Origin: Sipunculus nudus
Lineage: Eukaryota > Annelida > Sipuncula > Golfingiida > Sipunculidae
Assembly (NCBI GenBank): GCA_026874595.1
Contig: CM049306.1
Span: 62,254,019 to 62,318,018 of the forward strand
Length of the DNA: 64,000 nt
Direction: 5' to 3'
Made by a program: the position numbers and the translations under genes. This document shows, one piece after another, positions 1 through 64,000 of this stretch. Each line of letters opens with the position of its first letter. The stretch's first letter is position 1. The notes under the pieces were generated by a model, which did no database searches, was not told the origin of the DNA, and was given only the letters and a program-made list of their open reading frames with translations.

Positions 1-627
1 ATCATATATTCACAGATAAGCATTTATTCTTATATCTGAGAGAGTTGTACATAATCCAGCATAAATGACTTAAGATATATACAGTGACATCAGTCACTAT
101 GTCAATAATTTTGTGGGGGTGACCTTTCTAGACGCAAATGATAAAATACTTGAAAAGCTATCTTGTCCAAGTAGGTTTCTCTGAATGTGGGGTCATAGTG
201 TGATTCCTGGACTCTTTTGCCTCTGGGAAGGCATGTTTGTGAAACACAAGCAGCATCAGTGTAATACCATTTGACAACCATCTAGTCATGAATACCTGAG
301 AGGAGATACCTCCACTGGATAAGCCTCACCTGTGACTGAGTAAATATGTGATGGCTGATCAATGATGATGCTATACAGATGATACATCCTATTTAGAAAA
401 TGACTACCAGCCAGATAGTAACATAGAAGACAAAGGGACAATCTGGTGTGTTGAGCATAAGCTAATAGTGGATGTTGACAACAATGAAACATGAATCTGG
501 AGGAAATTGCCAATTGGATATAAAACTTATATATTATTATTATATTAATAAACCTTCTGAACTTATTCTGAACCAGATTATCATTTATGTTAATTTAATT
601 AAATTTTACAAGGTGATTCTTAGTTTA

Positions 628-728
628 ATCCAGTTTAATCCTGTATAATCTGGATAAAACTGGATTAAACTGGATAAAACCCAGTTTTATCCACTGTCCT
701 GGATTAAACAAGTTTTATCCGGATAAAA
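628..728. repeat. Cluster of short inverted repeats (CCAGTTTTATCC type)
   Basis: Within about 100 bp the motif CCAGTTT(A/T)ATCC and its complement GGAT(A/T)AAACTGG occur alternately at least eight times, so several alternative hairpins can form. Probably the end of a foldback element. The rest of 1-950 shows no gene or named repeat. Confidence 0.55.
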
Positions 729-1001
729 CCAACCCTGCTCCTTGACTGAAATATTATCACCTGCTGAATATATATAAAAAATTATTCATATATAGAATCT
801 ATATAAGACATCATTATCAATGCAGTATTGACATTATAGCATAATTATATGAAGCTTATGTTAAAAGACACCTGTCTGATTAAGAGACGTGCATTTAAAT
901 CATTTAGAAAATCTTATCATGGTTTTATATCTGCTCCAGTAATACTAATAGTGTAATATGTTACTCTACTTTGTGGTTGTTATAGTCCAGACATGGGGTC
1001 T

Positions 1002-1143
1002 ATTACAGTTGTTCTATTACTATTACTATTACTTTCAATTTCTACTATTACTATTACTATTACCACATTTTATCTTCTATTACTATTACTATTACTATTA
1101 CTATTACTGGGGTATCTATTACTATTACTATTACTATTACTTA
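1002..1143. repeat. (TTACTA)n microsatellite
   Basis: Nearly continuous TTACTA/CTATTA hexanucleotide repeat, preceded by AGACATGGGGTCTATTAC. Open frames here are only the tract's low complexity. Confidence 0.85.
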
Positions 1144-3086
1144 AACTGATGGGGAGGATTCTAGACCTTGCGCAGCCATGAGTGTTATAAACTAGCACTA
1201 CAATCACATGTTTAAATAATATAACAAGCACTTATATCATCCAGTTACGTACACAATTTTCTTATACTGTGTCTGTCATTCACAAGAAGCCTAAAGATAC
1301 TGGAGACCTTAATTATTTCAGCTTCTTTAATTCTGTTATTTTTTTAAATCTTGAAACCTTAATGATCATTATTGAGGCTTTCAAGTTAAAATTATAAGAT
1401 AATTGTATGAACTCTTGAATACATGTAATTTAAGAGCAACCTATTGTAAAGGCCCTGGCACATGTAAAATATTGATGTATAATTATATGCATACTTGTAC
1501 ATTTTATGTTATTTTCATTTATATTTCACATAAGTTAATTTTATAGTACATACTTCCGTTTAGATTTTTGCTTGCCGGAAATCTTCGATTTCGGCAAGCA
1601 TGTTCGTCAGTTGCGTATGTTTTGTTGCTTTGTTTGTCACGACTCTCCAGGCCACACTTTTGCATCAATCAACTTGAAACTTACAGGCTTGATTGACAAA
1701 CCAATTTCTAGGTGCCCTATTGTTTTTGGTCAACATTGCTCCAAGGTCAAGGGTCAAGGTCACGACAGGTATAGTTAACGGTTTTTGCACTATAACTTCG
1801 CCATAAATAGGCTTATCCACTTCTGCAATAGCTCATTTTTTTTTTCATCACCTGGCCTTTCTTTTGACATGTAGCTTACTTAAATTTGCCGTTACCATGG
1901 TTACATTTTTTGGGCAAAAATCATGGAAATTGGAAATAACACGACCATTTTTTGTAACTTTGTCAATTTTTAAGCTACAGACGTCTGGTTTTGGTCATTA
2001 TGTACCTTATAGGCAGCTTGACATGATAAAACTGAAAGTCTCGCCAAATCTCGCACCATTTCTCGTCAAATGAGAGTCTTCGAGATTTCATTAAATATGA
2101 CCTACAGGTTGCATTTTTTAACAATGGCTTTGAAATTGATATATTTTGTGTTATTTATAAATATCTCGAAATCAATTTTTCATTTTTTGGAAATAGCCAC
2201 CAGGGGGCGTGGTACCTAAAACACTGTAACATATCATTTTTCTGCAATATCTAAAATAATTTTAAACATGGCACAATTTTTATCATTGTATCTTAAACTA
2301 GGAACATTGGCTTATTCCTCCGCACATGTAGCTTTGTGCTGCCGTTAACATGGTTACCAAATTTGTGGGTTAAACTTGACGATCTGAAAATATGCAGTTT
2401 TTGGCTTCTATCTCGGTTAATATTTATGTTTCAAGGGTCTAGTTTTTTTGCATAAGGCTGCTTCCCCTTGGTTCTAAGTCATTCAATTGCAAGTCTCGTC
2501 AAATTTTGCTCGGTTTATCGCTCAAACGAGAAAAAACTAGATTTCACGGAAATGCTTATAACTCGGCAACTTTTACAGCTACACAGGTCTAGTTTTCGGC
2601 ATTTCATAACATATGACCAGCTTGACACGCCAGAAAAGAAATCAGGCCAAATCTCGCACCATATCTCGTCAAGCGAGAAAAAAAACGAGATATCATGGAA
2701 ATGCTTATAACTAGGCGACTTTTACAGCTACTCAGGTCTAGTTTTTGGCATTTGGTAACATTTTGCCAACTTGACATAGTAAAACTGCGATACTTGGCGA
2801 AATCTCACACTATATCTGGTCAAATGTGGAAAAAACGAGATTTCACGGAAATGCATATAAGTCGGCGACTTTCACGGCTACACAGGTCTAGTTTTTGGCA
2901 TTCATTAACATTTGGACGGCTTGACATGACAAACCTGAAAGACTGGCCAAATCTCGCACCATATCTCGTCAAACGACAAAAAAGGAGATTTCACAGAAAT
3001 GCTAATAACTCGGCGACTTTTACAGCTAGACAGATGTAGTTTTCGCCATTTCATAACATTTAGAGAGTTTGATATGACAAATCTAC

Positions 3087-4089
3087 CAGGGTTGGGGTCA
3101 AGTACTCTGATATGTACTTGAGTACAAGTACAAGTACTTTGCTTTTAACTGATTACAAGTACAAGTACTCAAATTTTGAATGTACTCAAGTACCAGTACA
3201 AGTACATTAAAATGTACTCGAGTACAAGTACAAGTACAGTTTTCATTCTTAAAGAAAAACAACATCGGTACTCCCTTTAAAACATTTTTATAATTAAATA
3301 CATCAATGTTTGTAGGCAATATTGACAAACTATAAAATATAAAAAGTCTCAGAACTCTTTGGCCACGTTGTAAAGGTGCAGATGTCATTTAAAAAACTAA
3401 AACTGGTTTTAAGACATGAAATTAACATGTGAAATATGTGGGATACACAGTTCATGGAGAAAAACTGTCACTGGCAGGCTTAGATCCCATTACTACGAAT
3501 GAACATCAACTGTTCAAAGGTGCTGTCACTCAACTGACACCGCTCTGGCCGAAAAACTTTTCCCCCAATGCTAAACAGTCTCTCCACTGGTGCAGAAGAT
3601 GCAGGTACACAGAGAAACCTACATAACATCTTCATTACACTACATGAATAAGTAAGACAGTTACAGCCAGTTATTAAGAAGGTTTTGCAGGGGTGTTTCA
3701 GTGGGTGATGTAACAACAATGTGTAGAAGCAGTGGGGTGATCATTTTCTACTGACATTTAGGGAGAATGCCATCTCTAAGGATACAGCTGTGCCCTGTTG
3801 ACTCTAATGTTAACTTTTAGAGTGTTCATGTGACTGAACATTGTTAGACTGTAACTTTGGCTTTTAATAAATTAATACAATATACATGAATTGCATGTTT
3901 CTTTGGAAAAAGTACTCAGATGTACTCAGATTGTACTCAAGAGTACAGGGTATTTTTTAACTGTACTCGAGTACAAGTACAAGTACGAGTACAAAAAAAT
4001 TGTATGAGTACTGAGTACACATGAGTACATGAAAAAATGTACTCGAGTACACGAGTACACGAGTACTGAGTACATCGGCCCCAACCCTG
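3087..4089 (-). mobile_element. Non-autonomous hAT element, 1,003 bp
   Basis: Inverted ends CAGGGTTGGGG (3,087) and CCCCAACCCTG (to 4,089) are flanked by a perfect 8-bp target duplication AAATCTAC (3,079-3,086 and 4,090-4,097). Eight-bp duplications are diagnostic of hAT transposons. Subterminal regions are filled with AGTACAAGTACTCGAGTAC-type repeats on both sides, as in many hAT elements. The interior keeps only a C-terminal transposase remnant. Confidence 0.9.
3480..3719 (-). pseudogene. hAT transposase C-terminal (dimerisation) fragment
   Basis: The last about 45 codons of this minus-strand frame carry P-A-S-S-A-P-V-E-R-L-F-S-I-G-G and R-P-E-R-C-Q-L-S, then F-E-Q-L-M-F-I-R, the typical hATC motif that mediates transposase dimerisation. 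The catalytic domain and BED finger are absent. The frame ends in a stop about 390 bp inside the element end. It is an internally deleted copy that would need a transposase supplied in trans. Confidence 0.85.
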
Positions 4090-5125
4090 AAATCTACAAG
4101 ACTGGCCAAATCCTGCACCATATCTCGTCAAACGAGAAAACACGAGAGTACACGGAAATGCTTATACAGCTAGACGGATCTAGTTTTCGCCATTTCGTAA
4201 CGTTTGGCCGTCTTGACATAATAAAACTGCTCGTCTTGCCAAATCTCGTACTATATCCCGTCAAGCGAGAAAAAAACATGATTTCACGTAAATGCTGATA
4301 ACACGGAGACTTCTGCAGCTAGATAGGTCTAGTTTCCGGCATTTTGTAATATTTGACAAACCTGACATGACAAAACTGGAAATCTCGCCAAAGCTCGCAC
4401 CATTTCCCGTCAAACGAGAAAACACGAGATTTCATACAAATGCTTATAACTCAGCGGCTTTTATAGCTAGACAGGTCTAGTTTTCGGCATTTCATATCAT
4501 TTGGCCAGCTTGACATGACAAACCTGAAAACGTCTCACTGCTTCTTGTCAAACGAGATTAACAGGATTTCATGAAAAAATTTTGAACTTGGTCCCTTTTA
4601 CACTAGAAAGATATGCAGCTGTTAAAGGTCAGCATGCATAAATAAACATATTATCCGTTTCTGCTGCCCCCACAATGTTGCTCATTCATATGACTGTTTC
4701 TACATGCACCCTCTGTCTATCTGTCTCTATCATTTCCATTTCCGGCAAGTGCGTGACCTCTGGTCATCTTGTTTCTTTATTTCTCATGGTTAACAAATAA
4801 AGATTTTCATTGTTACTAAAAATTGTCTCCATAGGTATTATTCATGATTATTGCATATTATTATTTAGTATCAAAGCTGAAAATTTAGTCCTTTATGTAT
4901 GTATCAGGAGAGGATTTTATGTAGGCCTGTGTCCTGTTTCCATTGTTATAAATATATCCAATAAATATACTGTTTACTTCAAGATTCTGGACAGAACCAA
5001 ACTGGAGACAAAAGTACCCTCTTCTCTGGTGTATATGTTCATTTGGATGTGATGCCATGTTTTATACCACCACATAGTACATCTTGAGAGTGAACAGAGG
5101 TGGTAAACTTTACAAGGTGTCATCC

Positions 5126-5418
5126 CAAACGGATGGGTTTCAGATAGACAAGTCGGATATTTTCGATCCCATCTGGACGGGTCCCAGCCTGACGGGTCCC
5201 AGTTGGACGGGTCCCAGACAGACACTCTATCAATAACGAATGGGTTTCAGAAATATCGAAGGCTTCAATCCCTGGCTATTTTTGTGTGTAATAAAGTCAC
5301 GTAAATATAACATAGCTTCTCAACGGAACCCATCCATCTTTGACCCGTCTAACTCAGACCCATCAAAATGGGACTGTCTAAATGGAACCCGTGTAACTGG
5401 CACCCATCCAACTAACGC
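5126..5418. repeat. Foldback array of GACGGGTCCCAG-type units
   Basis: The left half (5,126-5,220) repeats (C/T)TGGACGGGTCCCAG about every 15 bp; the right half (5,319-5,418) carries the reverse-complement sense (GGAACCCATC, GACCCGTC, GACCCATC, GGAACCCGTG, GCACCCATCC). A spacer of about 100 bp separates them. The two halves can pair into a long imperfect hairpin. Probably a foldback or MITE-like element; class unknown. Confidence 0.6.
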
Positions 5419-5419
5419 G

Positions 5420-7750
5420 TAATCCTTTACAATAATGGTAGCATGCATGGCTTTTATTCTTCAGGCATGCCCTTTTCCATTGCAGCAAAACCAGCAAAGG
5501 ATAATTTAGGAATATGGAGAGTGATTTAAACTTGCATCAGTTTTACAAAACAAATACCATATTATTTAAATCACTTTCACAATAAACTTGGCATTAAACA
5601 ATCTTGTACTTTAAATGTTGTACATAACAGGATCTAATTATTTGATATCAAAATTTCAGATATTAAATAATAAAAAATTTAGTTACTTATATTCTCATAT
5701 TTTATGATCAAATAAATTAAATTCGTGATAAAAAATGGTTCATTTAATTTTCAAAATATAAATTAACATAATTTTACATACTGAATGAAGGTCTGTAAAA
5801 TTGGTACTATGAAATAACAGTCAAGTATTAAAAGAATAGTTTTAAAAGAATATGTATATAAATTAACTAGATAATACATGTGTCTGCAGTATGACTTTAT
5901 CCAAGTGACTGTAGTACTTGTGTAAGTTTATAGTATTGTACGCTTCAATACATTATGCTTAAGTAATGAAAACACCATAAGCTTATCATGAACATTTTGG
6001 GTCTGCACTGTATCTGGTTCCATATCATATTTTATTTAAATGTGTGGTATTGCAATCTGTATGATTAAAATGCAAACTGGCTTGGTACATTTCAAAATAT
6101 GCCTATGGATTGATGGATGTGAGATAAGATGCACATGTCACAATAATAATACACTAATCTGTATCTTAACATCAAACATGCCTCTGTTTATCCATGATTT
6201 ATTAATCAAAGGTCAGATTGTGCCAGGTAACTCATTTGGCTGTGACCTACTCTGTCCAGTACTCTTATGTAATTAGCACCAATGGTCACCAGCATGTGGC
6301 AGCTGGCCCATGCTTGCCTCAACAATAGGCACATCCTGGGCAATTACTGGATAAGAACTGAGTCTGTTCAGCATTATTTGCTGATATGGTTCATGATCAA
6401 GGGGCTCACAGGAAGTATTAGAAAGTAATATGTATTACTCTATTACTTTGCCTTCTGTTTCTATTACTATTACTATTACAGCTCACATTTTTGAGTCTAT
6501 TACTATTACTTTTACATGGAAAAAGCTGTAATAGTCTATTACTATTACTTATTACTATTACCCCATGTCTGTTATAGCCGCGCCATTGAACATTTACAAA
6601 TTATACTAACAGAAACACCAACAGTGAGTGAAGAATGAGGCTGGAACACAGTAAAAATTGCTAGGCAAGTTTATTCACACATTACCCTAAATCCTGAGTG
6701 TAAAAATTGTGAATGAATGTTGTAGAAAGTACATTAAGTCCAGTACCGCAGTAGTACAGAATGAGACACAAACCAGCCCAAACTTTAATATTCACCTATT
6801 ATCAGGTCTGCCTATACACCTTAAACCAGGGTGTTTTGAGCATGTGTGACGAAACAGGACGAAACACTTAAATACGAATTTGAAGCAAAACAGTGGCATC
6901 ACTTAATGATTTATCATGTTGCAAATGTCAATGCAGGATTGTGCCACTATTCTGTAAAATAAAAGGAAGCAATAGTGTTTAGTACAACTGACTAGTGCTC
7001 TACCTGATTGTGACAAGCGCCACTAAGGGGCAGCATGGATACCAGTCGATTTGTCACCACAGTAATTTGTCACTAATTTACATGCGGTACCAAACTGTCA
7101 ATCTGTCACCAATGTTTTGTAAGATAAAATGTCTATCTATTACAATTAAAATTAAAATACACAATGATACCTATACTGAAAAGTTTGTTTGGTTGTTGAT
7201 TACTTTAATTAACAGGATACACCATGCAAGGAGTGGATTACAAGTAAAACAAACATTGCGCAGCATGGCCAACTGGCCACCATGGTATTCAGGGCTATTT
7301 ACATCACCGCTCACCATAAACGGTTCCCTCACAGAAGCCAGTTTAAAATGTTCTATTATTTCACACACGCAGGTGTTTTGTTAAATAAAATCCACATCTA
7401 CAATTGCCACACAAAGAAACAAGTCGCCAAAAGAACTTTCCAAAATCTGAACCTTTGCAGAGTATTTTGCATTGCTGTAGTTTCGCCTTGTTTTGCTGCA
7501 TGAGGATAAAGGTGACGCCAGCTTGAAGGGTTTGTGGTGTGAACATTACTCTCATGCTGTTTGTGGCGTGAACATTACTCTCATGCTGTTTCATTCTTTG
7601 CATTGTTGCCATGACATTCCTGGAAACACTGCGGCAATATGAAATACCTTATCACAGCCCTTATATAAATTGTCTAAACAATTTATCCAAATGTTCAACT
7701 GTTCTTATTTAATCAATGCTTGGGGATGATGTTAAAGAGGGATTATTTAG
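5420..7750. other. Mostly unannotated AT-rich stretch
   Basis: Apart from the hexanucleotide tract at 6,421-6,565 I see no recognisable gene, RNA or repeat. Short frames near 7,000-7,600 match nothing known. A direct repeat of about 30 bp (GTGAACATTACTCTCATGCT) occurs twice near 7,539-7,588. Confidence 0.4.
6421..6565. repeat. Second (TTACTA)n tract, degenerate
   Basis: A more degraded copy of the hexanucleotide tract near 1,000, entered by a similar TAATATG...TTACTCTA lead-in and ending in CCCCATGTCTGTTATAG. The shared lead-in suggests two insertions of one dispersed element rather than independent microsatellites. Confidence 0.6.
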
Positions 7751-8770
7751 CTCTAAATTGTGGTTGCTGTACGCCGTACTTCCGGCGCAGAAAATACCCA
7801 TGTCGTGAGGATATCATAGAGCCTTAGATACATCGGAGCCTAATATCGAGTGTCCTGCTAGTAGCCGCCTGCGGCAACGAAACATCTTGCACCGTTAACG
7901 GACGACTGTTTCGTCGCCTCCCCATATATAGAGATAAGTGGTATTTGACCACGATACGATCATATTTTCCAGAAAAGGCCGTTTTATTTTCAGTTTCACG
8001 GATGGGGTGACATTAAAACTTCTTCACTATGGCAAAAGTATCTTATTTTCAATACAACTGCAACATATTGGCAACTGTAAGTGCATTTTACTTTAATGTA
8101 CTCTCAGACATATCTAACATTTTATAGTCACCCTTGGTGGCTATCCTGCAAGATGGCTGCTGTGTCCGCTGGTGAACTGACCAAGGCATGAAACACTCTT
8201 TCATCTTTTTGTCAATCGATGGATAGAGTTTATTAGGTAAAATTCATACACATGTGCATCATACATATAAATTAAAAGTTACCGTGGATAACACATAAAA
8301 GTATTATAAAATCAGTTATTTCCAATGTGGTCCTCATAAATTTATGACACAATATTGCAGAGATATATTCATCAGAAGATTATTTATTGATTGGTGTTAC
8401 GTTTTGGCTTCAGATTTGAAGGTAAGTGGTTGTTTCGTCACAGGTACCCAAAACACCGGTGTCTTGGGTGTCGGGGGACCGCCTATTATCGCCCATATTC
8501 CGGGCGCCCTCATACAAAGCGGTTTAACTCAGTAATAAAATTATTAATCTGTACAAATAAAACAACATGCATTGTATTTCTATTAACTTACTTCTTAAGC
8601 TCTGGAGGATGTGCCTTGCTCATGATGATCTGTGAAGATGGCAAACGATTAACTTTCCGTCTTTGTGCTGCTCACACGATCGACCAACGTTAGCTAGTAC
8701 CGCAATTTGCCACCAGACGGACAGCGTCATCCACTAGACCCCATATAATGGCGCGGAGATCTGTCACAAC
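7750..8770. promoter_or_regulatory. CpG-containing promoter-like segment around SNRPG exon 1
   Basis: This stretch is visibly richer in CG dinucleotides than the AT-rich surroundings and contains the SNRPG start, a YY1-like AAGATGGC near 8,150, and two ATGs in good context on the plus strand (8,030 and 8,748). An inverted repeat pairs GGCAACGAAAC near 7,872 with GTTTCGTCGCC near 7,908. That it is a promoter is inferred from position and composition only. Confidence 0.4.
8592..8623 (-). CDS. SNRPG: Small nuclear ribonucleoprotein G (Sm-G), first coding exon
   Basis: From the ATG at 8,623-8,621 the minus strand encodes M-S-K-A-H-P-P-E-L-K-K, identical to the first 11 residues of animal Sm-G. 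A strong donor GTAAGT follows in phase 2, the position where vertebrate SNRPG also splices. Sm-G is one of seven Sm proteins forming the ring on U1, U2, U4 and U5 snRNAs. The remaining coding sequence (Sm1 and Sm2 motifs, G-F-D-P-F-M-N) was looked for on the minus strand down to position 1 and not seen. Either intron 1 is longer than 8.5 kb or the exon is a relic. CpG-containing sequence upstream supports a live promoter. Confidence 0.82.
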
Positions 8771-8957
8771 CCCAGACCCAGTGGTACACCGTACATCCCG
8801 TGACAAATCATTTGACAGATATAACACGGCTAAACCACAGAAGCTTGCAATTAACATGTCGTACAAAAATATAAATTACAGGCCAATATATAATAGTGCC
8901 GTAGCCTCGGGGGTGGGGGGGGGGGGGGGGTGTAATTATAGAGCTTATATTATTTAA
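8748..8957 (+). CDS. Unrecognised 69-codon reading frame head-to-head with SNRPG
   Basis: An ATG in good context (ATAATGGCG) opens a frame beginning M-A-R-R-S-V-T-T-P-D-P-V-V-H-R-T. It starts 125 bp from the SNRPG ATG on the opposite strand, the spacing of a bidirectional promoter. The first 45 codons look protein-like; the last part runs into a poly-G tract and is probably not coding. No clear splice donor was found and no family is recognised. It could be chance. Confidence 0.2.
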   Translation: MARRSVTTPDPVVHRTSRDKSFDRYNTAKPQKLAINMSYKNINYRPIYNSAVASGVGGGGGCNYRAYII

Positions 8958-9122
8958 AAAAATACCCACAGAAATGCCAATTTATAGCATGTATTTTAAA
9001 CAATTTCACACTGTGGAAGTGGGATTTACCCTTCCACATCCTCGCTCCTCGGGGGGTACGCCCCCAAGATCCTTATATGCTTCGCTCTGACAAAGCATAT
9101 ACATTCCCTGCCCCCCCCCCCC
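8909..9122. repeat. Homopolymer G and C runs flanking a hairpin
   Basis: A run of about 20 G (near 8,911-8,930) and a run of about 14 C (near 9,109-9,122) bracket a segment with a hairpin near 9,014 (arms GTGGAAG and CTTCCAC) and another pairing GGGGGGTACGCCCCC near 9,051. May be one small element with G/C-run borders. Confidence 0.45.
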
Positions 9123-9283
9123 TCAGACTATGCTCAGTATATATATATATATGTTTGAATATAATAAGGGAAGTCGTCTTTGATCCCTTTTGACTTGGCT
9201 TGACGAGGCATCTACACATACCTTCAAAGACTTCTATTTCTCTCTACAATACAAAAGCTTTGGGTGCGTAAGCACGGAATGGT

Positions 9284-9285
9284 GC

Positions 9286-9331
<46 letters not shown>
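9284..9331. repeat. (TA)n microsatellite
   Basis: About 24 perfect TA dinucleotides; a shorter (TA)n lies near 9,138-9,151. Confidence 0.9.
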
Positions 9332-9335
<4 letters not shown>

Positions 9336-9540
9336 TTTTCAATGCAGTATATAAACCATTTCTCCATATAGAAATACCAAATATTGAATTTACAAAATCA
9401 TATGAGCTAAATGGATAATATTTATACACAAATAATTTTGTATACCGTTTTCACTAACATGAATTGCTTTATATTTAATTCTCTTACACCTAAAAATTAC
9501 GCAACACTGACCTACAGTAACATGTTACTAAAGCCATGGT

Positions 9541-9910
9541 ATTAAACGGCACGAAAACAAGTAAAGAATAATAGGTGGCGCCACCAGTTTCTGGAACATG
9601 ACAACCCTATCCATGATCTTCCATCAACTTGATTTTGGGATCAATCAATGCAAGATTTCTTGAGATATTTAAGAATTTGTGTGATTTTCCCCACAATTGG
9701 ACCTATTCAAGGTCAAGGACACTCTCCTAGTCAAGTCATGACCTCATTTTAAATAGGCGTCGTCCTCTCACCCATATCTATACATATACCAAGTTTGGTA
9801 AAGATCCTTAAAATATGTTTTGAGTTATCGCGCCAACAAGATTTATATGCGGCGGCGGATCGACCGGTGTGAAAACAGAGTATCCCCCGACTTTGTCTGG
9901 GGATACAATA
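9541..9910 (+). mobile_element. Short hairpin-ended dispersed repeat
   Basis: Contains the 12-bp palindrome GGTGGCGCCACC (9,574-9,585), a body with AAGGTCAAGGACA and CCAAGTTTGGTAAAGATCC, a CGGCGGCGGATCGACCGG stretch, and a terminal hairpin at 9,880-9,906 with perfect arms GTATCCCC and GGGGATAC. The order body, GC-rich simple repeat, hairpin parallels the larger families here. No coding capacity. Confidence 0.5.
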
Positions 9911-10129
9911 AGATCAGGACCTGATTTAAAGAATGAATAAAGAGACTAAAACTAAATTGCAAATAAAATGATAGCAATAACCTTTTGTGTGATCGGTGTA
10001 TATATTACATATGATAGGCAGTTCTAAATAAATGTTTTTAATAAGACTTTTAATGTATTAATACTGTCTTGGCATTCGATGTATATTTCAAACGGTTGGT
10101 GCACCTCTGGTGAAGGCCCTTGACCCCAA

Positions 10130-11534
10130 TGTTTTTGTCATTGTCTTGGGAACCACAAGCGTATTGCGTTGACCGGAACTTATGCTTCTCAATTAAAAAA
10201 GACATACACAGGTGCCTGGCCATGCAGGCATTTAAATACCAAAAGAGCTAAAATTTTATATTCAATTCATGAGGAAAATGGTAGCCAGTGAAGATCCTTC
10301 ATCAACGGAGTTACATGAGCATATCTGTGGGCTCCACATACCACTCTGGCTGCAAAGTTCTGTAACATTTGCAATTTACAAAACACAAATACTTTGGGCA
10401 GCCATACAATAAAGAATTATAATAGTCCATATTTGAGCTTACAAAAGAGTGAATATGTGCTTCAACTGTTGATTTGTCTAGATACTTCTTTAAATGTCTA
10501 ATTAGTAACCTATCTCGCACACATGGTTTACATGCATGATCCAACATGTTTGAATCAAAGATTACGCCAGATTCCTGATTTTATTAACAGGCCTTATCAC
10601 TGCATTCCCTACTTTTATTTCACTGATTTTTACTTCTGCCAGTTGTTGTTTTGTTCCAAATAACAAAAATTCAGTTTTGGTGTCGTTAATTTTTAGTCGA
10701 CGGGTCAGCATTCATACTCTGACATCTGAAATACATTTCTCAAGGTTTCTGATGTGATCCATTCCCGTTTTTTTACATCCTCGTTAGTAGGCTAACTAAA
10801 GTTGGTGATCATCAGCATACCCCGCTATGAGTGGCGAGTGTTTCTCCATCACGTCATAGAGGGAGCAAAGATAGCTTAGAAATATCACAGGCCCGGCGCA
10901 GCTTCCATGCGGAACTCCACATTTCAAATAATGTTTATCAGCGATAGATTTTTTTACTGTCACTCTCTGCTCCCGATTACTCAGGTATGACTGGAACCAA
11001 CTCAGTACTGACCCCCTTCTGCTATACTGGTTCTGAAAATCTCTGCTAGGATATCCAAGCTGACCGTATCAAAAGCTGCATTTAAATCCAGGAGTAGGAG
11101 AATGGGAACTTTTTGATCATCCGTGCTGTTCACCAGGTCAGAATGAACTTTTAAAAGCAGTGTTCCAGTGCTATTGTATCTTTTATATGATGCGATTTTA
11201 TTTGCAAACATATTGATTCTTACCTTGTGACCTACATACTGTGAAAAGGCAGCCTTATATGATTTTCGAGACAAATGGTAGGTTGCTGACCGGTCTATAA
11301 TTTTCATAATTAAGTTAAGCTCCCGATTTCTTTAACAGTGGGGTCACAACCGCGCATTTCCAGTCGCGTGGAAAAGATCCTTAAACTAAAGAACTGGTCA
11401 CAATCTGTTACTGGTTCCGACAGGACATCAATTTTAATACCTCAGTCGATATTGGGTATAGAATGCAAGATTTTGTTGCTGACTGAGTGATCAATTGCTT
11501 AATCGCCGAAGCAGGCATGGGTGTAAAAGTAGAA
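10130..11534 (-). pseudogene. LINE reverse transcriptase, 3' half (CR1/Jockey-like), decayed
   Basis: Read on the minus strand, in order: T-K-S-C near 11,480, V-V-T-P-L-L-K-K-S-G-A near 11,340, then L-L-L-L-D-L-N-A-A-F-D-T-V (RT motif A), G-V-P-H-G-S-C-A-G-P-V-I-F-L (motif B), G-Y-A-D-D-H (catalytic YADD, motif C), D-Y-Y-N-S-L-L-Y-G and L-H-W-L-P-F. This is the usual order in CR1/L2/Jockey-type non-LTR retrotransposons. Several frameshifts and stops make it dead. Its 5' half continues at 14,100-15,035 beyond an inserted family B element. Confidence 0.85.
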
Positions 11535-14099
11535 AACAAGGCACCCATGGGTCACGGTGCTCAGCTTAAGTCTAAAATTTTTGCAAATGCAAAATATTCT
11601 GTTTTTATGTTTTTCATTTATATAAGCATATGAGAAGCTAAGAGGAAAGAGGCCCTCCTACTTGGTTATAGTAAAGTTCTAAATATTCGATTGCAAACTA
11701 ATACTCTGACAAGATTTTCATGAAGAAAAACAGTAAAAGTTTTGAGATACTGTGATGCATATGAAAAATTTACAGATGGACAGGCCAGTGGACAGAATGG
11801 ACTAATACCTTTATTTCACTTTCAAGGGAATAATGCATTTAAGTTTATATATAAGCCTATTATTTAAGCATATCCACTTTTTCCATTAAAATAGTTTTTA
11901 TCTGATTGATTTTTTTATTTACAGGTTTTATAAATTTGTATTAAAAAACACTGAAAATATAAGTTAGAATATTAGAATTCTAAGTTGCAATCATTATATA
12001 TCCAGAGTGTAGCTCATATTGGGTCATATCATGCATACACATATATTTTTATTATTTTTAAATCACAAATGTTTAAACTGAATTAAAAAGAAAATAATGC
12101 CACATCATGGCATCTACAAGATTATTCCTTGAATCACTATTAAAATGTTTTGCACATTGGATTTAGTACATGCTTAATCTTATTCGTCGAAATAAAGTAA
12201 AAGATTCAGTAAATTTGGTAAAATAAAAACATATTTTAAAATAAAGTATACACACTGTTGGTTGAATGAGGGACAACAATATCATTTTGCTAATTACAAT
12301 CTAAGCTATAATTTATTACTGGAATTAATAGTCAATTTCACACCTGGAGAAGTTTTTACTCTTCTCAAGTAAGGAATTTCTTATCTGATGAACATCCACA
12401 CTTTCATAGCAATACACCTCTTTGTGGACACAATTAAATGTGCACTTTAATAATTGTAACCTTGGTGGTAAATACAAAATCTAAAATGTAGCATTGCATA
12501 GCCAAGAATAAAATGAAATACAGAAAATTATAACATTCATCCAGTGAATGCACCATCGGGGGGGGGGGGGGGGGTGCAGGGCAGAGGGGAAGCCTGCTAG
12601 TAGTGGCCAGGCTGAGCCAAGGCAAGCTGCCTGGGGTGGGTTACATAATGCAAGTGAAGGCTGTACTACTTGGTGGGCTAGATGTAAACAACACTTGACA
12701 TGGTGTATGAAAACTTGAAGAAAAGCTACTCTTTTCAATCAATTCCTTTGAAATTTCAGATTTTAAAAGTTCAAATCCTTATGTATATATGCTGTGAAAA
12801 TTAAATCAACAGTGCTTACAGGGAAAAAAACGTGTCTTTGCCAAAGTTGGACAAAATTTAAGGTTTTGATTTTTTATTTATGCTAAAAACTGAAAAATTT
12901 GCAAAATTCAGATCGTATTTTTGGGTAAACAATTGAATCTTGATTAAATAAAGTTATATTCCTGAAAAAAAGTCTCCAGCTTCAGCAATTCTCATCTTAG
13001 GTGAGTAAATATATTTCTTGATTTTTTAAAAAGTGCATTATGTTTGGGCCCATAACTGAAAAAAATACGTAATACTGACATCAATTCTGGCATGTGCATA
13101 GCGAATGCATAGAAAAATATGTATATTATATTTGATCAAAGTCAGATCAGTGGTTTTGATATAAGGCAGTCTTAAAGTGTAACAATGGGTTTTTAATGGA
13201 AAAATGAAGTTTTTCATTAATATCTCGAAGGAAATAAGTCCTAGTGACCAAATTCTTGGCATGATAGGGGATTTTGGAGACATCTAAGTGTATGCCAAAT
13301 TTAAGGAACTTAGAGCTAAAGCTCGGGAGCTGAGCTCTAGCAAACTGCATAACACTAGCTTGATGTAAACAATATGTGACATGGTGCTTGAAAACTTGAA
13401 TAAAATTTACAGTTTTTGATCAACTGGTTTCAAATTTTTGGTATTAACAGTTGAAATGCTAACAATAACATGCTTTGGAAATTAAATCCACAGCAGTTAC
13501 AGGAAAAAAACGTGCCATTGTCAAATTTGGGCAAAATTTAAGGTACCAATTTTTTATTTTTGCTAATATTTAAAAAAAATTAAAAAGATTTTGATCTAAT
13601 TTTGGGTATACAATTTAATATTGATTAATAAAAGTAAAATTACTGGAAAAAAGTGCTTAGCTCTAACATGTTTTGTGTTAAGTGATCAAATTTCTTTCCT
13701 GATTATTTACAAAATGCATATGGTTTGGGCCCATAACTTTTTTATATTATATAATACAGACCTAATTTCTGGCATGTACATAGAAACTGTATAGAGGATT
13801 ATTTATGGTAAATATGAGGAAAAACAGATGAGTGGTTTTGATGTTAGGCAGTCCTGAAGTGTGAAAATAGGTTTTTAATAAAAAAATTGAGGTTTTTCCA
13901 AATTTCTCAAAGGAACGAAGTCGCAAAGACCCAGTTTTCGGCTTGGTAGGAGATCTTTGGGACATCTAACATTATGCCGAATTTTTTATTCCTAGGTCTT
14001 GCGGTTTCAAAACGTGCCACATCTACGGACAGACGGACGGACGACGGACAATGGACCACGACTATAGCTCAGATGACTCATAGTCAGCTGAGCTAAAAA
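11535..14099 (+). mobile_element. Family B tandem-core element (B1), inserted in a LINE
   Basis: Starts with AAACAAGGCACCCATGGGTCACGG and a CTCAGCT copy, and ends with a GGACAGACGGACGGACGACGG-like tract (about 14,026-14,050) and a hairpin at 14,066-14,094 (arms AGCTCAGATGACT and AGTCAGCTGAGCT) followed by AAAAA. Two core copies of about 690 bp begin near 12,790 and 13,470, each with CAGGAAAAAAACGTG, GGGCAAAATTTAAGG-like and TTTGGGCCCATAACT. A G17 tract lies at about 12,557. No coding capacity seen; reading frames inside are core repeats. Confidence 0.75.
14066..14094. repeat. Terminal hairpin of family B element
   Basis: 13-bp stem with one mismatch and a 3-nt loop, preceded by a GACG-rich simple repeat and followed by AAAAA. 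The same structure ends every intact family A and B copy in this window. Confidence 0.8.
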
Positions 14100-15035
14100 T
14101 GTTAAGAAGTTGTTATGGTAAGATCCCAATAATTTATCACATTCTCCTTATTCTCGATGTTCTCTCTCTGAATGTTCATTTCAATGCCACTCATGATTTT
14201 GTTAATTTTATCATTAAAAAATCACTAAATCTCTCACATAATAACTGTCATTTTCAAATTCATGATAGGGTGTTAGAGATTCACCTTGTCAATTTTGTAA
14301 TCAGTTAGTAGAGTTTCTTTTGATTTCCCTCACATTTATGTACTTCCTTTGAGTAGTACATCTTTTTTGCGATGTCGCATTTTTGAATGTATTCTAATCG
14401 TAGTTCTTTGAAACTTTGTGATCAGTCTAATCCAGATTTGAGCCATTTATCCTCTGCTTTACGTTTCTTTTTCTTAAGTTCTTTTAGCTTTTGATTTTAC
14501 CATGGGGATCCCTGTTTTAATTTTTATAGTTTTCAGAACAACTGAAGCAGAAGCATCTAGAATTTCTTTTAAATCCCGATCATAAATGATCACCTTTTCA
14601 TGAACAGATTTATTCTCCATGTCCATCAAATCATATGACCTATGTCATTTTTAAATTTGTCTAGATTTATTTCTTTAATTTTCCTAAGTGACATATCTTT
14701 GGTTTCAGATACTGTTTTTTCCAGTGCTGTGTGATCAGAACTAAAGTACCTTCTCTGTGGGGGTTGTTACAGTACATTATCACCTACACTGGTAACAAGA
14801 AGTTAAAGTGCATGACCTGATTCATGGTAGCTGAGAATACGTGATTTTTCAAACTTATTTCATCTAATAAATCAAGAAATTTTCTAAGATCAGTATTTAG
14901 TTTATCTTCACAATGAATATTGAAATCTTCTCCCATAATCAACTTGTGTGGTTTTGTCACTATGCGTTCCTAGTACGCACCGAGTTCCTCAATAAAATCA
15001 TTTAGTGTAGCGGGATGCTTATCTGAGCTTTAATT
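14100..15035 (-). pseudogene. LINE endonuclease and linker, 5' half of the same element
   Basis: The minus strand reads D-K-H-P-A-T-L-N-D-F-I-E-E-L-G, then P-H-K-L-I-M-G-E-D-F-N-I-H (14,909-14,958), the G-D-F-N-x-H motif of AP-like endonucleases with one inserted residue. Next come L-N-T-D-L-R-K-F-L-D-L-L and, near 14,200, F-F-N-D-K-I-N-K-I, the connector preceding the RT domain in CR1/Jockey LINEs. The order and strand continue into 10,130-11,534, so both pieces are one LINE, 5'-truncated near 15,035 and split by family B. Stops and shifts throughout. Confidence 0.8.
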
Positions 15036-15059
15036 AAGGGAATGAACTGAGTGGTTCAC

Positions 15060-15905
15060 GGTGGATGGCTGATTCATTACAAGTGAAGACAGGAGTGAGA
15101 CAAGGGTGTCTGCTATCCCCTTCTTGATCCTACTGGGAACTGACTGGATCATGAAGACATCATCCCAAAGAAGAGCGGTATACAGTAGACACTATGGACT
15201 CAGCTAGCGAACGATAGCCTTCCACTCCCACACACGTAAAGCGATGTGTCCATGTACAGGTTCTGCACAATTAGGACTCAACATCCACAGTGGAAACAGA
15301 AAGGTACTCAAGGCAGTCTACTTAACCCCAGTCACGCTGGAGGGTGACGGTCTCTAGAAGGTAGAGAGCTTTACCACTCCAAGCACCATCATGGTCAGAG
15401 GGTGCAACTAATGCTGATGTGAAAGTAAATATCGACAGAGCGAGGGCAGCCTTCATACAGCTGAGATAGATATGGGGATCTAAAGGCCTGTTCATAGCAA
15501 CAAGTGTCAAGTCGTCTTTGCCAAACCTAGCAGGAACAGAGACACGGGGAACTACTTTATGCATCTTGAAGAAATACAGACCTTTACTTCTGTTCGAGGA
15601 GGATCATACAATCCGCCATGAAACCATCAGCAACTAAGAGTTGTGACACGTTACAGGACAGAAACCAGAAGCGCCGCTGGAGACGAATTGGATACAATCT
15701 TTGAAACCCTACTACCAACACCACCACAGATAGAACCCTCAGCATAATAGAATAACAGGCTGACCCAGAAACACCTGGATGCATAGCAGACACAAAGAAG
15801 ACGGGCTACACCTGTAATCAACTGGAGAGACTGGTCCAAGAGAGAGCTTGTTGGAGGACCTTAGTTGGAGGCGTCCTATGTCCTAGCCGGGGCAAAAGAC
15901 TTAAG
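15060..15905 (+). pseudogene. LINE reverse transcriptase fragment, C-terminal part
   Basis: The plus strand shows V-K-T-G-V-R-Q-G-C-L-L-S-P (RT motif B), then after one frameshift F-L-I-L-L-G-T-D-W-I-M-K-T-S. Later come R-R-W-R-R-I-G-like, N-T-T-T, and N-Q-L-E-R-L-V-Q-E-R-A-C-W-R-T-L-V-G-G-V-L-C-P-S-R-G. This is the C-terminal part of an endonuclease-reverse transcriptase common in marine invertebrates. Internal sections are deleted and there are many stops. It lies back-to-back with the minus-strand LINE at 15,035. Confidence 0.8.
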
Positions 15906-16622
15906 TATGTAATTAAGTAATTCAGCGAAAATATTTCAAACAACCACCAATGGATAATGAACAGTTTACTATAGACCAGAGAGTGATCAAGATGGTTCAA
16001 GCATCAATAAACAATGATATTATTCTATGCCCTTTATTATTCAATGATTTTACACAAAACATCAAATAAATCCGATCATATGATGATCACTTTGCTTGTG
16101 TTAATACATTAAATAACATTCGAATAACTGCCAGTGTAAACACCACAGGTATATTTTAACTGATACAAATTCCAGCTTAAACTCTGGGAACTAAATACGT
16201 ATTAGGGTATAAAGATTCTTTATCAAACAATTTTATTACACTTTTCCCAGCGAAAACAGTTACCAATGTTTTATCCTGCAAGCCAAGCTCTGGGTTACAT
16301 AATATTTAGAATGTTTAAACTGGCCTGGCTGTACCAATGTCAAGAACTTGGCCAATGTAAATCATTGACAAATCAAACATAGATTCCGACTACAAACATC
16401 TGACACTCTGACAACCAATTTAACATTTACCTCCAATCTGTATCATGTGTAACCTTGTATCAGTTGGCATGAACCTTTTACAGATCTCTGATACACTGAG
16501 TTTGTTTTGAACTTTATACATGACACCTGTTTGACACGTTGTTTATTAATGCTTTCTAGTAGTATTTTGTATGTCTGTAAGCATTTTATATGATCACTGC
16601 AGACTATTTTACATAGGCTGAA

Positions 16623-18080
16623 CATGCGGTTTTCATGCTGGTCGAGGTACAGTTGACATGTTCTTTTCTGCTCGTCAGTTCCAAGAGAAATGCCAAGAAC
16701 AATACCACGACCAGTACATTTGTCGACCTAACAACGGCATTTGACACTGTCAGCTGTGACGGGCTCATGAAGATCATGGCCAAATTTGGATGTCCTGACC
16801 GGTTCATCACCATCATCCGCCAGTTTCACGATGGCATGGTGGCACGCGTCCTCATTGATAGTGAGACATCTTCCGACTTCACAGTAAGCAACGGGGTAAA
16901 ACAAGGCTGCGTTCTAGCTCAAACACTGTTCAGCATGCTGTTTTCTGCCATGCTAGAGGATGCTTTTAACAAGGATGATCCTGGAGTCGGTGTTAGATAC
17001 CGCACAGATAGGAAGCTCCTCAATCGCAGAAGACTGAATGCCATCACGAAAGTCTGGAAAACCATCATCCGTGACCTGTTCTTTGCTGACGACTGCGCCC
17101 TGAATGCATCTTCAGAATCAGACATGCAGCACAACATGGGCCAGTTTCCCCGTGCATGTGACAACTTCGGGTTTACCATTAGCATAAAGGAAACTGAAGT
17201 GGTACATCAACCAGCACCAGGAATGCAATATGTCAAACCTTCCATCATGGTGCATGGATCAAATCTGAAGGTGGTGGACAAATTTACATATCTTGGGAGC
17301 ACATTGTCAAAGACAATGACAACACAGATAACCGTTTCAACTGCAGAGTAGCAAAAGTGAGCATTGCTTTTGGTAGACTCCACTCCAACATTTGGGAGCG
17401 TAGAGACATGCATCTTGGAACCAAGATCCAGGTCTACATGGCAGTAGTCATCACTACCTTACTGTAAGGCTGCGAGACATGGACTGTTTATGCAATACAT
17501 GCCAAACAAATGAACCACTTTCACCTAACCTGCCTCCACTGACTGATGAACATTAGATGGCAAGACAAAGTTCCAGACACTGTGGTCCTAAAAAGTGCCA
17601 ACCTCCCATCAATCTACACCATCTTGCATCGATCCCAAGTTCGATGGGCAGGTCTTGTTTGCCGCATGCCAGATAAAAGGCTCTAAAAACAACTTTTGTA
17701 TGGAGAACTGGTGTCTGGTAAAAGATCCATCAGAGGTCAGCGGAGGTGCTACACGGACAGTCTCAAAGTGTCGCTGGAAAAACTATCCATCAACTCATAC
17801 GTGTGGGAAAGTCTAGCGAAGGATCGAACAGTGTGGCATGCAGCTGCACACGAAGGTGCAGGCGATGCTGAGATAGCATGACTGGCAGAGTCCAGGAGGA
17901 AACGTGAGGTCCACAAGGCGAGGACAAGTCCCTCAACAGCAACCACTGATCACTTGAGTCCAACATGTGGGAGGCTCTTCCTTGACAAGTCATCTCCAGA
18001 CACACAAAGCTAGATCAATCACAAAAGCTTGATCCTCATGGTCATCTTCACAATGTGATGGACGAACATCCATCAAGATG
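16623..18080 (+). pseudogene. LINE reverse transcriptase fragment, second family, 5'-truncated
   Basis: Begins C-G-F-H-A-G-R-G-T-V-D-M, frameshifts near 16,715, then F-V-D-L-T-T-A-F-D-T-V-S (RT motif A), N-G-V-K-Q-G-C-V-L-A (motif B), L-F-F-A-D-D-C-A-L-N (motif C, FADD) and D-K-F-T-Y-L-G-S-T-L-S. After 17,340 further frameshifts lead to C-E-T-W-T-V-Y, R-W-A-G-L-V-C-R-M-P-D and Y-G-E-L-V-S-G-K-R-S. Near 17,960 C-G-R-L-F-L resembles a C-terminal zinc-finger tail. The endonuclease is missing, typical 5' truncation. The longest open part is 16,635-17,351. Confidence 0.9.
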
Positions 18081-20760
18081 TGTTAATGTCCACATAGATT
18101 TTAAAACAGAAAATTCTATTACAAAGTAATAAAATGCTAAAATTAAGATTTTAGATAAGAGGAACCAAGGTGTCGACTTTTCACTCAGGAGAATATCAGA
18201 AACTTAAAATTTGTACATGGAGAAGAAGGAATAAACCATTGTTGTATCATCAACAAGAGGTGTGCTGATCCTGGAAGTTACAATCCTACCGGTGATCATT
18301 CTCTGGCCAATCAAGCCACACACTAGATGTGGTTTAAGCAGTGCTAACTAAGACTCATTTCTGCAAAACATATTAAGAAGCAATAGAGTGGACAAGAAGG
18401 GTTACTAACTGTAAACACACTATACCTTGTGTATTTTCCATGCAGATCTATGTATGAATACATGGACACACAGTATGTTTAAAGCAAAATGTTAAAAATA
18501 ATGACATTTATGGACAAGATCCTGGCTCTCAGCAAGAGTAATGCATTATGGAAAGAGCAATGATGAAAAAAACAGAAACACATGATGTAATACTGCAGTG
18601 TATGAGAATAACACAGACCTAGCACTATGCCAGGGATCCACAAAACTATTTTGATTAGGCTTTGTGTTAATGTTTCTGGTAATGAAAGGCCAGTAATTTC
18701 CAGTTACTTTCATAACTGTTTGCTGATTACTGGTGTCATGCCTCAGCATAGCTGATACTTTCAGCTGGTACTGTTAATCAAGAATTTATGATAATGTTTT
18801 ACAAAGGAGGTAAAATTATCCCAAACAAGCATTCTTAATGAATTCTGTTGTAACATCAATAACATATCTAATATTTAACAAATCAAATTATAAACAAAAA
18901 ATAAAATTTCTGGAAATAAAATATGCATTTTAACTTGTATATAATACATAACTACACCTTGACCACTGTTAAGGATAATAGTAAATAAAGATGCATACAC
19001 TTAAACATCATACATTAAAATACCTGTAACACGAATCCACATGCCTGTTACACTTCATTACAATATTCAATGTAAATATAGAATATTAACTAAATGGAGA
19101 AGGCAGGTACAAGGAGCCAGACATGACAGGAAGCTTGGCAATCCTCCTCTCAATTTACAGTAATTCTGCATATCTAAGAGTTTGCTCTGTTTTGGTTATC
19201 TAGTAATAAATAACAGGTACATGTATTATGTTCATTGCTTTGGTACATCCTTCACATGTTATAATTTGCAGGCATCTTCAAAACAAATGATGCATATTTT
19301 TTTTAAAGGTGACATTTTGAATGTGGACAAGTTATGAAGGTCCTGATTTCAAACATCAACAGGTTTTGGCACAGACATTGAAGAATCTCTGCAGCTCTCT
19401 ATACATCATGCTGATGCCATGGTAAAACTTCATCCTACAGATGTCTCAAAATAGACAAAAAGAACAAAATAAACCTTCCAGCAGTACCATTATGATGCCA
19501 TCATAATAAGCACACATGAACAATGTTGGGTCACATGGTGCCCTGTGCAGTTGCCATGTCTATTTTTAAGAATGTTTTTAACAGCTTACTGACATATAAC
19601 TTTTGTTCTGAAAAGCAGTCTTAACTCCCAATCAATTTAAGAATATTCTTCAATTTACAAATATATGGTCAATACATATGTGTGTGATCATGACTCACTT
19701 AATGCTTAGAAATGAGTCCTCACATGTTAAACACATGTTCTTATAAAAACATGTAATAAAAGTGATAATATTGACCATATGTGTATTTTGAAAATCCCCC
19801 TGGAAATGAAGGCTTATATTAATCACAACTTTCTAGCAGCTGAGAATGCAATAATACTAAAGCACACATCTTGCAATATTTGTTTACAAATACAAAGCAC
19901 AAAAATATGATTTATATGCAGGATCGGCAAATGTTCAACTATACACTATAAACCTTGATACAAGGTAACTGGTATCTTAGTTTGTGATACAAGGGCAGGA
20001 CATAACACTGAAGCTTCATACAAATCTTCAAGATTCCAAGTCTAAATTTACAAAAACACTTACAGACAGACACTTTGTCTTTGACAATAGTTACTGAAAT
20101 AGTCCTAGGCTAGGCCTGCATTTTGTTCAGCAGAATAAATTATTGTCCCCAAAAAGTAGTGTAGCAATATATGATCAAATAATGTATCACATTTCAACAA
20201 TCATTTGTACCCTCTATTTAGGTGTCAGGTGGATTACATCATTCTTGTATGTGAGAATTATATAATTGAGAAGATGTACATTTAATTATGACACCCATAT
20301 AAACCATCATGTAACTCATTTAATCTACCATAAGTACAATACAATATACATATTATCAGAAAATTGAACCATATAATAAAGTGAAATTGTTTCTTTTTGC
20401 AATGCATCTTTCAAGGCAATAGCAATAAAAGTAAAACTAGAGAACCAAGGGTCTGATGTTCACTTGGTGCCATACTCTGTATGATAATGGGTGACCAAAG
20501 AAATAAAATAGTGAAAGTGACAATACCATTCCAGCAGTAGTCCAAAATATGTGGCACCATCTATGGCTATTATCTGCTTACCAGTCGTATAACCAACAGT
20601 TACAACAATTCCTGCAATATTTGGTGGCAGTCATTACATTATTTATGCAGTCAAACAAAATGATAAAAAATAAATTACATAAAGACAGAATTTTGAAAAT
20701 AATTCAGTTCAATTCTTACTCTGTGGATTTAACTTGCTCAAGGGAAGTACTTTTCATGAT
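18080..20760. other. Unannotated intergenic sequence
   Basis: No gene, RNA, tandem repeat or element border recognised on either strand. All frames are short and match nothing known. It lies between a LINE fragment and the region downstream of OGA. Confidence 0.4.
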
Positions 20761-20769
20761 ATGAAAGAC

Positions 20770-21290
20770 ATCACACATGGTCAAATTTTGTGACTGACAG
20801 AATCTAAAGTTCTGTAAAGATGCCATCTTAAAATTATTTTGACTGAATTTGTACTCAATTTATCCTCCTTTTTCTAAGGCATTGTTGACTATGATATGAA
20901 AACTTAGAACTTATCTTGAATATCAGACAGTAGGCCAACATAGCCTTAGGTGGTGCTACCTGCAGCTCAAATCACAGCAGTCACATGATCATTCTTACTG
21001 TGAACTTTGGTGCTCGAAGCTGCTGCTGTTCCTGAGATGTTGAGACATTACATCATCCATGCATAGACACCAAATGGCTAAATTTTGTAATCTGTAAAAA
21101 TGCCATCTTGAAAAAGATTTGACTGAATTCATATTCATTTTATTCCCTTCCTCTAAGATATTGTTGACTATGATATAAAAGCCAAAAATAATAATACTTT
21201 TTAACTTATCTTGGAAAAAGCAGAAAAAGACTATTTCAGCAAGAAGAATGTAGGTCAACATATGTAGCACCACAAAAAATTATTTTTACA
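20770..21290. repeat. Diverged tandem duplication of about 270 bp
   Basis: Two adjacent segments share, in the same order, AAATTTTGT, CTGTAAA(G/A)ATGCCATCTT, TTTGACTGAATT, CCTC(T)AAG, ATTGTTGACTATGATAT, AACTTATCTTG, TAGG(C/T)CAACATA and a closing GGTGCTACC/GTAGCACCAC. The second copy carries small insertions. A faint third relative lies near 25,290-25,400. Origin unknown. Confidence 0.6.
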
Positions 21291-23467
21291 TATTCATTAT
21301 ATGATCAAAAAGTCTGTAAAGTTTCAAGGTGACAACTGCAGTAATTGTTGAGATATTTTGTAAAATACAGTGGATGGTGGATTATTCTGACAGACACTGA
21401 CTGCCCAATGCCATGAGTTCAGTCACACAGTGACCTGAAAATATATTATTTTTTACCTGGACAAAGAGAGTGATTTTTCTCTGCTAATAAAAGGATGCAC
21501 ACACTGTGAAGACAGTGGCTTTTTAGTCAAAAAGTGTTGGGCATGATGTTTTATAGGAAACCCCATGCCTCATTACACAAGTTTGGATGTTACAATACCA
21601 TCATCCAAACAGTGAATTTTAGGCCATTACCTAACTGGATTAATTACTGATATTCATTATTACTACATTTTTGTTAACATTTGAATTAAGTGTTTCAATA
21701 AAATTCTTGACTACGGTAACTGTAAACACTGTATTTTAGATAAGTGTATTACATTCTGCATGTTTTATTTTTTATTATATAAATTTATAAAACAATTGGA
21801 CAGCTTACATTAGGAAAACTGTTAAGGCAAGGTCGCCAAAGGATCCTGGCACTTCACTTTTAAAAAAGAAATTCTGAATCAAGATGAACTATACAGACCT
21901 TTAGTAATAATGTATTTTTACATCATGACAGTATCTGCCTGTCTTCTGTCTCTTCCTGCAACTGTAGGCAGGATTGGGATTTATTTCAGTAACTTACTGA
22001 TGTGGCCGGACTGAAATGTGCCCACATAACCACCAGCATTATCAGGTCAAAATGGTTTTTAAATATCACCTCAGATCAATATCTGAAGGGTCCCTCTTTG
22101 GAGGAGGGCATGAGCAAGAAAGTTACATGAGGTGCTGTTAGAACTCAGTCCTAGACATCTTTTTAATATTACTGATGGGGCCATAAAACTAACTGATCTG
22201 GAGCACAGAGAGACCTGTTGAGTAAGAGAATCCTCCTGACAAAACTATTAATTGCTGCTGGATGCACTGATGCTATAGCTATGTGGAGTGAACTGTCATA
22301 AAACATCTGTGTTTGTTCAAACAAAATTACACGTGACTCAAAATATTTTCAAACTGCAATGTGAAGGATCTCTATGTTTCAGGCCATTTTTTTTATGCTT
22401 AATACCCAGTAAAATGGCAAGGCTATGGCACATTTTGGTGATAATATGTAAAATTCACATGCAAATGAACCCTGCCAGTGATCACTGCTATTATTTACTT
22501 ATATTTATTCTAGAGTTTCAGTGTCAGCTGATTATTATGAACATGTTATTATTCTGTATCAATATGTAACTGATGTGACTTAATTTTGCATGGTCAAAGA
22601 GACTAGGTTATAACATACCAGTTATGCATCAACTACCACAGCATAAACTGATGATCAGATACCACATTTGTCCCAAATACCTACACATTTAACTCCTAAA
22701 TTTATCTGAACATTCAAATTTAAAAGTGGTGTTATTCCTAGAATTCACTAGAACTCAAATCCCTCTGACTGGGCCAGGCCTGATACAACAACCATCACAG
22801 ATATCTGACATATACACTGGGTCAGAATGAATGATGCTGTCATCACACATTTGGCACACATTAGGGTCTTACGGTATGTTCAAACAAGTATCAACTGACA
22901 CCTTTGAGGTGGCAACTCAATCCCATGTCACCTCCTTGACCTGAGGTCTGTAACTGGGGAAAAAGAGAGAGGCCATAGTTCAAAGGATTTTATGTAAAGG
23001 GTACATCATTTCATGACTTGAGCAAATAATTATTAAAAAAACTAATCCAATGTTGTAGCCAATTGGAAATAACCTGGCTTTCAGCATGGAATATCTGCTA
23101 ATGTGAGCAATACATGTGGAATGATAACAAATGTATCATGGAGAGGTTTCGCGGACTCATATGGACTTCAGATATAAACACTCACTATGAAACTTTCCTG
23201 ATGATGGGGATACAGTAGAGGCACAGATTAGGGGAGTTTCAGGCAAAATGATTCCTCTGACAAGTGTACTTTGTGTCACAGCTTTTGGTTGGTTAAAACT
23301 TTAGGCTGACCTACCATCCTTACTGGTTTTTAACCAATCAAATGATTTGATACATATTGGATGTGTGAGTGGGACAATTTTGTAGGATATCCCCTACACT
23401 GCACCATTACCAGAGACACAGAAACATACAGGTTCAAACTTAGTTTTTACTTGAGTACAGTATGCTT
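21290..23467. other. OGA 3' UTR and downstream sequence
   Basis: Downstream of the OGA stop on the minus strand. Candidate minus-strand AATAAA signals lie near 22,507 and 21,770, but neither can be preferred from sequence alone. Nothing else recognised. Confidence 0.35.
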
Positions 23468-23779
23468 TTAGACACACAGTGGTTTTGCCATTATAATGGA
23501 GTCTTCCTCACAGTGTTCTTCTTCATTTCCAGTTGCATCTTCAAACCTAAGTTGGATATAGAAGCCGAGCATGTTGAGGTCATCAACACTGATGACTGTG
23601 TGAACACCCTTGGACCTTCGTGCTTTCAGTATTGTGAGGAGGCAGTTGAGGAGTCGTGCTGGGACATGATGGTCAGTCCTGTGGGTCGGGAGAACTCGCA
23701 AATGGACAAACGACGGGTACATCTCAACTACCTGTTTGGGCACCTTAGGTGTGTTTCCATAGAATGTTTGTATGATCTC
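23468..23779 (-). CDS. OGA: OGA terminal exon (end of HAT-like domain, stop codon)
   Basis: Acceptor ATTTTAG just above 23,779; TAA stop at 23,468-23,470. Starts E-I-I-Q-T-F-Y-G (human E-K-I-M-L-S-F-H), then [30 protein letters not shown], and L-G-F-Y matching human L-E-F-Y. The last 20 residues diverge from the vertebrate G-R-S-L ending. The acceptor was chosen because it removes the in-frame TAG just upstream and keeps phase 0. Confidence 0.93.
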   Translation of the reverse strand, partial: EIIQTFYGNTPKVPKQVVEMYPSFVHLRVLPTHRTDHHVPARLLNCLLTILKARRSKGVHTVISVDDLNMLGFYIQLRFEDATGNEEEHCEEDSIIMAKPLCV

Positions 23780-26700
23780 CTAAAATAATTGACAAGAAAA
23801 ATGTTATAACTGAAAATATATACCATCATTAGTTTATAGATATGTTCCAATTATTTCAAAAACGATAATAAAATAATACAATATTACTCGCTAAATGCTT
23901 GGTATTAACATATTAATTATGTAATTTCACAATTACTGAAAATCTGATATTAGCTTACATATGAATATGGAGCACTAATGGACTTAAGATATGATAACAT
24001 CATCAGTTATAAGCATTATAAAATACTCAGTATATCAGCCCCAGAACTGGATTACATAGTTATTACCATGCCAACAATGACAAAAAGCTCACATATATGC
24101 CATTATGGTTGAAAAATCAAAAGGATAATTCAATTTCAAGCACTCTAGTGAGAATACATAATAAATGTGTTTTAAAAGCCCCTCCCCCCAATAAAAATGC
24201 ACTATGGTAAAATGATGAGTAAATAATTACAATGAAACCTCTTTACAGCAGATATTCATGGGACCCGACGATTTGTCCATTATAGCAGGGTGTCGCCCTA
24301 GAGGGGGTTGGGTCTGGTGGTTCTCTTGTAGAAAGATGACAAGATTCCCAGGAGTGGGACACAAACATCCATGAAAATGTGGATTTTTCCCCCTGTATGA
24401 CTTGGTTCTACATTCATACTGTATGTAAATAATCCTATTGCCACTTTTTATTAGTTTTGTTTTTTCAAGATGCTTTTAAATTAGTGAAAACTGTACCAAA
24501 ACAGTAGATAATTGTGGTTACCATGTATTTGTCCTGACACTGAAGAAGGTGGTCATTAATGTGTAGGTCAGCCAGAGTTATTTTATCTGTTTGGCAGACG
24601 AAATGTGTCTGTTTTCCTGAATATTGGGGTGTCTGCCAGAGGGGTTCTTTTAATACTAACAAATGTTGAACATCTCCAAGACTGTTTGTTACAATGTGTC
24701 TGCACCAGAGGGATGTCTGCAGACTGGGGTTTCATTATATAAAGACATGAATCTCTTCACTGTATCAAGACTTCCAGACTGTAACATACCTCAGCAGGAG
24801 ACAAGTTTTCTTTCTTATTTGGAGCTGGGTATTTTTGTTGCATTTTTGGAAACCACTCATCATGGAGCTTCTTGTTGAATTCTTCAATATTTTGTGTACC
24901 AAGGACAAACCCACACAGACCTTGCTCTCCTTCAAGGACATAACAATGGTCAGGACAGAACTCTAGGAATGGTGCAAGGTATCTGTAAAGCAAAAAAAAG
25001 AGACAGGCAGGTGTTTAAATTCTGTCAAATCTGTACCAAAAACACCATGATGATGATTGGCCAATGGGCAATGATGCTGTGCTGAATCTAATTTGCAATA
25101 TAGGAGAAGAGTTTACAAGAGCCTGTCCGAATATTAAGTTATATGATCAGTACTTGATAACAAACCACAACATATTACAAGAAAACACAGAAACCAAATA
25201 CTGTAATATGTGAAATTCCATAAAGCTGTCAATTTCTTAATAATTTACCTTCAAATAAAAGTGTTTATATTTTCTAAAATGGTTGGGAAGAAGAGGAAAA
25301 GATCAGCTGACTCACAGAACCTAAGAAACATAAGTGGCACCACCTGAAGCCTGCACTAAAATATCAGTCACAAGATCAATGTGTCTGTAAACCTAGTTTC
25401 TGAGATGTGTGGTACCAGAGAAAACATTTTATACAATAACGCTTGAAATATCAGAATTTGTGATAAGTGAAATTCTGGGAACAAAACATATGAAGCAAAT
25501 CCATGGCATTTGCATTCCCCTATTCAGCCGGGACATAAATAAATTAATTGTCCAAAAACCAATGCTCATCTGTGACCAGTTTGCATAGGACAATACTGGA
25601 AAATGGAAGGATTATTTTATTTTAGGAAACTCCTCAAACATTTACTACAGAGAAATGCAAAGGCTTTGGGTATGATTCTCCTGCCTCTTTGAACATGCTA
25701 TGGGTGATATGAATAGTATTACAGTTTCACAAATAAATCCATCACTGTCCTGCAGACACTGCCACAATATTTATCCTCAAATTGCACATGAAAAAGAGAT
25801 TTGAAGGCATGATGAACATGTTTAACTGGGCTGAGGTTATGCCAGATAAATGTTGGCAAGAGAAAAATGCAATGTCATCACAGAATTTTTGTGAGAAGTG
25901 CTGGAAATGGATGAAATCAGTAATCCTAACAGAAATACATGAGCGGCTACAGAAGTGAAGATGTATTATTATGGTGAAACATTATTACCGGCATATTTCT
26001 TTTACCAAGACAAGTATGTATGTATGTATAATATGTACAAATGAAAGCTGGACTTTTTAAAAGACAGACAAGATGAGTTGTCCATTATCTGGACATGACA
26101 GAAGTCACAGTCACCTCTACATCCTTAATTATACTGTATATATACACAAAAGATCAGTTTACATATTTTTGTTTGACACCAACATTGAAATTCAAAAGAA
26201 ACCAACAATTTGATCCTCCCTATTTAGCAGAACAAGAGATATTCACAAAAAAAAAACAACTGGCTACAGGATACAAGCCTTCTATTTTTAGTGATAAGCT
26301 CAAATTTGCTACTTGAATTCTTAGCCCGCAGCACAAACTGTCATATATTAAAATGCATATTCATTTTATGATATGTCAGTCCAGTGATGTACTTGTAGTC
26401 AAGTCCACACAATCAGAGTCCCAGTGCAAGTCCACAATGTTTTTATTTTAAATTTGAATTTGAGCTCATCATGTGTATGTGTAAGTAAGTTTACACAAGG
26501 TTTTTACTTTTATATTGAAATACATTAATTATCTGATGCAGAGATCAAATTTGGTACATAATATAAACCTGTTTTATAATATTAAGTCATTAGTTTGTGC
26601 AAGTGAGTCTTTATGGTATGTTTTCTCAATTCATTTTCAGGCTTTAAGTGACAAAGTTTTATTTCTGCTGGCCTGGAATTGGACTCTGCCTGACTCAGAC

Positions 26701-29700
26701 TCCATGCCCCTTAAGTTCAAGTCCCTGAAAGAGTGACCTCAAGTCCAGACTAGAGTCCAAGCTCCAACTAGAGTCCTACATAAGTGTGTCAGTCACTTTA
26801 AAATTGTACCAAATAGAAAGATAATTATGTCCTTGTCAGGATATGTTAGTCAAAAAGCTTACTGGTACTAAAACAACTCTATAATTGTTTTGAAGTCAAA
26901 CAAATAATTTGTTGTAAATGCATCAGTTTGTGTATCTGTAGATACATCCTACAGTATGAGATCCTCCCCATGGTGGCTCCCACCCTGTGTCTTCCAAGGG
27001 CACTTACCTGTCTGGTATGAGGTCAGGGCACAAAGGGCATAGGTCAGATCCATCTTGGCCATCATCAAAAGTTTTGATACAGATTTCACGCAAGGAATCC
27101 TGTAATTGGAAAGCACATTATGTAAATTGTCATCTGTCATGAATGGTTTTCTGTGTGTGATATAACCTGAGCTAGATGAGAAGTCTTTCAGGTGTACCTT
27201 CATCTGATAGGTATACACTGCATACTGCACACATCCTCCCTATTGATTCTACCTTGAATTTGATAAAATTATTACTTCAAAAATCATTTGTATTTTCTTA
27301 ATGACTGCAGGTTTAACATAAAAATTTAAGGGTAATATTTTCTGGAAACTCTATTCCCTTGTTGTGCTAATTTGTACTTTAATCAATTTAATGAAACTTA
27401 AAGTTTCAAGATACCTGATAAACTGTCAGTATTTTACAATCACATAACCTTCCTCCTGAAAAATACTCCAGCCTTGTTACATATATAATTTCTTTACATG
27501 AACTATACACATGTCTACCTCTGGTGACCACTCGGGTGGTCATATTTAATGGGCTTCATTGTACACTTCCAAAATGTACTTCTCCCTTAAACATAAATGT
27601 TTTTATCACCAATGGTTAGCTGGTTATCTGTTAGCAACATTAGTAAAAACAGTTATGAGTGGACTCTAATGAAATTTTGGTGGAAGGCTAGGCCAACATC
27701 TAAGAAACAATCTTTTGAAGTTTGTATATGGTCTGTATTATCAGTATATGTTGTTTTTCTTAGAATTATTCACCATTGCTACATAGGGTATTTTTTTTCA
27801 GGTGAAGGTAAGACTGCTGTCATTCACTGTTATTAGGGGAAGCCTCTGCCATGGTGGGAAGAGCTGACCTGTGATACATAATACTGAGTTTGATCAATAT
27901 CCTGGTAATATTCAGGATATTCAGGAATGTTGGCACAGGTATATATGTGGTCTCTGACTTTTTTTATTTACCTTGTCCTCCTCCAGGTAGGGCCTGATGG
28001 TGTAGATAGTGCTGGCTGAGGGCTTCGTCTCCAAAGAATACATGTCATATTTGCCTTCCATAGGTAGCAGTCTCTGAGGATGAAATTGAACAGATGACTA
28101 TGAGATATGTCATGTGATATGTCACATGATCTGACATCAACATATTTTATATATGGCAGAAGTGCTAAACCTCTGACATAGTAATGTTAAACAAGAAAAC
28201 ATACAGAGATACGTAATGAAAGAGAGGAATAAGTAACTGATTTATTTATAAACCAATACCTACCATAAAAAGTCACATATAAGTCAAACCCACATATAAG
28301 TGTGAGGGTATATTTTTAGGGTTGATATCAGGTAAAAATTTTTTTCAAGCTTTACTGGTATTTTAGTATTTAGCAGAAATGAAGATCGTCTGACACTCAG
28401 AATCCGCAGGTGGGTGATAATAGAAGAGCCAAGGATTTCTCATACATTCCGTCATTAATTTTTAACTTCAATTGATTCGTCTGATATCAATTAAACATAT
28501 TAATTATGTGTCATTAAAACATGACTGTTGCTGTTTCATCTACATTTTAAATGATCAAAATTGTTAAGAAAGCACAAAGCTGGACCACGTGAGTCACATG
28601 AAAAGACCACGTTACAGTGCAATCTGTCCTCAGCTTGTTCACATACATGGACCAAGGCAGTAATTTTTATTGTCTGAGATTTTTATTCTGTGAAAAAACA
28701 AGGCCTTAAACAACAGTTTTATTCAAGTTTTGATTAACTCTGGTCTTCCTTGCCTTGACAGACAGACATACTGGTCACACACCTGTGACCAATTACATGC
28801 AATATAACTGCATATATGCAATGTAGATATCCAGCATAGCCCACTGCAGGGTAAGCACAGAAGCCAGGGCTACACATGGACAAAACTTCTGTCATTCTTT
28901 GATCAAACTCCGTTTTCCTATCTTTTTTATTAAAGTTTTTGTGAGTAAATCACTTTTTTCACATTCTGTTGAGTTCTTATTCTTGAGTCTTGCAGGTTTT
29001 GTGTTCTTTTGTATATTGCAATATCCATGTCAGGTTGAACTCCAGTCTATTTTTCCCCAAGCTTTGCTCAGGGCCGCAGTCATTCACTAGGATTTGGGGT
29101 AATATTTTAAGTAGGAACTTCTGAACAGAGTGATAATTTCTCCCCATGTATCAGTACACAAGTGCCCAGGATGACCTGGGTGACCTGCGACAGGCAGCCC
29201 CCCCCCCCAATGACAGGCAGCCCCCCCCCCCCCCAATACCGGGTGAGTGCTAATCTTTGCCTTTTGTCACCTGTCTGTAGTTCAGATACACTTGGCACTG
29301 GCTTTAGCTGTTAATGTTTGCTAGCTTGTGCAGGCACCAAATGTTACTGTTGAATAATTTTGTAAGAGAATTGGTTGTCAAATACACAAGGGTTCATGCC
29401 TTTGATAAAATTCCAATTGATTACCCAATACTTGTGCCTCCAGCACTCTTACTTGATCGCCCGTGAATGAAGCTCATTAAAACTAAGCGCGGAGGACTTC
29501 CTGGTTGTCAGCAACCATGTATAAATTACAATCATTTTAATATACTGCATTGTCTAAATAAAAAAATGTAAATGGTCAGACTTTAAAAAAAAAATTGGAA
29601 ACCTTATTAGTTTCTTTTTTAAGAGTATTTTTTTACTGAAAGGGCCACTTGTGTACCTGACTTCCCCGGAAATAGACATCGAGTGATCAATCAGTTAAGT

Positions 29701-32700
29701 CCTAGCTGGGTTGGTCAGACATTCAGGCCGGTGTTTGACTAAGTATGTGCAAAATTTGGCCTCTCATAAATCGACTCCTCTTTCTTGGATTAATTTTTCG
29801 GAACAAATAGGTCGATGTATATGCAGGTTTTTTTTATAGTATATATGTTTTTCTTGTGTTAAAAATGCTTCAGTGTTGGATGTAAATTAACAAGGGACCC
29901 ATGGGTCACGTGGCTCAGCTGAATTTTGGAATATTTGAGCAAATGCAAAATATACTTATTTCTTTTATTTTTCATATATATTAACCCTGCCTAGGCTTGG
30001 TATTTGTGTTTACTAATAAAATGATTAAAATAAATTGTGATTCCATGTACCGATAGACGTAACTCAGTGCCAGCTCTTATCACTAAAGCCCTGTAAAGTC
30101 TGTATGGTGAATCCGTGATATCTGCATATCAGGGGTTATAAGGTGCAATATGTTTGGACCCATAACTTCAAGCAATTACTCAATACTGACCTAAATTCTT
30201 CAAAGTTTTTAGGATATATATAGAGGAATATTTATATTAAATATGATCAAAAGCAGATCAGAGGTTATGATATTAGGCAGTCTTGAAGTGTAACCATGGG
30301 TTTTATATGGAAAATGGAGGTTTTTTATTAATATCTTAAATGAATGAAGTCCTAGTGACCCAATTTTCTGTATAGAAGGAGATTTTGGGGATATCTAACT
30401 GTATGCCGAATTTGGTATTAGTAGGTCCAATGGTTTTAAAATGTGCCTTGTTAATGGACTGACACCCAGACGGACAAAGGACCATCGCTATAGCTAAAAT
30501 GATTTATAGTGAGCAAAAAATCATTTTTTTTAATGTAAAATGTGTGTTTCTCACCCTGAATTCTGAGTGGAGGCCTCCTCTGTTAACCCATGGTTCAGGG
30601 CAGCCACCTACAAATGGCTCCTTGTTGGGCTTCCCTGTGGCTGTAAACACCAGTCACAAATAAATTATCATATCATGTGGTCCCAAAATTTTTTCTGTTC
30701 TGGTTAAAGAAACAAGACCAGATGGCTATCCCATGACAAATAATCATCAACTTTTCTGATATTTACATTCTAATTTCATCTTAATTCTACATTTAAATAA
30801 AGAATGGACAACTGGACATCATAATATAGTTATTAGGGCTGGAATACTTCCAGTTCATTTTCGAACAATATGTATAATTCCCTCAAGATACTATATATAA
30901 ATATATACCTTTACTGTGTATTTCAAAGTGTAGATTTAGAACTCTTCCTTGTTCTGTGATAGAAATAACATTTCTAATAGAACACTCTCATGTAAGTTAT
31001 TCCCAACTGTAAAAATACTTTGTTTTGTAAAGAATTAGTCAAATTGATGTCTCAACCTTTATTTTGACCAATGTGCTTCACCTTATTATTCTTGCTTAGA
31101 AATAACTAGAAAATGCACAGTCAACAAGCGACCACATGAATCTGCCTAATCACATAGGCATGGGTAAAGTAAGGAGGCACTGAATGTTCCTGACATGACA
31201 TGACTCCGAATTTGTGGCATCAGAGATGCCAATTAAACTCCTCATTTATGTGTAATTTTCACTAAAAACAGATCTACATATTGATACAACATACAACATT
31301 TAAGGCTGAGACACCAATCTAATGCTGGTGAAAAGTGCGTCAATGTTTTCTATAAAGCACAGAATGGCACCACCTATCTGGTCTAAAACAAAGCTATCCA
31401 AGATGAATAACCATTCAAAATGTCAGGCTGATACATACATCCACTCCTTAGGAAAGGGCATCAATGTATTCTACAAACAAGGGACCTTTGGGTCACGGCG
31501 CTCAGCTGTTATATATGATAAAAAAATATGATTTAGAAATGAGGCACATGCTGGTTAATTTGTGTGGTAATAAATATAAGCTGTATTATGAGTTGTTGTT
31601 TAGTTTAGATTTTGATAGTACCTTTGGAGACAGGGAAGAGGATTGATTTCTTTTATTTTATTAACAAATGGAGTACTATTGTCACACAGATTTTGACTTG
31701 GCCATATAACTTATAAGCAGAACATATAATATAAGAGTTTAACAATTTATTAAAAAAAATTACAAATATTGTCCCAAATATAATTTTTATTAAAAATAAT
31801 AAGAGAATCATATGATTTTTAGCTCAGATGACTTTCAGTCATCTGAGCTATAGCGATCACACTTTGTCCGTCGTCCGTCTGTCTGTCTGTCCGTCTGTCC
31901 GTCCGTTAACCAGGCACAAATCGTAACCGCTGGACCTAGAACCTTGTAACTTGGGATTCTGAGAGGTCCATAAAAAATCTCCTTGGAAACCAGAAATTAG
32001 GTCTCTGTTACCCATATCCTTCGAGCTATGTGGCCCCAAAGTACCCCCCAGAAAAGTCAAAAATTTCATACAAAAACTTCAATATCTCATTAACTACTTG
32101 ACTGATGGTCATGATTTTTGGCATACATATTGATCATGAGATGTTACATCACTTCCTGCAGACTGGTGGCGCCAACTGTATTTTTCGATTTTTTACGAAT
32201 TTTTTTCTCTATTTTTGAGACCTTTAAAGATATGAACATCTGTTAACAGGGCACAAATCATTAAACTGGACCAAGAATCTTCATTCTTGACACACTGAGA
32301 GGTCCATGAAAAATCTCCTTGGAAACCAGAAATTAGGTCTCTGTTACCCATATCCTTAGAGCTATCGGGCCCCAAAGTACCCCCCAGAATAGTAAAAAAT
32401 TTCATACAAAAACTTCAATATCTCAATAACTACATCACTGATGGTCTTCATTTTTGGCATACATATTGATCATGAGATGTTCGATCAGTTCCTGCAGACT
32501 GGTGGCGCCACCTGTACTGTTTGATTTTTTATGATATTTTCCTCTATTTTTGAGACCTTTGAGGATGCTGTCATCTGTTAGCGTGGCACAAATCGTAACG
32601 ACTGGACCTAGAATCTTCATTTTCGACACACTGAGAGACCTATGAAAAGTCTCCATGGAAACCAGAAATTAGGTCTCTGTTACCCATATCCTTCGAGCTA

Positions 32701-35700
32701 TGGGGCCCAAAATTACCCCCCAGAATAGTCAAAAATTTCATACAAAAACTTCAATATCTCATTAACTACATCACTGATGGTCATGATTTTCGACATACAT
32801 ATTGATCATGAGATGTTTCATCAGTTTGTGCAGACTGGTGGCGCCACCTGTATTTTTCAATGTTCACGAATTGTTTTCTCCATTTTTGAGACCTTTAAGG
32901 ATGTAGTTATCTGCCAACAGGGTACAAATCGTAACGACTGGACCTAGAATCTTCGTTCTTGACACACAGGGAGACCCATGATAAGTCTCCATGGAAACCT
33001 GAAATTTGGTCTCTGTTACCCATATCCTTTGAGCTATGGCACTCTAAAGTACAGCTCAGAATAATGGAAAATTTGATACAAAAGCTAAAGTATCTGAACA
33101 ACTAATGCAGAGATAACCATAATTGTTTGCATGGATATTGATCATTGAGTGTTTCATAAGTTTCTGCAGACTGGTGGCACCACCTGTATTTGTTCGGTTT
33201 TTTTTACGAAATTTTTCTGTATTTTTGAGACCTTTAAAGATATGAACATCTGTTAACAGGGCACAAATCATTAAACTGGACCAAGAATCTTCATTCTTGA
33301 CACACAGGGAGACCCATGAAAAGTCTCCAAGGAAACTTGAAATTAGGTCTCTGTTACCCATATTCTTTAAGCTGTATGGGTCTAAAATACCCCCCCCCCC
33401 CCATGAATAATGGAAAATTTGATACAAAAACTGCAGTATTTCAATAACTACAACACTGATGGTCATGATTTTCGGCATACATATTGATCATGAGCTGTTC
33501 CATCAGTTTCTGCAGACTGGGGGTGCCACCTCTATTTTTTTTCAAATTTTTACGAATTTTTTTCTTTTTTGAGACCTTTAAAGATGTGGTTATCTGTCAA
33601 CAGGGTACAAATCGCAACAACTGGACCTAGAATCTTCATTCTTGTCATGCAAGGAGGCACATGCCTGTGGAAACTTGAAATTAGGTCTCTGTTACCCATA
33701 TCCTTCAAGCTTTAGGACTCCGAAGTATCCCTCAGAATAATGGACAATTTGATACAAAAACTGAAGTATCTGAACAACTAATGCAGAGATCACCATGTTT
33801 TTTTGCATGGATATTAACCATTAAGTGTTTTTATTAGTTTCTGCAGACTGGTGGAGCCACCTGTATTTTTGTATCCGCCAAAACGAAGTTTTGCGGATAC
33901 TATGTTTCTGACTGAGTTCCTCCGCCGTGGCGGCGTTCGTTTCCAGAGAGCTCCTCGGAGACTAATGGACCGATTTTTCCCAAACTTACACCTATTATCG
34001 GGTCACATGTGAACTGGTGCCTAACCAATTTGCATTGACCTCTGACCTTTCCTCTCTATCCAGTGTCCATTTGTGGGTCTGTTTCCACTCATAAACCCTC
34101 ATATCTCGGGAACCGTTTGACCGATCAGGAAATAAAATTGATACAAATGTAGCCCTTGGATTGCTTTATAACATACACAAAAAATGGTGGCGCCACCTGT
34201 AACCATGTTTGCACAGTGTCCATCTGTTCATCTGCCTTGGGTTAAAATCACTCATATCTCTGCAGTGAATTGACTAATTCACCTGAAATTCGTCATGTGT
34301 ATACATCCAGGATAGCTTTCTTGATTTTATGACAGGTGGCGCCACCTACGTTCACGTTCACACTGATGACATCCAAGCTTATATCTCGGGAACCGTTTGA
34401 CCGATCAGGAAATAAAATTTATACAAATGTAGCCCTTTGATAGCTCTGTAACATACACAAAAAATGGTGGCGCCACCTGTAACAATGTTTGCACAGCGTC
34501 TGTCTGTTAGTCTGCCGTGGCCTAAAATTACTCATTTCTCTGTAGTGGTTCGACATAACTGCCTAAAATTTTGCAGGTTTATACATCGTGGACAGCTTTC
34601 TTGATTTTATGACAGGTGGCGCCACCTACATTCTAGTTAACGCTGGACACATCCAAGCTCATATCTCAGGAACCATTTGACCGATTGGGCCAAAATTGTG
34701 CATGTGTTTAGATCTCACATGGGTCTTTATCATACACAAAACTGGAGGGGTTACCTGCAAAGATTTTTGCACAGTGTTTGTCTGTTTGTCTGCCATGGGC
34801 AAAAATCGCTCATATACATGTAGTGGTTTGACTTTTCTGCCTAAAATTTTGCAGGTGTATACAACTTGGACAGATTTCTGGATTTGTGGTAGGTGGCACA
34901 ACCTACATACACATTTAGGCTGCAGACATCCATGCTAATATGCAACATACCTCACTCTATTTCCCCTTGCCACTCAATCCATGCCTCACTATCCGATTTT
35001 GGCAGATACATGTAGTCACTTGTCGGTTACCCGTATTCTAGTTTTAAAAGTTTACACATTTTTCTCTATTTTTGAGATATATAAATACAGACTAAATCTT
35101 GGCCTGTTGGTTAATCTGTTTGATGCTTCAGTTGAATGGGTATATACTACCATTCTGGTGATAAAATTTCCTTTTGCGAATCTCTTCCCAGTCAGCTGAG
35201 CGTCATGACCCATGGGTCACTTGTTTAAAATGAAATATAACTGAAATGATTATTAAAATAATATCAAAGAATATATTCATGAATGCATTCATGAATACAT
35301 TTTGAAAGTATTTGCACTGGTATTCATATACTTTCATTTTTACCTGAATTCCCATTCTTTATGCAAGAAATTTTATAATGGAGTACATATTCATATTCGT
35401 TTTAAATACAATTGCAAACTATTTGCACCATGTCTGGTATTTATTCAGTTTTCACAAACAATGATGTTGAGAATCCAGAATATACAAAATTAACACATTT
35501 AAATAATGATCATAAGGACCTGGTTTTATGGCTTTTATTTATATTAAAAAAAATAAATGTAATATATTCATTTTGGACTACTTTCACATCAATGTACACA
35601 CTAAACACAGTAGGAATCTAGATTAATATTATCAACTGCATCTTTGTCTATCATTAATTTCCTTCATATGATCCCTAATGATTAATAATGAATAATATGA

Positions 35701-38700
35701 TTTACTTTTTTATCATTAAAATTGAACTGAAAAATACCATAGGTGACTGCAAGGTGTTATTTGGAATACAAGACATTCTATCCATCGATACAAGATTCTT
35801 ATATCATCAGTAACTGCAAGTTAATTTCCTGTTATTATAAACTGACAAATTCCTTTTCTATTTTTCTTTAATTTGTTATTAAAAACCGTTAAAAATTTAT
35901 TAATTTATTGTTTATTGTTATGTTGTCGGTTAAAAACTACTAGATGAGTCAGGTTGGACACCTGGATCAACTGTGGCTGGCCATAAGCTGCCTGGCTGCC
36001 CCAGTTTATGCCTCGCCTCAAGCATGCATAATTTGCTGAAATTTCAACAAGGTCAACATACAGGTGACTCAAGAGGGTCTGGAGAGAGCCAAGGTCTGAC
36101 ACTGTCTCATAAAAACATTAATAAAAGCTACAATTTTTGGCCAATTTCTTTCAGCTTTCTAAACTAAAAAGCTGAAATCCTTATGTGTGCATGATATGAA
36201 AATTATATCAACAGTGCTCACATAAACAAATGTGCCATGGTCAAATTTGGGCAAAATTTAAGGTACTAATTTTATATTTATACTAATAACTTATAAAATT
36301 TGAAAAATTCAGAACTAATGTTGGGTATTCAATTGAATCTTGATTAAATAATGTAACATCCCTGACAAAAAATCTCTAGCTTCAGCAATCCTCTTGTTAA
36401 GGGAGTAAATATATTTCTTGATTTTTTACAAAGTGCATTATATTTGGGCCCATAACTTAAAACAATTACGCAATACTGACATCATTTCTGGCATGTGCAT
36501 AGAGAATGTATAGAAAAATATGTATATTATATATGATTAAAGTCAGATCAGTGGTTTTGATATTAGGCAGTCTTGAAGTGTAACAATGGGTTTTTAATGG
36601 AAAAATTAAGTTTTTCATTAATATCTCGAAGGTATTAAGTCCTAGTGACCAAATTCTTGGCATGGTAGGGGATTTTGGAGACATCTAATTGTATGCCAAA
36701 TTTAAGGAACTGACAGCTGAAGCTGGGGAGCTGAGCTCTTGCAAACTGCATAACACTAGCTTGATGTAAACAATATGTTACATGGTGCTTGAAAACTTGA
36801 ATAAAATCTACAGTTTTTAATCAATTGGTTTCAAATTTTAACATAACAAAAACATGCTGTGAAAATTAGATCCACAGTACTTACAGGAAAAAAACGTACC
36901 ATGGTCAAAGTTGGGCAAAATTTAAGGTACCAATTTTTTATTTTTGTGAATATTTTAAAAAATTTAAAAGATTTTGATCTAATTTTGGGTATACAATTTA
37001 ATTTTGATTAATTAAAATTATATTACTGGAAAAAAGTCCATAGCTTTAACACGTTTTGTGTTAAGTGATCAAATATCTTTCCTGATTTTTTACAAAATGC
37101 ATTATGTTTAGGCCCATAACTTTTTTAAATTATAAAATACAGACATAATTTCTGGCATGTACATAGGAACTATATACAGGAATATTTCTGGTAAATATGA
37201 GGAAAAACAGATGATTGGTTTTGATATTAGGCGGTCCTGAAGTGTGAAAATAGGTTTTTAATAAAAAATTGAGGTTTTTCCTTGATTTCTCAAAAGAACG
37301 AAGTTGCAAAGACCCAGTTTTCGGCTTGGTAGGAGATCTTGGGGACATCTAACATTATGCCGAATTTTGGATTCCTAGGTCTTACGGTTTCAAAACGGGC
37401 CACATCTGGACCACGACTATAGCTCAGATGACTTATAGTCAGCTGAGCTAAAAACAGGAAGGTAGCTGGTGCCACCTGTCTGGTAAACCAGAAAACTCTC
37501 CAAGGTGGATGGACATGCCAAAATACAGACCAAAACATTGAAACAATCCTGAGATATGAGCATTTTTCACCTAAAGCTAATACAAGATTTGACGCACGCA
37601 AAAATGGTTGCAGATGGTGCCACCAATCTTTAGTATGAGATAGAGTTATCCAGGATCTATGAATATGCATAATTTCAAGCCAATATGGCAAACCAATCCA
37701 GGGAAAACAGCATCAGTCTATTCTAAAAATGACCCAGGGGTCATGAAGCTCAGTTACGTAGGAAGACATTCACAAAAGGAATTTTATCATCTGAATGCCA
37801 AATTTTGTAAGTGGTATCATAATTCAACTGAAGCATAGCTCAGAGGATATGGGTATCATAGACCTAATTTCTGGTTTCCAAGAAGATTTTTCACAGAACT
37901 CCCTGGATGTCAAGTTATAAGATGCTAGGTGCAATGGTTACAATATGTGCCCTGTTAACAGGTGATTGCATCTTTGAAGGTCTCAAAATAAACAATTTAA
38001 AGAAAATGCATAAAATTTAAAAAATCCAGGTGGTAATACCAGTCTGCAGGAACTGATGAAACATTCAATGATGAATGAGCACGCAAAGAATCATGATGAT
38101 GAATGCATGAGTTTTTCAGAAACTGAGCTTTTGTATAAAATTTATAATTATATTGAGGGGTACATACAAGCCCTATAGCTCAAAAGATATGGGTAACAGA
38201 GACCTAATTTCATGTTTACAAGGATATATTTCATTGAGCTTCCTGGATGTCAAGTAAGAAGATTCCAGGTCCAATGGTTAGGATTTGTGCCCTATTAAGA
38301 GAAGACCGCATGTTTGATGGTCTCAAAATAGAGAAAAATTGCATAAAAATGCACCACCAGTCTGCAGGAACTGATGTACCACTCAACGATGAATATGCAT
38401 GCCAAGAATCATGGTGATTGATGCATTAGTTGTTCAGACACTGTTGCTTTTGTATAAAATTTTTAATTATTCTGGGGAGTTCTTTTGAGCCCCAAAGCTC
38501 AGAGGATATGGGTAACAGAGCCCTAATTTCAGTTTTCCAAGGAGACTTTTATGTACCTCCCTGTATGTCAAATTTCCAGGTCCAGCGGTTACTATTTGTG
38601 CCTGGTTAATGGACGGACGGACACCAGACAAAGAGTGATAGACATAGCTCAGATGACTTTCAGTCAGCTGAGATAAAAACGGAAAGGTAGGTGGTGCCAC

Positions 38701-41700
38701 CTATCTTGTCTACAAGATTACTCTCCAGAAACATTGGTTCAAGGGTCTCACGGGAGTTCTCCGGAAATAAATGCGGCAGAACCCATATGAAAACAGTATC
38801 TGCAAAACTCTTTTTGGAGGATACAATTATTAAATCTTTCATCAGATGATCTGATTTTGTGTTATCCATGTATCAATACAGGTAAACCTGACAATACTGA
38901 TATAATATGGTTTTTGTATGGTGGTGAATTTATGTACTGATGTATCATCACAGCACTAATGGTCACAACTGAAAATAATTCAAAGTGTGTGTGTGTGTCT
39001 GTAAACAAAGACTTCAACTGCCTGAGTGGAAAGTTCTTTACCTGATACTGCAGGTAAAGAAACTACCTTAAAAAATAATATTCTTTGGTGATATTTTGCA
39101 TCATCAAAAGAAATTATTGTTAAACTTAGGTCCTTTCTGTGGGAATTAAGATAAAATTGTTCTCTTTTTTGGCTTTATTTTTGTAAAGCAGATGTAAGTT
39201 GGTAAACTGAGATATTATTAAAAACTGTACCACCATTTAAAAAATGTGTGTATAGCTGAGTATTAAAGAGTATTAAATGTAATACAGCAAACCTACCTAG
39301 CCATTTGATGTAGGAGTTGGTCAGTGCTAATACACTGCGCATGTCACCAACATAGTGGTAAAGTTCATACAAGAGGACTCGATTAGGAATGTTCATAAAC
39401 TTGTCAGCCACCTCGGCAACATCCAGGAAATGTTCATGGAACTTCTTGGCTTTCTCAAACCACTTCTGTGCATCAGCAGGCTGCAAAATACAAGTAGCTC
39501 ATGGGCCATGAAACTCAGCTGAACTGACACAGCTAAAGGCCATAGCAGATACATATACAGTTGTATGTCAACATTTCCTAAAGATACTTTTAACCAAAAT
39601 GTCCAGAAAAATGTGGGATATATCATTTTGACAATTAGAAAATAGGTTAACATAGGAAGCATCACCTGTAGTGCGATTTTATTGAACTCTGTATTATTAG
39701 TCCCTGCCATGTGTTGGATCCCAAGTTCATACAATAAGATCCTACAATATAAGCCCCAGCCCATGCTATGGATCTGTTTCATGTAGTTTGACTGCCTATT
39801 TGCTGCTCAACATAAAGACATAAGACCACATCATTTAGACACCAATAATCTGTGTTTCATGGTTTTGATAAGGACTTAAATTGAACATGTATCTTCATTA
39901 TAAAGCAGTTATTTATGAGTTAAAGGCTATACATGCACTGTGGGAGTGCCATCTATTGCTGATGATGATCACACCCAACAAAAAAATGTAAAACTATAGT
40001 GGTCAGTCTGTTCAGAAAATGGTGCAAAAAGCAAGTGAAACTGAAATTTTGACCAGAAACTTGAAATGGTGATCATATATAGCATGTGGTCACTTGATTA
40101 GGTACATTTTAACAGGAAACCTACAGGTGGAAGTTAACAAGTGACCCATGGGTCATGACGCTCAGCAGACTGACATGTGACAATATGTCCTTGCACAGGC
40201 AACTAATTACGATAATGTAGGTAGCATCATTGTTCATGTATATTAGCTTAAGTTCATCAAGACCCATAAGCACAACAAATTTGATGACAAACCAACCAGC
40301 CTTTCCTGAGGAATCTGTTCTGGGGAGTACTTCAGAGCCCCAAAGCTCAAGAGTTTATGGGTAACAGCGACCTAATTTCAGGTTTCCACAGAGACTTTTT
40401 ATGTACCTCCCTGCATGTCAAGAGAGAAGATTCTAGGTCCAGTTGTTTCGATTTGTGCCCTATTAACAGATGACCGCATCTCAAGGTCTCATAAATAAAG
40501 AAAAAAAATCGTAAAAATAAAAAAAAAATACAGGTGGCGCCACCAGTCTGCAGAAACTGATGAAACATTCCATGACCAATATCCATGCAAAGAATCATGG
40601 TTATCAATGCATTTTTTGTTCAGATACTGGAGCTTTTGTATCAAATTATCTATTATTCTGGGGGTACTTCAGAGCCCATAGCTCAAAGAATATGCGTAAC
40701 AGAGACCAAATTTTATGTTTTCAAGGAGACTTTTCATGGGCCTCCCTGCATATCGAGAGAGATGATTCTAGATCCAGTCGTTACGATTTGTGCCCTGTTT
40801 ACAGATGACCACATCTTTTAAGGTCTCAAAATAGAGAAAAAAAATTGTAAAAAAATAATAAAAAACAGATAGTTTTTGTATCAAATTTTCCATTATTCGG
40901 GGGGGGGGGGGGGGGGGGTACTTCGGAGCACCATAGCTTGAAGAATATGGGTAACAGAGACCTAATTCCAGGTTTTCAAGGAGATTTTTCATGGACCTCC
41001 CTGGATGTAAAGTTAGAAGATTCCAGGTCCAGCGGTTAAGATTTGTGCCCTGTTTTCGGACAGACGGCTGGACGGACGACAGACAAAGGGTGATCGCTAT
41101 AGCTCAGATGATTTACAGTCAGCTGAGCTAAAAATGGACATTATCAGCTGGTGGTTGTTTGATACACAGTTTGCTCAAAGTATAGGAACCACTGCCCAAT
41201 GGTTTTGGTTATGCAAGGTAAACAATTATTATTCTGTGAAGTGCAAGGGTAAGTATGCCAGAGCCATTCACTCAGATTAAGAACTTTAGACCTCTTACAC
41301 TGTTCTTAACATTTAGCACATGAACCCAAGGTTTATACAGTGGAGCTACAAGATAATTTCCCAGGGGAAAATTGGGAATTTAGAAATGAAATCTTATTGG
41401 GTTTGAATGGAGAACTTGGGGACATCTTACTGTATGCTGAATTTAGATTTGAAGGACTTACAGTTTCAAAATGTTCAGTCCAACAGACGGCTGGCAAGCC
41501 AGAGAGTGGACAAGGACTTATAATCAGCTGAGCTAAAAACTGTATGAATCACTTAAATGATATGGTACATGAATCACTGGATCTGAATTTACATACACTC
41601 CAGAGGCTGCAGAAATCTTGCGCTTCTAAAGAAGCAACTGATTTTCACGCTGCCTGAATTGACCGTTTATGATATATTTAGACACCAGATGGAGGTTCGT

Positions 41701-44700
41701 TGTCCGCTGAAAAATGTATGATGTGACAGGCAGCCAACCAGAAGTCAATAAACAAACACTTGACAGGCATCCTGGCTCTGCCCATAGAGCTGCTTGATGA
41801 CAGTTTATGGTCGAATTTTAATTGCTCCCTCTGCATTCTCGCATCATCGGCCGATTCCATTATGACATTATAACTGTGTTAGTATAGCCATGTATCTGTT
41901 GTCTGCAGAACTGAAACCAGCCAGTGAGGTGTGCACTCAGCCTTTGTTGTTACGTTTCATTTGAATTACAACTCACTGGCCAGTAGCCGGATTTAATGGG
42001 ACTCAATATTATTAGGCCTACATCCAGTTGTGGCTCTGTTGTAGTCTGTGTTAACAACAGAGCCACAACTGGGTCTATTATTAGACTTGCCATATATTGA
42101 GTCCGATAGCTGTACAGTTAGAGTTTCTACAAAATAAGCCTCAGACTACACACCACCCAATGCCCTTGTAACCAGTGTCAACAGGTGTTAATTACCCCAT
42201 GCCAGCGGTCACTCTTCAGAGCCGGGCCCGTTGAAACAAAATGTAGCAACATTTTAGCTGTCAATCACTGGGAGGCTATCAGTGAGGTCATCAGGTGCAC
42301 CTTTTTGACTGTTCTTCTCTGTCCCTCTAAACTCCTTGACATGCCTCTGGTAAAAAGGTCCGTAAATGTTTAAAAATGATGATCCAAGTTTAATTTTAGT
42401 TGCTATCGAAACCATGAAACACATACTTGTTGGTGTTTATATGGTATGATCCTGTGTCTTGTTGTTTGGCAATAAACAGTAAGTCAAAGTAGATTCAACG
42501 GATCCGTTGCATCTTCCGTGGCTTATATTGTAGAAACTCTCACTGTATGGCTGTCGGACTCAATACAGTCTCAATACAGTCTGTGTCTTACAGCACAAAG
42601 TCTCATCTGATTGGACAAAATACAGTGCTCCCCTCTGGTGTAGCAATTCAGGATATGAGGTCATAACAAACAGCGCTTACCATATAGGAAGTAAGCCTAT
42701 AGGAAAAGCGCTGTATAAAGAGCGTAGAATTTACAATATTACTACATATTGTCAAGCCTGAAAGCCAGAGCTTTTACAGTGGTCAGATTTGCTGGTCCAG
42801 CATCTTCCACCTTCTTATTTCTTCATTAATCCTATTGTCAATTTCAATTACCCATGTAGTCTGTCTGTTGGCTACTTCTCTTGGCTAGGTCATAAGAGTT
42901 CCTGGTGGCCAGTGAAAGAAACCACTGCAAGAATCTTATATTTTGAAAAGCCAATAATAAGGAGAGCAATTTACCAAAGCAAAAAAATGGCAAAAAATCA
43001 AAGTTACAAAGTGCACTTAAATCAACATATTGTAAAAAAAAAATTCACTTAAATCAATTGAAAGACTTTCCCATGTTTTATTTATATTTTTTTAAAATGA
43101 ACGTTTTTTTCACCAATAGCTATTACAAGTTCCTTGTTCTGTAAATCTTGTATTTTGTTTTAAATTACACTGTTTCATATTTCAGGGTTTCCATGTGCGA
43201 TGATTAGCTCTTGTACATCAAATCCTTTGCCAATAAAAAATAATTTTTAAGGCATTCCCCACATTTTAAACCAGCTGAGAACTATGTGGAATCCTACCAT
43301 GTCAGCCTTGGGTTTCTTCTGCCAGCCTTGGATTACAGACGCATTGGAGACCAGCCAGTGAGCAGACTTAAGAAGATGGGCTGCTGACGGGCCGTGGTCA
43401 AACGGAAGGTAGAAGAGGTCACACAGCAGCTGGACCTCATCCTTACACAGAGGTCCCAGGTCTTCCAGCTTCTGTTTGGTGGCTGCTGCTGGACTTGTCT
43501 TCTCCTCCTTTTACAGACAAACTTAAACTCAGTGTGTGTATACTGAGGTTGGTGCTTTGTTCATGAGTATTAAAAATTTGCAATATTCATGAAAAGAAAA
43601 TCAACAGGAAAATAACACCTTAATGAACAAAATGCCTTGTCTGCACAATTAAAAAGACAAATACATAATAGACAAATAACTAGAATACTGACAAGTCAGG
43701 TAGGGCCCCGCAAATACAAGTGACCAATGGGTCATGACGCTCAGCTGACTGGGAAGAGATTCGCAAAAAGGAAATTTTATCATCTGAATGGTAGTATATA
43801 CCCATTCAACTGAAACATCAAACAGATTAACCAACAGGCCAAGATTGTGTCTATATTTATATATCTCAAAAAGAGAGAAAAAATGCATGAAATTTATAAA
43901 AAAATACAGGTGGCTACACCAGTCTGCAGAAACTAATAAAAACACTTAATGGTCAATATCCATGCAAAGAATCATAGTGATCTCTGCATTAATTGTTCAG
44001 ATACTTCAGCTTTTGTATCAAATTTTCCATTATTCTGAGGGATACTTCAGAGTCTTATAGCTTTTTAAAGATTTGTAAACTGTTGACAGATTACTACATC
44101 TTGAAAGGTCTCAAAAATAGAGAAAAAAATTCGTAAAAATTTGAAAAAAATTGAGGTGGCGCACCCAGTCTGCAGAAACTTATGTGAAACACCTCATGAT
44201 CAATATGTATGCCAAAAATCATGACCATCAGTGTTGTAATTATTGAGATACTGCAGTTTTTGTATCAAATTTTTCATTATTCTCGAGGGTATTTTGGAGC
44301 CATACAGCTTAAAGGATATGGGTAACAGAGACCTAATTTCAGGTGTCCATTTAGACTTTTCATGGGTCTCCCTGTGTGTCAAGAATGAAGATTATAGGTC
44401 CAGTTGTTATGATTTGTGCCCTGTTAACAGATGTTCATATCTTTAAAGGTCTCAAAAATAGAAAAAAAATTCGTAAAAAAACCCAAACACATACAGTTGG
44501 TGCCACCAGGCTGCAGAAACTGATGGAACACTTGATGATCAATATCCATGCAAACAAGTATGGTGATCTCTGCATTAGTTGAAAAAAAATTAGAGAAAAA
44601 AATTCGTAAAAATTTGAAAAAAATTGAGGTGGCGCACCCAGTCTGCAGAAACTTATGTAAAACACCTCATGATCAATATGTATGCCAAAAATCATGACCA

Positions 44701-47700
44701 ACAGTGTTGTAACTATTGAGATACTGCAGTTTTTGTATCAAATTTTCCATTATTCTGAGCTGTACTGGGTAGTGCCACAGCTGAAAGGATATGGGGAACA
44801 GAGACCTTATGTCAGGTTTCCATGGAGACTTTTCATGGGTCTCCCTGTGTGTCAAGAATGAAGATTCTAGGTCCAGCCGTTACGATTTGTACCCTGTTGA
44901 CAGATAACTACATCCTTAAAGGTCTCAAAAATAGAGAGAAAAAAATTGTAAAAATTTAAAACATACAGGTGGTGCCACCAGTCTGCAGGAACTGATGGAA
45001 CACCTCTTGATCAATATGTATGTCAAAAATCATGACCATCAGTGTTGTAGTTAATGAGATACTGAAATTTTTGTATGAAATTTTTGACTATTCTGGGGGG
45101 GTACTTTGGGGCTCCATAGCTCGAAGGATATGGGTAACAGAGACGTTATTTCTGGTTTCCATGGAGACTTTTCATAGTCTCTCACTGAGTCAAGAATGGA
45201 GATTCTAGGACCAGTCTATACGATTTGAGCCCTGTTAACAGATGTTCACATTTTTAAAGGTCTCAAAAAAAGAGAAAATAATTCGTAAAAAATAAAAAAA
45301 TACAGGTGGAGCCTGATGAAAACCTCATGATCAATATGTATCCAAAAAATCATGACCATCAGTGATGAAGTTATTGAGATATTGAAGTTTTTGTATGAAA
45401 TTTTTGACTATTCTGGGGGGTACTTTGGGGCCCCATAGCTCAAAGGATATGGGTAACAGAGACCTAATTTCTGGTTTCTATGGAGACTTTTCATAGGTCT
45501 CTCACTGTGTCAAGAATGAAGATTCTAGGTCCAGTCTATACGATTTGTGCCCTGTTAACAGATGATCACATTTTTTAAGGTCTCAAAAATAGAGAAAAAA
45601 ATTCGTAAAAAATAAAAAAATACAGATGGCGCCACCAGTCTATAGATACTGATGGAACATCTTATGATCAATATGTATGCCAAAAATCATGACCATCAGT
45701 GATGTAGTTAATGAGATATTGAAGTTTTTGTGTGAAATTTTTGACTATTCTGGGGGGTACTTTGGGGCCACATAGCTCGAAGGATATAGGTAACAGAGAC
45801 CTAATTTCTGGTTTCGAAGGAGATTTTTTATCGACCTCTCAGAATGTCAAGTTACAAGATTCTAGGTCCAGCGGTTACGATTTGTGCCTAGTTAAAGGAC
45901 AGACCGACAGACAGACGGACGGCGGACAAAGAGTGATCACTATAGCTCAGCATGACTGAAAGTCAGCTGAGCTAATAACAGTTCAGAGAAAGGCAGGTGT
46001 GGTATATGGGGAATACATGTAAGGAATAAAAGAAAATACAAGTTTTTTCACAAGGTCTGTTATCATGATACATATGGAACTGTGAAGGTAAAAGACCTTG
46101 ACCTTGGACCTTGTGATCCCAAAATTGACTAAGACTGGCAGGTGAGCCATATATGGAAGATGGAAGTTTTGGGCTGAAAAGTTTGATTTAAATGCAGGCA
46201 AAATCTTTTTAAAGAAGTGGGTCCAATGACTTGAATTTTGACCTCATGACCCCAAAAATCAATAGGGTTCTTGCTTTAGTGGTGAGTCATTCATAAGTAA
46301 AGTTTGAAATCCATGTCGATCAAAAATGGAGTTATCATCCAAAAACAAACTTGTGACTGGACGGACAGACAAAGGGACCTTTTGCAAATAAAAAGGCAAC
46401 CACAATATATACATAACAGATGGTCACTTGTAGTATCAAATATTCATTAAATATAAATGCAGACAAGGCAGACTAAATTTAATGCTTTATAATAAACCAT
46501 TATCTGATTAGTTGACCAACAATATAGTTATATACAGCAATTACAAACCACCTTGATCAAGTAGTCTCAGGTAACTTTGATCAAATAGCTAAGGACATAA
46601 AGAAGATACCATCAGAAACTGCTTTTTCACTGATCTAAAGTACAGTGACATGCTTTACTCAGGTGACCAATACTTCAAAGTAACTTTTCCATAGGTTTTT
46701 TATTTTTGGTAAGATTTCAGCATTTGTTTTGCTGTCTCACACAGCACCCAAAAGAGCATTTATGGAACAAAAAATAGCCTAAACAATAAAAATAATTCTC
46801 TTGTCAAGCACCAAGAGGTATTTGTCTCATTGCCTGTTGTGCTGATTATAGTCTGTTAATCATTTTCATGCACCTTTAGTCACCGAAACTGGTACAAATT
46901 TATCACAAGTAAAACTTATTATTAAAGGGAGATTACCGGGTGAAATGACATCAAAAGGTAAATGCCAGTGTTTCTGGATTTTTGCCTGAAAATGTTTGCC
47001 AACAGAAATGCTACAATGTATTTGTTCTTGCAGGACTAAAATATTAGGGACAAAGGCTAATCCCTTAATGTAAAATACATACTGTACCTTGAACTTTTTG
47101 ATTGCTGTTTCTGAAGTGTCCATAACTGTGTCTGCTGCTGAATCTGAAGGCTGTTTGTGGTTTCCTTTGACTTTATACAAAACAGGTATCCAGTCTTGTA
47201 TGGCTTTCTGCAGGGCTTGCTTTGGTTGGTAACCTTTACAAGTATGTCTATCATCTTTTTGTTTCTTGTCTCTACTTGAATCTTCTTTATCTTGGTAGGA
47301 AAAATTATATTTGGAATTCCTTTTTCCTTACTTATCATTTTAAAGCAGAAGTTTGCAACTGAATATAATGAAAAAATATATATGAATTTACATTTCCAAG
47401 CTTAGCTTCCTTTAGCAGTCTCAATTATGATACTGTGAGCTTGATTTAACAATCATCTCTTATTCTCTCCTTCTATGAATACTCATTAAACTAGATGTGG
47501 TCAAACAATGGTCCTCAGAGGGACCCGCGTTTCCGCTGGTGCTGGACTAGTTTACATATGGGTGAAAAATTAAGTTAAATTTGAAAAATATGAAAAACAG
47601 AAAAAGGAATTTATCAATATGCATGAGGGAAAAATCTTACTGGATCAAATGATATTAAAGAAGATATGTCTGAAAAAGTGTGCAATAGAAAATCACTGAA

Positions 47701-50700
47701 TGTAGTCTGTTTGCCATACTTGATTTTGTGCAATTCTGTAATTCCATAGGTCTGGAGCCCTAATAGGCACCATTGATCCCTGTGAAATTGGGAAAGCTGC
47801 AGTAGGGTTGTTAATGAGTTATCGCGTGCGAAAGCAGATCAGTGATCGGACTGTGGTGGCCATACTGGAATTCCGACAGGTCTGTAATTCAAAAGATCTC
47901 GAGCCCTCATATGTACCAACAATCGCTGTAAATTTGGGAAAGCTGAAGTATATTGTTGTCAAGTTATCACGCGTGAAAGAAAATCAGCAATCAGGCTGTG
48001 GTGACCATATAGCAATTCCAACAGGTTTGTTATTAAAAAAGTCTGGAGCCCTCATTGGTGCAAATCATCCCTGCGAATTTGGGAAAGCTTCAGTAGGTTC
48101 TTGTTGAGTAGTGCGCAAAAGAAATTAACAATCAGGCTGTGGAGGCTTTATAGGAATTCAGACAGGTCTGTGATTTAAAAGGTCTGGAGCCCTCATAAGT
48201 ACCAATCATCCCTGTGAATTTGGGAAAGCTGCAGTAGGTTGTTGTTGAGTTATCACGCACCAAAGGAAATCAGCGATCAGGCTATGGTGGCCATATTGGA
48301 ATATCAACAGGTCTGTAATTCAATAGGTATTGAGCCCTCATAGGTACCAATCATCCCTGTGAATTTGGGAAAGCTGCAGTATATTGTTGTTGAGTTATTG
48401 CGGGGCAAAAGAAAATCAGGGATTGGGCTGTGGTGGCCATATTGGAATTCCAACAAATCTGTAATTCGATAGATCTGGAGCCATCATAGGTACAAATCAG
48501 TCCTGTGAAATTGGGAAAGCTGCTGTATGTTGTTGTTGAGTTATTGCGTGCGATAGAAAATCAGCAATCGGGTTGTGGCAGCCATATTAGAATTCTGACA
48601 TGTCTGTAATTTGATGGGTCTGGAGCCCTCATAAGTACCAATCATCTCTGTGAATTTGGGAAAGCTGCAGTATGTTGTTGTTGAGTTATCACGCGCAAAA
48701 GAAAGTGTCTCGATGGAAGGACAGATGGCCGGAAGGACTGACATTGTGATCACTATAGGGCACCGCTTGTCAAGCGGGGCCTTAATTACAATGTTAATAT
48801 TTTATACTGAAATAAAAGTTTAGTTGACTGTACTCAAAGCCATTAAGTGTATGCTTTGCAAGATTAGTAACCCCTGCCAGTTTTGAAATGCAATGAATTT
48901 AGTAAAAAGACCAATGAAGAGAGCTTTATTACACATTCTTTCGATACAAGCAGGTTTCTTTATAGAAGGGCAATTACCTGTATCATTATCTGTCATGAAT
49001 GTAGTGACTGTGTTCAGACTCCACTGTGAAAGTGTATGCATGGCAATGAAGTTGGCCTCAAATTCACAGTTTGGGTTTGTGAGAATGCCATTCAGGCACT
49101 GCTGGAGTTCAACCGGGCGGCCACTATAAGCCCCAAGGTACAAGCGGGTTTGGTCATAGTCATTTGCATGGATGTTGTCCCATATAACAGGACGACGCTG
49201 AATTGCTTTCTGGACTTCGCGTAATCCATCTGTTGTGATTCTCTTTGGCACAACTTTGGGTCCTGTGGTACAGAAGATAGTGTAATACAAAGGATGAAAA
49301 ATGTGATAAATGAGTATGATAAAGTTAACATCTTATGAACAAGACAAATCATTATTCTTAACATACAACCTGAAATGATAAATGTAGACATTGTCCTAAC
49401 ATAAAACCTGAAATCCTGAAGATTTATGATAAAATTGACACTGGCCTCACAAAAAAAACTGAAATCTTGATGATTTCATAATAAACATATACACTGTCCT
49501 AACATAAATTCTTAAATCCTTGAGATTTATGATTAACATATACACTTTCCTAAAATAAATTCTCTAATCCTTGAGATAACCATATACACTATCCTAACAT
49601 AAATTCCTAAATCCTTGAGATTTATGATAAACATAAACACTATCCGAACATAAATTCCTAAATCCTTGAGATTTATGATAAACATATACACTGTCCTAAC
49701 ATAAATTCTCAAATCCTTGAGATAACCATATACACTATCCTAACATAAATTCTTAAATCCTTGAGATTTATGATAAACATATACACTGTTCTAACATAAA
49801 TTCTTAAATCCTTGAGATTTATGATAAACAAATACACTGTCCTTAAAGGTGCTCATTCACCTACTTTTTTAAAAAGAATTTATGTGATATCTTGCTTCCC
49901 CTGTGTATATATTAATGATCTAAGGGTAATTCTGGTTGTGAAATGTTCTCATAATGACTCTGTGAAGGATGTGTAAACTTGTTTATCAACAACATGTTTG
50001 TAAACACAGCAATGTTGACAAATGGGAAAAACATGTAATCTTAGGTGGTATGTTGCATATATGCTGAGGTAGAAAGGTCACTTGTTGCAAAATACTATTT
50101 GCAAAGCTTTGGCTTATCTGACTTGCTGCCAGATGGCCTTGTTGAATTTGTTTTGATTATTTTGGTGAGCCCCCACATACCATATTTATTCTAATTTGGC
50201 GACCACTTAAAATAATAAATTTTCTCAGAGGTCGAGACAATAGAGGATGTTTGAAAATTATCTTCCTGCAGAATTTGCCGTGGTCGAGATTTTAGAGGCA
50301 CGCGGTTTAATAACCTTCCCTAGAGCCACAGAGCCGCTCTGACACTCGAGCGGTCATATGAATTGAGTGATAATTTGGTCGTTTATAAGTTTGTTTTGTT
50401 AGCTAAACAGTATTTCTTACAAACAGGCTTCCAACCATCACATGAATTACACAGTGTCCGCAAATGATTAATAAAACTGAGCTCAATCACTTTACAAAAT
50501 GATCACTACTTCGCGTATAGGTACGATGACATAGACGGCAACTCATGCAACTACCAGTTGTTTCTAATTAACCCACCAGGCGGCAATATAAAGGGACAAG
50601 CAGCTGCACCAAGTGGGAAGAAGACTTGATAAAAAATAACTGCCAATTATCAGATAAATTTTATTTGCATAATACGTAATAAATACAGGAAAGTAAAGGC

Positions 50701-53700
50701 ACGTTAAAACATGTACGACCGGAAATGGTCCTAGCTGGCGTGCCCTCGATCGGGCCCTGTCTTGTATATGCGGTCACCCATCCAAAAACTAACCGGGGTC
50801 ATTTAAACGTAACTAAGATGACCGGACCAACTGTGTCACAGTTGTTCCACCACGCGTGCTTCCCCGTGCTTGGTAAATATTATTGCTAATTATCCCACGT
50901 GAATCACACACGAGACACGTGCGTACCAGGAATGGTAGACGAGTTTGCTTCGTCACGGACACCCATTTGGAACTTGAACGCTTTATCATGTTTATATATT
51001 ACGAAAAACGCATCTTTGTATCTTCAAAAATTTTATTGCAAACAAGTTTGACGTGGATGCTCAGTGAAAAAAAAACTAGTCAGATACAAACTGCGGTGCC
51101 CGTGAGAGACGGAGGCATTACACCTTAACATCGTCGACAGAAAACATCGTCGGCAGTCGCGAAATTAGAGTCATTTTAGAAATTATGCTTTCAAAATATT
51201 TTTTGGGGTCGAGAAATAAGAGGGATCGCCAAATTGGAATAAATACGGTAACATAAAAATGTTGATATAAACAAAACAAGCAATTCTGTGTGAGGTGATA
51301 TCCATGTTTTCTGGCCTATTTTTATGAAAGCTCCAAGGGATTACCTTTAGTTTATATAAGTCAGACAGGTGATTGGGCCCCTTTAAGCAAATTCTTAAAT
51401 CCTTGAGATTTATGATAAATATATACACTGTCCTTGCATAAATTCTTAAACTTGAAGGTTCATGATAATTGTATACACTCTCCTAACATAAAACCCAGAG
51501 TCAAACCTGGAGTTAGTAAACAGGATACCTGTCCAGAGAATGTCAATGTTTTTGTTGAGTTTTTTGCCAATTGTCTGCAGGTACTCTGAGCGAGGCAAGT
51601 CTGGCACGGTTCTGGAGGTGCAGTATTCTGTAAAATATTAAGATTGAACTTCTAATCCTGTCAACTTATATAGCAACCAGACAGTCTGAACCTTTCAATG
51701 GATTGAAAAGCTGATGCATATTAAATGACAAACATATTTTAACTGATGTAGAGTGCCATCTGCAAAAATTTATACGTTTTACATAAAAAGTACATTTGTG
51801 CCACAAATGTTCACCAATGTTCTTATGAATTATCTTAATTTAGTTTTAAACTGAACACAAGATTGGGCTTAAAAGTCAAAAACTTATCATTATAATAAAG
51901 CAATACATTCAGGATATAGCATAATTTGAATAATAAATCCATTTGCCATCTCCAAACACATGTTCAAAAATTGAGTAAAAAATATCATTTTTGACTGGTA
52001 ATAAATAAATTAAATTAATTATCAACAAAAAGTCTTTCTCAAAAAATGAAATTTTACTAGTGAAATATAAAGCATGTAAACAGGTATGATTAAAATGACT
52101 CACCTGTTGGACAAAAAAGGAAGACCTTTGGTTCTTTGAGGTATGAGTAGATTTCATTAGTCACTGAGGACTGTGCATGTGCAAAGGAATCAAACACCTC
52201 TTCATCAGCTTCACACAGCTCATCTTCGATATCATCAAACAACAAGGCAAAGGCTGAACACCCCAGATCAGCAACCTGTACAGACACACACTTCTCTGGT
52301 TAAAGAAGCAAGTTGTGGAATTGTAACTGATTAATGAGGTCTCTCCTAGGATATAATAGTTTTATATCTTTTTTTGTATCATTTTAATGGGAAAACTCAA
52401 ATCAATGTCAATGTGCACATTTGACGTTTCACTTTATTTGTATCTACCTTAAAACTGAAATTTTAAATTTTGATTCAAAATTCAACATTTGAAATTCAGT
52501 TTTTAATAAGGAAGACACAGCAGAGGAAAAAACTACATTAATTTAGATAAGGGCCAACCAACTAAAAAGTGGCTGACTGTTACTGGGTGCTTAGAAAATA
52601 TACCTTTAAATTTTATAATGTTACAAAATCATGTTAAATTAATTTAAAAATATGTATACCACCAGAAAGAACACTGTGCCAGGGTTATAATGATGTTCAT
52701 GTTATGGGTATGTTATGAATTTAAAACAACTTTTAGACATAGGGGTATTTGCCTATCCTGCTACCTTAATAACAAAGCAAACAGCCTGGACTGTTGCTTT
52801 ATTAAGATCATGGTAATCTGATTTTCAATTTGACTGTCTGGCACAATATAACATTTTGATATTACAGTACCTGCTGCAGCTTCTGTTTGAGAATGGTCAT
52901 CTCTGTCTCGCTACAATATGTGATGTCTAGTCCTGGAGAAAGTGCGTACACAAAAATGACATCATTTGTTGAGGCTGCCTTTATCAAATTCTTCAAGTCA
53001 TCTGGAAGGAAAAAGCAGGAAATAACAAAATAAACATAAAACTAGAAACATTTGTTAAATTTTGAAAAAATTTTTAAGTTCAGGAGGTGTCTTATGGTCA
53101 AAAGTAGGTCAATAAGGGCAAAATGCAAACTCGATCTGTAACTGGTCATTATCTGCCCACACAGCAAAAATCAGGCCAATATCTGCAGGTATTGCGAAAA
53201 AAGTCTGTACATGTGTATTTGTCATGAAAATTTTTATTTTTTATGAAATTTTCTATGTTCAGGAGCCGTAAAACAGTCAAAAGTAGGTCAACTGGGACGA
53301 AACATGAACTCGATCCGTAACTGTCATTATCTGCCCACACATAAAAAATCAGGGTGGTATCTGCAGGCATTGAGGAAAAAAAGTCTGTACATCTGTATTT
53401 GTTATGAAAATTTCTATTTTTCATGAAATTTTCTATGTTCAGGAGCAGTCAAATGGTCAAAAGTAGGTCAACTGGGACAAAACAAGAACTCGATCTGTAA
53501 ATGGTCATTATCTGCCTACGCACCAAAAATCAGGCCTGTATCTGCAGGCACTGCGAAAAAAAAATCCGTACATGTGCACTTTTTTATGAAATTTCTATGT
53601 TAGAGCACCGTCAAAGGGTCAAAAGTAGGTCAACTGGGACAAAACGTGAACTTGATCTGTAACTGGTCAGTATCTGCCCACACAGCAAAAATCAGGCCAA

Positions 53701-55670
53701 TATCTGCAGGTATTGCAAAAAAGTCTGTACATCTGTATTTGTTATGAAAATTTATATTTTTCATGAAATTTTCTATGTTCAGGAGCAGTCAAATGGTCAA
53801 AACGTAGGTCAACTGGGACAAAACAAGAACTCCATCTGTAACTGGTCATTATCTGCCTACGCACCAAAAATCAGGCCTGTATCTGCAGGCACTGCGAAAA
53901 AAAGTCTGTACATGTGCACTTTTATAATGGAATTTCTATGTTAGAAACATTTGTTAAATTTTGAAAAATTTTTTAAGTTCAGGAGGTGTCTTATGGTCAA
54001 AAGTAGGTCAATAAGGGCAAAATGCAAACTCAATCTGTAACTAGTCATTATCTGCCCACACAGCAAAAATCAGGCCAATATCTGCAGGTATTGCGAAAAA
54101 AGTCTGTACATGTGTATTTGTCATGAAAATTTTTATTTTTTATGAAATTTTCTATGTTCAGGAGCCGTAAAACAGTCAAAAGTAGGTCAACTGGGACGAA
54201 ACATGAACTTGATCCATAACTATCATTATCTGCCCACACATAAAAAATCAGGGTGGTATCTGCAAGCATTGAGGAAAAAAAGTCCGTACATATGCATTTG
54301 TTGTGAAAATTTCTATTTTTTTCATGAAATTTTCTATGATCAGGAGCAGTCAAATGGTCAAAGGTAGGTCAACTGGGACAAAACAAGAACTCGATCTGTA
54401 ACTGGTCATTATCTGCCTACGCACCAAAAATCAGGCCTGTATCTGCAGGCACTGCGAAAAAAAGTCTGTACATGTGCACTTTTATAATGAAATTTCTATG
54501 TAAGAGCACTGTCAAACTGTCAAAAGTAGGTCAACTGGGACAAAACGTGAACTCGATCTGTAACTGGTCATTATCTGCCCACACAGCAAAAATCAGGTCA
54601 ATATCTGCAGGTATTGCAAAAAAGTCTGTACATGTGTATTTGTCATGAAAATTTATATTTTTTAATGAAATTTTCTATGTTCAGGAGCCGTAAAACGGTC
54701 AAAAATAGGTCAACTGGGACGAAAAGTGAACTCGATCTGTAACTGTCATTATCTGCCCACACATAAAAAATCAGGGTGATATCTGCAGGCATTGAGGAAA
54801 AAAAGTCCGTACATATGCATTTGTTATGAAAATTTCTATTTTTCATGAAATTTTCTATGTTCAGGAGCAGTCAAATGGTCAAAAGTAGGTCAACTGGGAC
54901 AAAACAAGAACTCCATCTGTAACTGGTCATTATCTGCCTACGCACCAAAAATCAGGCCTGTATCTGCAGGCACTGCGAAAAAAAGTCCGTACATGTGCAC
55001 TTTTTTAATGAAATTTCTATGTTAGAGCACTGTCAAACTGTCAAAAGTAGGTCAAAATGTTCAGGAGCCGTAAAACGGTCAAAAGTAGGTCAACTGGGAC
55101 GAAATGTGAACTCAATTTGTAACTGGTCTATATCTGCCCACACACCAAAAATCAGGCCAATATCTGCAGGCATTGCGAAAAAAAGTCCGTACAACTGTTT
55201 GATTTCGGAATGACGGAAGGACGGAATGACTGTGGCGGGGGCATAAAAATCAATATGATATAGAATGAATATTTTTTTAAAACTGACCTATTACATGAAA
55301 GCTTGCACTGGTAACTGAATAAGGTGACAGTAAACCCTGTAAATATATAGTTTCACTGGTTTATGGTTTTTGTATGAGCTAGTCTTAGAATTATCCTGAT
55401 ATCACAGAACTGTTGAAGTTAGGTGTATATTATCAAGCTCTTTGGCCATATATGGATTTGAACTTGGCACCATCTAACATCGTAAATTGGTTTATCTTTA
55501 AAATTAAAACACAAAAATATATCTGCTTTTTCCTCATCTAAGCTTTTAAACCTTGAGGGAGGTCATTCACACCTTGCTCAGATGGTGTGTATGAATCACG
55601 CCAGCATACACGATGCTTGTTGTCATCTTTTGGAGCATACATGTAGGTGTTCATTTTCATCATCTTCATC
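23468..55670 (-). CDS. OGA: Protein O-GlcNAcase (OGA), 3' part of gene, 13 exons, 5' end missing
   Basis: OGA removes O-linked N-acetylglucosamine from Ser/Thr of nuclear and cytosolic proteins, opposing OGT. The model joins 55670-55573, 53001-52871, 52275-52104, 51627-51529, 49262-48978, 47290-47088, 43507-43298, 39480-39297, 30640-30555, 28073-27972, 27099-27008, 24982-24790 and 23779-23468; every junction is AG/GT and in phase. It encodes 721 visible residues. Through the GH84 domain the numbering equals human OGA minus 84, so K98, D174, D175 (catalytic pair), Y219, W278, N280, D285 and N313 are all present, at visible residues 14, 90, 91, 135, 194, 196, 201 and 229. A short low-complexity linker follows, then the helical stalk (about 340-490) and the C-terminal acetyltransferase-like domain (about 510-715). 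The disordered linker is shorter than in human (916 aa). The N-terminal segment with the GFYGRPW motif was not found in the window. Introns run from 476 bp to 8.7 kb, the long ones filled with repeats. Confidence 0.93.
24230..24737. mobile_element. Small TA-flanked TIR element (Tc1/pogo-like MITE) in OGA intron
   Basis: Left end CAATGAAACCTC and right end GGGGTTTCATTA are inverted, with ACAGCAGA and TCTGCAGA further in. TA dinucleotides flank both sides. The interior of about 500 bp has no transposase. TA targets and ends of this type suggest a pogo/Tigger-like or mariner MITE; the class is tentative. Confidence 0.5.
24790..24982 (-). CDS. OGA: OGA visible exon 12 (HAT-like domain core)
   Basis: Acceptor TTTACAG after a T-rich run, donor GTATGT. 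Encodes [26 protein letters not shown], and W-F-P-K-M-Q-Q-K-Y. Human has D-Y-C-F-V-L-E, G-I-C-G-Y-A-L-G-T and W-I-P-F-M-Q-E-K-Y. Visible residues 554-618; phase 2 to phase 0. The human domain is considered a pseudo-acetyltransferase; nothing here argues otherwise. Confidence 0.94.
26382..26786. mobile_element. hAT-type MITE, 405 bp, in OGA intron
   Basis: Ends CAGTGATGTA and TACATAAGTG are imperfect inverted repeats flanked by a perfect 8-bp target duplication TGTCAGTC (26,374-26,381 and 26,787-26,794). Subterminal AGTCAAGTCC / GGACTTGAGG-type repeats fill both ends. No coding capacity. Lies in the OGA intron between 27,008 and 24,982. Confidence 0.85.
27008..27099 (-). CDS. OGA: OGA visible exon 11 (HAT-like domain)
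   Basis: Acceptor ATTACAG, donor GTAAGT, phase 0 to phase 2. Codes [14 protein letters not shown], matching human S-V-Y-K-I-C-R-E-M-Y-D-D-G, then [11 protein letters not shown] against human P-D-L-I-G-D-K. A different frame here is longer and open, but only this one fits the family and the flanking phases. Confidence 0.9.
27972..28073 (-). CDS. OGA: OGA visible exon 10 (start of HAT-like domain)
   Basis: Acceptor ATCCTCAG, donor GTAAAT, 34 codons in phase 0. Begins R-L-L-P-M-E-G and ends [14 protein letters not shown], matching human R-L-L-P-I-D-G and K-V-Y-T-I-R-P-Y-F-P-K-D-E. The Y-T-I-R-P strand opens the GNAT-fold C-terminal domain. Confidence 0.92.
29199..29234. repeat. Two poly-C tracts in duplicated CAGGCAGCCCCC
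   Basis: GACAGGCAGC followed by a long C run occurs twice in tandem, so the tract and its flank duplicated together. Confidence 0.7.
29889..30515 (+). mobile_element. Family B element, short and internally deleted (B5)
   Basis: Begins ACAAGGGACCCATGGGTCACG with GCTCAGCTGA and ends with CCAGACGGACAAAGGACC and a degraded hairpin (ATAGCTAAAATGA...). Only the last part of one core is present (TTTGGACCCATAACT, GGAGATTTTGGGG). Ends 40 bp from OGA visible exon 9. Confidence 0.6.
30555..30640 (-). CDS. OGA: OGA visible exon 9 (stalk to HAT-like junction)
   Basis: Acceptor TTTACAG, donor GTGAGA. Codes [19 protein letters not shown], then R-G-G-L-H-S-E-F-R, matching human Q-E-P-W-A-F-R-G-G-L-A-G-E-F-Q. 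Phase 1 to phase 0. AGG is kept in the exon so that F-R joins R-L-L-P in the next exon; a splice one base earlier would break frame. Confidence 0.9.
31477..31817 (+). mobile_element. Family B left-end fragment
   Basis: Starts ACAAGGGACCTTTGGGTCACGGCGCTCAGCTG like other family B left ends but is cut by the hairpin end of a family A element at 31,821, so no core or right end is present. The remainder is AT-rich. Confidence 0.45.
31821..31849. repeat. Perfect terminal hairpin of family A
   Basis: Arms AGCTCAGATGACT and AGTCATCTGAGCT pair without mismatch around a TTC loop. Most other copies have G instead of T in the second arm (AGTCAGCTGAGCT), giving one mismatch. Confidence 0.85.
33871..35009 (-). 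mobile_element. Family C tandem-core element nested in A1
   Basis: Starts with a hairpin (33,871-33,900; arms GTATCCGCCAAAAC and GTTTTGCGGATAC) and ends with TTTTGGCAGATAC (34,997-35,009), a 12/13 inverted match to the start. Inside are three units of about 275 bp, each with CATATCTC(G/A)GGAACC(G/A)TTTGACCGAT and TTGATTTTATGACAGGTGG. The 12-bp palindrome GGTGGCGCCACC occurs four times. Same layout as family D. Family A sequence stands on both sides, so it was inserted into A1. Confidence 0.7.
36150..37454 (+). mobile_element. Family B element (B2), two cores, hairpin end
   Basis: Core copies near 36,190 and 36,860 share GGGCAAAATTTAAGGTAC, TTGGGCCCATAACTT-like and GGTAGG(G/A)GAT motifs with B1; the period is about 670 bp. 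The right end is GGACCACGACTATAGCTCAG with the hairpin at about 37,421-37,449. The usual left flank with CCCATGGGTCA is not seen, so it is 5'-truncated. Confidence 0.7.
37727..38679 (+). mobile_element. Family A element (A3)
   Basis: Left flank AATGACCCAGGGGTCATGAAG with AGGAAGACATTC, two to three degenerate cores (GGGTAACAGAGACCTAATTT near 38,200), a short GGACGGACGGACACC tract near 38,611, and a hairpin end at about 38,646-38,674. Confidence 0.65.
38984..38998. repeat. (GT)n microsatellite, short
   Basis: About seven GT units. Confidence 0.7.
39297..39480 (-). CDS. OGA: OGA visible exon 8 (stalk domain)
   Basis: Acceptor TTTGCAG, donor GTAGGT. Encodes [11 protein letters not shown], then [18 protein letters not shown], ending I-K-W-L-G. 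Human has N-R-T-I-L-Y-D-M-Y-S-Y-V-W-D-I-K-S-I and V-Q-W-L-G at the same place. Ends in phase 1. An 8.66-kb intron, the longest seen, follows and holds family A, B and C repeats. Confidence 0.92.
40137..41135 (+). mobile_element. Family A element (A4)
   Basis: Left flank ACAAGTGACCCATGGGTCATGACG with CTCAGC, cores with GGTAACAG(A/C)GACC near 40,360, 40,695 and 40,950, the palindrome GGTGGCGCCACC at 40,533-40,544, a G18 tract at about 40,901-40,918, a GGACAGACGGCTGGACGGACG tract and hairpin end at about 41,100-41,130. Confidence 0.7.
41380..41545 (+). mobile_element. Family B right-end relic
   Basis: Contains GGAGAACTTGGGGACATCTTACTGTATGC-like sequence, TTTCAAAATGTTC, a decayed CCAACAGACGG tract and ATAATCAGCTGAGCTAAAAAC, the end of family B with most of the hairpin's first arm lost. 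Confidence 0.55.
41678..41860 (-). CDS. Unrecognised 60-codon intronic reading frame
   Basis: Starts [24 protein letters not shown] with an acidic/charged N-terminus that looks protein-like, in a somewhat CpG-richer patch (TCATCGGCCGATTCC). It lies inside an OGA intron on the same strand, upstream of the stalk exon at 39,480. It could be an alternative first exon, a relic of another gene, or chance; no clear splice donor was found. Confidence 0.2.
   Translation of the reverse strand: MESADDARMQREQLKFDHKLSSSSSMGRARMPVKCLFIDFWLAACHIIHFSADNEPPSGV
42024..42072. repeat. Perfect 19-bp inverted repeat
   Basis: Left arm CCAGTTGTGGCTCTGTTGT (42,024-42,042) and right arm ACAACAGAGCCACAACTGG (42,054-42,072) with an 11-nt loop. 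Outside the arms, GGACTCAATAT (about 41,999) and ATATTGAGTCC (about 42,094) extend the inversion with gaps. Confidence 0.85.
42095..42565. mobile_element. TIR element, 471 bp, 46-bp inverted ends
   Basis: Ends 42,095-42,140 and 42,520-42,565 are inverted repeats matching at 41 of 46 positions, opening TATTGAGTCCGATAGC and closing GCTGTCGGACTCAATA. The interior has no transposase. No convincing target duplication was read. Its left end also forms the right flank of the 19-bp foldback at 42,024-42,072. Confidence 0.7.
42670..42715. repeat. Small hairpin (ACAGCGCTT...AAGCGCTGT)
   Basis: Arms ACAGCGCTTACCATATAGG and CCTATAGGAAAAGCGCTGT pair with about 16 of 19 bases around a short loop, about 100 bp from the 471-bp TIR element. 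More likely an element end than an RNA gene. Confidence 0.5.
43298..43507 (-). CDS. OGA: OGA visible exon 7 (linker end and stalk start)
   Basis: Exactly 70 codons, phase 0 at both ends; acceptor GTAAAAG is pyrimidine-poor, donor GTAGGA. Begins E-E-K-T-S-P-A-A-A (linker), then L-E-D-L and [15 protein letters not shown], matching human Q-L-L-A-D-L-F-Y-L-P-Y-E-H-G-P. This helical stalk mediates OGA dimerisation in known structures. The acceptor was chosen because it keeps frame and removes an upstream TAA. Confidence 0.88.
43708..45977 (+). mobile_element. Family A element (A2), about six cores
   Basis: Left flank CAAGTGACCAATGGGTCATG and CTCAGCTGACTGGGAAGAG; cores of about 330 bp marked by GGTCTCAAAAATAGAGAAAA-like sequence near 43,866, 44,108, 44,450, 44,922, 45,262 and 45,580; tail GACAGACAGACGGACGGCGG, then ATCACTATAGCTCAGCATGA and AGTCAGCTGAGCTAA. 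Between about 44,100 and 44,700 a segment with GAGGTGGCGCACCCAGTC is duplicated. In an OGA intron. Confidence 0.75.
46010..46440 (+). mobile_element. Short two-core repeat with GGACGGACAGAC tail
   Basis: Two diverged units of about 140 bp (AAGACCTTGACCTTGGACC and CTTGAATTTTGACCTCATGACC, each followed by a CAAAA(A)T(T/C) segment and GGTGAG(C/T)CAT) end in TGGACGGACAGACAAAGGGACC. Same body-then-ACGG-tail arrangement as the larger families. Confidence 0.5.
47088..47290 (-). CDS. OGA: OGA visible exon 6 (end of catalytic domain and linker)
   Basis: Acceptor ACCAAG after a pyrimidine run, donor GTACAG. Starts in phase 1 with a charged stretch ([14 protein letters not shown]), then [14 protein letters not shown] matching human Y-S-P-Q-M-A-L-K-L-A-L-T-E-W. 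The Ser/Thr/Asp-rich tail begins the disordered linker; the caspase-3 cleavage region of human OGA lies in this stretch, but no clear DEVD-type site is seen here. Ends in phase 0. Confidence 0.85.
47690..48790 (+). repeat. About 145-bp tandem array (family F), seven units, in OGA intron
   Basis: GGGAAAGCTGCAGTA recurs near 47,790, 47,936, 48,081, 48,222, 48,367, 48,513 and 48,658. Each unit also has TTGTTGAGTTATCGCG, AAATCAGCGATC, GTGGCCATATTGGAATTCC and GGTCTGGAGCCCTCAT. The last unit runs into GGAAGGACAGATGGCCGGAAGG, then GATCACTATAGGGCACC, and a terminal hairpin CCGCTTG-T-CAAGCGG near 48,762. So it is probably a hairpin-ended tandem-core element like the others. Confidence 0.8.
48978..49262 (-). 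CDS. OGA: OGA visible exon 5 (GH84 domain, [11 protein letters not shown])
   Basis: Acceptor CCACAG, donor GTAATT. Longest catalytic-domain exon, visible residues 167-262. It carries G-P-K-V-V, then [13 protein letters not shown], and [11 protein letters not shown]. The equivalents of human W278, N280, D285 and N313, which hold the GlcNAc ring, are all present. The open frame runs on past the donor, but the family alignment and GTAATT place the splice at M-T-D-N-D-T. Confidence 0.95.
49847..51382. mobile_element. TTAA-target element (piggyBac-like, non-autonomous)
   Basis: Flanked by TTAA at 49,843-49,846 and 51,383-51,386. Removing it restores a continuous minisatellite unit (ACTGTCC-TTAA-GCAAATTCTTAAATCC), good evidence for a TTAA target duplication. 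Ends AGGTGCTCATTCACCT and, inverted, AGGGGCCCAATCACCT match at 13 of 16 bases. TTAA targets are characteristic of piggyBac transposons. No transposase remains; the interior holds a second element. Confidence 0.75.
50178..51250. mobile_element. TIR element nested inside the TTAA element, 1,073 bp
   Basis: Left end TACCATATTTATTCTAATTT plus GGCGA and right end TCGCCAAATT plus GGAATAAATACGGTA are inverted repeats of about 25 bp. ACA stands on both outer sides (possible 3-bp target duplication). GGTCGAGA-type subterminal repeats occur near 50,231, 50,283 and 51,207. No transposase frame. Superfamily uncertain. Confidence 0.65.
51529..51627 (-). CDS. OGA: OGA visible exon 4 (GH84 domain, Y219 region)
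   Basis: Acceptor TTTACAG, donor GTATCC; both ends are phase 1. The split codon gives E-Y-C, where the Tyr is human Y219. The exon ends I-D-I-L-W-T-G, matching human I-E-V-L-W-T-G. The segment between ([14 protein letters not shown]) is a surface loop that differs more from vertebrates. Confidence 0.92.
52104..52275 (-). CDS. OGA: OGA visible exon 3 (catalytic Asp pair)
   Basis: Acceptor GTACAG, donor GTGAGT. It codes for [16 protein letters not shown]; the adjacent aspartates (visible 90 and 91) equal human D174 and D175. In GH84 substrate-assisted catalysis, D174 stabilises the oxazoline intermediate and D175 is the acid/base. The rest (F-A-H-A-Q, T-N-E-I-Y, F-L-F-C-P-T) is nearly identical to vertebrate OGA. 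It ends in phase 1. Confidence 0.95.
52871..53001 (-). CDS. OGA: OGA visible exon 2 (GH84 domain, SPGLDIT motif)
   Basis: Acceptor TTCCAG and donor GTACTG flank an exon that starts in phase 1 and ends in phase 0. It codes for D-D-L-K-N-L-I-K, then [15 protein letters not shown], the GH84 strand equivalent to human I-Y-A-I-S-P-G-L-D-I-T. It ends in K-L-Q-Q, matching human K-L-D-Q just before the catalytic strand. Visible residues 33-76. Confidence 0.92.
53040..55260. repeat. About 180-bp tandem array (family E), about 12 units, in OGA intron
   Basis: ATCTGCC(C/T)AC recurs near 53,151, 53,329, 53,509, 53,672, 53,852, 54,050, 54,229, 54,410, 54,576, 54,754, 54,932 and 55,131. Units share CAAAAGTAGGTCAACTGGGAC, GAACTCGATCTGTAACTGG, AAAAATCAGGCC and ATCTGCAGG. 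The right end reads GGAATGACGGAAGGACGG, the simple-repeat tail seen in other families. Alternate units resemble each other more than neighbours do, suggesting a higher-order two- or three-unit repeat. Long frames are by-products. Confidence 0.8.
55573..55670 (-). CDS. OGA: OGA visible exon 1 (GH84 domain, YAPKDD motif)
   Basis: Acceptor CTGCAG lies just above 55,670 and donor GTGTGA just below 55,573. One base of a split codon comes first, then 32 residues, leaving phase 1. It contains [10 protein letters not shown] followed by K-H-R, matching human OGA around K98, which contacts the sugar. The repeated Met/Lys codons at its start (MKMMKM) replace the human LQKWEL stretch. This is an internal exon: the preceding GFYGRPW-coding exon is missing, so it is not the translation start. 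Confidence 0.9.
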
Positions 55671-56259
55671 CTGCAGGAAGAAATACACCTCATCAGCTAT
55701 GACTACATGTACCAATACATGTCAATGTATTACATGTACTGATTGATACATGTCAGTGTATCATTCTTTATCATGTTTTGTTAAACTATATATGTTAACA
55801 GAAGAGTTTTCATGTCTAGTGAACAAATCGTTGTCTATTTGTTCTGTTCACAGCTTCAGTCTATGTTAAAATGCTCTTCAATTATTGATAACTAAATCTG
55901 ACTGACTGTGATCAAGTTTTATTTACAACACAATAGATGCAAAAGCATCTAATGATAAAAAACATGTATTTGTAAAGATTTCAGTATTTCAACTAAGTGA
56001 CTGTAATATGCATGTAAATATATCCACAGGGAACATACAAAACCCTGCCAATAATAGAATAATGGACATGAGCTGAAGCATAATAATACACATTTAATTA
56101 TTAACTGAAATAAACTGCTGTAAATAATAAAAATTATCCATTTTAAAAGAGCATGAAATAAATTTGCTTAGCAAACTAAAACAAGCCAGTTAGTTGTACA
56201 TTGCATCTGCACTGTGTAATATATGAAACTTGTAGCCTGAAATCATTTAATGATTCAAA

Positions 56260-57560
56260 AACGATTTTTTTAGCATATCCATTTTTTGCATGAAAACCAG
56301 AGTTCTTTTTTTAATCAACAAATTTTATAAATAAGCATTGAAAAACATTTTGAAAATATAAGTAAATTCAGAACTGTTAGTTGCATCATTATTTATTCTT
56401 AGTTTGGCTCACATCAAGTCAAATTATGCATGTATGTATATTTTATTATTTTTAATTCATAAATATATTTTTAACAGAAAATATCACTTAAATAACATGG
56501 TGCCAAAACATGGCAATTTTACAATTTTTTCTTTGAATCTTTATTAAAAAATAGTGTTGTACATTGGAGTTCATGCTTTACATTATTAACTAAACAAAAG
56601 ATCCATTAAAATTTAAAATTTGAAAGATTTAAATTTCCCTTTTCACATCAGGTATACACACTGTTAGTTGGATGAGGGAAAAACAATATCACCATGCTAA
56701 TTACCATCAACTATAACTTAGTATTGTAATTAATATTCAAGTTTTTATTCTTTTGAAGTAAGGAATTCCTCATATTATGAAGATCAACACTTTTATAGCA
56801 ATACATCACTTTGTGGACACAATTAAATGTGCACTTTATTCATTGTAACCCCTTGTGGGTTGGCTTGAGGTAAACAAAACTTGACAAGGTGTATGAAAAT
56901 TTGAATTAAAGCTACCCTTTTTCATCCATTCCTGTCAAATTTCAGATTTTTTTAGCTTAAAACCTTATCTGTCCATCAGGTGAAAATAAAAGCAAATGTA
57001 CAAACAGAAAAAAATGTGCCATAGCCAAAGTTGGGCATAATTTAATATAATGATTTAACATTTATTATGCTAATAACATAAACAATTTACAAAATGTTTA
57101 TCTTATTTCTAGAATACAATAAAAATTACATTGACTACTGGAATATGCTTAAAATAAGCTCTCTAGCTAAACAAATTATCATGTTAAGTGAGTAAATATA
57201 TTTCCTGATTTCTGACAAAGTGAATTATGTTTGGGCCTGTAACTTCAAAGATTTATGCAACTTTGACTAAATTTCTGGCATGTACATAGGAAATATATGC
57301 AGGTATGGTTGTATCAAAAATGAATTGATTAACAACAGCAGTTTTCATAGTGGGTAGTTTTGACCTGTAACAATAGGCCACTGGAAAATGAATGTTTTTA
57401 CTTAATTTCTAGAAGGAGCATTGACCCAGTTTCAAGTTTGGTAGGAGAACTTGGGGACATCTAACTCTAAGTCAGTTTTGGATTTGTAGGTCTAACTGTT
57501 TTAAAACGTGCCCTATAAATGGACACCTGGCCAGCTGGCCAGCCAGATGGATGATGGACT
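56260..57560 (+). mobile_element. Family B element, old and diverged (B4)
   Basis: Shares with B1, in order: AGCATATCCA, AATTAAATGTGCACTTTA, GTGTATGAAAA, AAAGTTGGGCA, TTTGGGCC(T), GGTAGGAGAACTTGGGGACAT and TTTTAAAACGTGCCCT. It ends in a weak GGCCAGCTGGCCAGCC tract with no hairpin. More decayed than the other copies. Confidence 0.6.
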
Positions 57561-58610
57561 GAGCCAAAATAAGAATTGAACTGATCCATTTATTTCATTC
57601 AATTTTCTAGATACTATGTAGCACTGCTATGTTTTGTGTGAAATAATTTCATGACCAAAGTTACATAATCTTACTTGCAAGATTCAACAACCTGTACACC
57701 ACAATTTCCATGAATTAAACTCTCCATGAAATACTCACACTTTCATAGTGAAGTTCCTGCATCAAAGCTCAAGTGAGCAGTTCTAATATTATATTGAAAA
57801 TTATAGGAAATTGTCCAAAGCTTACAGCAAGCAAAATGTATGGTCATCAGAGCAGCTGTAAAACATGCCCTGCTAAAAGGTAGGAATATCTCGCTGCATA
57901 GCAGAGTTGACTTGGAAATCAAATGAGCTTTAAACTGTTTTCCTTCTTTATGGTTCAGAATCATCCATGATGGGTATACTTTTTAACTAAATATGGAGTC
58001 TCTGATTCAGATAAAATTTTGCAAATCCAACTCCTTGCCAATCAGATGTAGTGGCATTGTCTACTGTTATAATAAGAAGTTGACCAATAGTGGCTAGGGG
58101 TAGGTTTCCATTAAAAAAAATATAATCTATGTATTTTAAAGATTTAATTTAAAAACAGGTAAACACCTCTGCAAAAGTAGTGTCTAAGGCAAGAACATAT
58201 ATTATGTGTGCCAAAGAGCTTATATAGATAGCGATGCAACTCTGGGTCTTGCTATGTTTAATGTTGCTGAAAAAGGTCAGAAAAGTCCCTTATCAAAGGC
58301 ACAGAGAGATGTTGCTGACAGGCCTGGTGCTAACTGATATGACACGAGATTCTACCCATATTGTGACTTCGGAATGACTCGTTAGTTTTCAAAGACCCAA
58401 GGTGTTTTTGTCAGTTAAGTTGGGTTCTCCTCATATAAATCTTGAGTATTTAATGTAATTACTGGCACAATCTTAAAACAATATATTTTCATTTAGACAT
58501 CCATTAGCATACCAACGTGTGAGACTGTCACTGCCTGGGCGGCAGTAACATGGGTGATAATACGAGAAATGCAGCATCAATGATGCAGTGGTTGAGGGCT
58601 GACATTTAAA

Positions 58611-59812
58611 AACAAGTGACCCAGGGGTCATGACGCTCAGCTGACTAGGAAGACATTGACAAAAGTAATTTTATCATCTGAATGTCAAATTTGAATGAAA
58701 TACTTTTTCCAAACTTGACCTTTTGTATAAAATCATCCAATATTCATTGGGGTACTATGGAGCTCTGTAGCATGAAGGATATGGGTAACAGACACCTATT
58801 TTCAAGGTTTACAAGATGACTTTTCAGGGGTCTCCCAGCATGTCAAAAAATAAAATTCTAGGTCCAGTTATTATGATTTGTGCCCTGTTAACAAATCCAA
58901 ATGTTTATTCTGGGGGGTATTTCAAAGCCGCATAGGATGAAGGATATGGGTAACAGAGATGTAATTTCAGGTGCACAAGGAGACTTTTCAGGGGCCTCCC
59001 AGCATATCAAGAAAGGAGATTCTAGGTCAAGTCATTATAATTTGTGCTCTGTTAACAGATGACCAAATCTTTATTCTGGGGAGTACTTCAGAGCCCCAGA
59101 GCATGAAGGATATGGGTAACAGGGACCTTATTTCGGGTTTCCATGTAGACCTTTTATGGGCTTCCCTGGAGGTGAGGACAGAAGATTCTAGGTCCAGTCA
59201 TTATGATTTGTGCCCTGTTAATATATGACCAAATCTTTATTCTGGGGGGTACTTCAGAGCCCCATGGCTCACAGAATATGGGTAACAGGGACCTTATTTC
59301 GGGTTTCCATGTAGACCTTTTATGGGCTTCCCTGGAGGTAAGGGCAGAAGATTCTAGGTCCAGTCATTATGATTTGTGCCCTGTTTACAAATGACCAAAT
59401 GTTTAAAGATCACAAAAGTAGAGAAAAAAAATCGTAAAAAATAAAAAAAATATAGGTGGCGCCACCAATCTCCAGAAATTGATGAAACACTCCATGATCA
59501 ATATCCATGCAAAGAATCATGGTGATTTATGCATTAGTTGTTCAGATACTTGAGCTTTTGTATTAAATTTTGCATTATTCTGGGGGGTACTTCAGAACCC
59601 CATAGCTCGAAGAATATAGGTCACAGTGACCTAATTTCAGGTTTAAAAGGAGAATTTCCATAGACCTCCCAGGATTTCAAGTAAGAAGATTCCCGGTCTA
59701 GCGGTTACAATTTGTGCCCTGTTAACAGACAGACGCCTGGATGGCCGGACGGACGACGGACAAAAGGTGATCCCTACAGCTCAGATGACTTTCAGTCAGC
59801 TGAGCTAAAAAT
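58611..59812 (+). mobile_element. Family A segment (A5) with left flank and hairpin end
   Basis: Left flank AACAAGTGACCCAGGGGTCATG and CTCAGCTGACTAGGAAGACA; partial cores with GGGTAACAG(A/G)GA near 58,785, 58,950, 59,117 and 59,282; shortened units of 165 bp (58,920-59,400) next to one full core; tail GCCGGACGGACGACGG near 59,745; hairpin end at about 59,778-59,806. Confidence 0.7.
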
Positions 59813-60331
59813 TGAAAAAATACAGGTGGTGCCACCAGAATGCAGAAACTGATGAAACATTTCATGATCAATATCCATGCAAAGAATCATGGTGATCAAT
59901 ATAATAATTGTTCAGATACTTGAACTTTTGTATCAAATTTTCCATTATTCTGGGGGGTACTTCGGAGCCCCATAGCTCAGAGGTTATGGGTAACAGAGAC
60001 CTAATTTCAGGTTTCCATGGAGACTTTTCATGGGCCTCTCAGCATGTCAAGAGAGAAGATTCTTGGTCCAGTTGTTACGATTTGTGCCATGTTAACAGAT
60101 GACCGCATCTTATGAGGTCTCAAAAATAGAGAAAAAAATTCGTAAAAATAAAAAAAAATACAGGTGGCGCCACCATACTGCAGAAACTGATGACACATTC
60201 CATGATCAATATCCATGCAAAGAATCATGGTGATCACTGCAATAGTTGTTTAGATACTTGAGCTTTTGTATCAAATTGTCCATTATTCTGAGGGATGCTT
60301 CAGATGACTTACAGTCAGCTGAGCTAAAAAC
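59813..60331 (+). mobile_element. Family A segment (A6), fused directly to A5
   Basis: Begins in mid-core (ATTGAAAAAATACAGG) immediately after the A5 hairpin, without the left flank. One full core with GGTGGCGCCACC at 60,163-60,174. Ends near 60,331 with GATGACTTACAGTCAGCTGAG but without the ACGG tail, so the end is internally deleted. Confidence 0.65.
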
Positions 60332-62348
60332 ACTTAATGGTCAATATCCATGCAAAGAATCATGATGATCTCCGTATTAGTTGTTCAGATACTTCAGTTT
60401 TTGTATCAAATTGTCCATTATTCTGAGGGATACTTCAGAGTCCTATAGCTTGAAGGATATGGGTAACAGAGACCTAATTTCAAGTTTCCACAGGCACCTT
60501 TCATGGGCCTCCTTGCATGACAAGAATGAAGATTCTAGGTCCAGTTGTTGCGATTTGTACCCTGTTGACAGATAACCACATCTTTAAAGGTCTCAAAAAA
60601 AAGGAAAAAAATTCGTAAAAATTTGAAAAAAAATAGAGGTGGCACACCCAGTCTGCAGAAACTGATGGAACAGCTCATGATCAACATGTATGCCGAATAT
60701 CATGACCATCAGTGTTGTAGTTATTGAAATACTGCAGTTTTTGTATCAAATTTTCCATTATTCTGGGGGGGGGGGGGGGTATTTTGGACCCATACAGCTT
60801 AAAGAATATGGGTAACAGAGACCTAATTTCAAGTTTTCATGGAGACTTTTCATGGGTCTCCCTGTGTGTCAAGAATGAAGATTCTTGGTCCAGTTTTTAT
60901 GATTTGTGCCCTGTTAACAGATGTTCATATCTTTAAAGGTCTCAAAAATACAGAAAAATTTCGTAAAAAAAACCGAACAAATACAGGTGGTGCCACCAGT
61001 CTGCAGAAACTTATGAAACACTCCATGATCAATATCCATGCAAACAATTATGGTTATCTCTGCATTAGTTGTTCAGATACTTTAGCTTTTGTATCAAATT
61101 TTACATTATTCTGAGCTGTACTTTAGAGTGCCATAGCTCAAAGGATATGGGTAACAGAGACCAAATTTCAGGTTTCCATGGAGACTTATAATGGGTCTCC
61201 CTGTGTGTCAAGAACGAAGATTCTAGGTCCAGTTGTTACGATTTGTACCCTGTTGACAGATAACTACATCCTTAAAGGTCTCAAAAATGGAGAAAACAAT
61301 TTGTGAACATTGAAAAATACAGGTGGCGCCACCAGTCTGCACAAACTGATGAAACATCTCATGATCAATATGTATGTCGAAAAATCATGACCATCAGTGA
61401 TGTATTTAATGAGATATTGAAGTTTTTGTATGAAATTTTTGACTATTCTGGGGGATAATTTTGGGCCCCATAGCTCGAAGGATATGGGTAACAGAGACCT
61501 AATTTCTGGTTTCCATGGAGACTTTTCATAGGTCTCTCAGTGTGTCGAAAATGAAGATTCTAGGTCCAGTCGTTACGATTTGTGCCACGCTAACAGATGA
61601 CAGCATCCTCAAAGGTCTCAAAAATAGAGGAAAAAATCGTAAAAAATCAAACAGTACAGGTGGCGCCACCAGTCTGCAGGAACTGATCGAACATCTCATG
61701 ATCAATATGTATGCCAAAAATGAAGACCATCAGTGATGTAGTTATTGAAATATTGAAGTTTTTGTATGAAATTTTTTACTATTCTGGGGGGTACTTTGGG
61801 GCCCCATAGCTCGAAGGATATGGGTAACAGAGACCTAATTTCTGGTTTCCAAGGAGATTTTTTATGGACCTCTCAGTGTGTCAAGAATTAAAATTCTAAG
61901 TCCAGTCTTTATGATTTGTGCCTTGTTAACAGATGTTCACATTTTTAAAGGTCTCAAAAATAGAGAAAAAAATTCGTAAAAAATCGAAAAATACAGGTGG
62001 CGCCACCAGTCTGCAGGAAGTGATGTAACATCTCATGATCAATATGTATGCCAAAAATCATGACCATCAGTCAAGTAGTTAATGAGATATTGAAGTTTTT
62101 GTATGAAATTTTTGACTTTTCTCGGGGGTACTTTGGGGCCACATAGCTCAAATGGATATGGGTAACAGAGACCTAATTTCTGGTTTCCAAGGAGATTTTT
62201 TATGGACCTCTCAGAATCCCAAGTTACAAGGTTCTAGGTCCAGCGGTTACGATTTGTGCCTGGTTAACGGACGGACAGACGGACAGACGGACGACGGACA
62301 AAGAGTGATCGCTATAGCTCAGATGACTTTCAGTCAGCTGAGCTAAAA
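60332..62348 (+). mobile_element. Family A segment (A7), about five cores
   Basis: Again begins in mid-core (CACTTAATGGTCAATATCC) straight after a hairpin. Cores near 60,460, 60,810, 61,150, 61,490, 61,825 and 62,160; palindrome GGTGGCGCCACC at 61,322, 61,659 and 61,996; a G13 tract at about 60,766-60,778; tail GGACGGACAGACGGACAGAC; hairpin near 62,316-62,345. Confidence 0.7.
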
Positions 62349-62715
62349 AATTGAAAAATACAGGTGGCGCCACCAGTCTGCAGGAATTGATGAAACATCT
62401 CATGATCAATCTGTATGCTAAAAAAATGAACATCAGTGATGTAGTTAATGAGATGTTGAAGTTTTTGTAGGAAATTTTGACTATTCAGGGGGGTACTTTA
62501 GGGCCCAATAGCTTGAAGGATATGGGTAACAGAGACCTAATTCCAGGTTTCCAAGGAGATTTTTCATGGACCCCTCTGGATGTAAAGTGAGAAGATTCCA
62601 GGTCAAACGGTTACGATTTGTGCCCTATTAACGGACAGACGCCCGGACGGCCGGACGGCCAGACGGCCTGACAGCCGGACGGACAAAAGGTGATCCCTAT
62701 AGCTCAGATGACTCA
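62349..62715 (+). mobile_element. Family A segment (A8), single core, hairpin lost
   Basis: Starts ATTGAAAAATACAGG after the A7 hairpin, one core with the palindrome at 62,363-62,374, then a long GCCCGGACGGCCGGACGGCC tract. Ends TATAGCTCAGATGACTCACA, where only the first hairpin arm remains. Confidence 0.65.
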
Positions 62716-62849
62716 CAACATGGCATCTTTTAGACTACACCTCGAATTACTTTTTCCAGGAAATTCTATATTGGAGTGGAAACAGCATTACAATTAAGGA
62801 GATACAGTGAAAACAATAACAATTACTGCATAACACTTGGTGGGTTCAG

Positions 62850-62870
62850 TTTTTTTTTTTGGGGGGGGGG
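62850..62870. repeat. Poly-T then poly-G tract
   Basis: A T10 run passes directly into a G10 run. Confidence 0.8.
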
Positions 62871-62999
62871 GATTGGGTGGTGATTTGAGAATAACGGTAC
62901 ACCTGTTACTGCAGGGGATCTCCCCCAGTGACTGTAACAAATTAGAAACCCTGGCATAGCTGTCTAGCTAAAAATCAATAACTTGCCTAATTTTCAAGC

Positions 63000-63688
63000 T
63001 TTAATTTTAAAAAATTTTAGATTTAAACAAATCAAATACTTATGTTTACATGGTGTGAAAATTAAATCAATAGTACTTACAGGAAAAAAACGTGCCATGG
63101 TCAAAGTTGGGCAAAATTTAAGGTACTGATTTTATTTTTATGCTAATAACTTAAAAAATTTACAAAATTCAGATCTAATTTTGGGTAAAAAATTGAATCT
63201 TAATTAAGCAAAGTTTTATACTTGGGAAAACAGACTCAGGTTTCAAAATTTTTCATGTTAAGTGAGTAAATATTTTTCCTGATTTTTTTACAAAGTCTAT
63301 TATGTTCCGGTACATAACTTAAAGAAATCATATTTTATGGACTTAATTTCTGGCATGTATATAGAAAATATAAAGGAAATTACTTCTGGAACATATTAAG
63401 AAAAACAGATAAGGGGTTTTGATATTAGGTAGTCCTGATGTGTGATAATAGGTTTTTAATGGAAATTTGAGGTTTTTCCTGGATCTCAAAGGAACCAAGT
63501 CATATTGACCCAATTTTCGGTATGGTAGGAGATTTTGGGGAAATCTAACAGTATGCTGAATTTTGGATTCATAGGTCTTAAGGTTTTAAAACGTGCCAGT
63601 CTAACGGACAGACAGACGGACGGACAATTGACAGACAATGGACCAGGACTATAGCTCAGATGACTTATAGTCAGCTGAGCTAAAAACA
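63000..63688 (+). mobile_element. Family B element (B3), one core, hairpin end
   Basis: One core (CAGGAAAAAAACGTGCCATGG, AAAGTTGGGCAAAATTTAAGG) ending in GACAGACAGACGGACGGAC, then GGACCAGGACTATAGCTCAG and the hairpin near 63,653-63,681 plus AAAAA. The left flank is missing. The last 310 bp of the window after it show no recognised gene. Confidence 0.7.
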
Positions 63689-64000
63689 GTCTGTGTCTTC
63701 ATAATTCTGGTCAATTTAATACCTGTTATTTACCATTCAACCTTACGAGCTTCAGCAGATTGTGTGAGAAAGATCTTAGCTCGGACAGCTACGCCATTGC
63801 AAAGGCCTTGCCTGACACAGTGTTACAATTGGCACAGAAAAGGGGTTAATGGGCTAATTGCATTTCAAATGCCATTAGCACACCACTGACAGGTGATTGC
63901 TGGCAGGGCTTCACAGAGTTGGACCTCCCCCAGTCCATTAAATAGTGCTGGTCATTTGAATGGTCACAAGCACAGATGAGCCAAACTCAGCTGAGTCTGA

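What the first reader, a model, noticed from the sequence alone, without database searches (positions are those of the whole stretch)
9541..63688. Several hairpin-ended tandem-core element families with one shared layout
Families A (core about 336 bp), B (about 680 bp), C (about 275 bp), D (about 150 bp), F (about 145 bp) and the 9.5-kb element share a layout: tandem cores inside, a hairpin of 7-13 bp stem at one end and, in C and D, an inverted copy of the hairpin arm at the other. A, B, E and F add an ACGG/GACG simple repeat before the end. Core sequences differ between families. This resembles pearl elements of bivalves and HINE/Helentron derivatives, which move by rolling-circle replication. 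No Rep-helicase is present here, so their mobiliser is unknown.
Basis: partly seen in the sequence, partly recalled or inferred. Interest (0 to 1): 0.75.

Follow-up and report, generated by a model that had tools for sequence, protein, structure and literature searches.

The report
Non-autonomous Helentrons (HINEs) with tandem cores
The repeats are several families of small 'hitch-hiker' jumping elements (non-autonomous Helentrons, or HINEs) with matched ends around tandem repeats, a kind already described from oysters and other invertebrates, here in an unidentified animal-like genome.

Summary
The layout is real, but it is a known one. Read from the hairpin end, A/B, C and D show: T-run, 5' subterminal inverted repeat (subTIR) with its complementary repeat (the hairpin), tandem cores, 3' subTIR, palindrome, CTTGT; A and B add a GTCY microsatellite. 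This is the published HINE plan (Cg_HINE of Crassostrea gigas). Support: (1) hairpin arms of A, C, D and F pair with their own family's 3' end, each score reached by 0 of 2000 shuffles. (2) Element C sits in an A copy at a T-run; an intact A paralogue shows no target duplication. None of seven end-pairs has a junction repeat above 2 nt; a hAT element in the window shows an 8-bp one. (3) 13 of 17 counted 5' ends follow at least five Ts. (4) No Rep/helicase match in 64 of 64 ORFs of 85 aa or more. Corrections: the hairpin is the 5' end; A and B share ends; A, B, C and 9.5-kb cores are distantly homologous; E has no hairpin. C and F carry CTAG at the 3' end, as reported for some oyster elements. 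New members of a known kind; the mobiliser cannot be identified from this window.

The parts
1565..4773 (+). Family D HINE: T5, hairpin 1570-1599, ~149-bp cores within 1927-3089 and 4090-4575, 3' subTIR TTTCCGGCAAG, palindrome TGACC..GGTCA, TCTTGTT; interrupted by a hAT element 3087-4089
9541..9911 (-). 9.5-kb element (fragment): hairpin 9880-9906, core with GGTGGCGCCACC at 9574-9585 distantly related to A and C; no 3' end found
11535..14099 (-). Family B HINE: hairpin 14066-14094, GTCY microsatellite, two ~680-bp units, 3' subTIR and palindrome near 11535-11565; flanks are LINE-like by my reading
29889..30520 (-). B-type copy with one partial core; 3' end 29889-29925, degenerate 5' hairpin near 30500-30520
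31104..31460 (-). C-type fragment: core 31365-31460 (weaker to 31237) and 3' end GGCAGATTCATG...CTTGTT...TTCTAG at about 31104-31150
31816..35225 (+). Family A HINE: T5, hairpin 31821-31849, GTCY microsatellite 31865-31906, 336-bp cores, 3' subTIR 35190-35201, palindrome 35206-35219, CTTGTT; interrupted by element C
33866..35041 (+). Family C HINE nested in A at a T-run: T5, hairpin 33871-33900, ~280-bp cores with two GGTGGCGCCACC each, 3' subTIR, GTCACTTGT, ends TTCTAG
36109..37454 (-). B-type copy, 5' hairpin 37421-37449; no 3' end found; its hairpin end lies at a G-TT site in a C-type core
37457..38824 (-). C-type element G: core pieces 37457-37712 and 38684-38790, hairpin 38796-38824; interrupted by an A-type copy and bordered by a B-type copy
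37723..38679 (-). A-type copy nested in G; hairpin 38646-38674, eroded 3' end with palindrome 37730-37743
40136..41134 (-). A-type HINE, both ends; hairpin 41101-41129, 3' end 40136-40171
43678..43712 (-). F-type 3' end: subTIR GCGGGGCC, TGACTTGTCA, TTCTAG; not joined to the F cores at 47.7-48.7 kb
43715..45975 (-). A-type HINE, both ends; uninterrupted where C entered the 31-kb copy (empty-site paralogue 43830-43975)
47684..48781 (-). Family F: hairpin 48759-48781, degenerate GTCC/TTCC microsatellite, 145-bp cores; no 3' end found next to it
53040..55249 (-). Family E: T5 and GTCC/TTCC microsatellite at one end, 180-bp cores, TTCTAGTT at the other; no hairpin and no subTIR pair seen
58611..62713 (-). 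Chain of four A-type 5' ends (62702-62713 half hairpin, 62316-62344, 60297-60325, 59778-59806) and one 3' end (58611-58646)
63012..63686 (-). B-type copy with hairpin 63653-63681 and one core

Best explanation
The repeats are HINEs: non-autonomous Helentrons that carry satellite-like tandem repeats, in at least four end-types (A/B, C, D, F). Inferred mechanism: a Rep/helicase made by an autonomous Helentron elsewhere in the genome recognises the subTIR plus its complementary repeat at the 5' end and the subTIR-palindrome-CTTGT at the 3' end, copies the element by rolling-circle replication through a single-stranded intermediate, and joins it into a T-run without duplicating the target. The cores are passengers whose number varies by unequal recombination. 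That recombination, after elements inserted into each other's T-rich cores, would also explain a chain with four 5' ends and one 3' end. Shown: end anatomy, family-specific pairing of the two ends, T-run insertion, no target duplication, nesting. Inferred: rolling circle, the partner enzyme, the recombination step.
For: The A, C, D and F hairpin arms score 12, 11, 12 and 8 against their own 3' end (0 of 2000 shuffles each); against a 3' end of another subTIR type the lowest shuffle fraction is 0.029 (variant A arm on D), the rest 0.10 or higher. Hairpins exceed shuffles in the A, B, D and F copies folded. GTCACTTGT occurs 7 times vs 0.85 expected; 5 of 7 lie at 3' ends of A-type or C elements. 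TGACCCATGGGTCA: 8 matches at up to 2 mismatches vs 0.23 expected, 7 of 8 at A/B 3' ends. Empty site for C in A, only the number of Ts differs. 7 of 7 end-pairs without a junction repeat above 2 nt. 13 of 17 counted 5' ends preceded by T5 or T6, against 0.7% of positions. Same substructures in the same order as Cg_HINE (PMC7492417); same target behaviour as HINE-Mo (PMC4067079).
Against: No autonomous Helentron in the window. Few, old copies per family; only C has a clear empty paralogue, and T-runs hide the exact junction. The A 3' palindrome does not fold better than shuffles (z -0.97). GTCY microsatellite absent in C, D and the 9.5-kb element. E lacks hairpin and subTIR. C and F 3' ends carry CTAG as in Helitrons, not the plain CTTGTT of A, B and D. 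The arms and 3' windows were chosen by eye before the pairing test, and the F 3' end is not joined to the F cores.
Confidence: 0.9

Rival explanations
1. They are MITEs moved by a DDE transposase, as DINE-1-like elements have sometimes been annotated.
For: A hAT element with a dimerisation-domain fragment lies inside D, and inverted repeats are present near both ends.
Against: No junction repeat above 2 nt at 7 of 7 end-pairs, while the hAT shows an 8-bp duplication. The far-end inverted repeat is subterminal (about 24 bp in for A), and the long hairpin is at one end only.
Confidence: 0.03
2. They are ordinary short satellite arrays that spread by recombination, and the ends are just flanking repeats.
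For: Cores are satellite-like (145-340 bp), and array length varies between copies.
Against: The same ends go with cores of different length and low similarity (A and B), the two ends of A, C, D and F-type pair within family, and C is precisely inserted in A.
Confidence: 0.04
3. They are, in part, canonical Helitrons (5' TC, 3' CTRR, A|T insertion) or a Helitron/Helentron intermediate.
For: The 3' ends of C (two copies) and F carry TTCTAG. PMC7992393 (passages) reports oyster elements with CTAG ends of which 257 of 751 have subTIRs, and suggests intermediates.
Against: No 5' TC seen. Of 13 ends with T5 or T6, 8 have A and 5 have G before the Ts, so no fixed A|T rule. A, B and D end in CTTGTT. 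TTCTAGTT by itself is not rarer than chance (5 vs 3.58 expected).
Confidence: 0.15
4. The cores are retrozymes or other ribozyme-bearing repeats copied through RNA.
For: Tandem units of 150-350 bp (size resemblance recalled, comes from no call).
Against: No Rfam family reaches its gathering score in the window; six weak hits at E up to 1, none a ribozyme.
Confidence: 0.01

Closest known systems
Cg_HINE elements of Crassostrea gigas (PMC7492417: outline, Results, Discussion part 1 of 2 read)
   Same: 5' subTIR + complementary repeat + microsatellite (GTCY in several), central tandem repeats, 3' subTIR + palindrome; T-rich insertion, no target duplication; several unrelated families; no autonomous partner assigned.
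   Different: Most cores here are 145-340 bp and up to ~680 bp, against 138-181 bp there. C, D and 9.5-kb elements have no microsatellite. Sequence identity could not be compared: their consensus is in figures and supplements.
Pearl elements (CvA, CvE, CvG of Crassostrea virginica; MgE, DTC84), as cited in PMC7492417 and PMC11136912 (passages)
   Same: Short arrays of central repeats between conserved flanks.
   Different: Sequences not available here; reported central repeats about 160 bp, up to six copies.
DINE-1 and HINE-Mo (PMC4067079: passages and one section read)
   Same: subTIRs, 3' stem-loop, optional microsatellite and tandem repeats, T-rich/TT insertion, variable terminal Ts, no target modification.
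   Different: A-type 3' subTIR lies about 24 bp from the 3' end, against 38-60 bp reported for HINE-Mo.
Helitron-like elements with subTIRs of oyster (PMC7992393: passages read)
   Same: subTIRs with a 3' CTAG, as in C and F here.
   Different: No 5' TC and no A|T rule seen here.

Membership tests
HINE (non-autonomous Helentron) | Inverted subTIRs at both ends, family-specific | tested here: met
   A/B, C, D and F-type (F 3' end not joined to F cores); not met in E; no far end found for the 9.5-kb element
HINE (non-autonomous Helentron) | Complementary repeat beside the 5' subTIR (hairpin) | tested here: met
   absent in E
HINE (non-autonomous Helentron) | Palindrome after the 3' subTIR | tested here: met
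   A/B TGACCCATGGGTCA by sequence, though its fold is no better than shuffles (z -0.97); D z -3.8; C and F only short palindromes by eye
HINE (non-autonomous Helentron) | Microsatellite next to the 5' end | tested here: inconclusive
   Present in A and B, degenerate in E and F, absent in C, D and 9.5 kb
HINE (non-autonomous Helentron) | T-rich insertion without target duplication | tested here: met
   one clear empty paralogue only
HINE (non-autonomous Helentron) | No coding capacity | tested here: met
   No Rep/helicase match at E 0.01 in 64 of 64 stop-to-stop ORFs of 85 aa or more; shorter ORFs not scanned
HINE (non-autonomous Helentron) | Shared ends with an autonomous Rep/helicase Helentron | not testable with these tools
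   No genome held
Pearl elements | Sequence relation of flanks or cores to described Pearl elements | not testable with these tools
   Pearl sequences not in the collections used
Canonical Helitron | 5' TC and A|T insertion | tested here: not met
   listing of 5' ends; 5 of 13 T5/T6 ends have G before the Ts
Canonical Helitron | 3' CTRR | tested here: inconclusive
   CTAG in C and F 3' ends, not in A, B or D

The most novel reading that the evidence does not exclude
Ends and cores are exchangeable modules. One ancient core lineage, marked by GGTGGCGCCACC in A, C and the 9.5-kb element, travels between element families whose subTIR pairs differ, while each family's two ends keep matching each other and CTTGT stays shared. 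This would mean that the two subTIRs change in concert to follow different Rep proteins, and that the core is kept because it helps the element (for instance as a protein-binding or fold-back site) and is not a passive satellite.
Probability: 0.2. Interest if true: 0.5.

Novelty: new member of a known kind. Interest (0 to 1): 0.3.

Why it matters
It adds several HINE families with different but self-matched end pairs in one locus, so the question that PMC7492417 left open (which Helentron moves which HINE) becomes a direct end-matching search once the genome is named. The cross-family core homology gives a testable case for exchange of satellite cores between transposon ends.

Tried and rejected
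Iterated nhmmer profiles gave very strong A-B links but had absorbed members of the other family; I discarded those E-values for between-family claims and used single-family profiles with Markov decoys. GGTGGCGCCACC as a specially conserved site: within A cores its mean conservation (0.912) is equalled or exceeded by 74 of 319 twelve-column windows, so selection on it is not shown. TTCTAGTT as a shared end motif: not rare by itself. GGTCACTTGTT with 2 mismatches: 26 seen against 16.6 in 30 mononucleotide shuffles, too loose to use. Pairwise consensus alignment of cores: A-B z 2.4, A-C z 4.5, A-D and A-F nothing; the script stopped with an error before the other pairs. In one search, three rows were opposite-strand reads of palindromic hairpins (38646, 59778, 62316) and were dropped; three ends listed (62-kb half hairpin, B at 30.5 kb, the 46-kb candidate) were not in that count. 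Exact patterns in viral contigs and genome contigs: none. Six A/B end and core strings as text in papers: none. Ribozyme reading: no support. Two Pfam hits below cut-off inside cores (Gln-synt_N E 0.0058; LAP1_C E 0.0015) are taken as chance.

Full report
What is there. Tandem arrays are real: about 336 bp (31905-33870, 44661-45895, 60378-62268), 280 bp (34101-34941), 149 bp (2522-3081, 4160-4530), 145 bp (47735-48704) and 180 bp (53068-54499). Self-comparison adds the ~680-bp B units at 12.7-14.1, 36.1-37.5 and 63.0-63.7 kb and shows that 31816-33833 and 60325-62349 are inverted copies 96.5% identical. The segments I mapped as HINE-like total 25,163 of 64,000 bp (boundaries set by hand). The window carries an O-GlcNAcase-like exon (NAGidase PF07555, E 1.3e-20, 48820-49332, minus), a reverse-transcriptase fragment (RVT_1, E 9.9e-17, 16617-17351; a second at 10796-11068 is below the cut-off) and a hAT fragment. 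So it is eukaryotic and animal-like by inference; the species is not known and no genome is held. A mollusc is a guess from resemblance and was not tested.

Orientation and anatomy. Read from the hairpin side, an A element (31816-35225) is: TTTTT, AGCTCAGATGACT-TTC-AGTCATCTGAGCT, CTATAGCGATCACACTTTGTCC, (GTCY)n, cores, AGTCAGCTGAGC, TGACCCATGGGTCA, CTTGTT. This is the order given for Cg_HINE: 5' subTIR, complementary repeat, microsatellite, central repeats, 3' subTIR, palindrome (PMC7492417, Results read). A/B hairpins are found at 9 loci at up to 3 mismatches, with none expected in 100 shuffles, and a strict A 3' end at 4 loci, with none expected; the looser listing adds B and eroded A 3' ends.

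Families. On the element strand the three B hairpins match the shared pattern without mismatch and the six A hairpins with 0 to 3. Judged on the 5' subTIR, A and B would be one family by the rule quoted in PMC4067079 (at least 11 bp identical subTIR). C (33866-35041), the G element (hairpin 38796-38824) and the 9.5-kb element (hairpin 9880-9906) have GTATCC-type hairpins; D has GCTTGCCGG, F GGCCCCGC. E starts with T5 and a degenerate microsatellite and ends TTCTAGTT, but shows no hairpin.

Pairing of the two ends. I aligned the reverse complement of each hairpin arm with each 3' end. Own-family scores were 12 (A), 11 (C), 12 (D) and 8 (F), each reached by 0 of 2000 shuffles. The A arm also matched the B end (10; 0 of 2000) and its variant scored 8 there (0.008), as expected from shared ends. 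Among arms against 3' ends of another subTIR type the lowest shuffle fraction was 0.029 (variant A arm on the D end); the rest were 0.10 or higher. The arms and 3' windows were picked by eye first, and the F-type 3' end used (43678-43712) is not joined to the F cores at 47.7-48.7 kb, so F is the weakest case.

Insertion. Element C lies in the 31-kb A copy; the 43-kb A copy is intact there. Around the insert stand T5 and TTTT, in the intact copy seven Ts; no other base is duplicated. An A-type copy in the G element sits where C-type monomers read G-TT, again without visible duplication, but that comparison is with diverged paralogous monomers and its 3' end is eroded. For seven end-pairs (A 31-35, A 41-40, A 45-43, the A chain 62-58, B 14-11, D, C) the exact junction repeat is 0-1 nt, and 0-2 nt after trimming Ts. 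The hAT element 3087-4089 in D shows AAATCTAC on both sides, so such a duplication can be seen in this DNA. Of 17 5' ends counted (16 with a hairpin, plus E), 12 follow exactly five Ts and one follows six; three follow two and one none; 0.7% of all positions follow TTTTT. Before the T5/T6 stands A in 8 and G in 5 of 13, which does not fit the A|T rule of Helitrons. This matches HINE-Mo behaviour (PMC4067079, section on target sites read).

Cores. Single-family profiles were searched against the other families with Markov decoys. The B profile hits A cores at up to 35.6 bits (E 5.7e-11; best of 340 decoys 5.5), the C profile hits an A core at 23.4 bits (E 7.6e-7; best of 360 decoys 6.5), the A profile hits the 9.5-kb element at 27.1 bits (E 3.9e-8; best of 280 decoys 6.6). 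The reverse A-to-B search is weaker (11.6 bits, E 0.002), and A to C weaker still (8.5 bits, or 10.6 for G). The D, E and F profiles find nothing above their decoys; the A profile gives E 6.7 bits, level with its best decoy. GGTGGCGCCACC (up to 2 mismatches) occurs 33 times against 0.37 expected, 30 of them in A, C, G and 9.5-kb cores, but inside A it is not conserved beyond the rest of the core. So A, B, C and the 9.5-kb element carry distantly related cores, partly behind different ends. PMC7492417 reports the converse (related flanks with unrelated repeats) in its group 2.

Chains. Between 62713 and 58611 there are four A-type 5' ends (the outermost cut in the hairpin loop) and one 3' end. 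Two of the four stand at the same T-run of a core (CAATTTTT). Nested insertion followed by recombination between direct core repeats would remove the inner 3' ends; this is inference.

Two kinds of 3' end. A, B and D end CTTGTT. C (two copies) and F continue after CTTGT to TTCTAG. TTCTAGTT alone is not rare (5 against 3.58 expected), but 4 of the 5 sites are at element ends (C, C-type, F, E). PMC7992393 (passages) describes oyster elements with CTAG ends, a third of them with subTIRs, as possible intermediates of Helitrons and Helentrons; C and F may be of that sort.

Mobiliser. Exact patterns for A/B, C and D hairpins, the A 3' end and an A core piece gave no match in viral contigs, nor did two A-type end patterns in genome contigs, as expected for eukaryote DNA. 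PMC7492417 (Discussion part 1) likewise could not assign an autonomous partner to Cg_HINEs.

Verdict. By most features that I could test in A/B, C and D it is a set of HINEs: new members of a known kind. Not met or open are the microsatellite in C and D, the weak fold of the A 3' palindrome, and the autonomous partner. Interest is modest; the new points are the self-matched end pairs across families in one locus, the hidden core homology, and the CTAG-ended subset.

Noticed in passing
3079-4097: A hAT element (dimerisation-domain fragment at 3480-3740, PF05699 E 1.1e-10) with CAGGGTTGGGG ends and 8-bp target duplication AAATCTAC sits inside HINE D.
   Followed up: partly
48820-49332 and other minus-strand stretches: O-GlcNAcase-like exon (PF07555); by my reading further exons lie near 24.8-25.0, 39.3-39.5 and 47.1 kb (no Pfam match there), which would make many of the elements intronic.
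   Followed up: partly
16617-17351 and 10796-11331: LINE reverse-transcriptase fragments; by my reading the flanks of B 11535-14099 belong to one LINE, so B may be inserted in it.
   Followed up: partly
53040-55249: Family E: 180-bp array with Helentron-like T5 start and TTCTAGTT end but no hairpin or subTIR.
   Followed up: partly
49375-49847 and 51389-51492: A 51-bp tandem unit occurs at two places 1.5 kb apart; GTCACTTGTT at 50077 nearby looks like a lone Helentron 3' motif.
   Followed up: no
46330-46432: Possible further end-type: short hairpin 46378-46396 followed by GTCTGTCCGTCC, and GTCACTTGT at 46423 on the other strand.
   Followed up: no
1014-1141 and 6433-6561: Two imperfect CTATTA/TATTAC arrays 5 kb apart.
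   Followed up: no
42019-42077: 24-nt inverted repeat, 92% complementary, 11 nt apart, perhaps a MITE.
   Followed up: no
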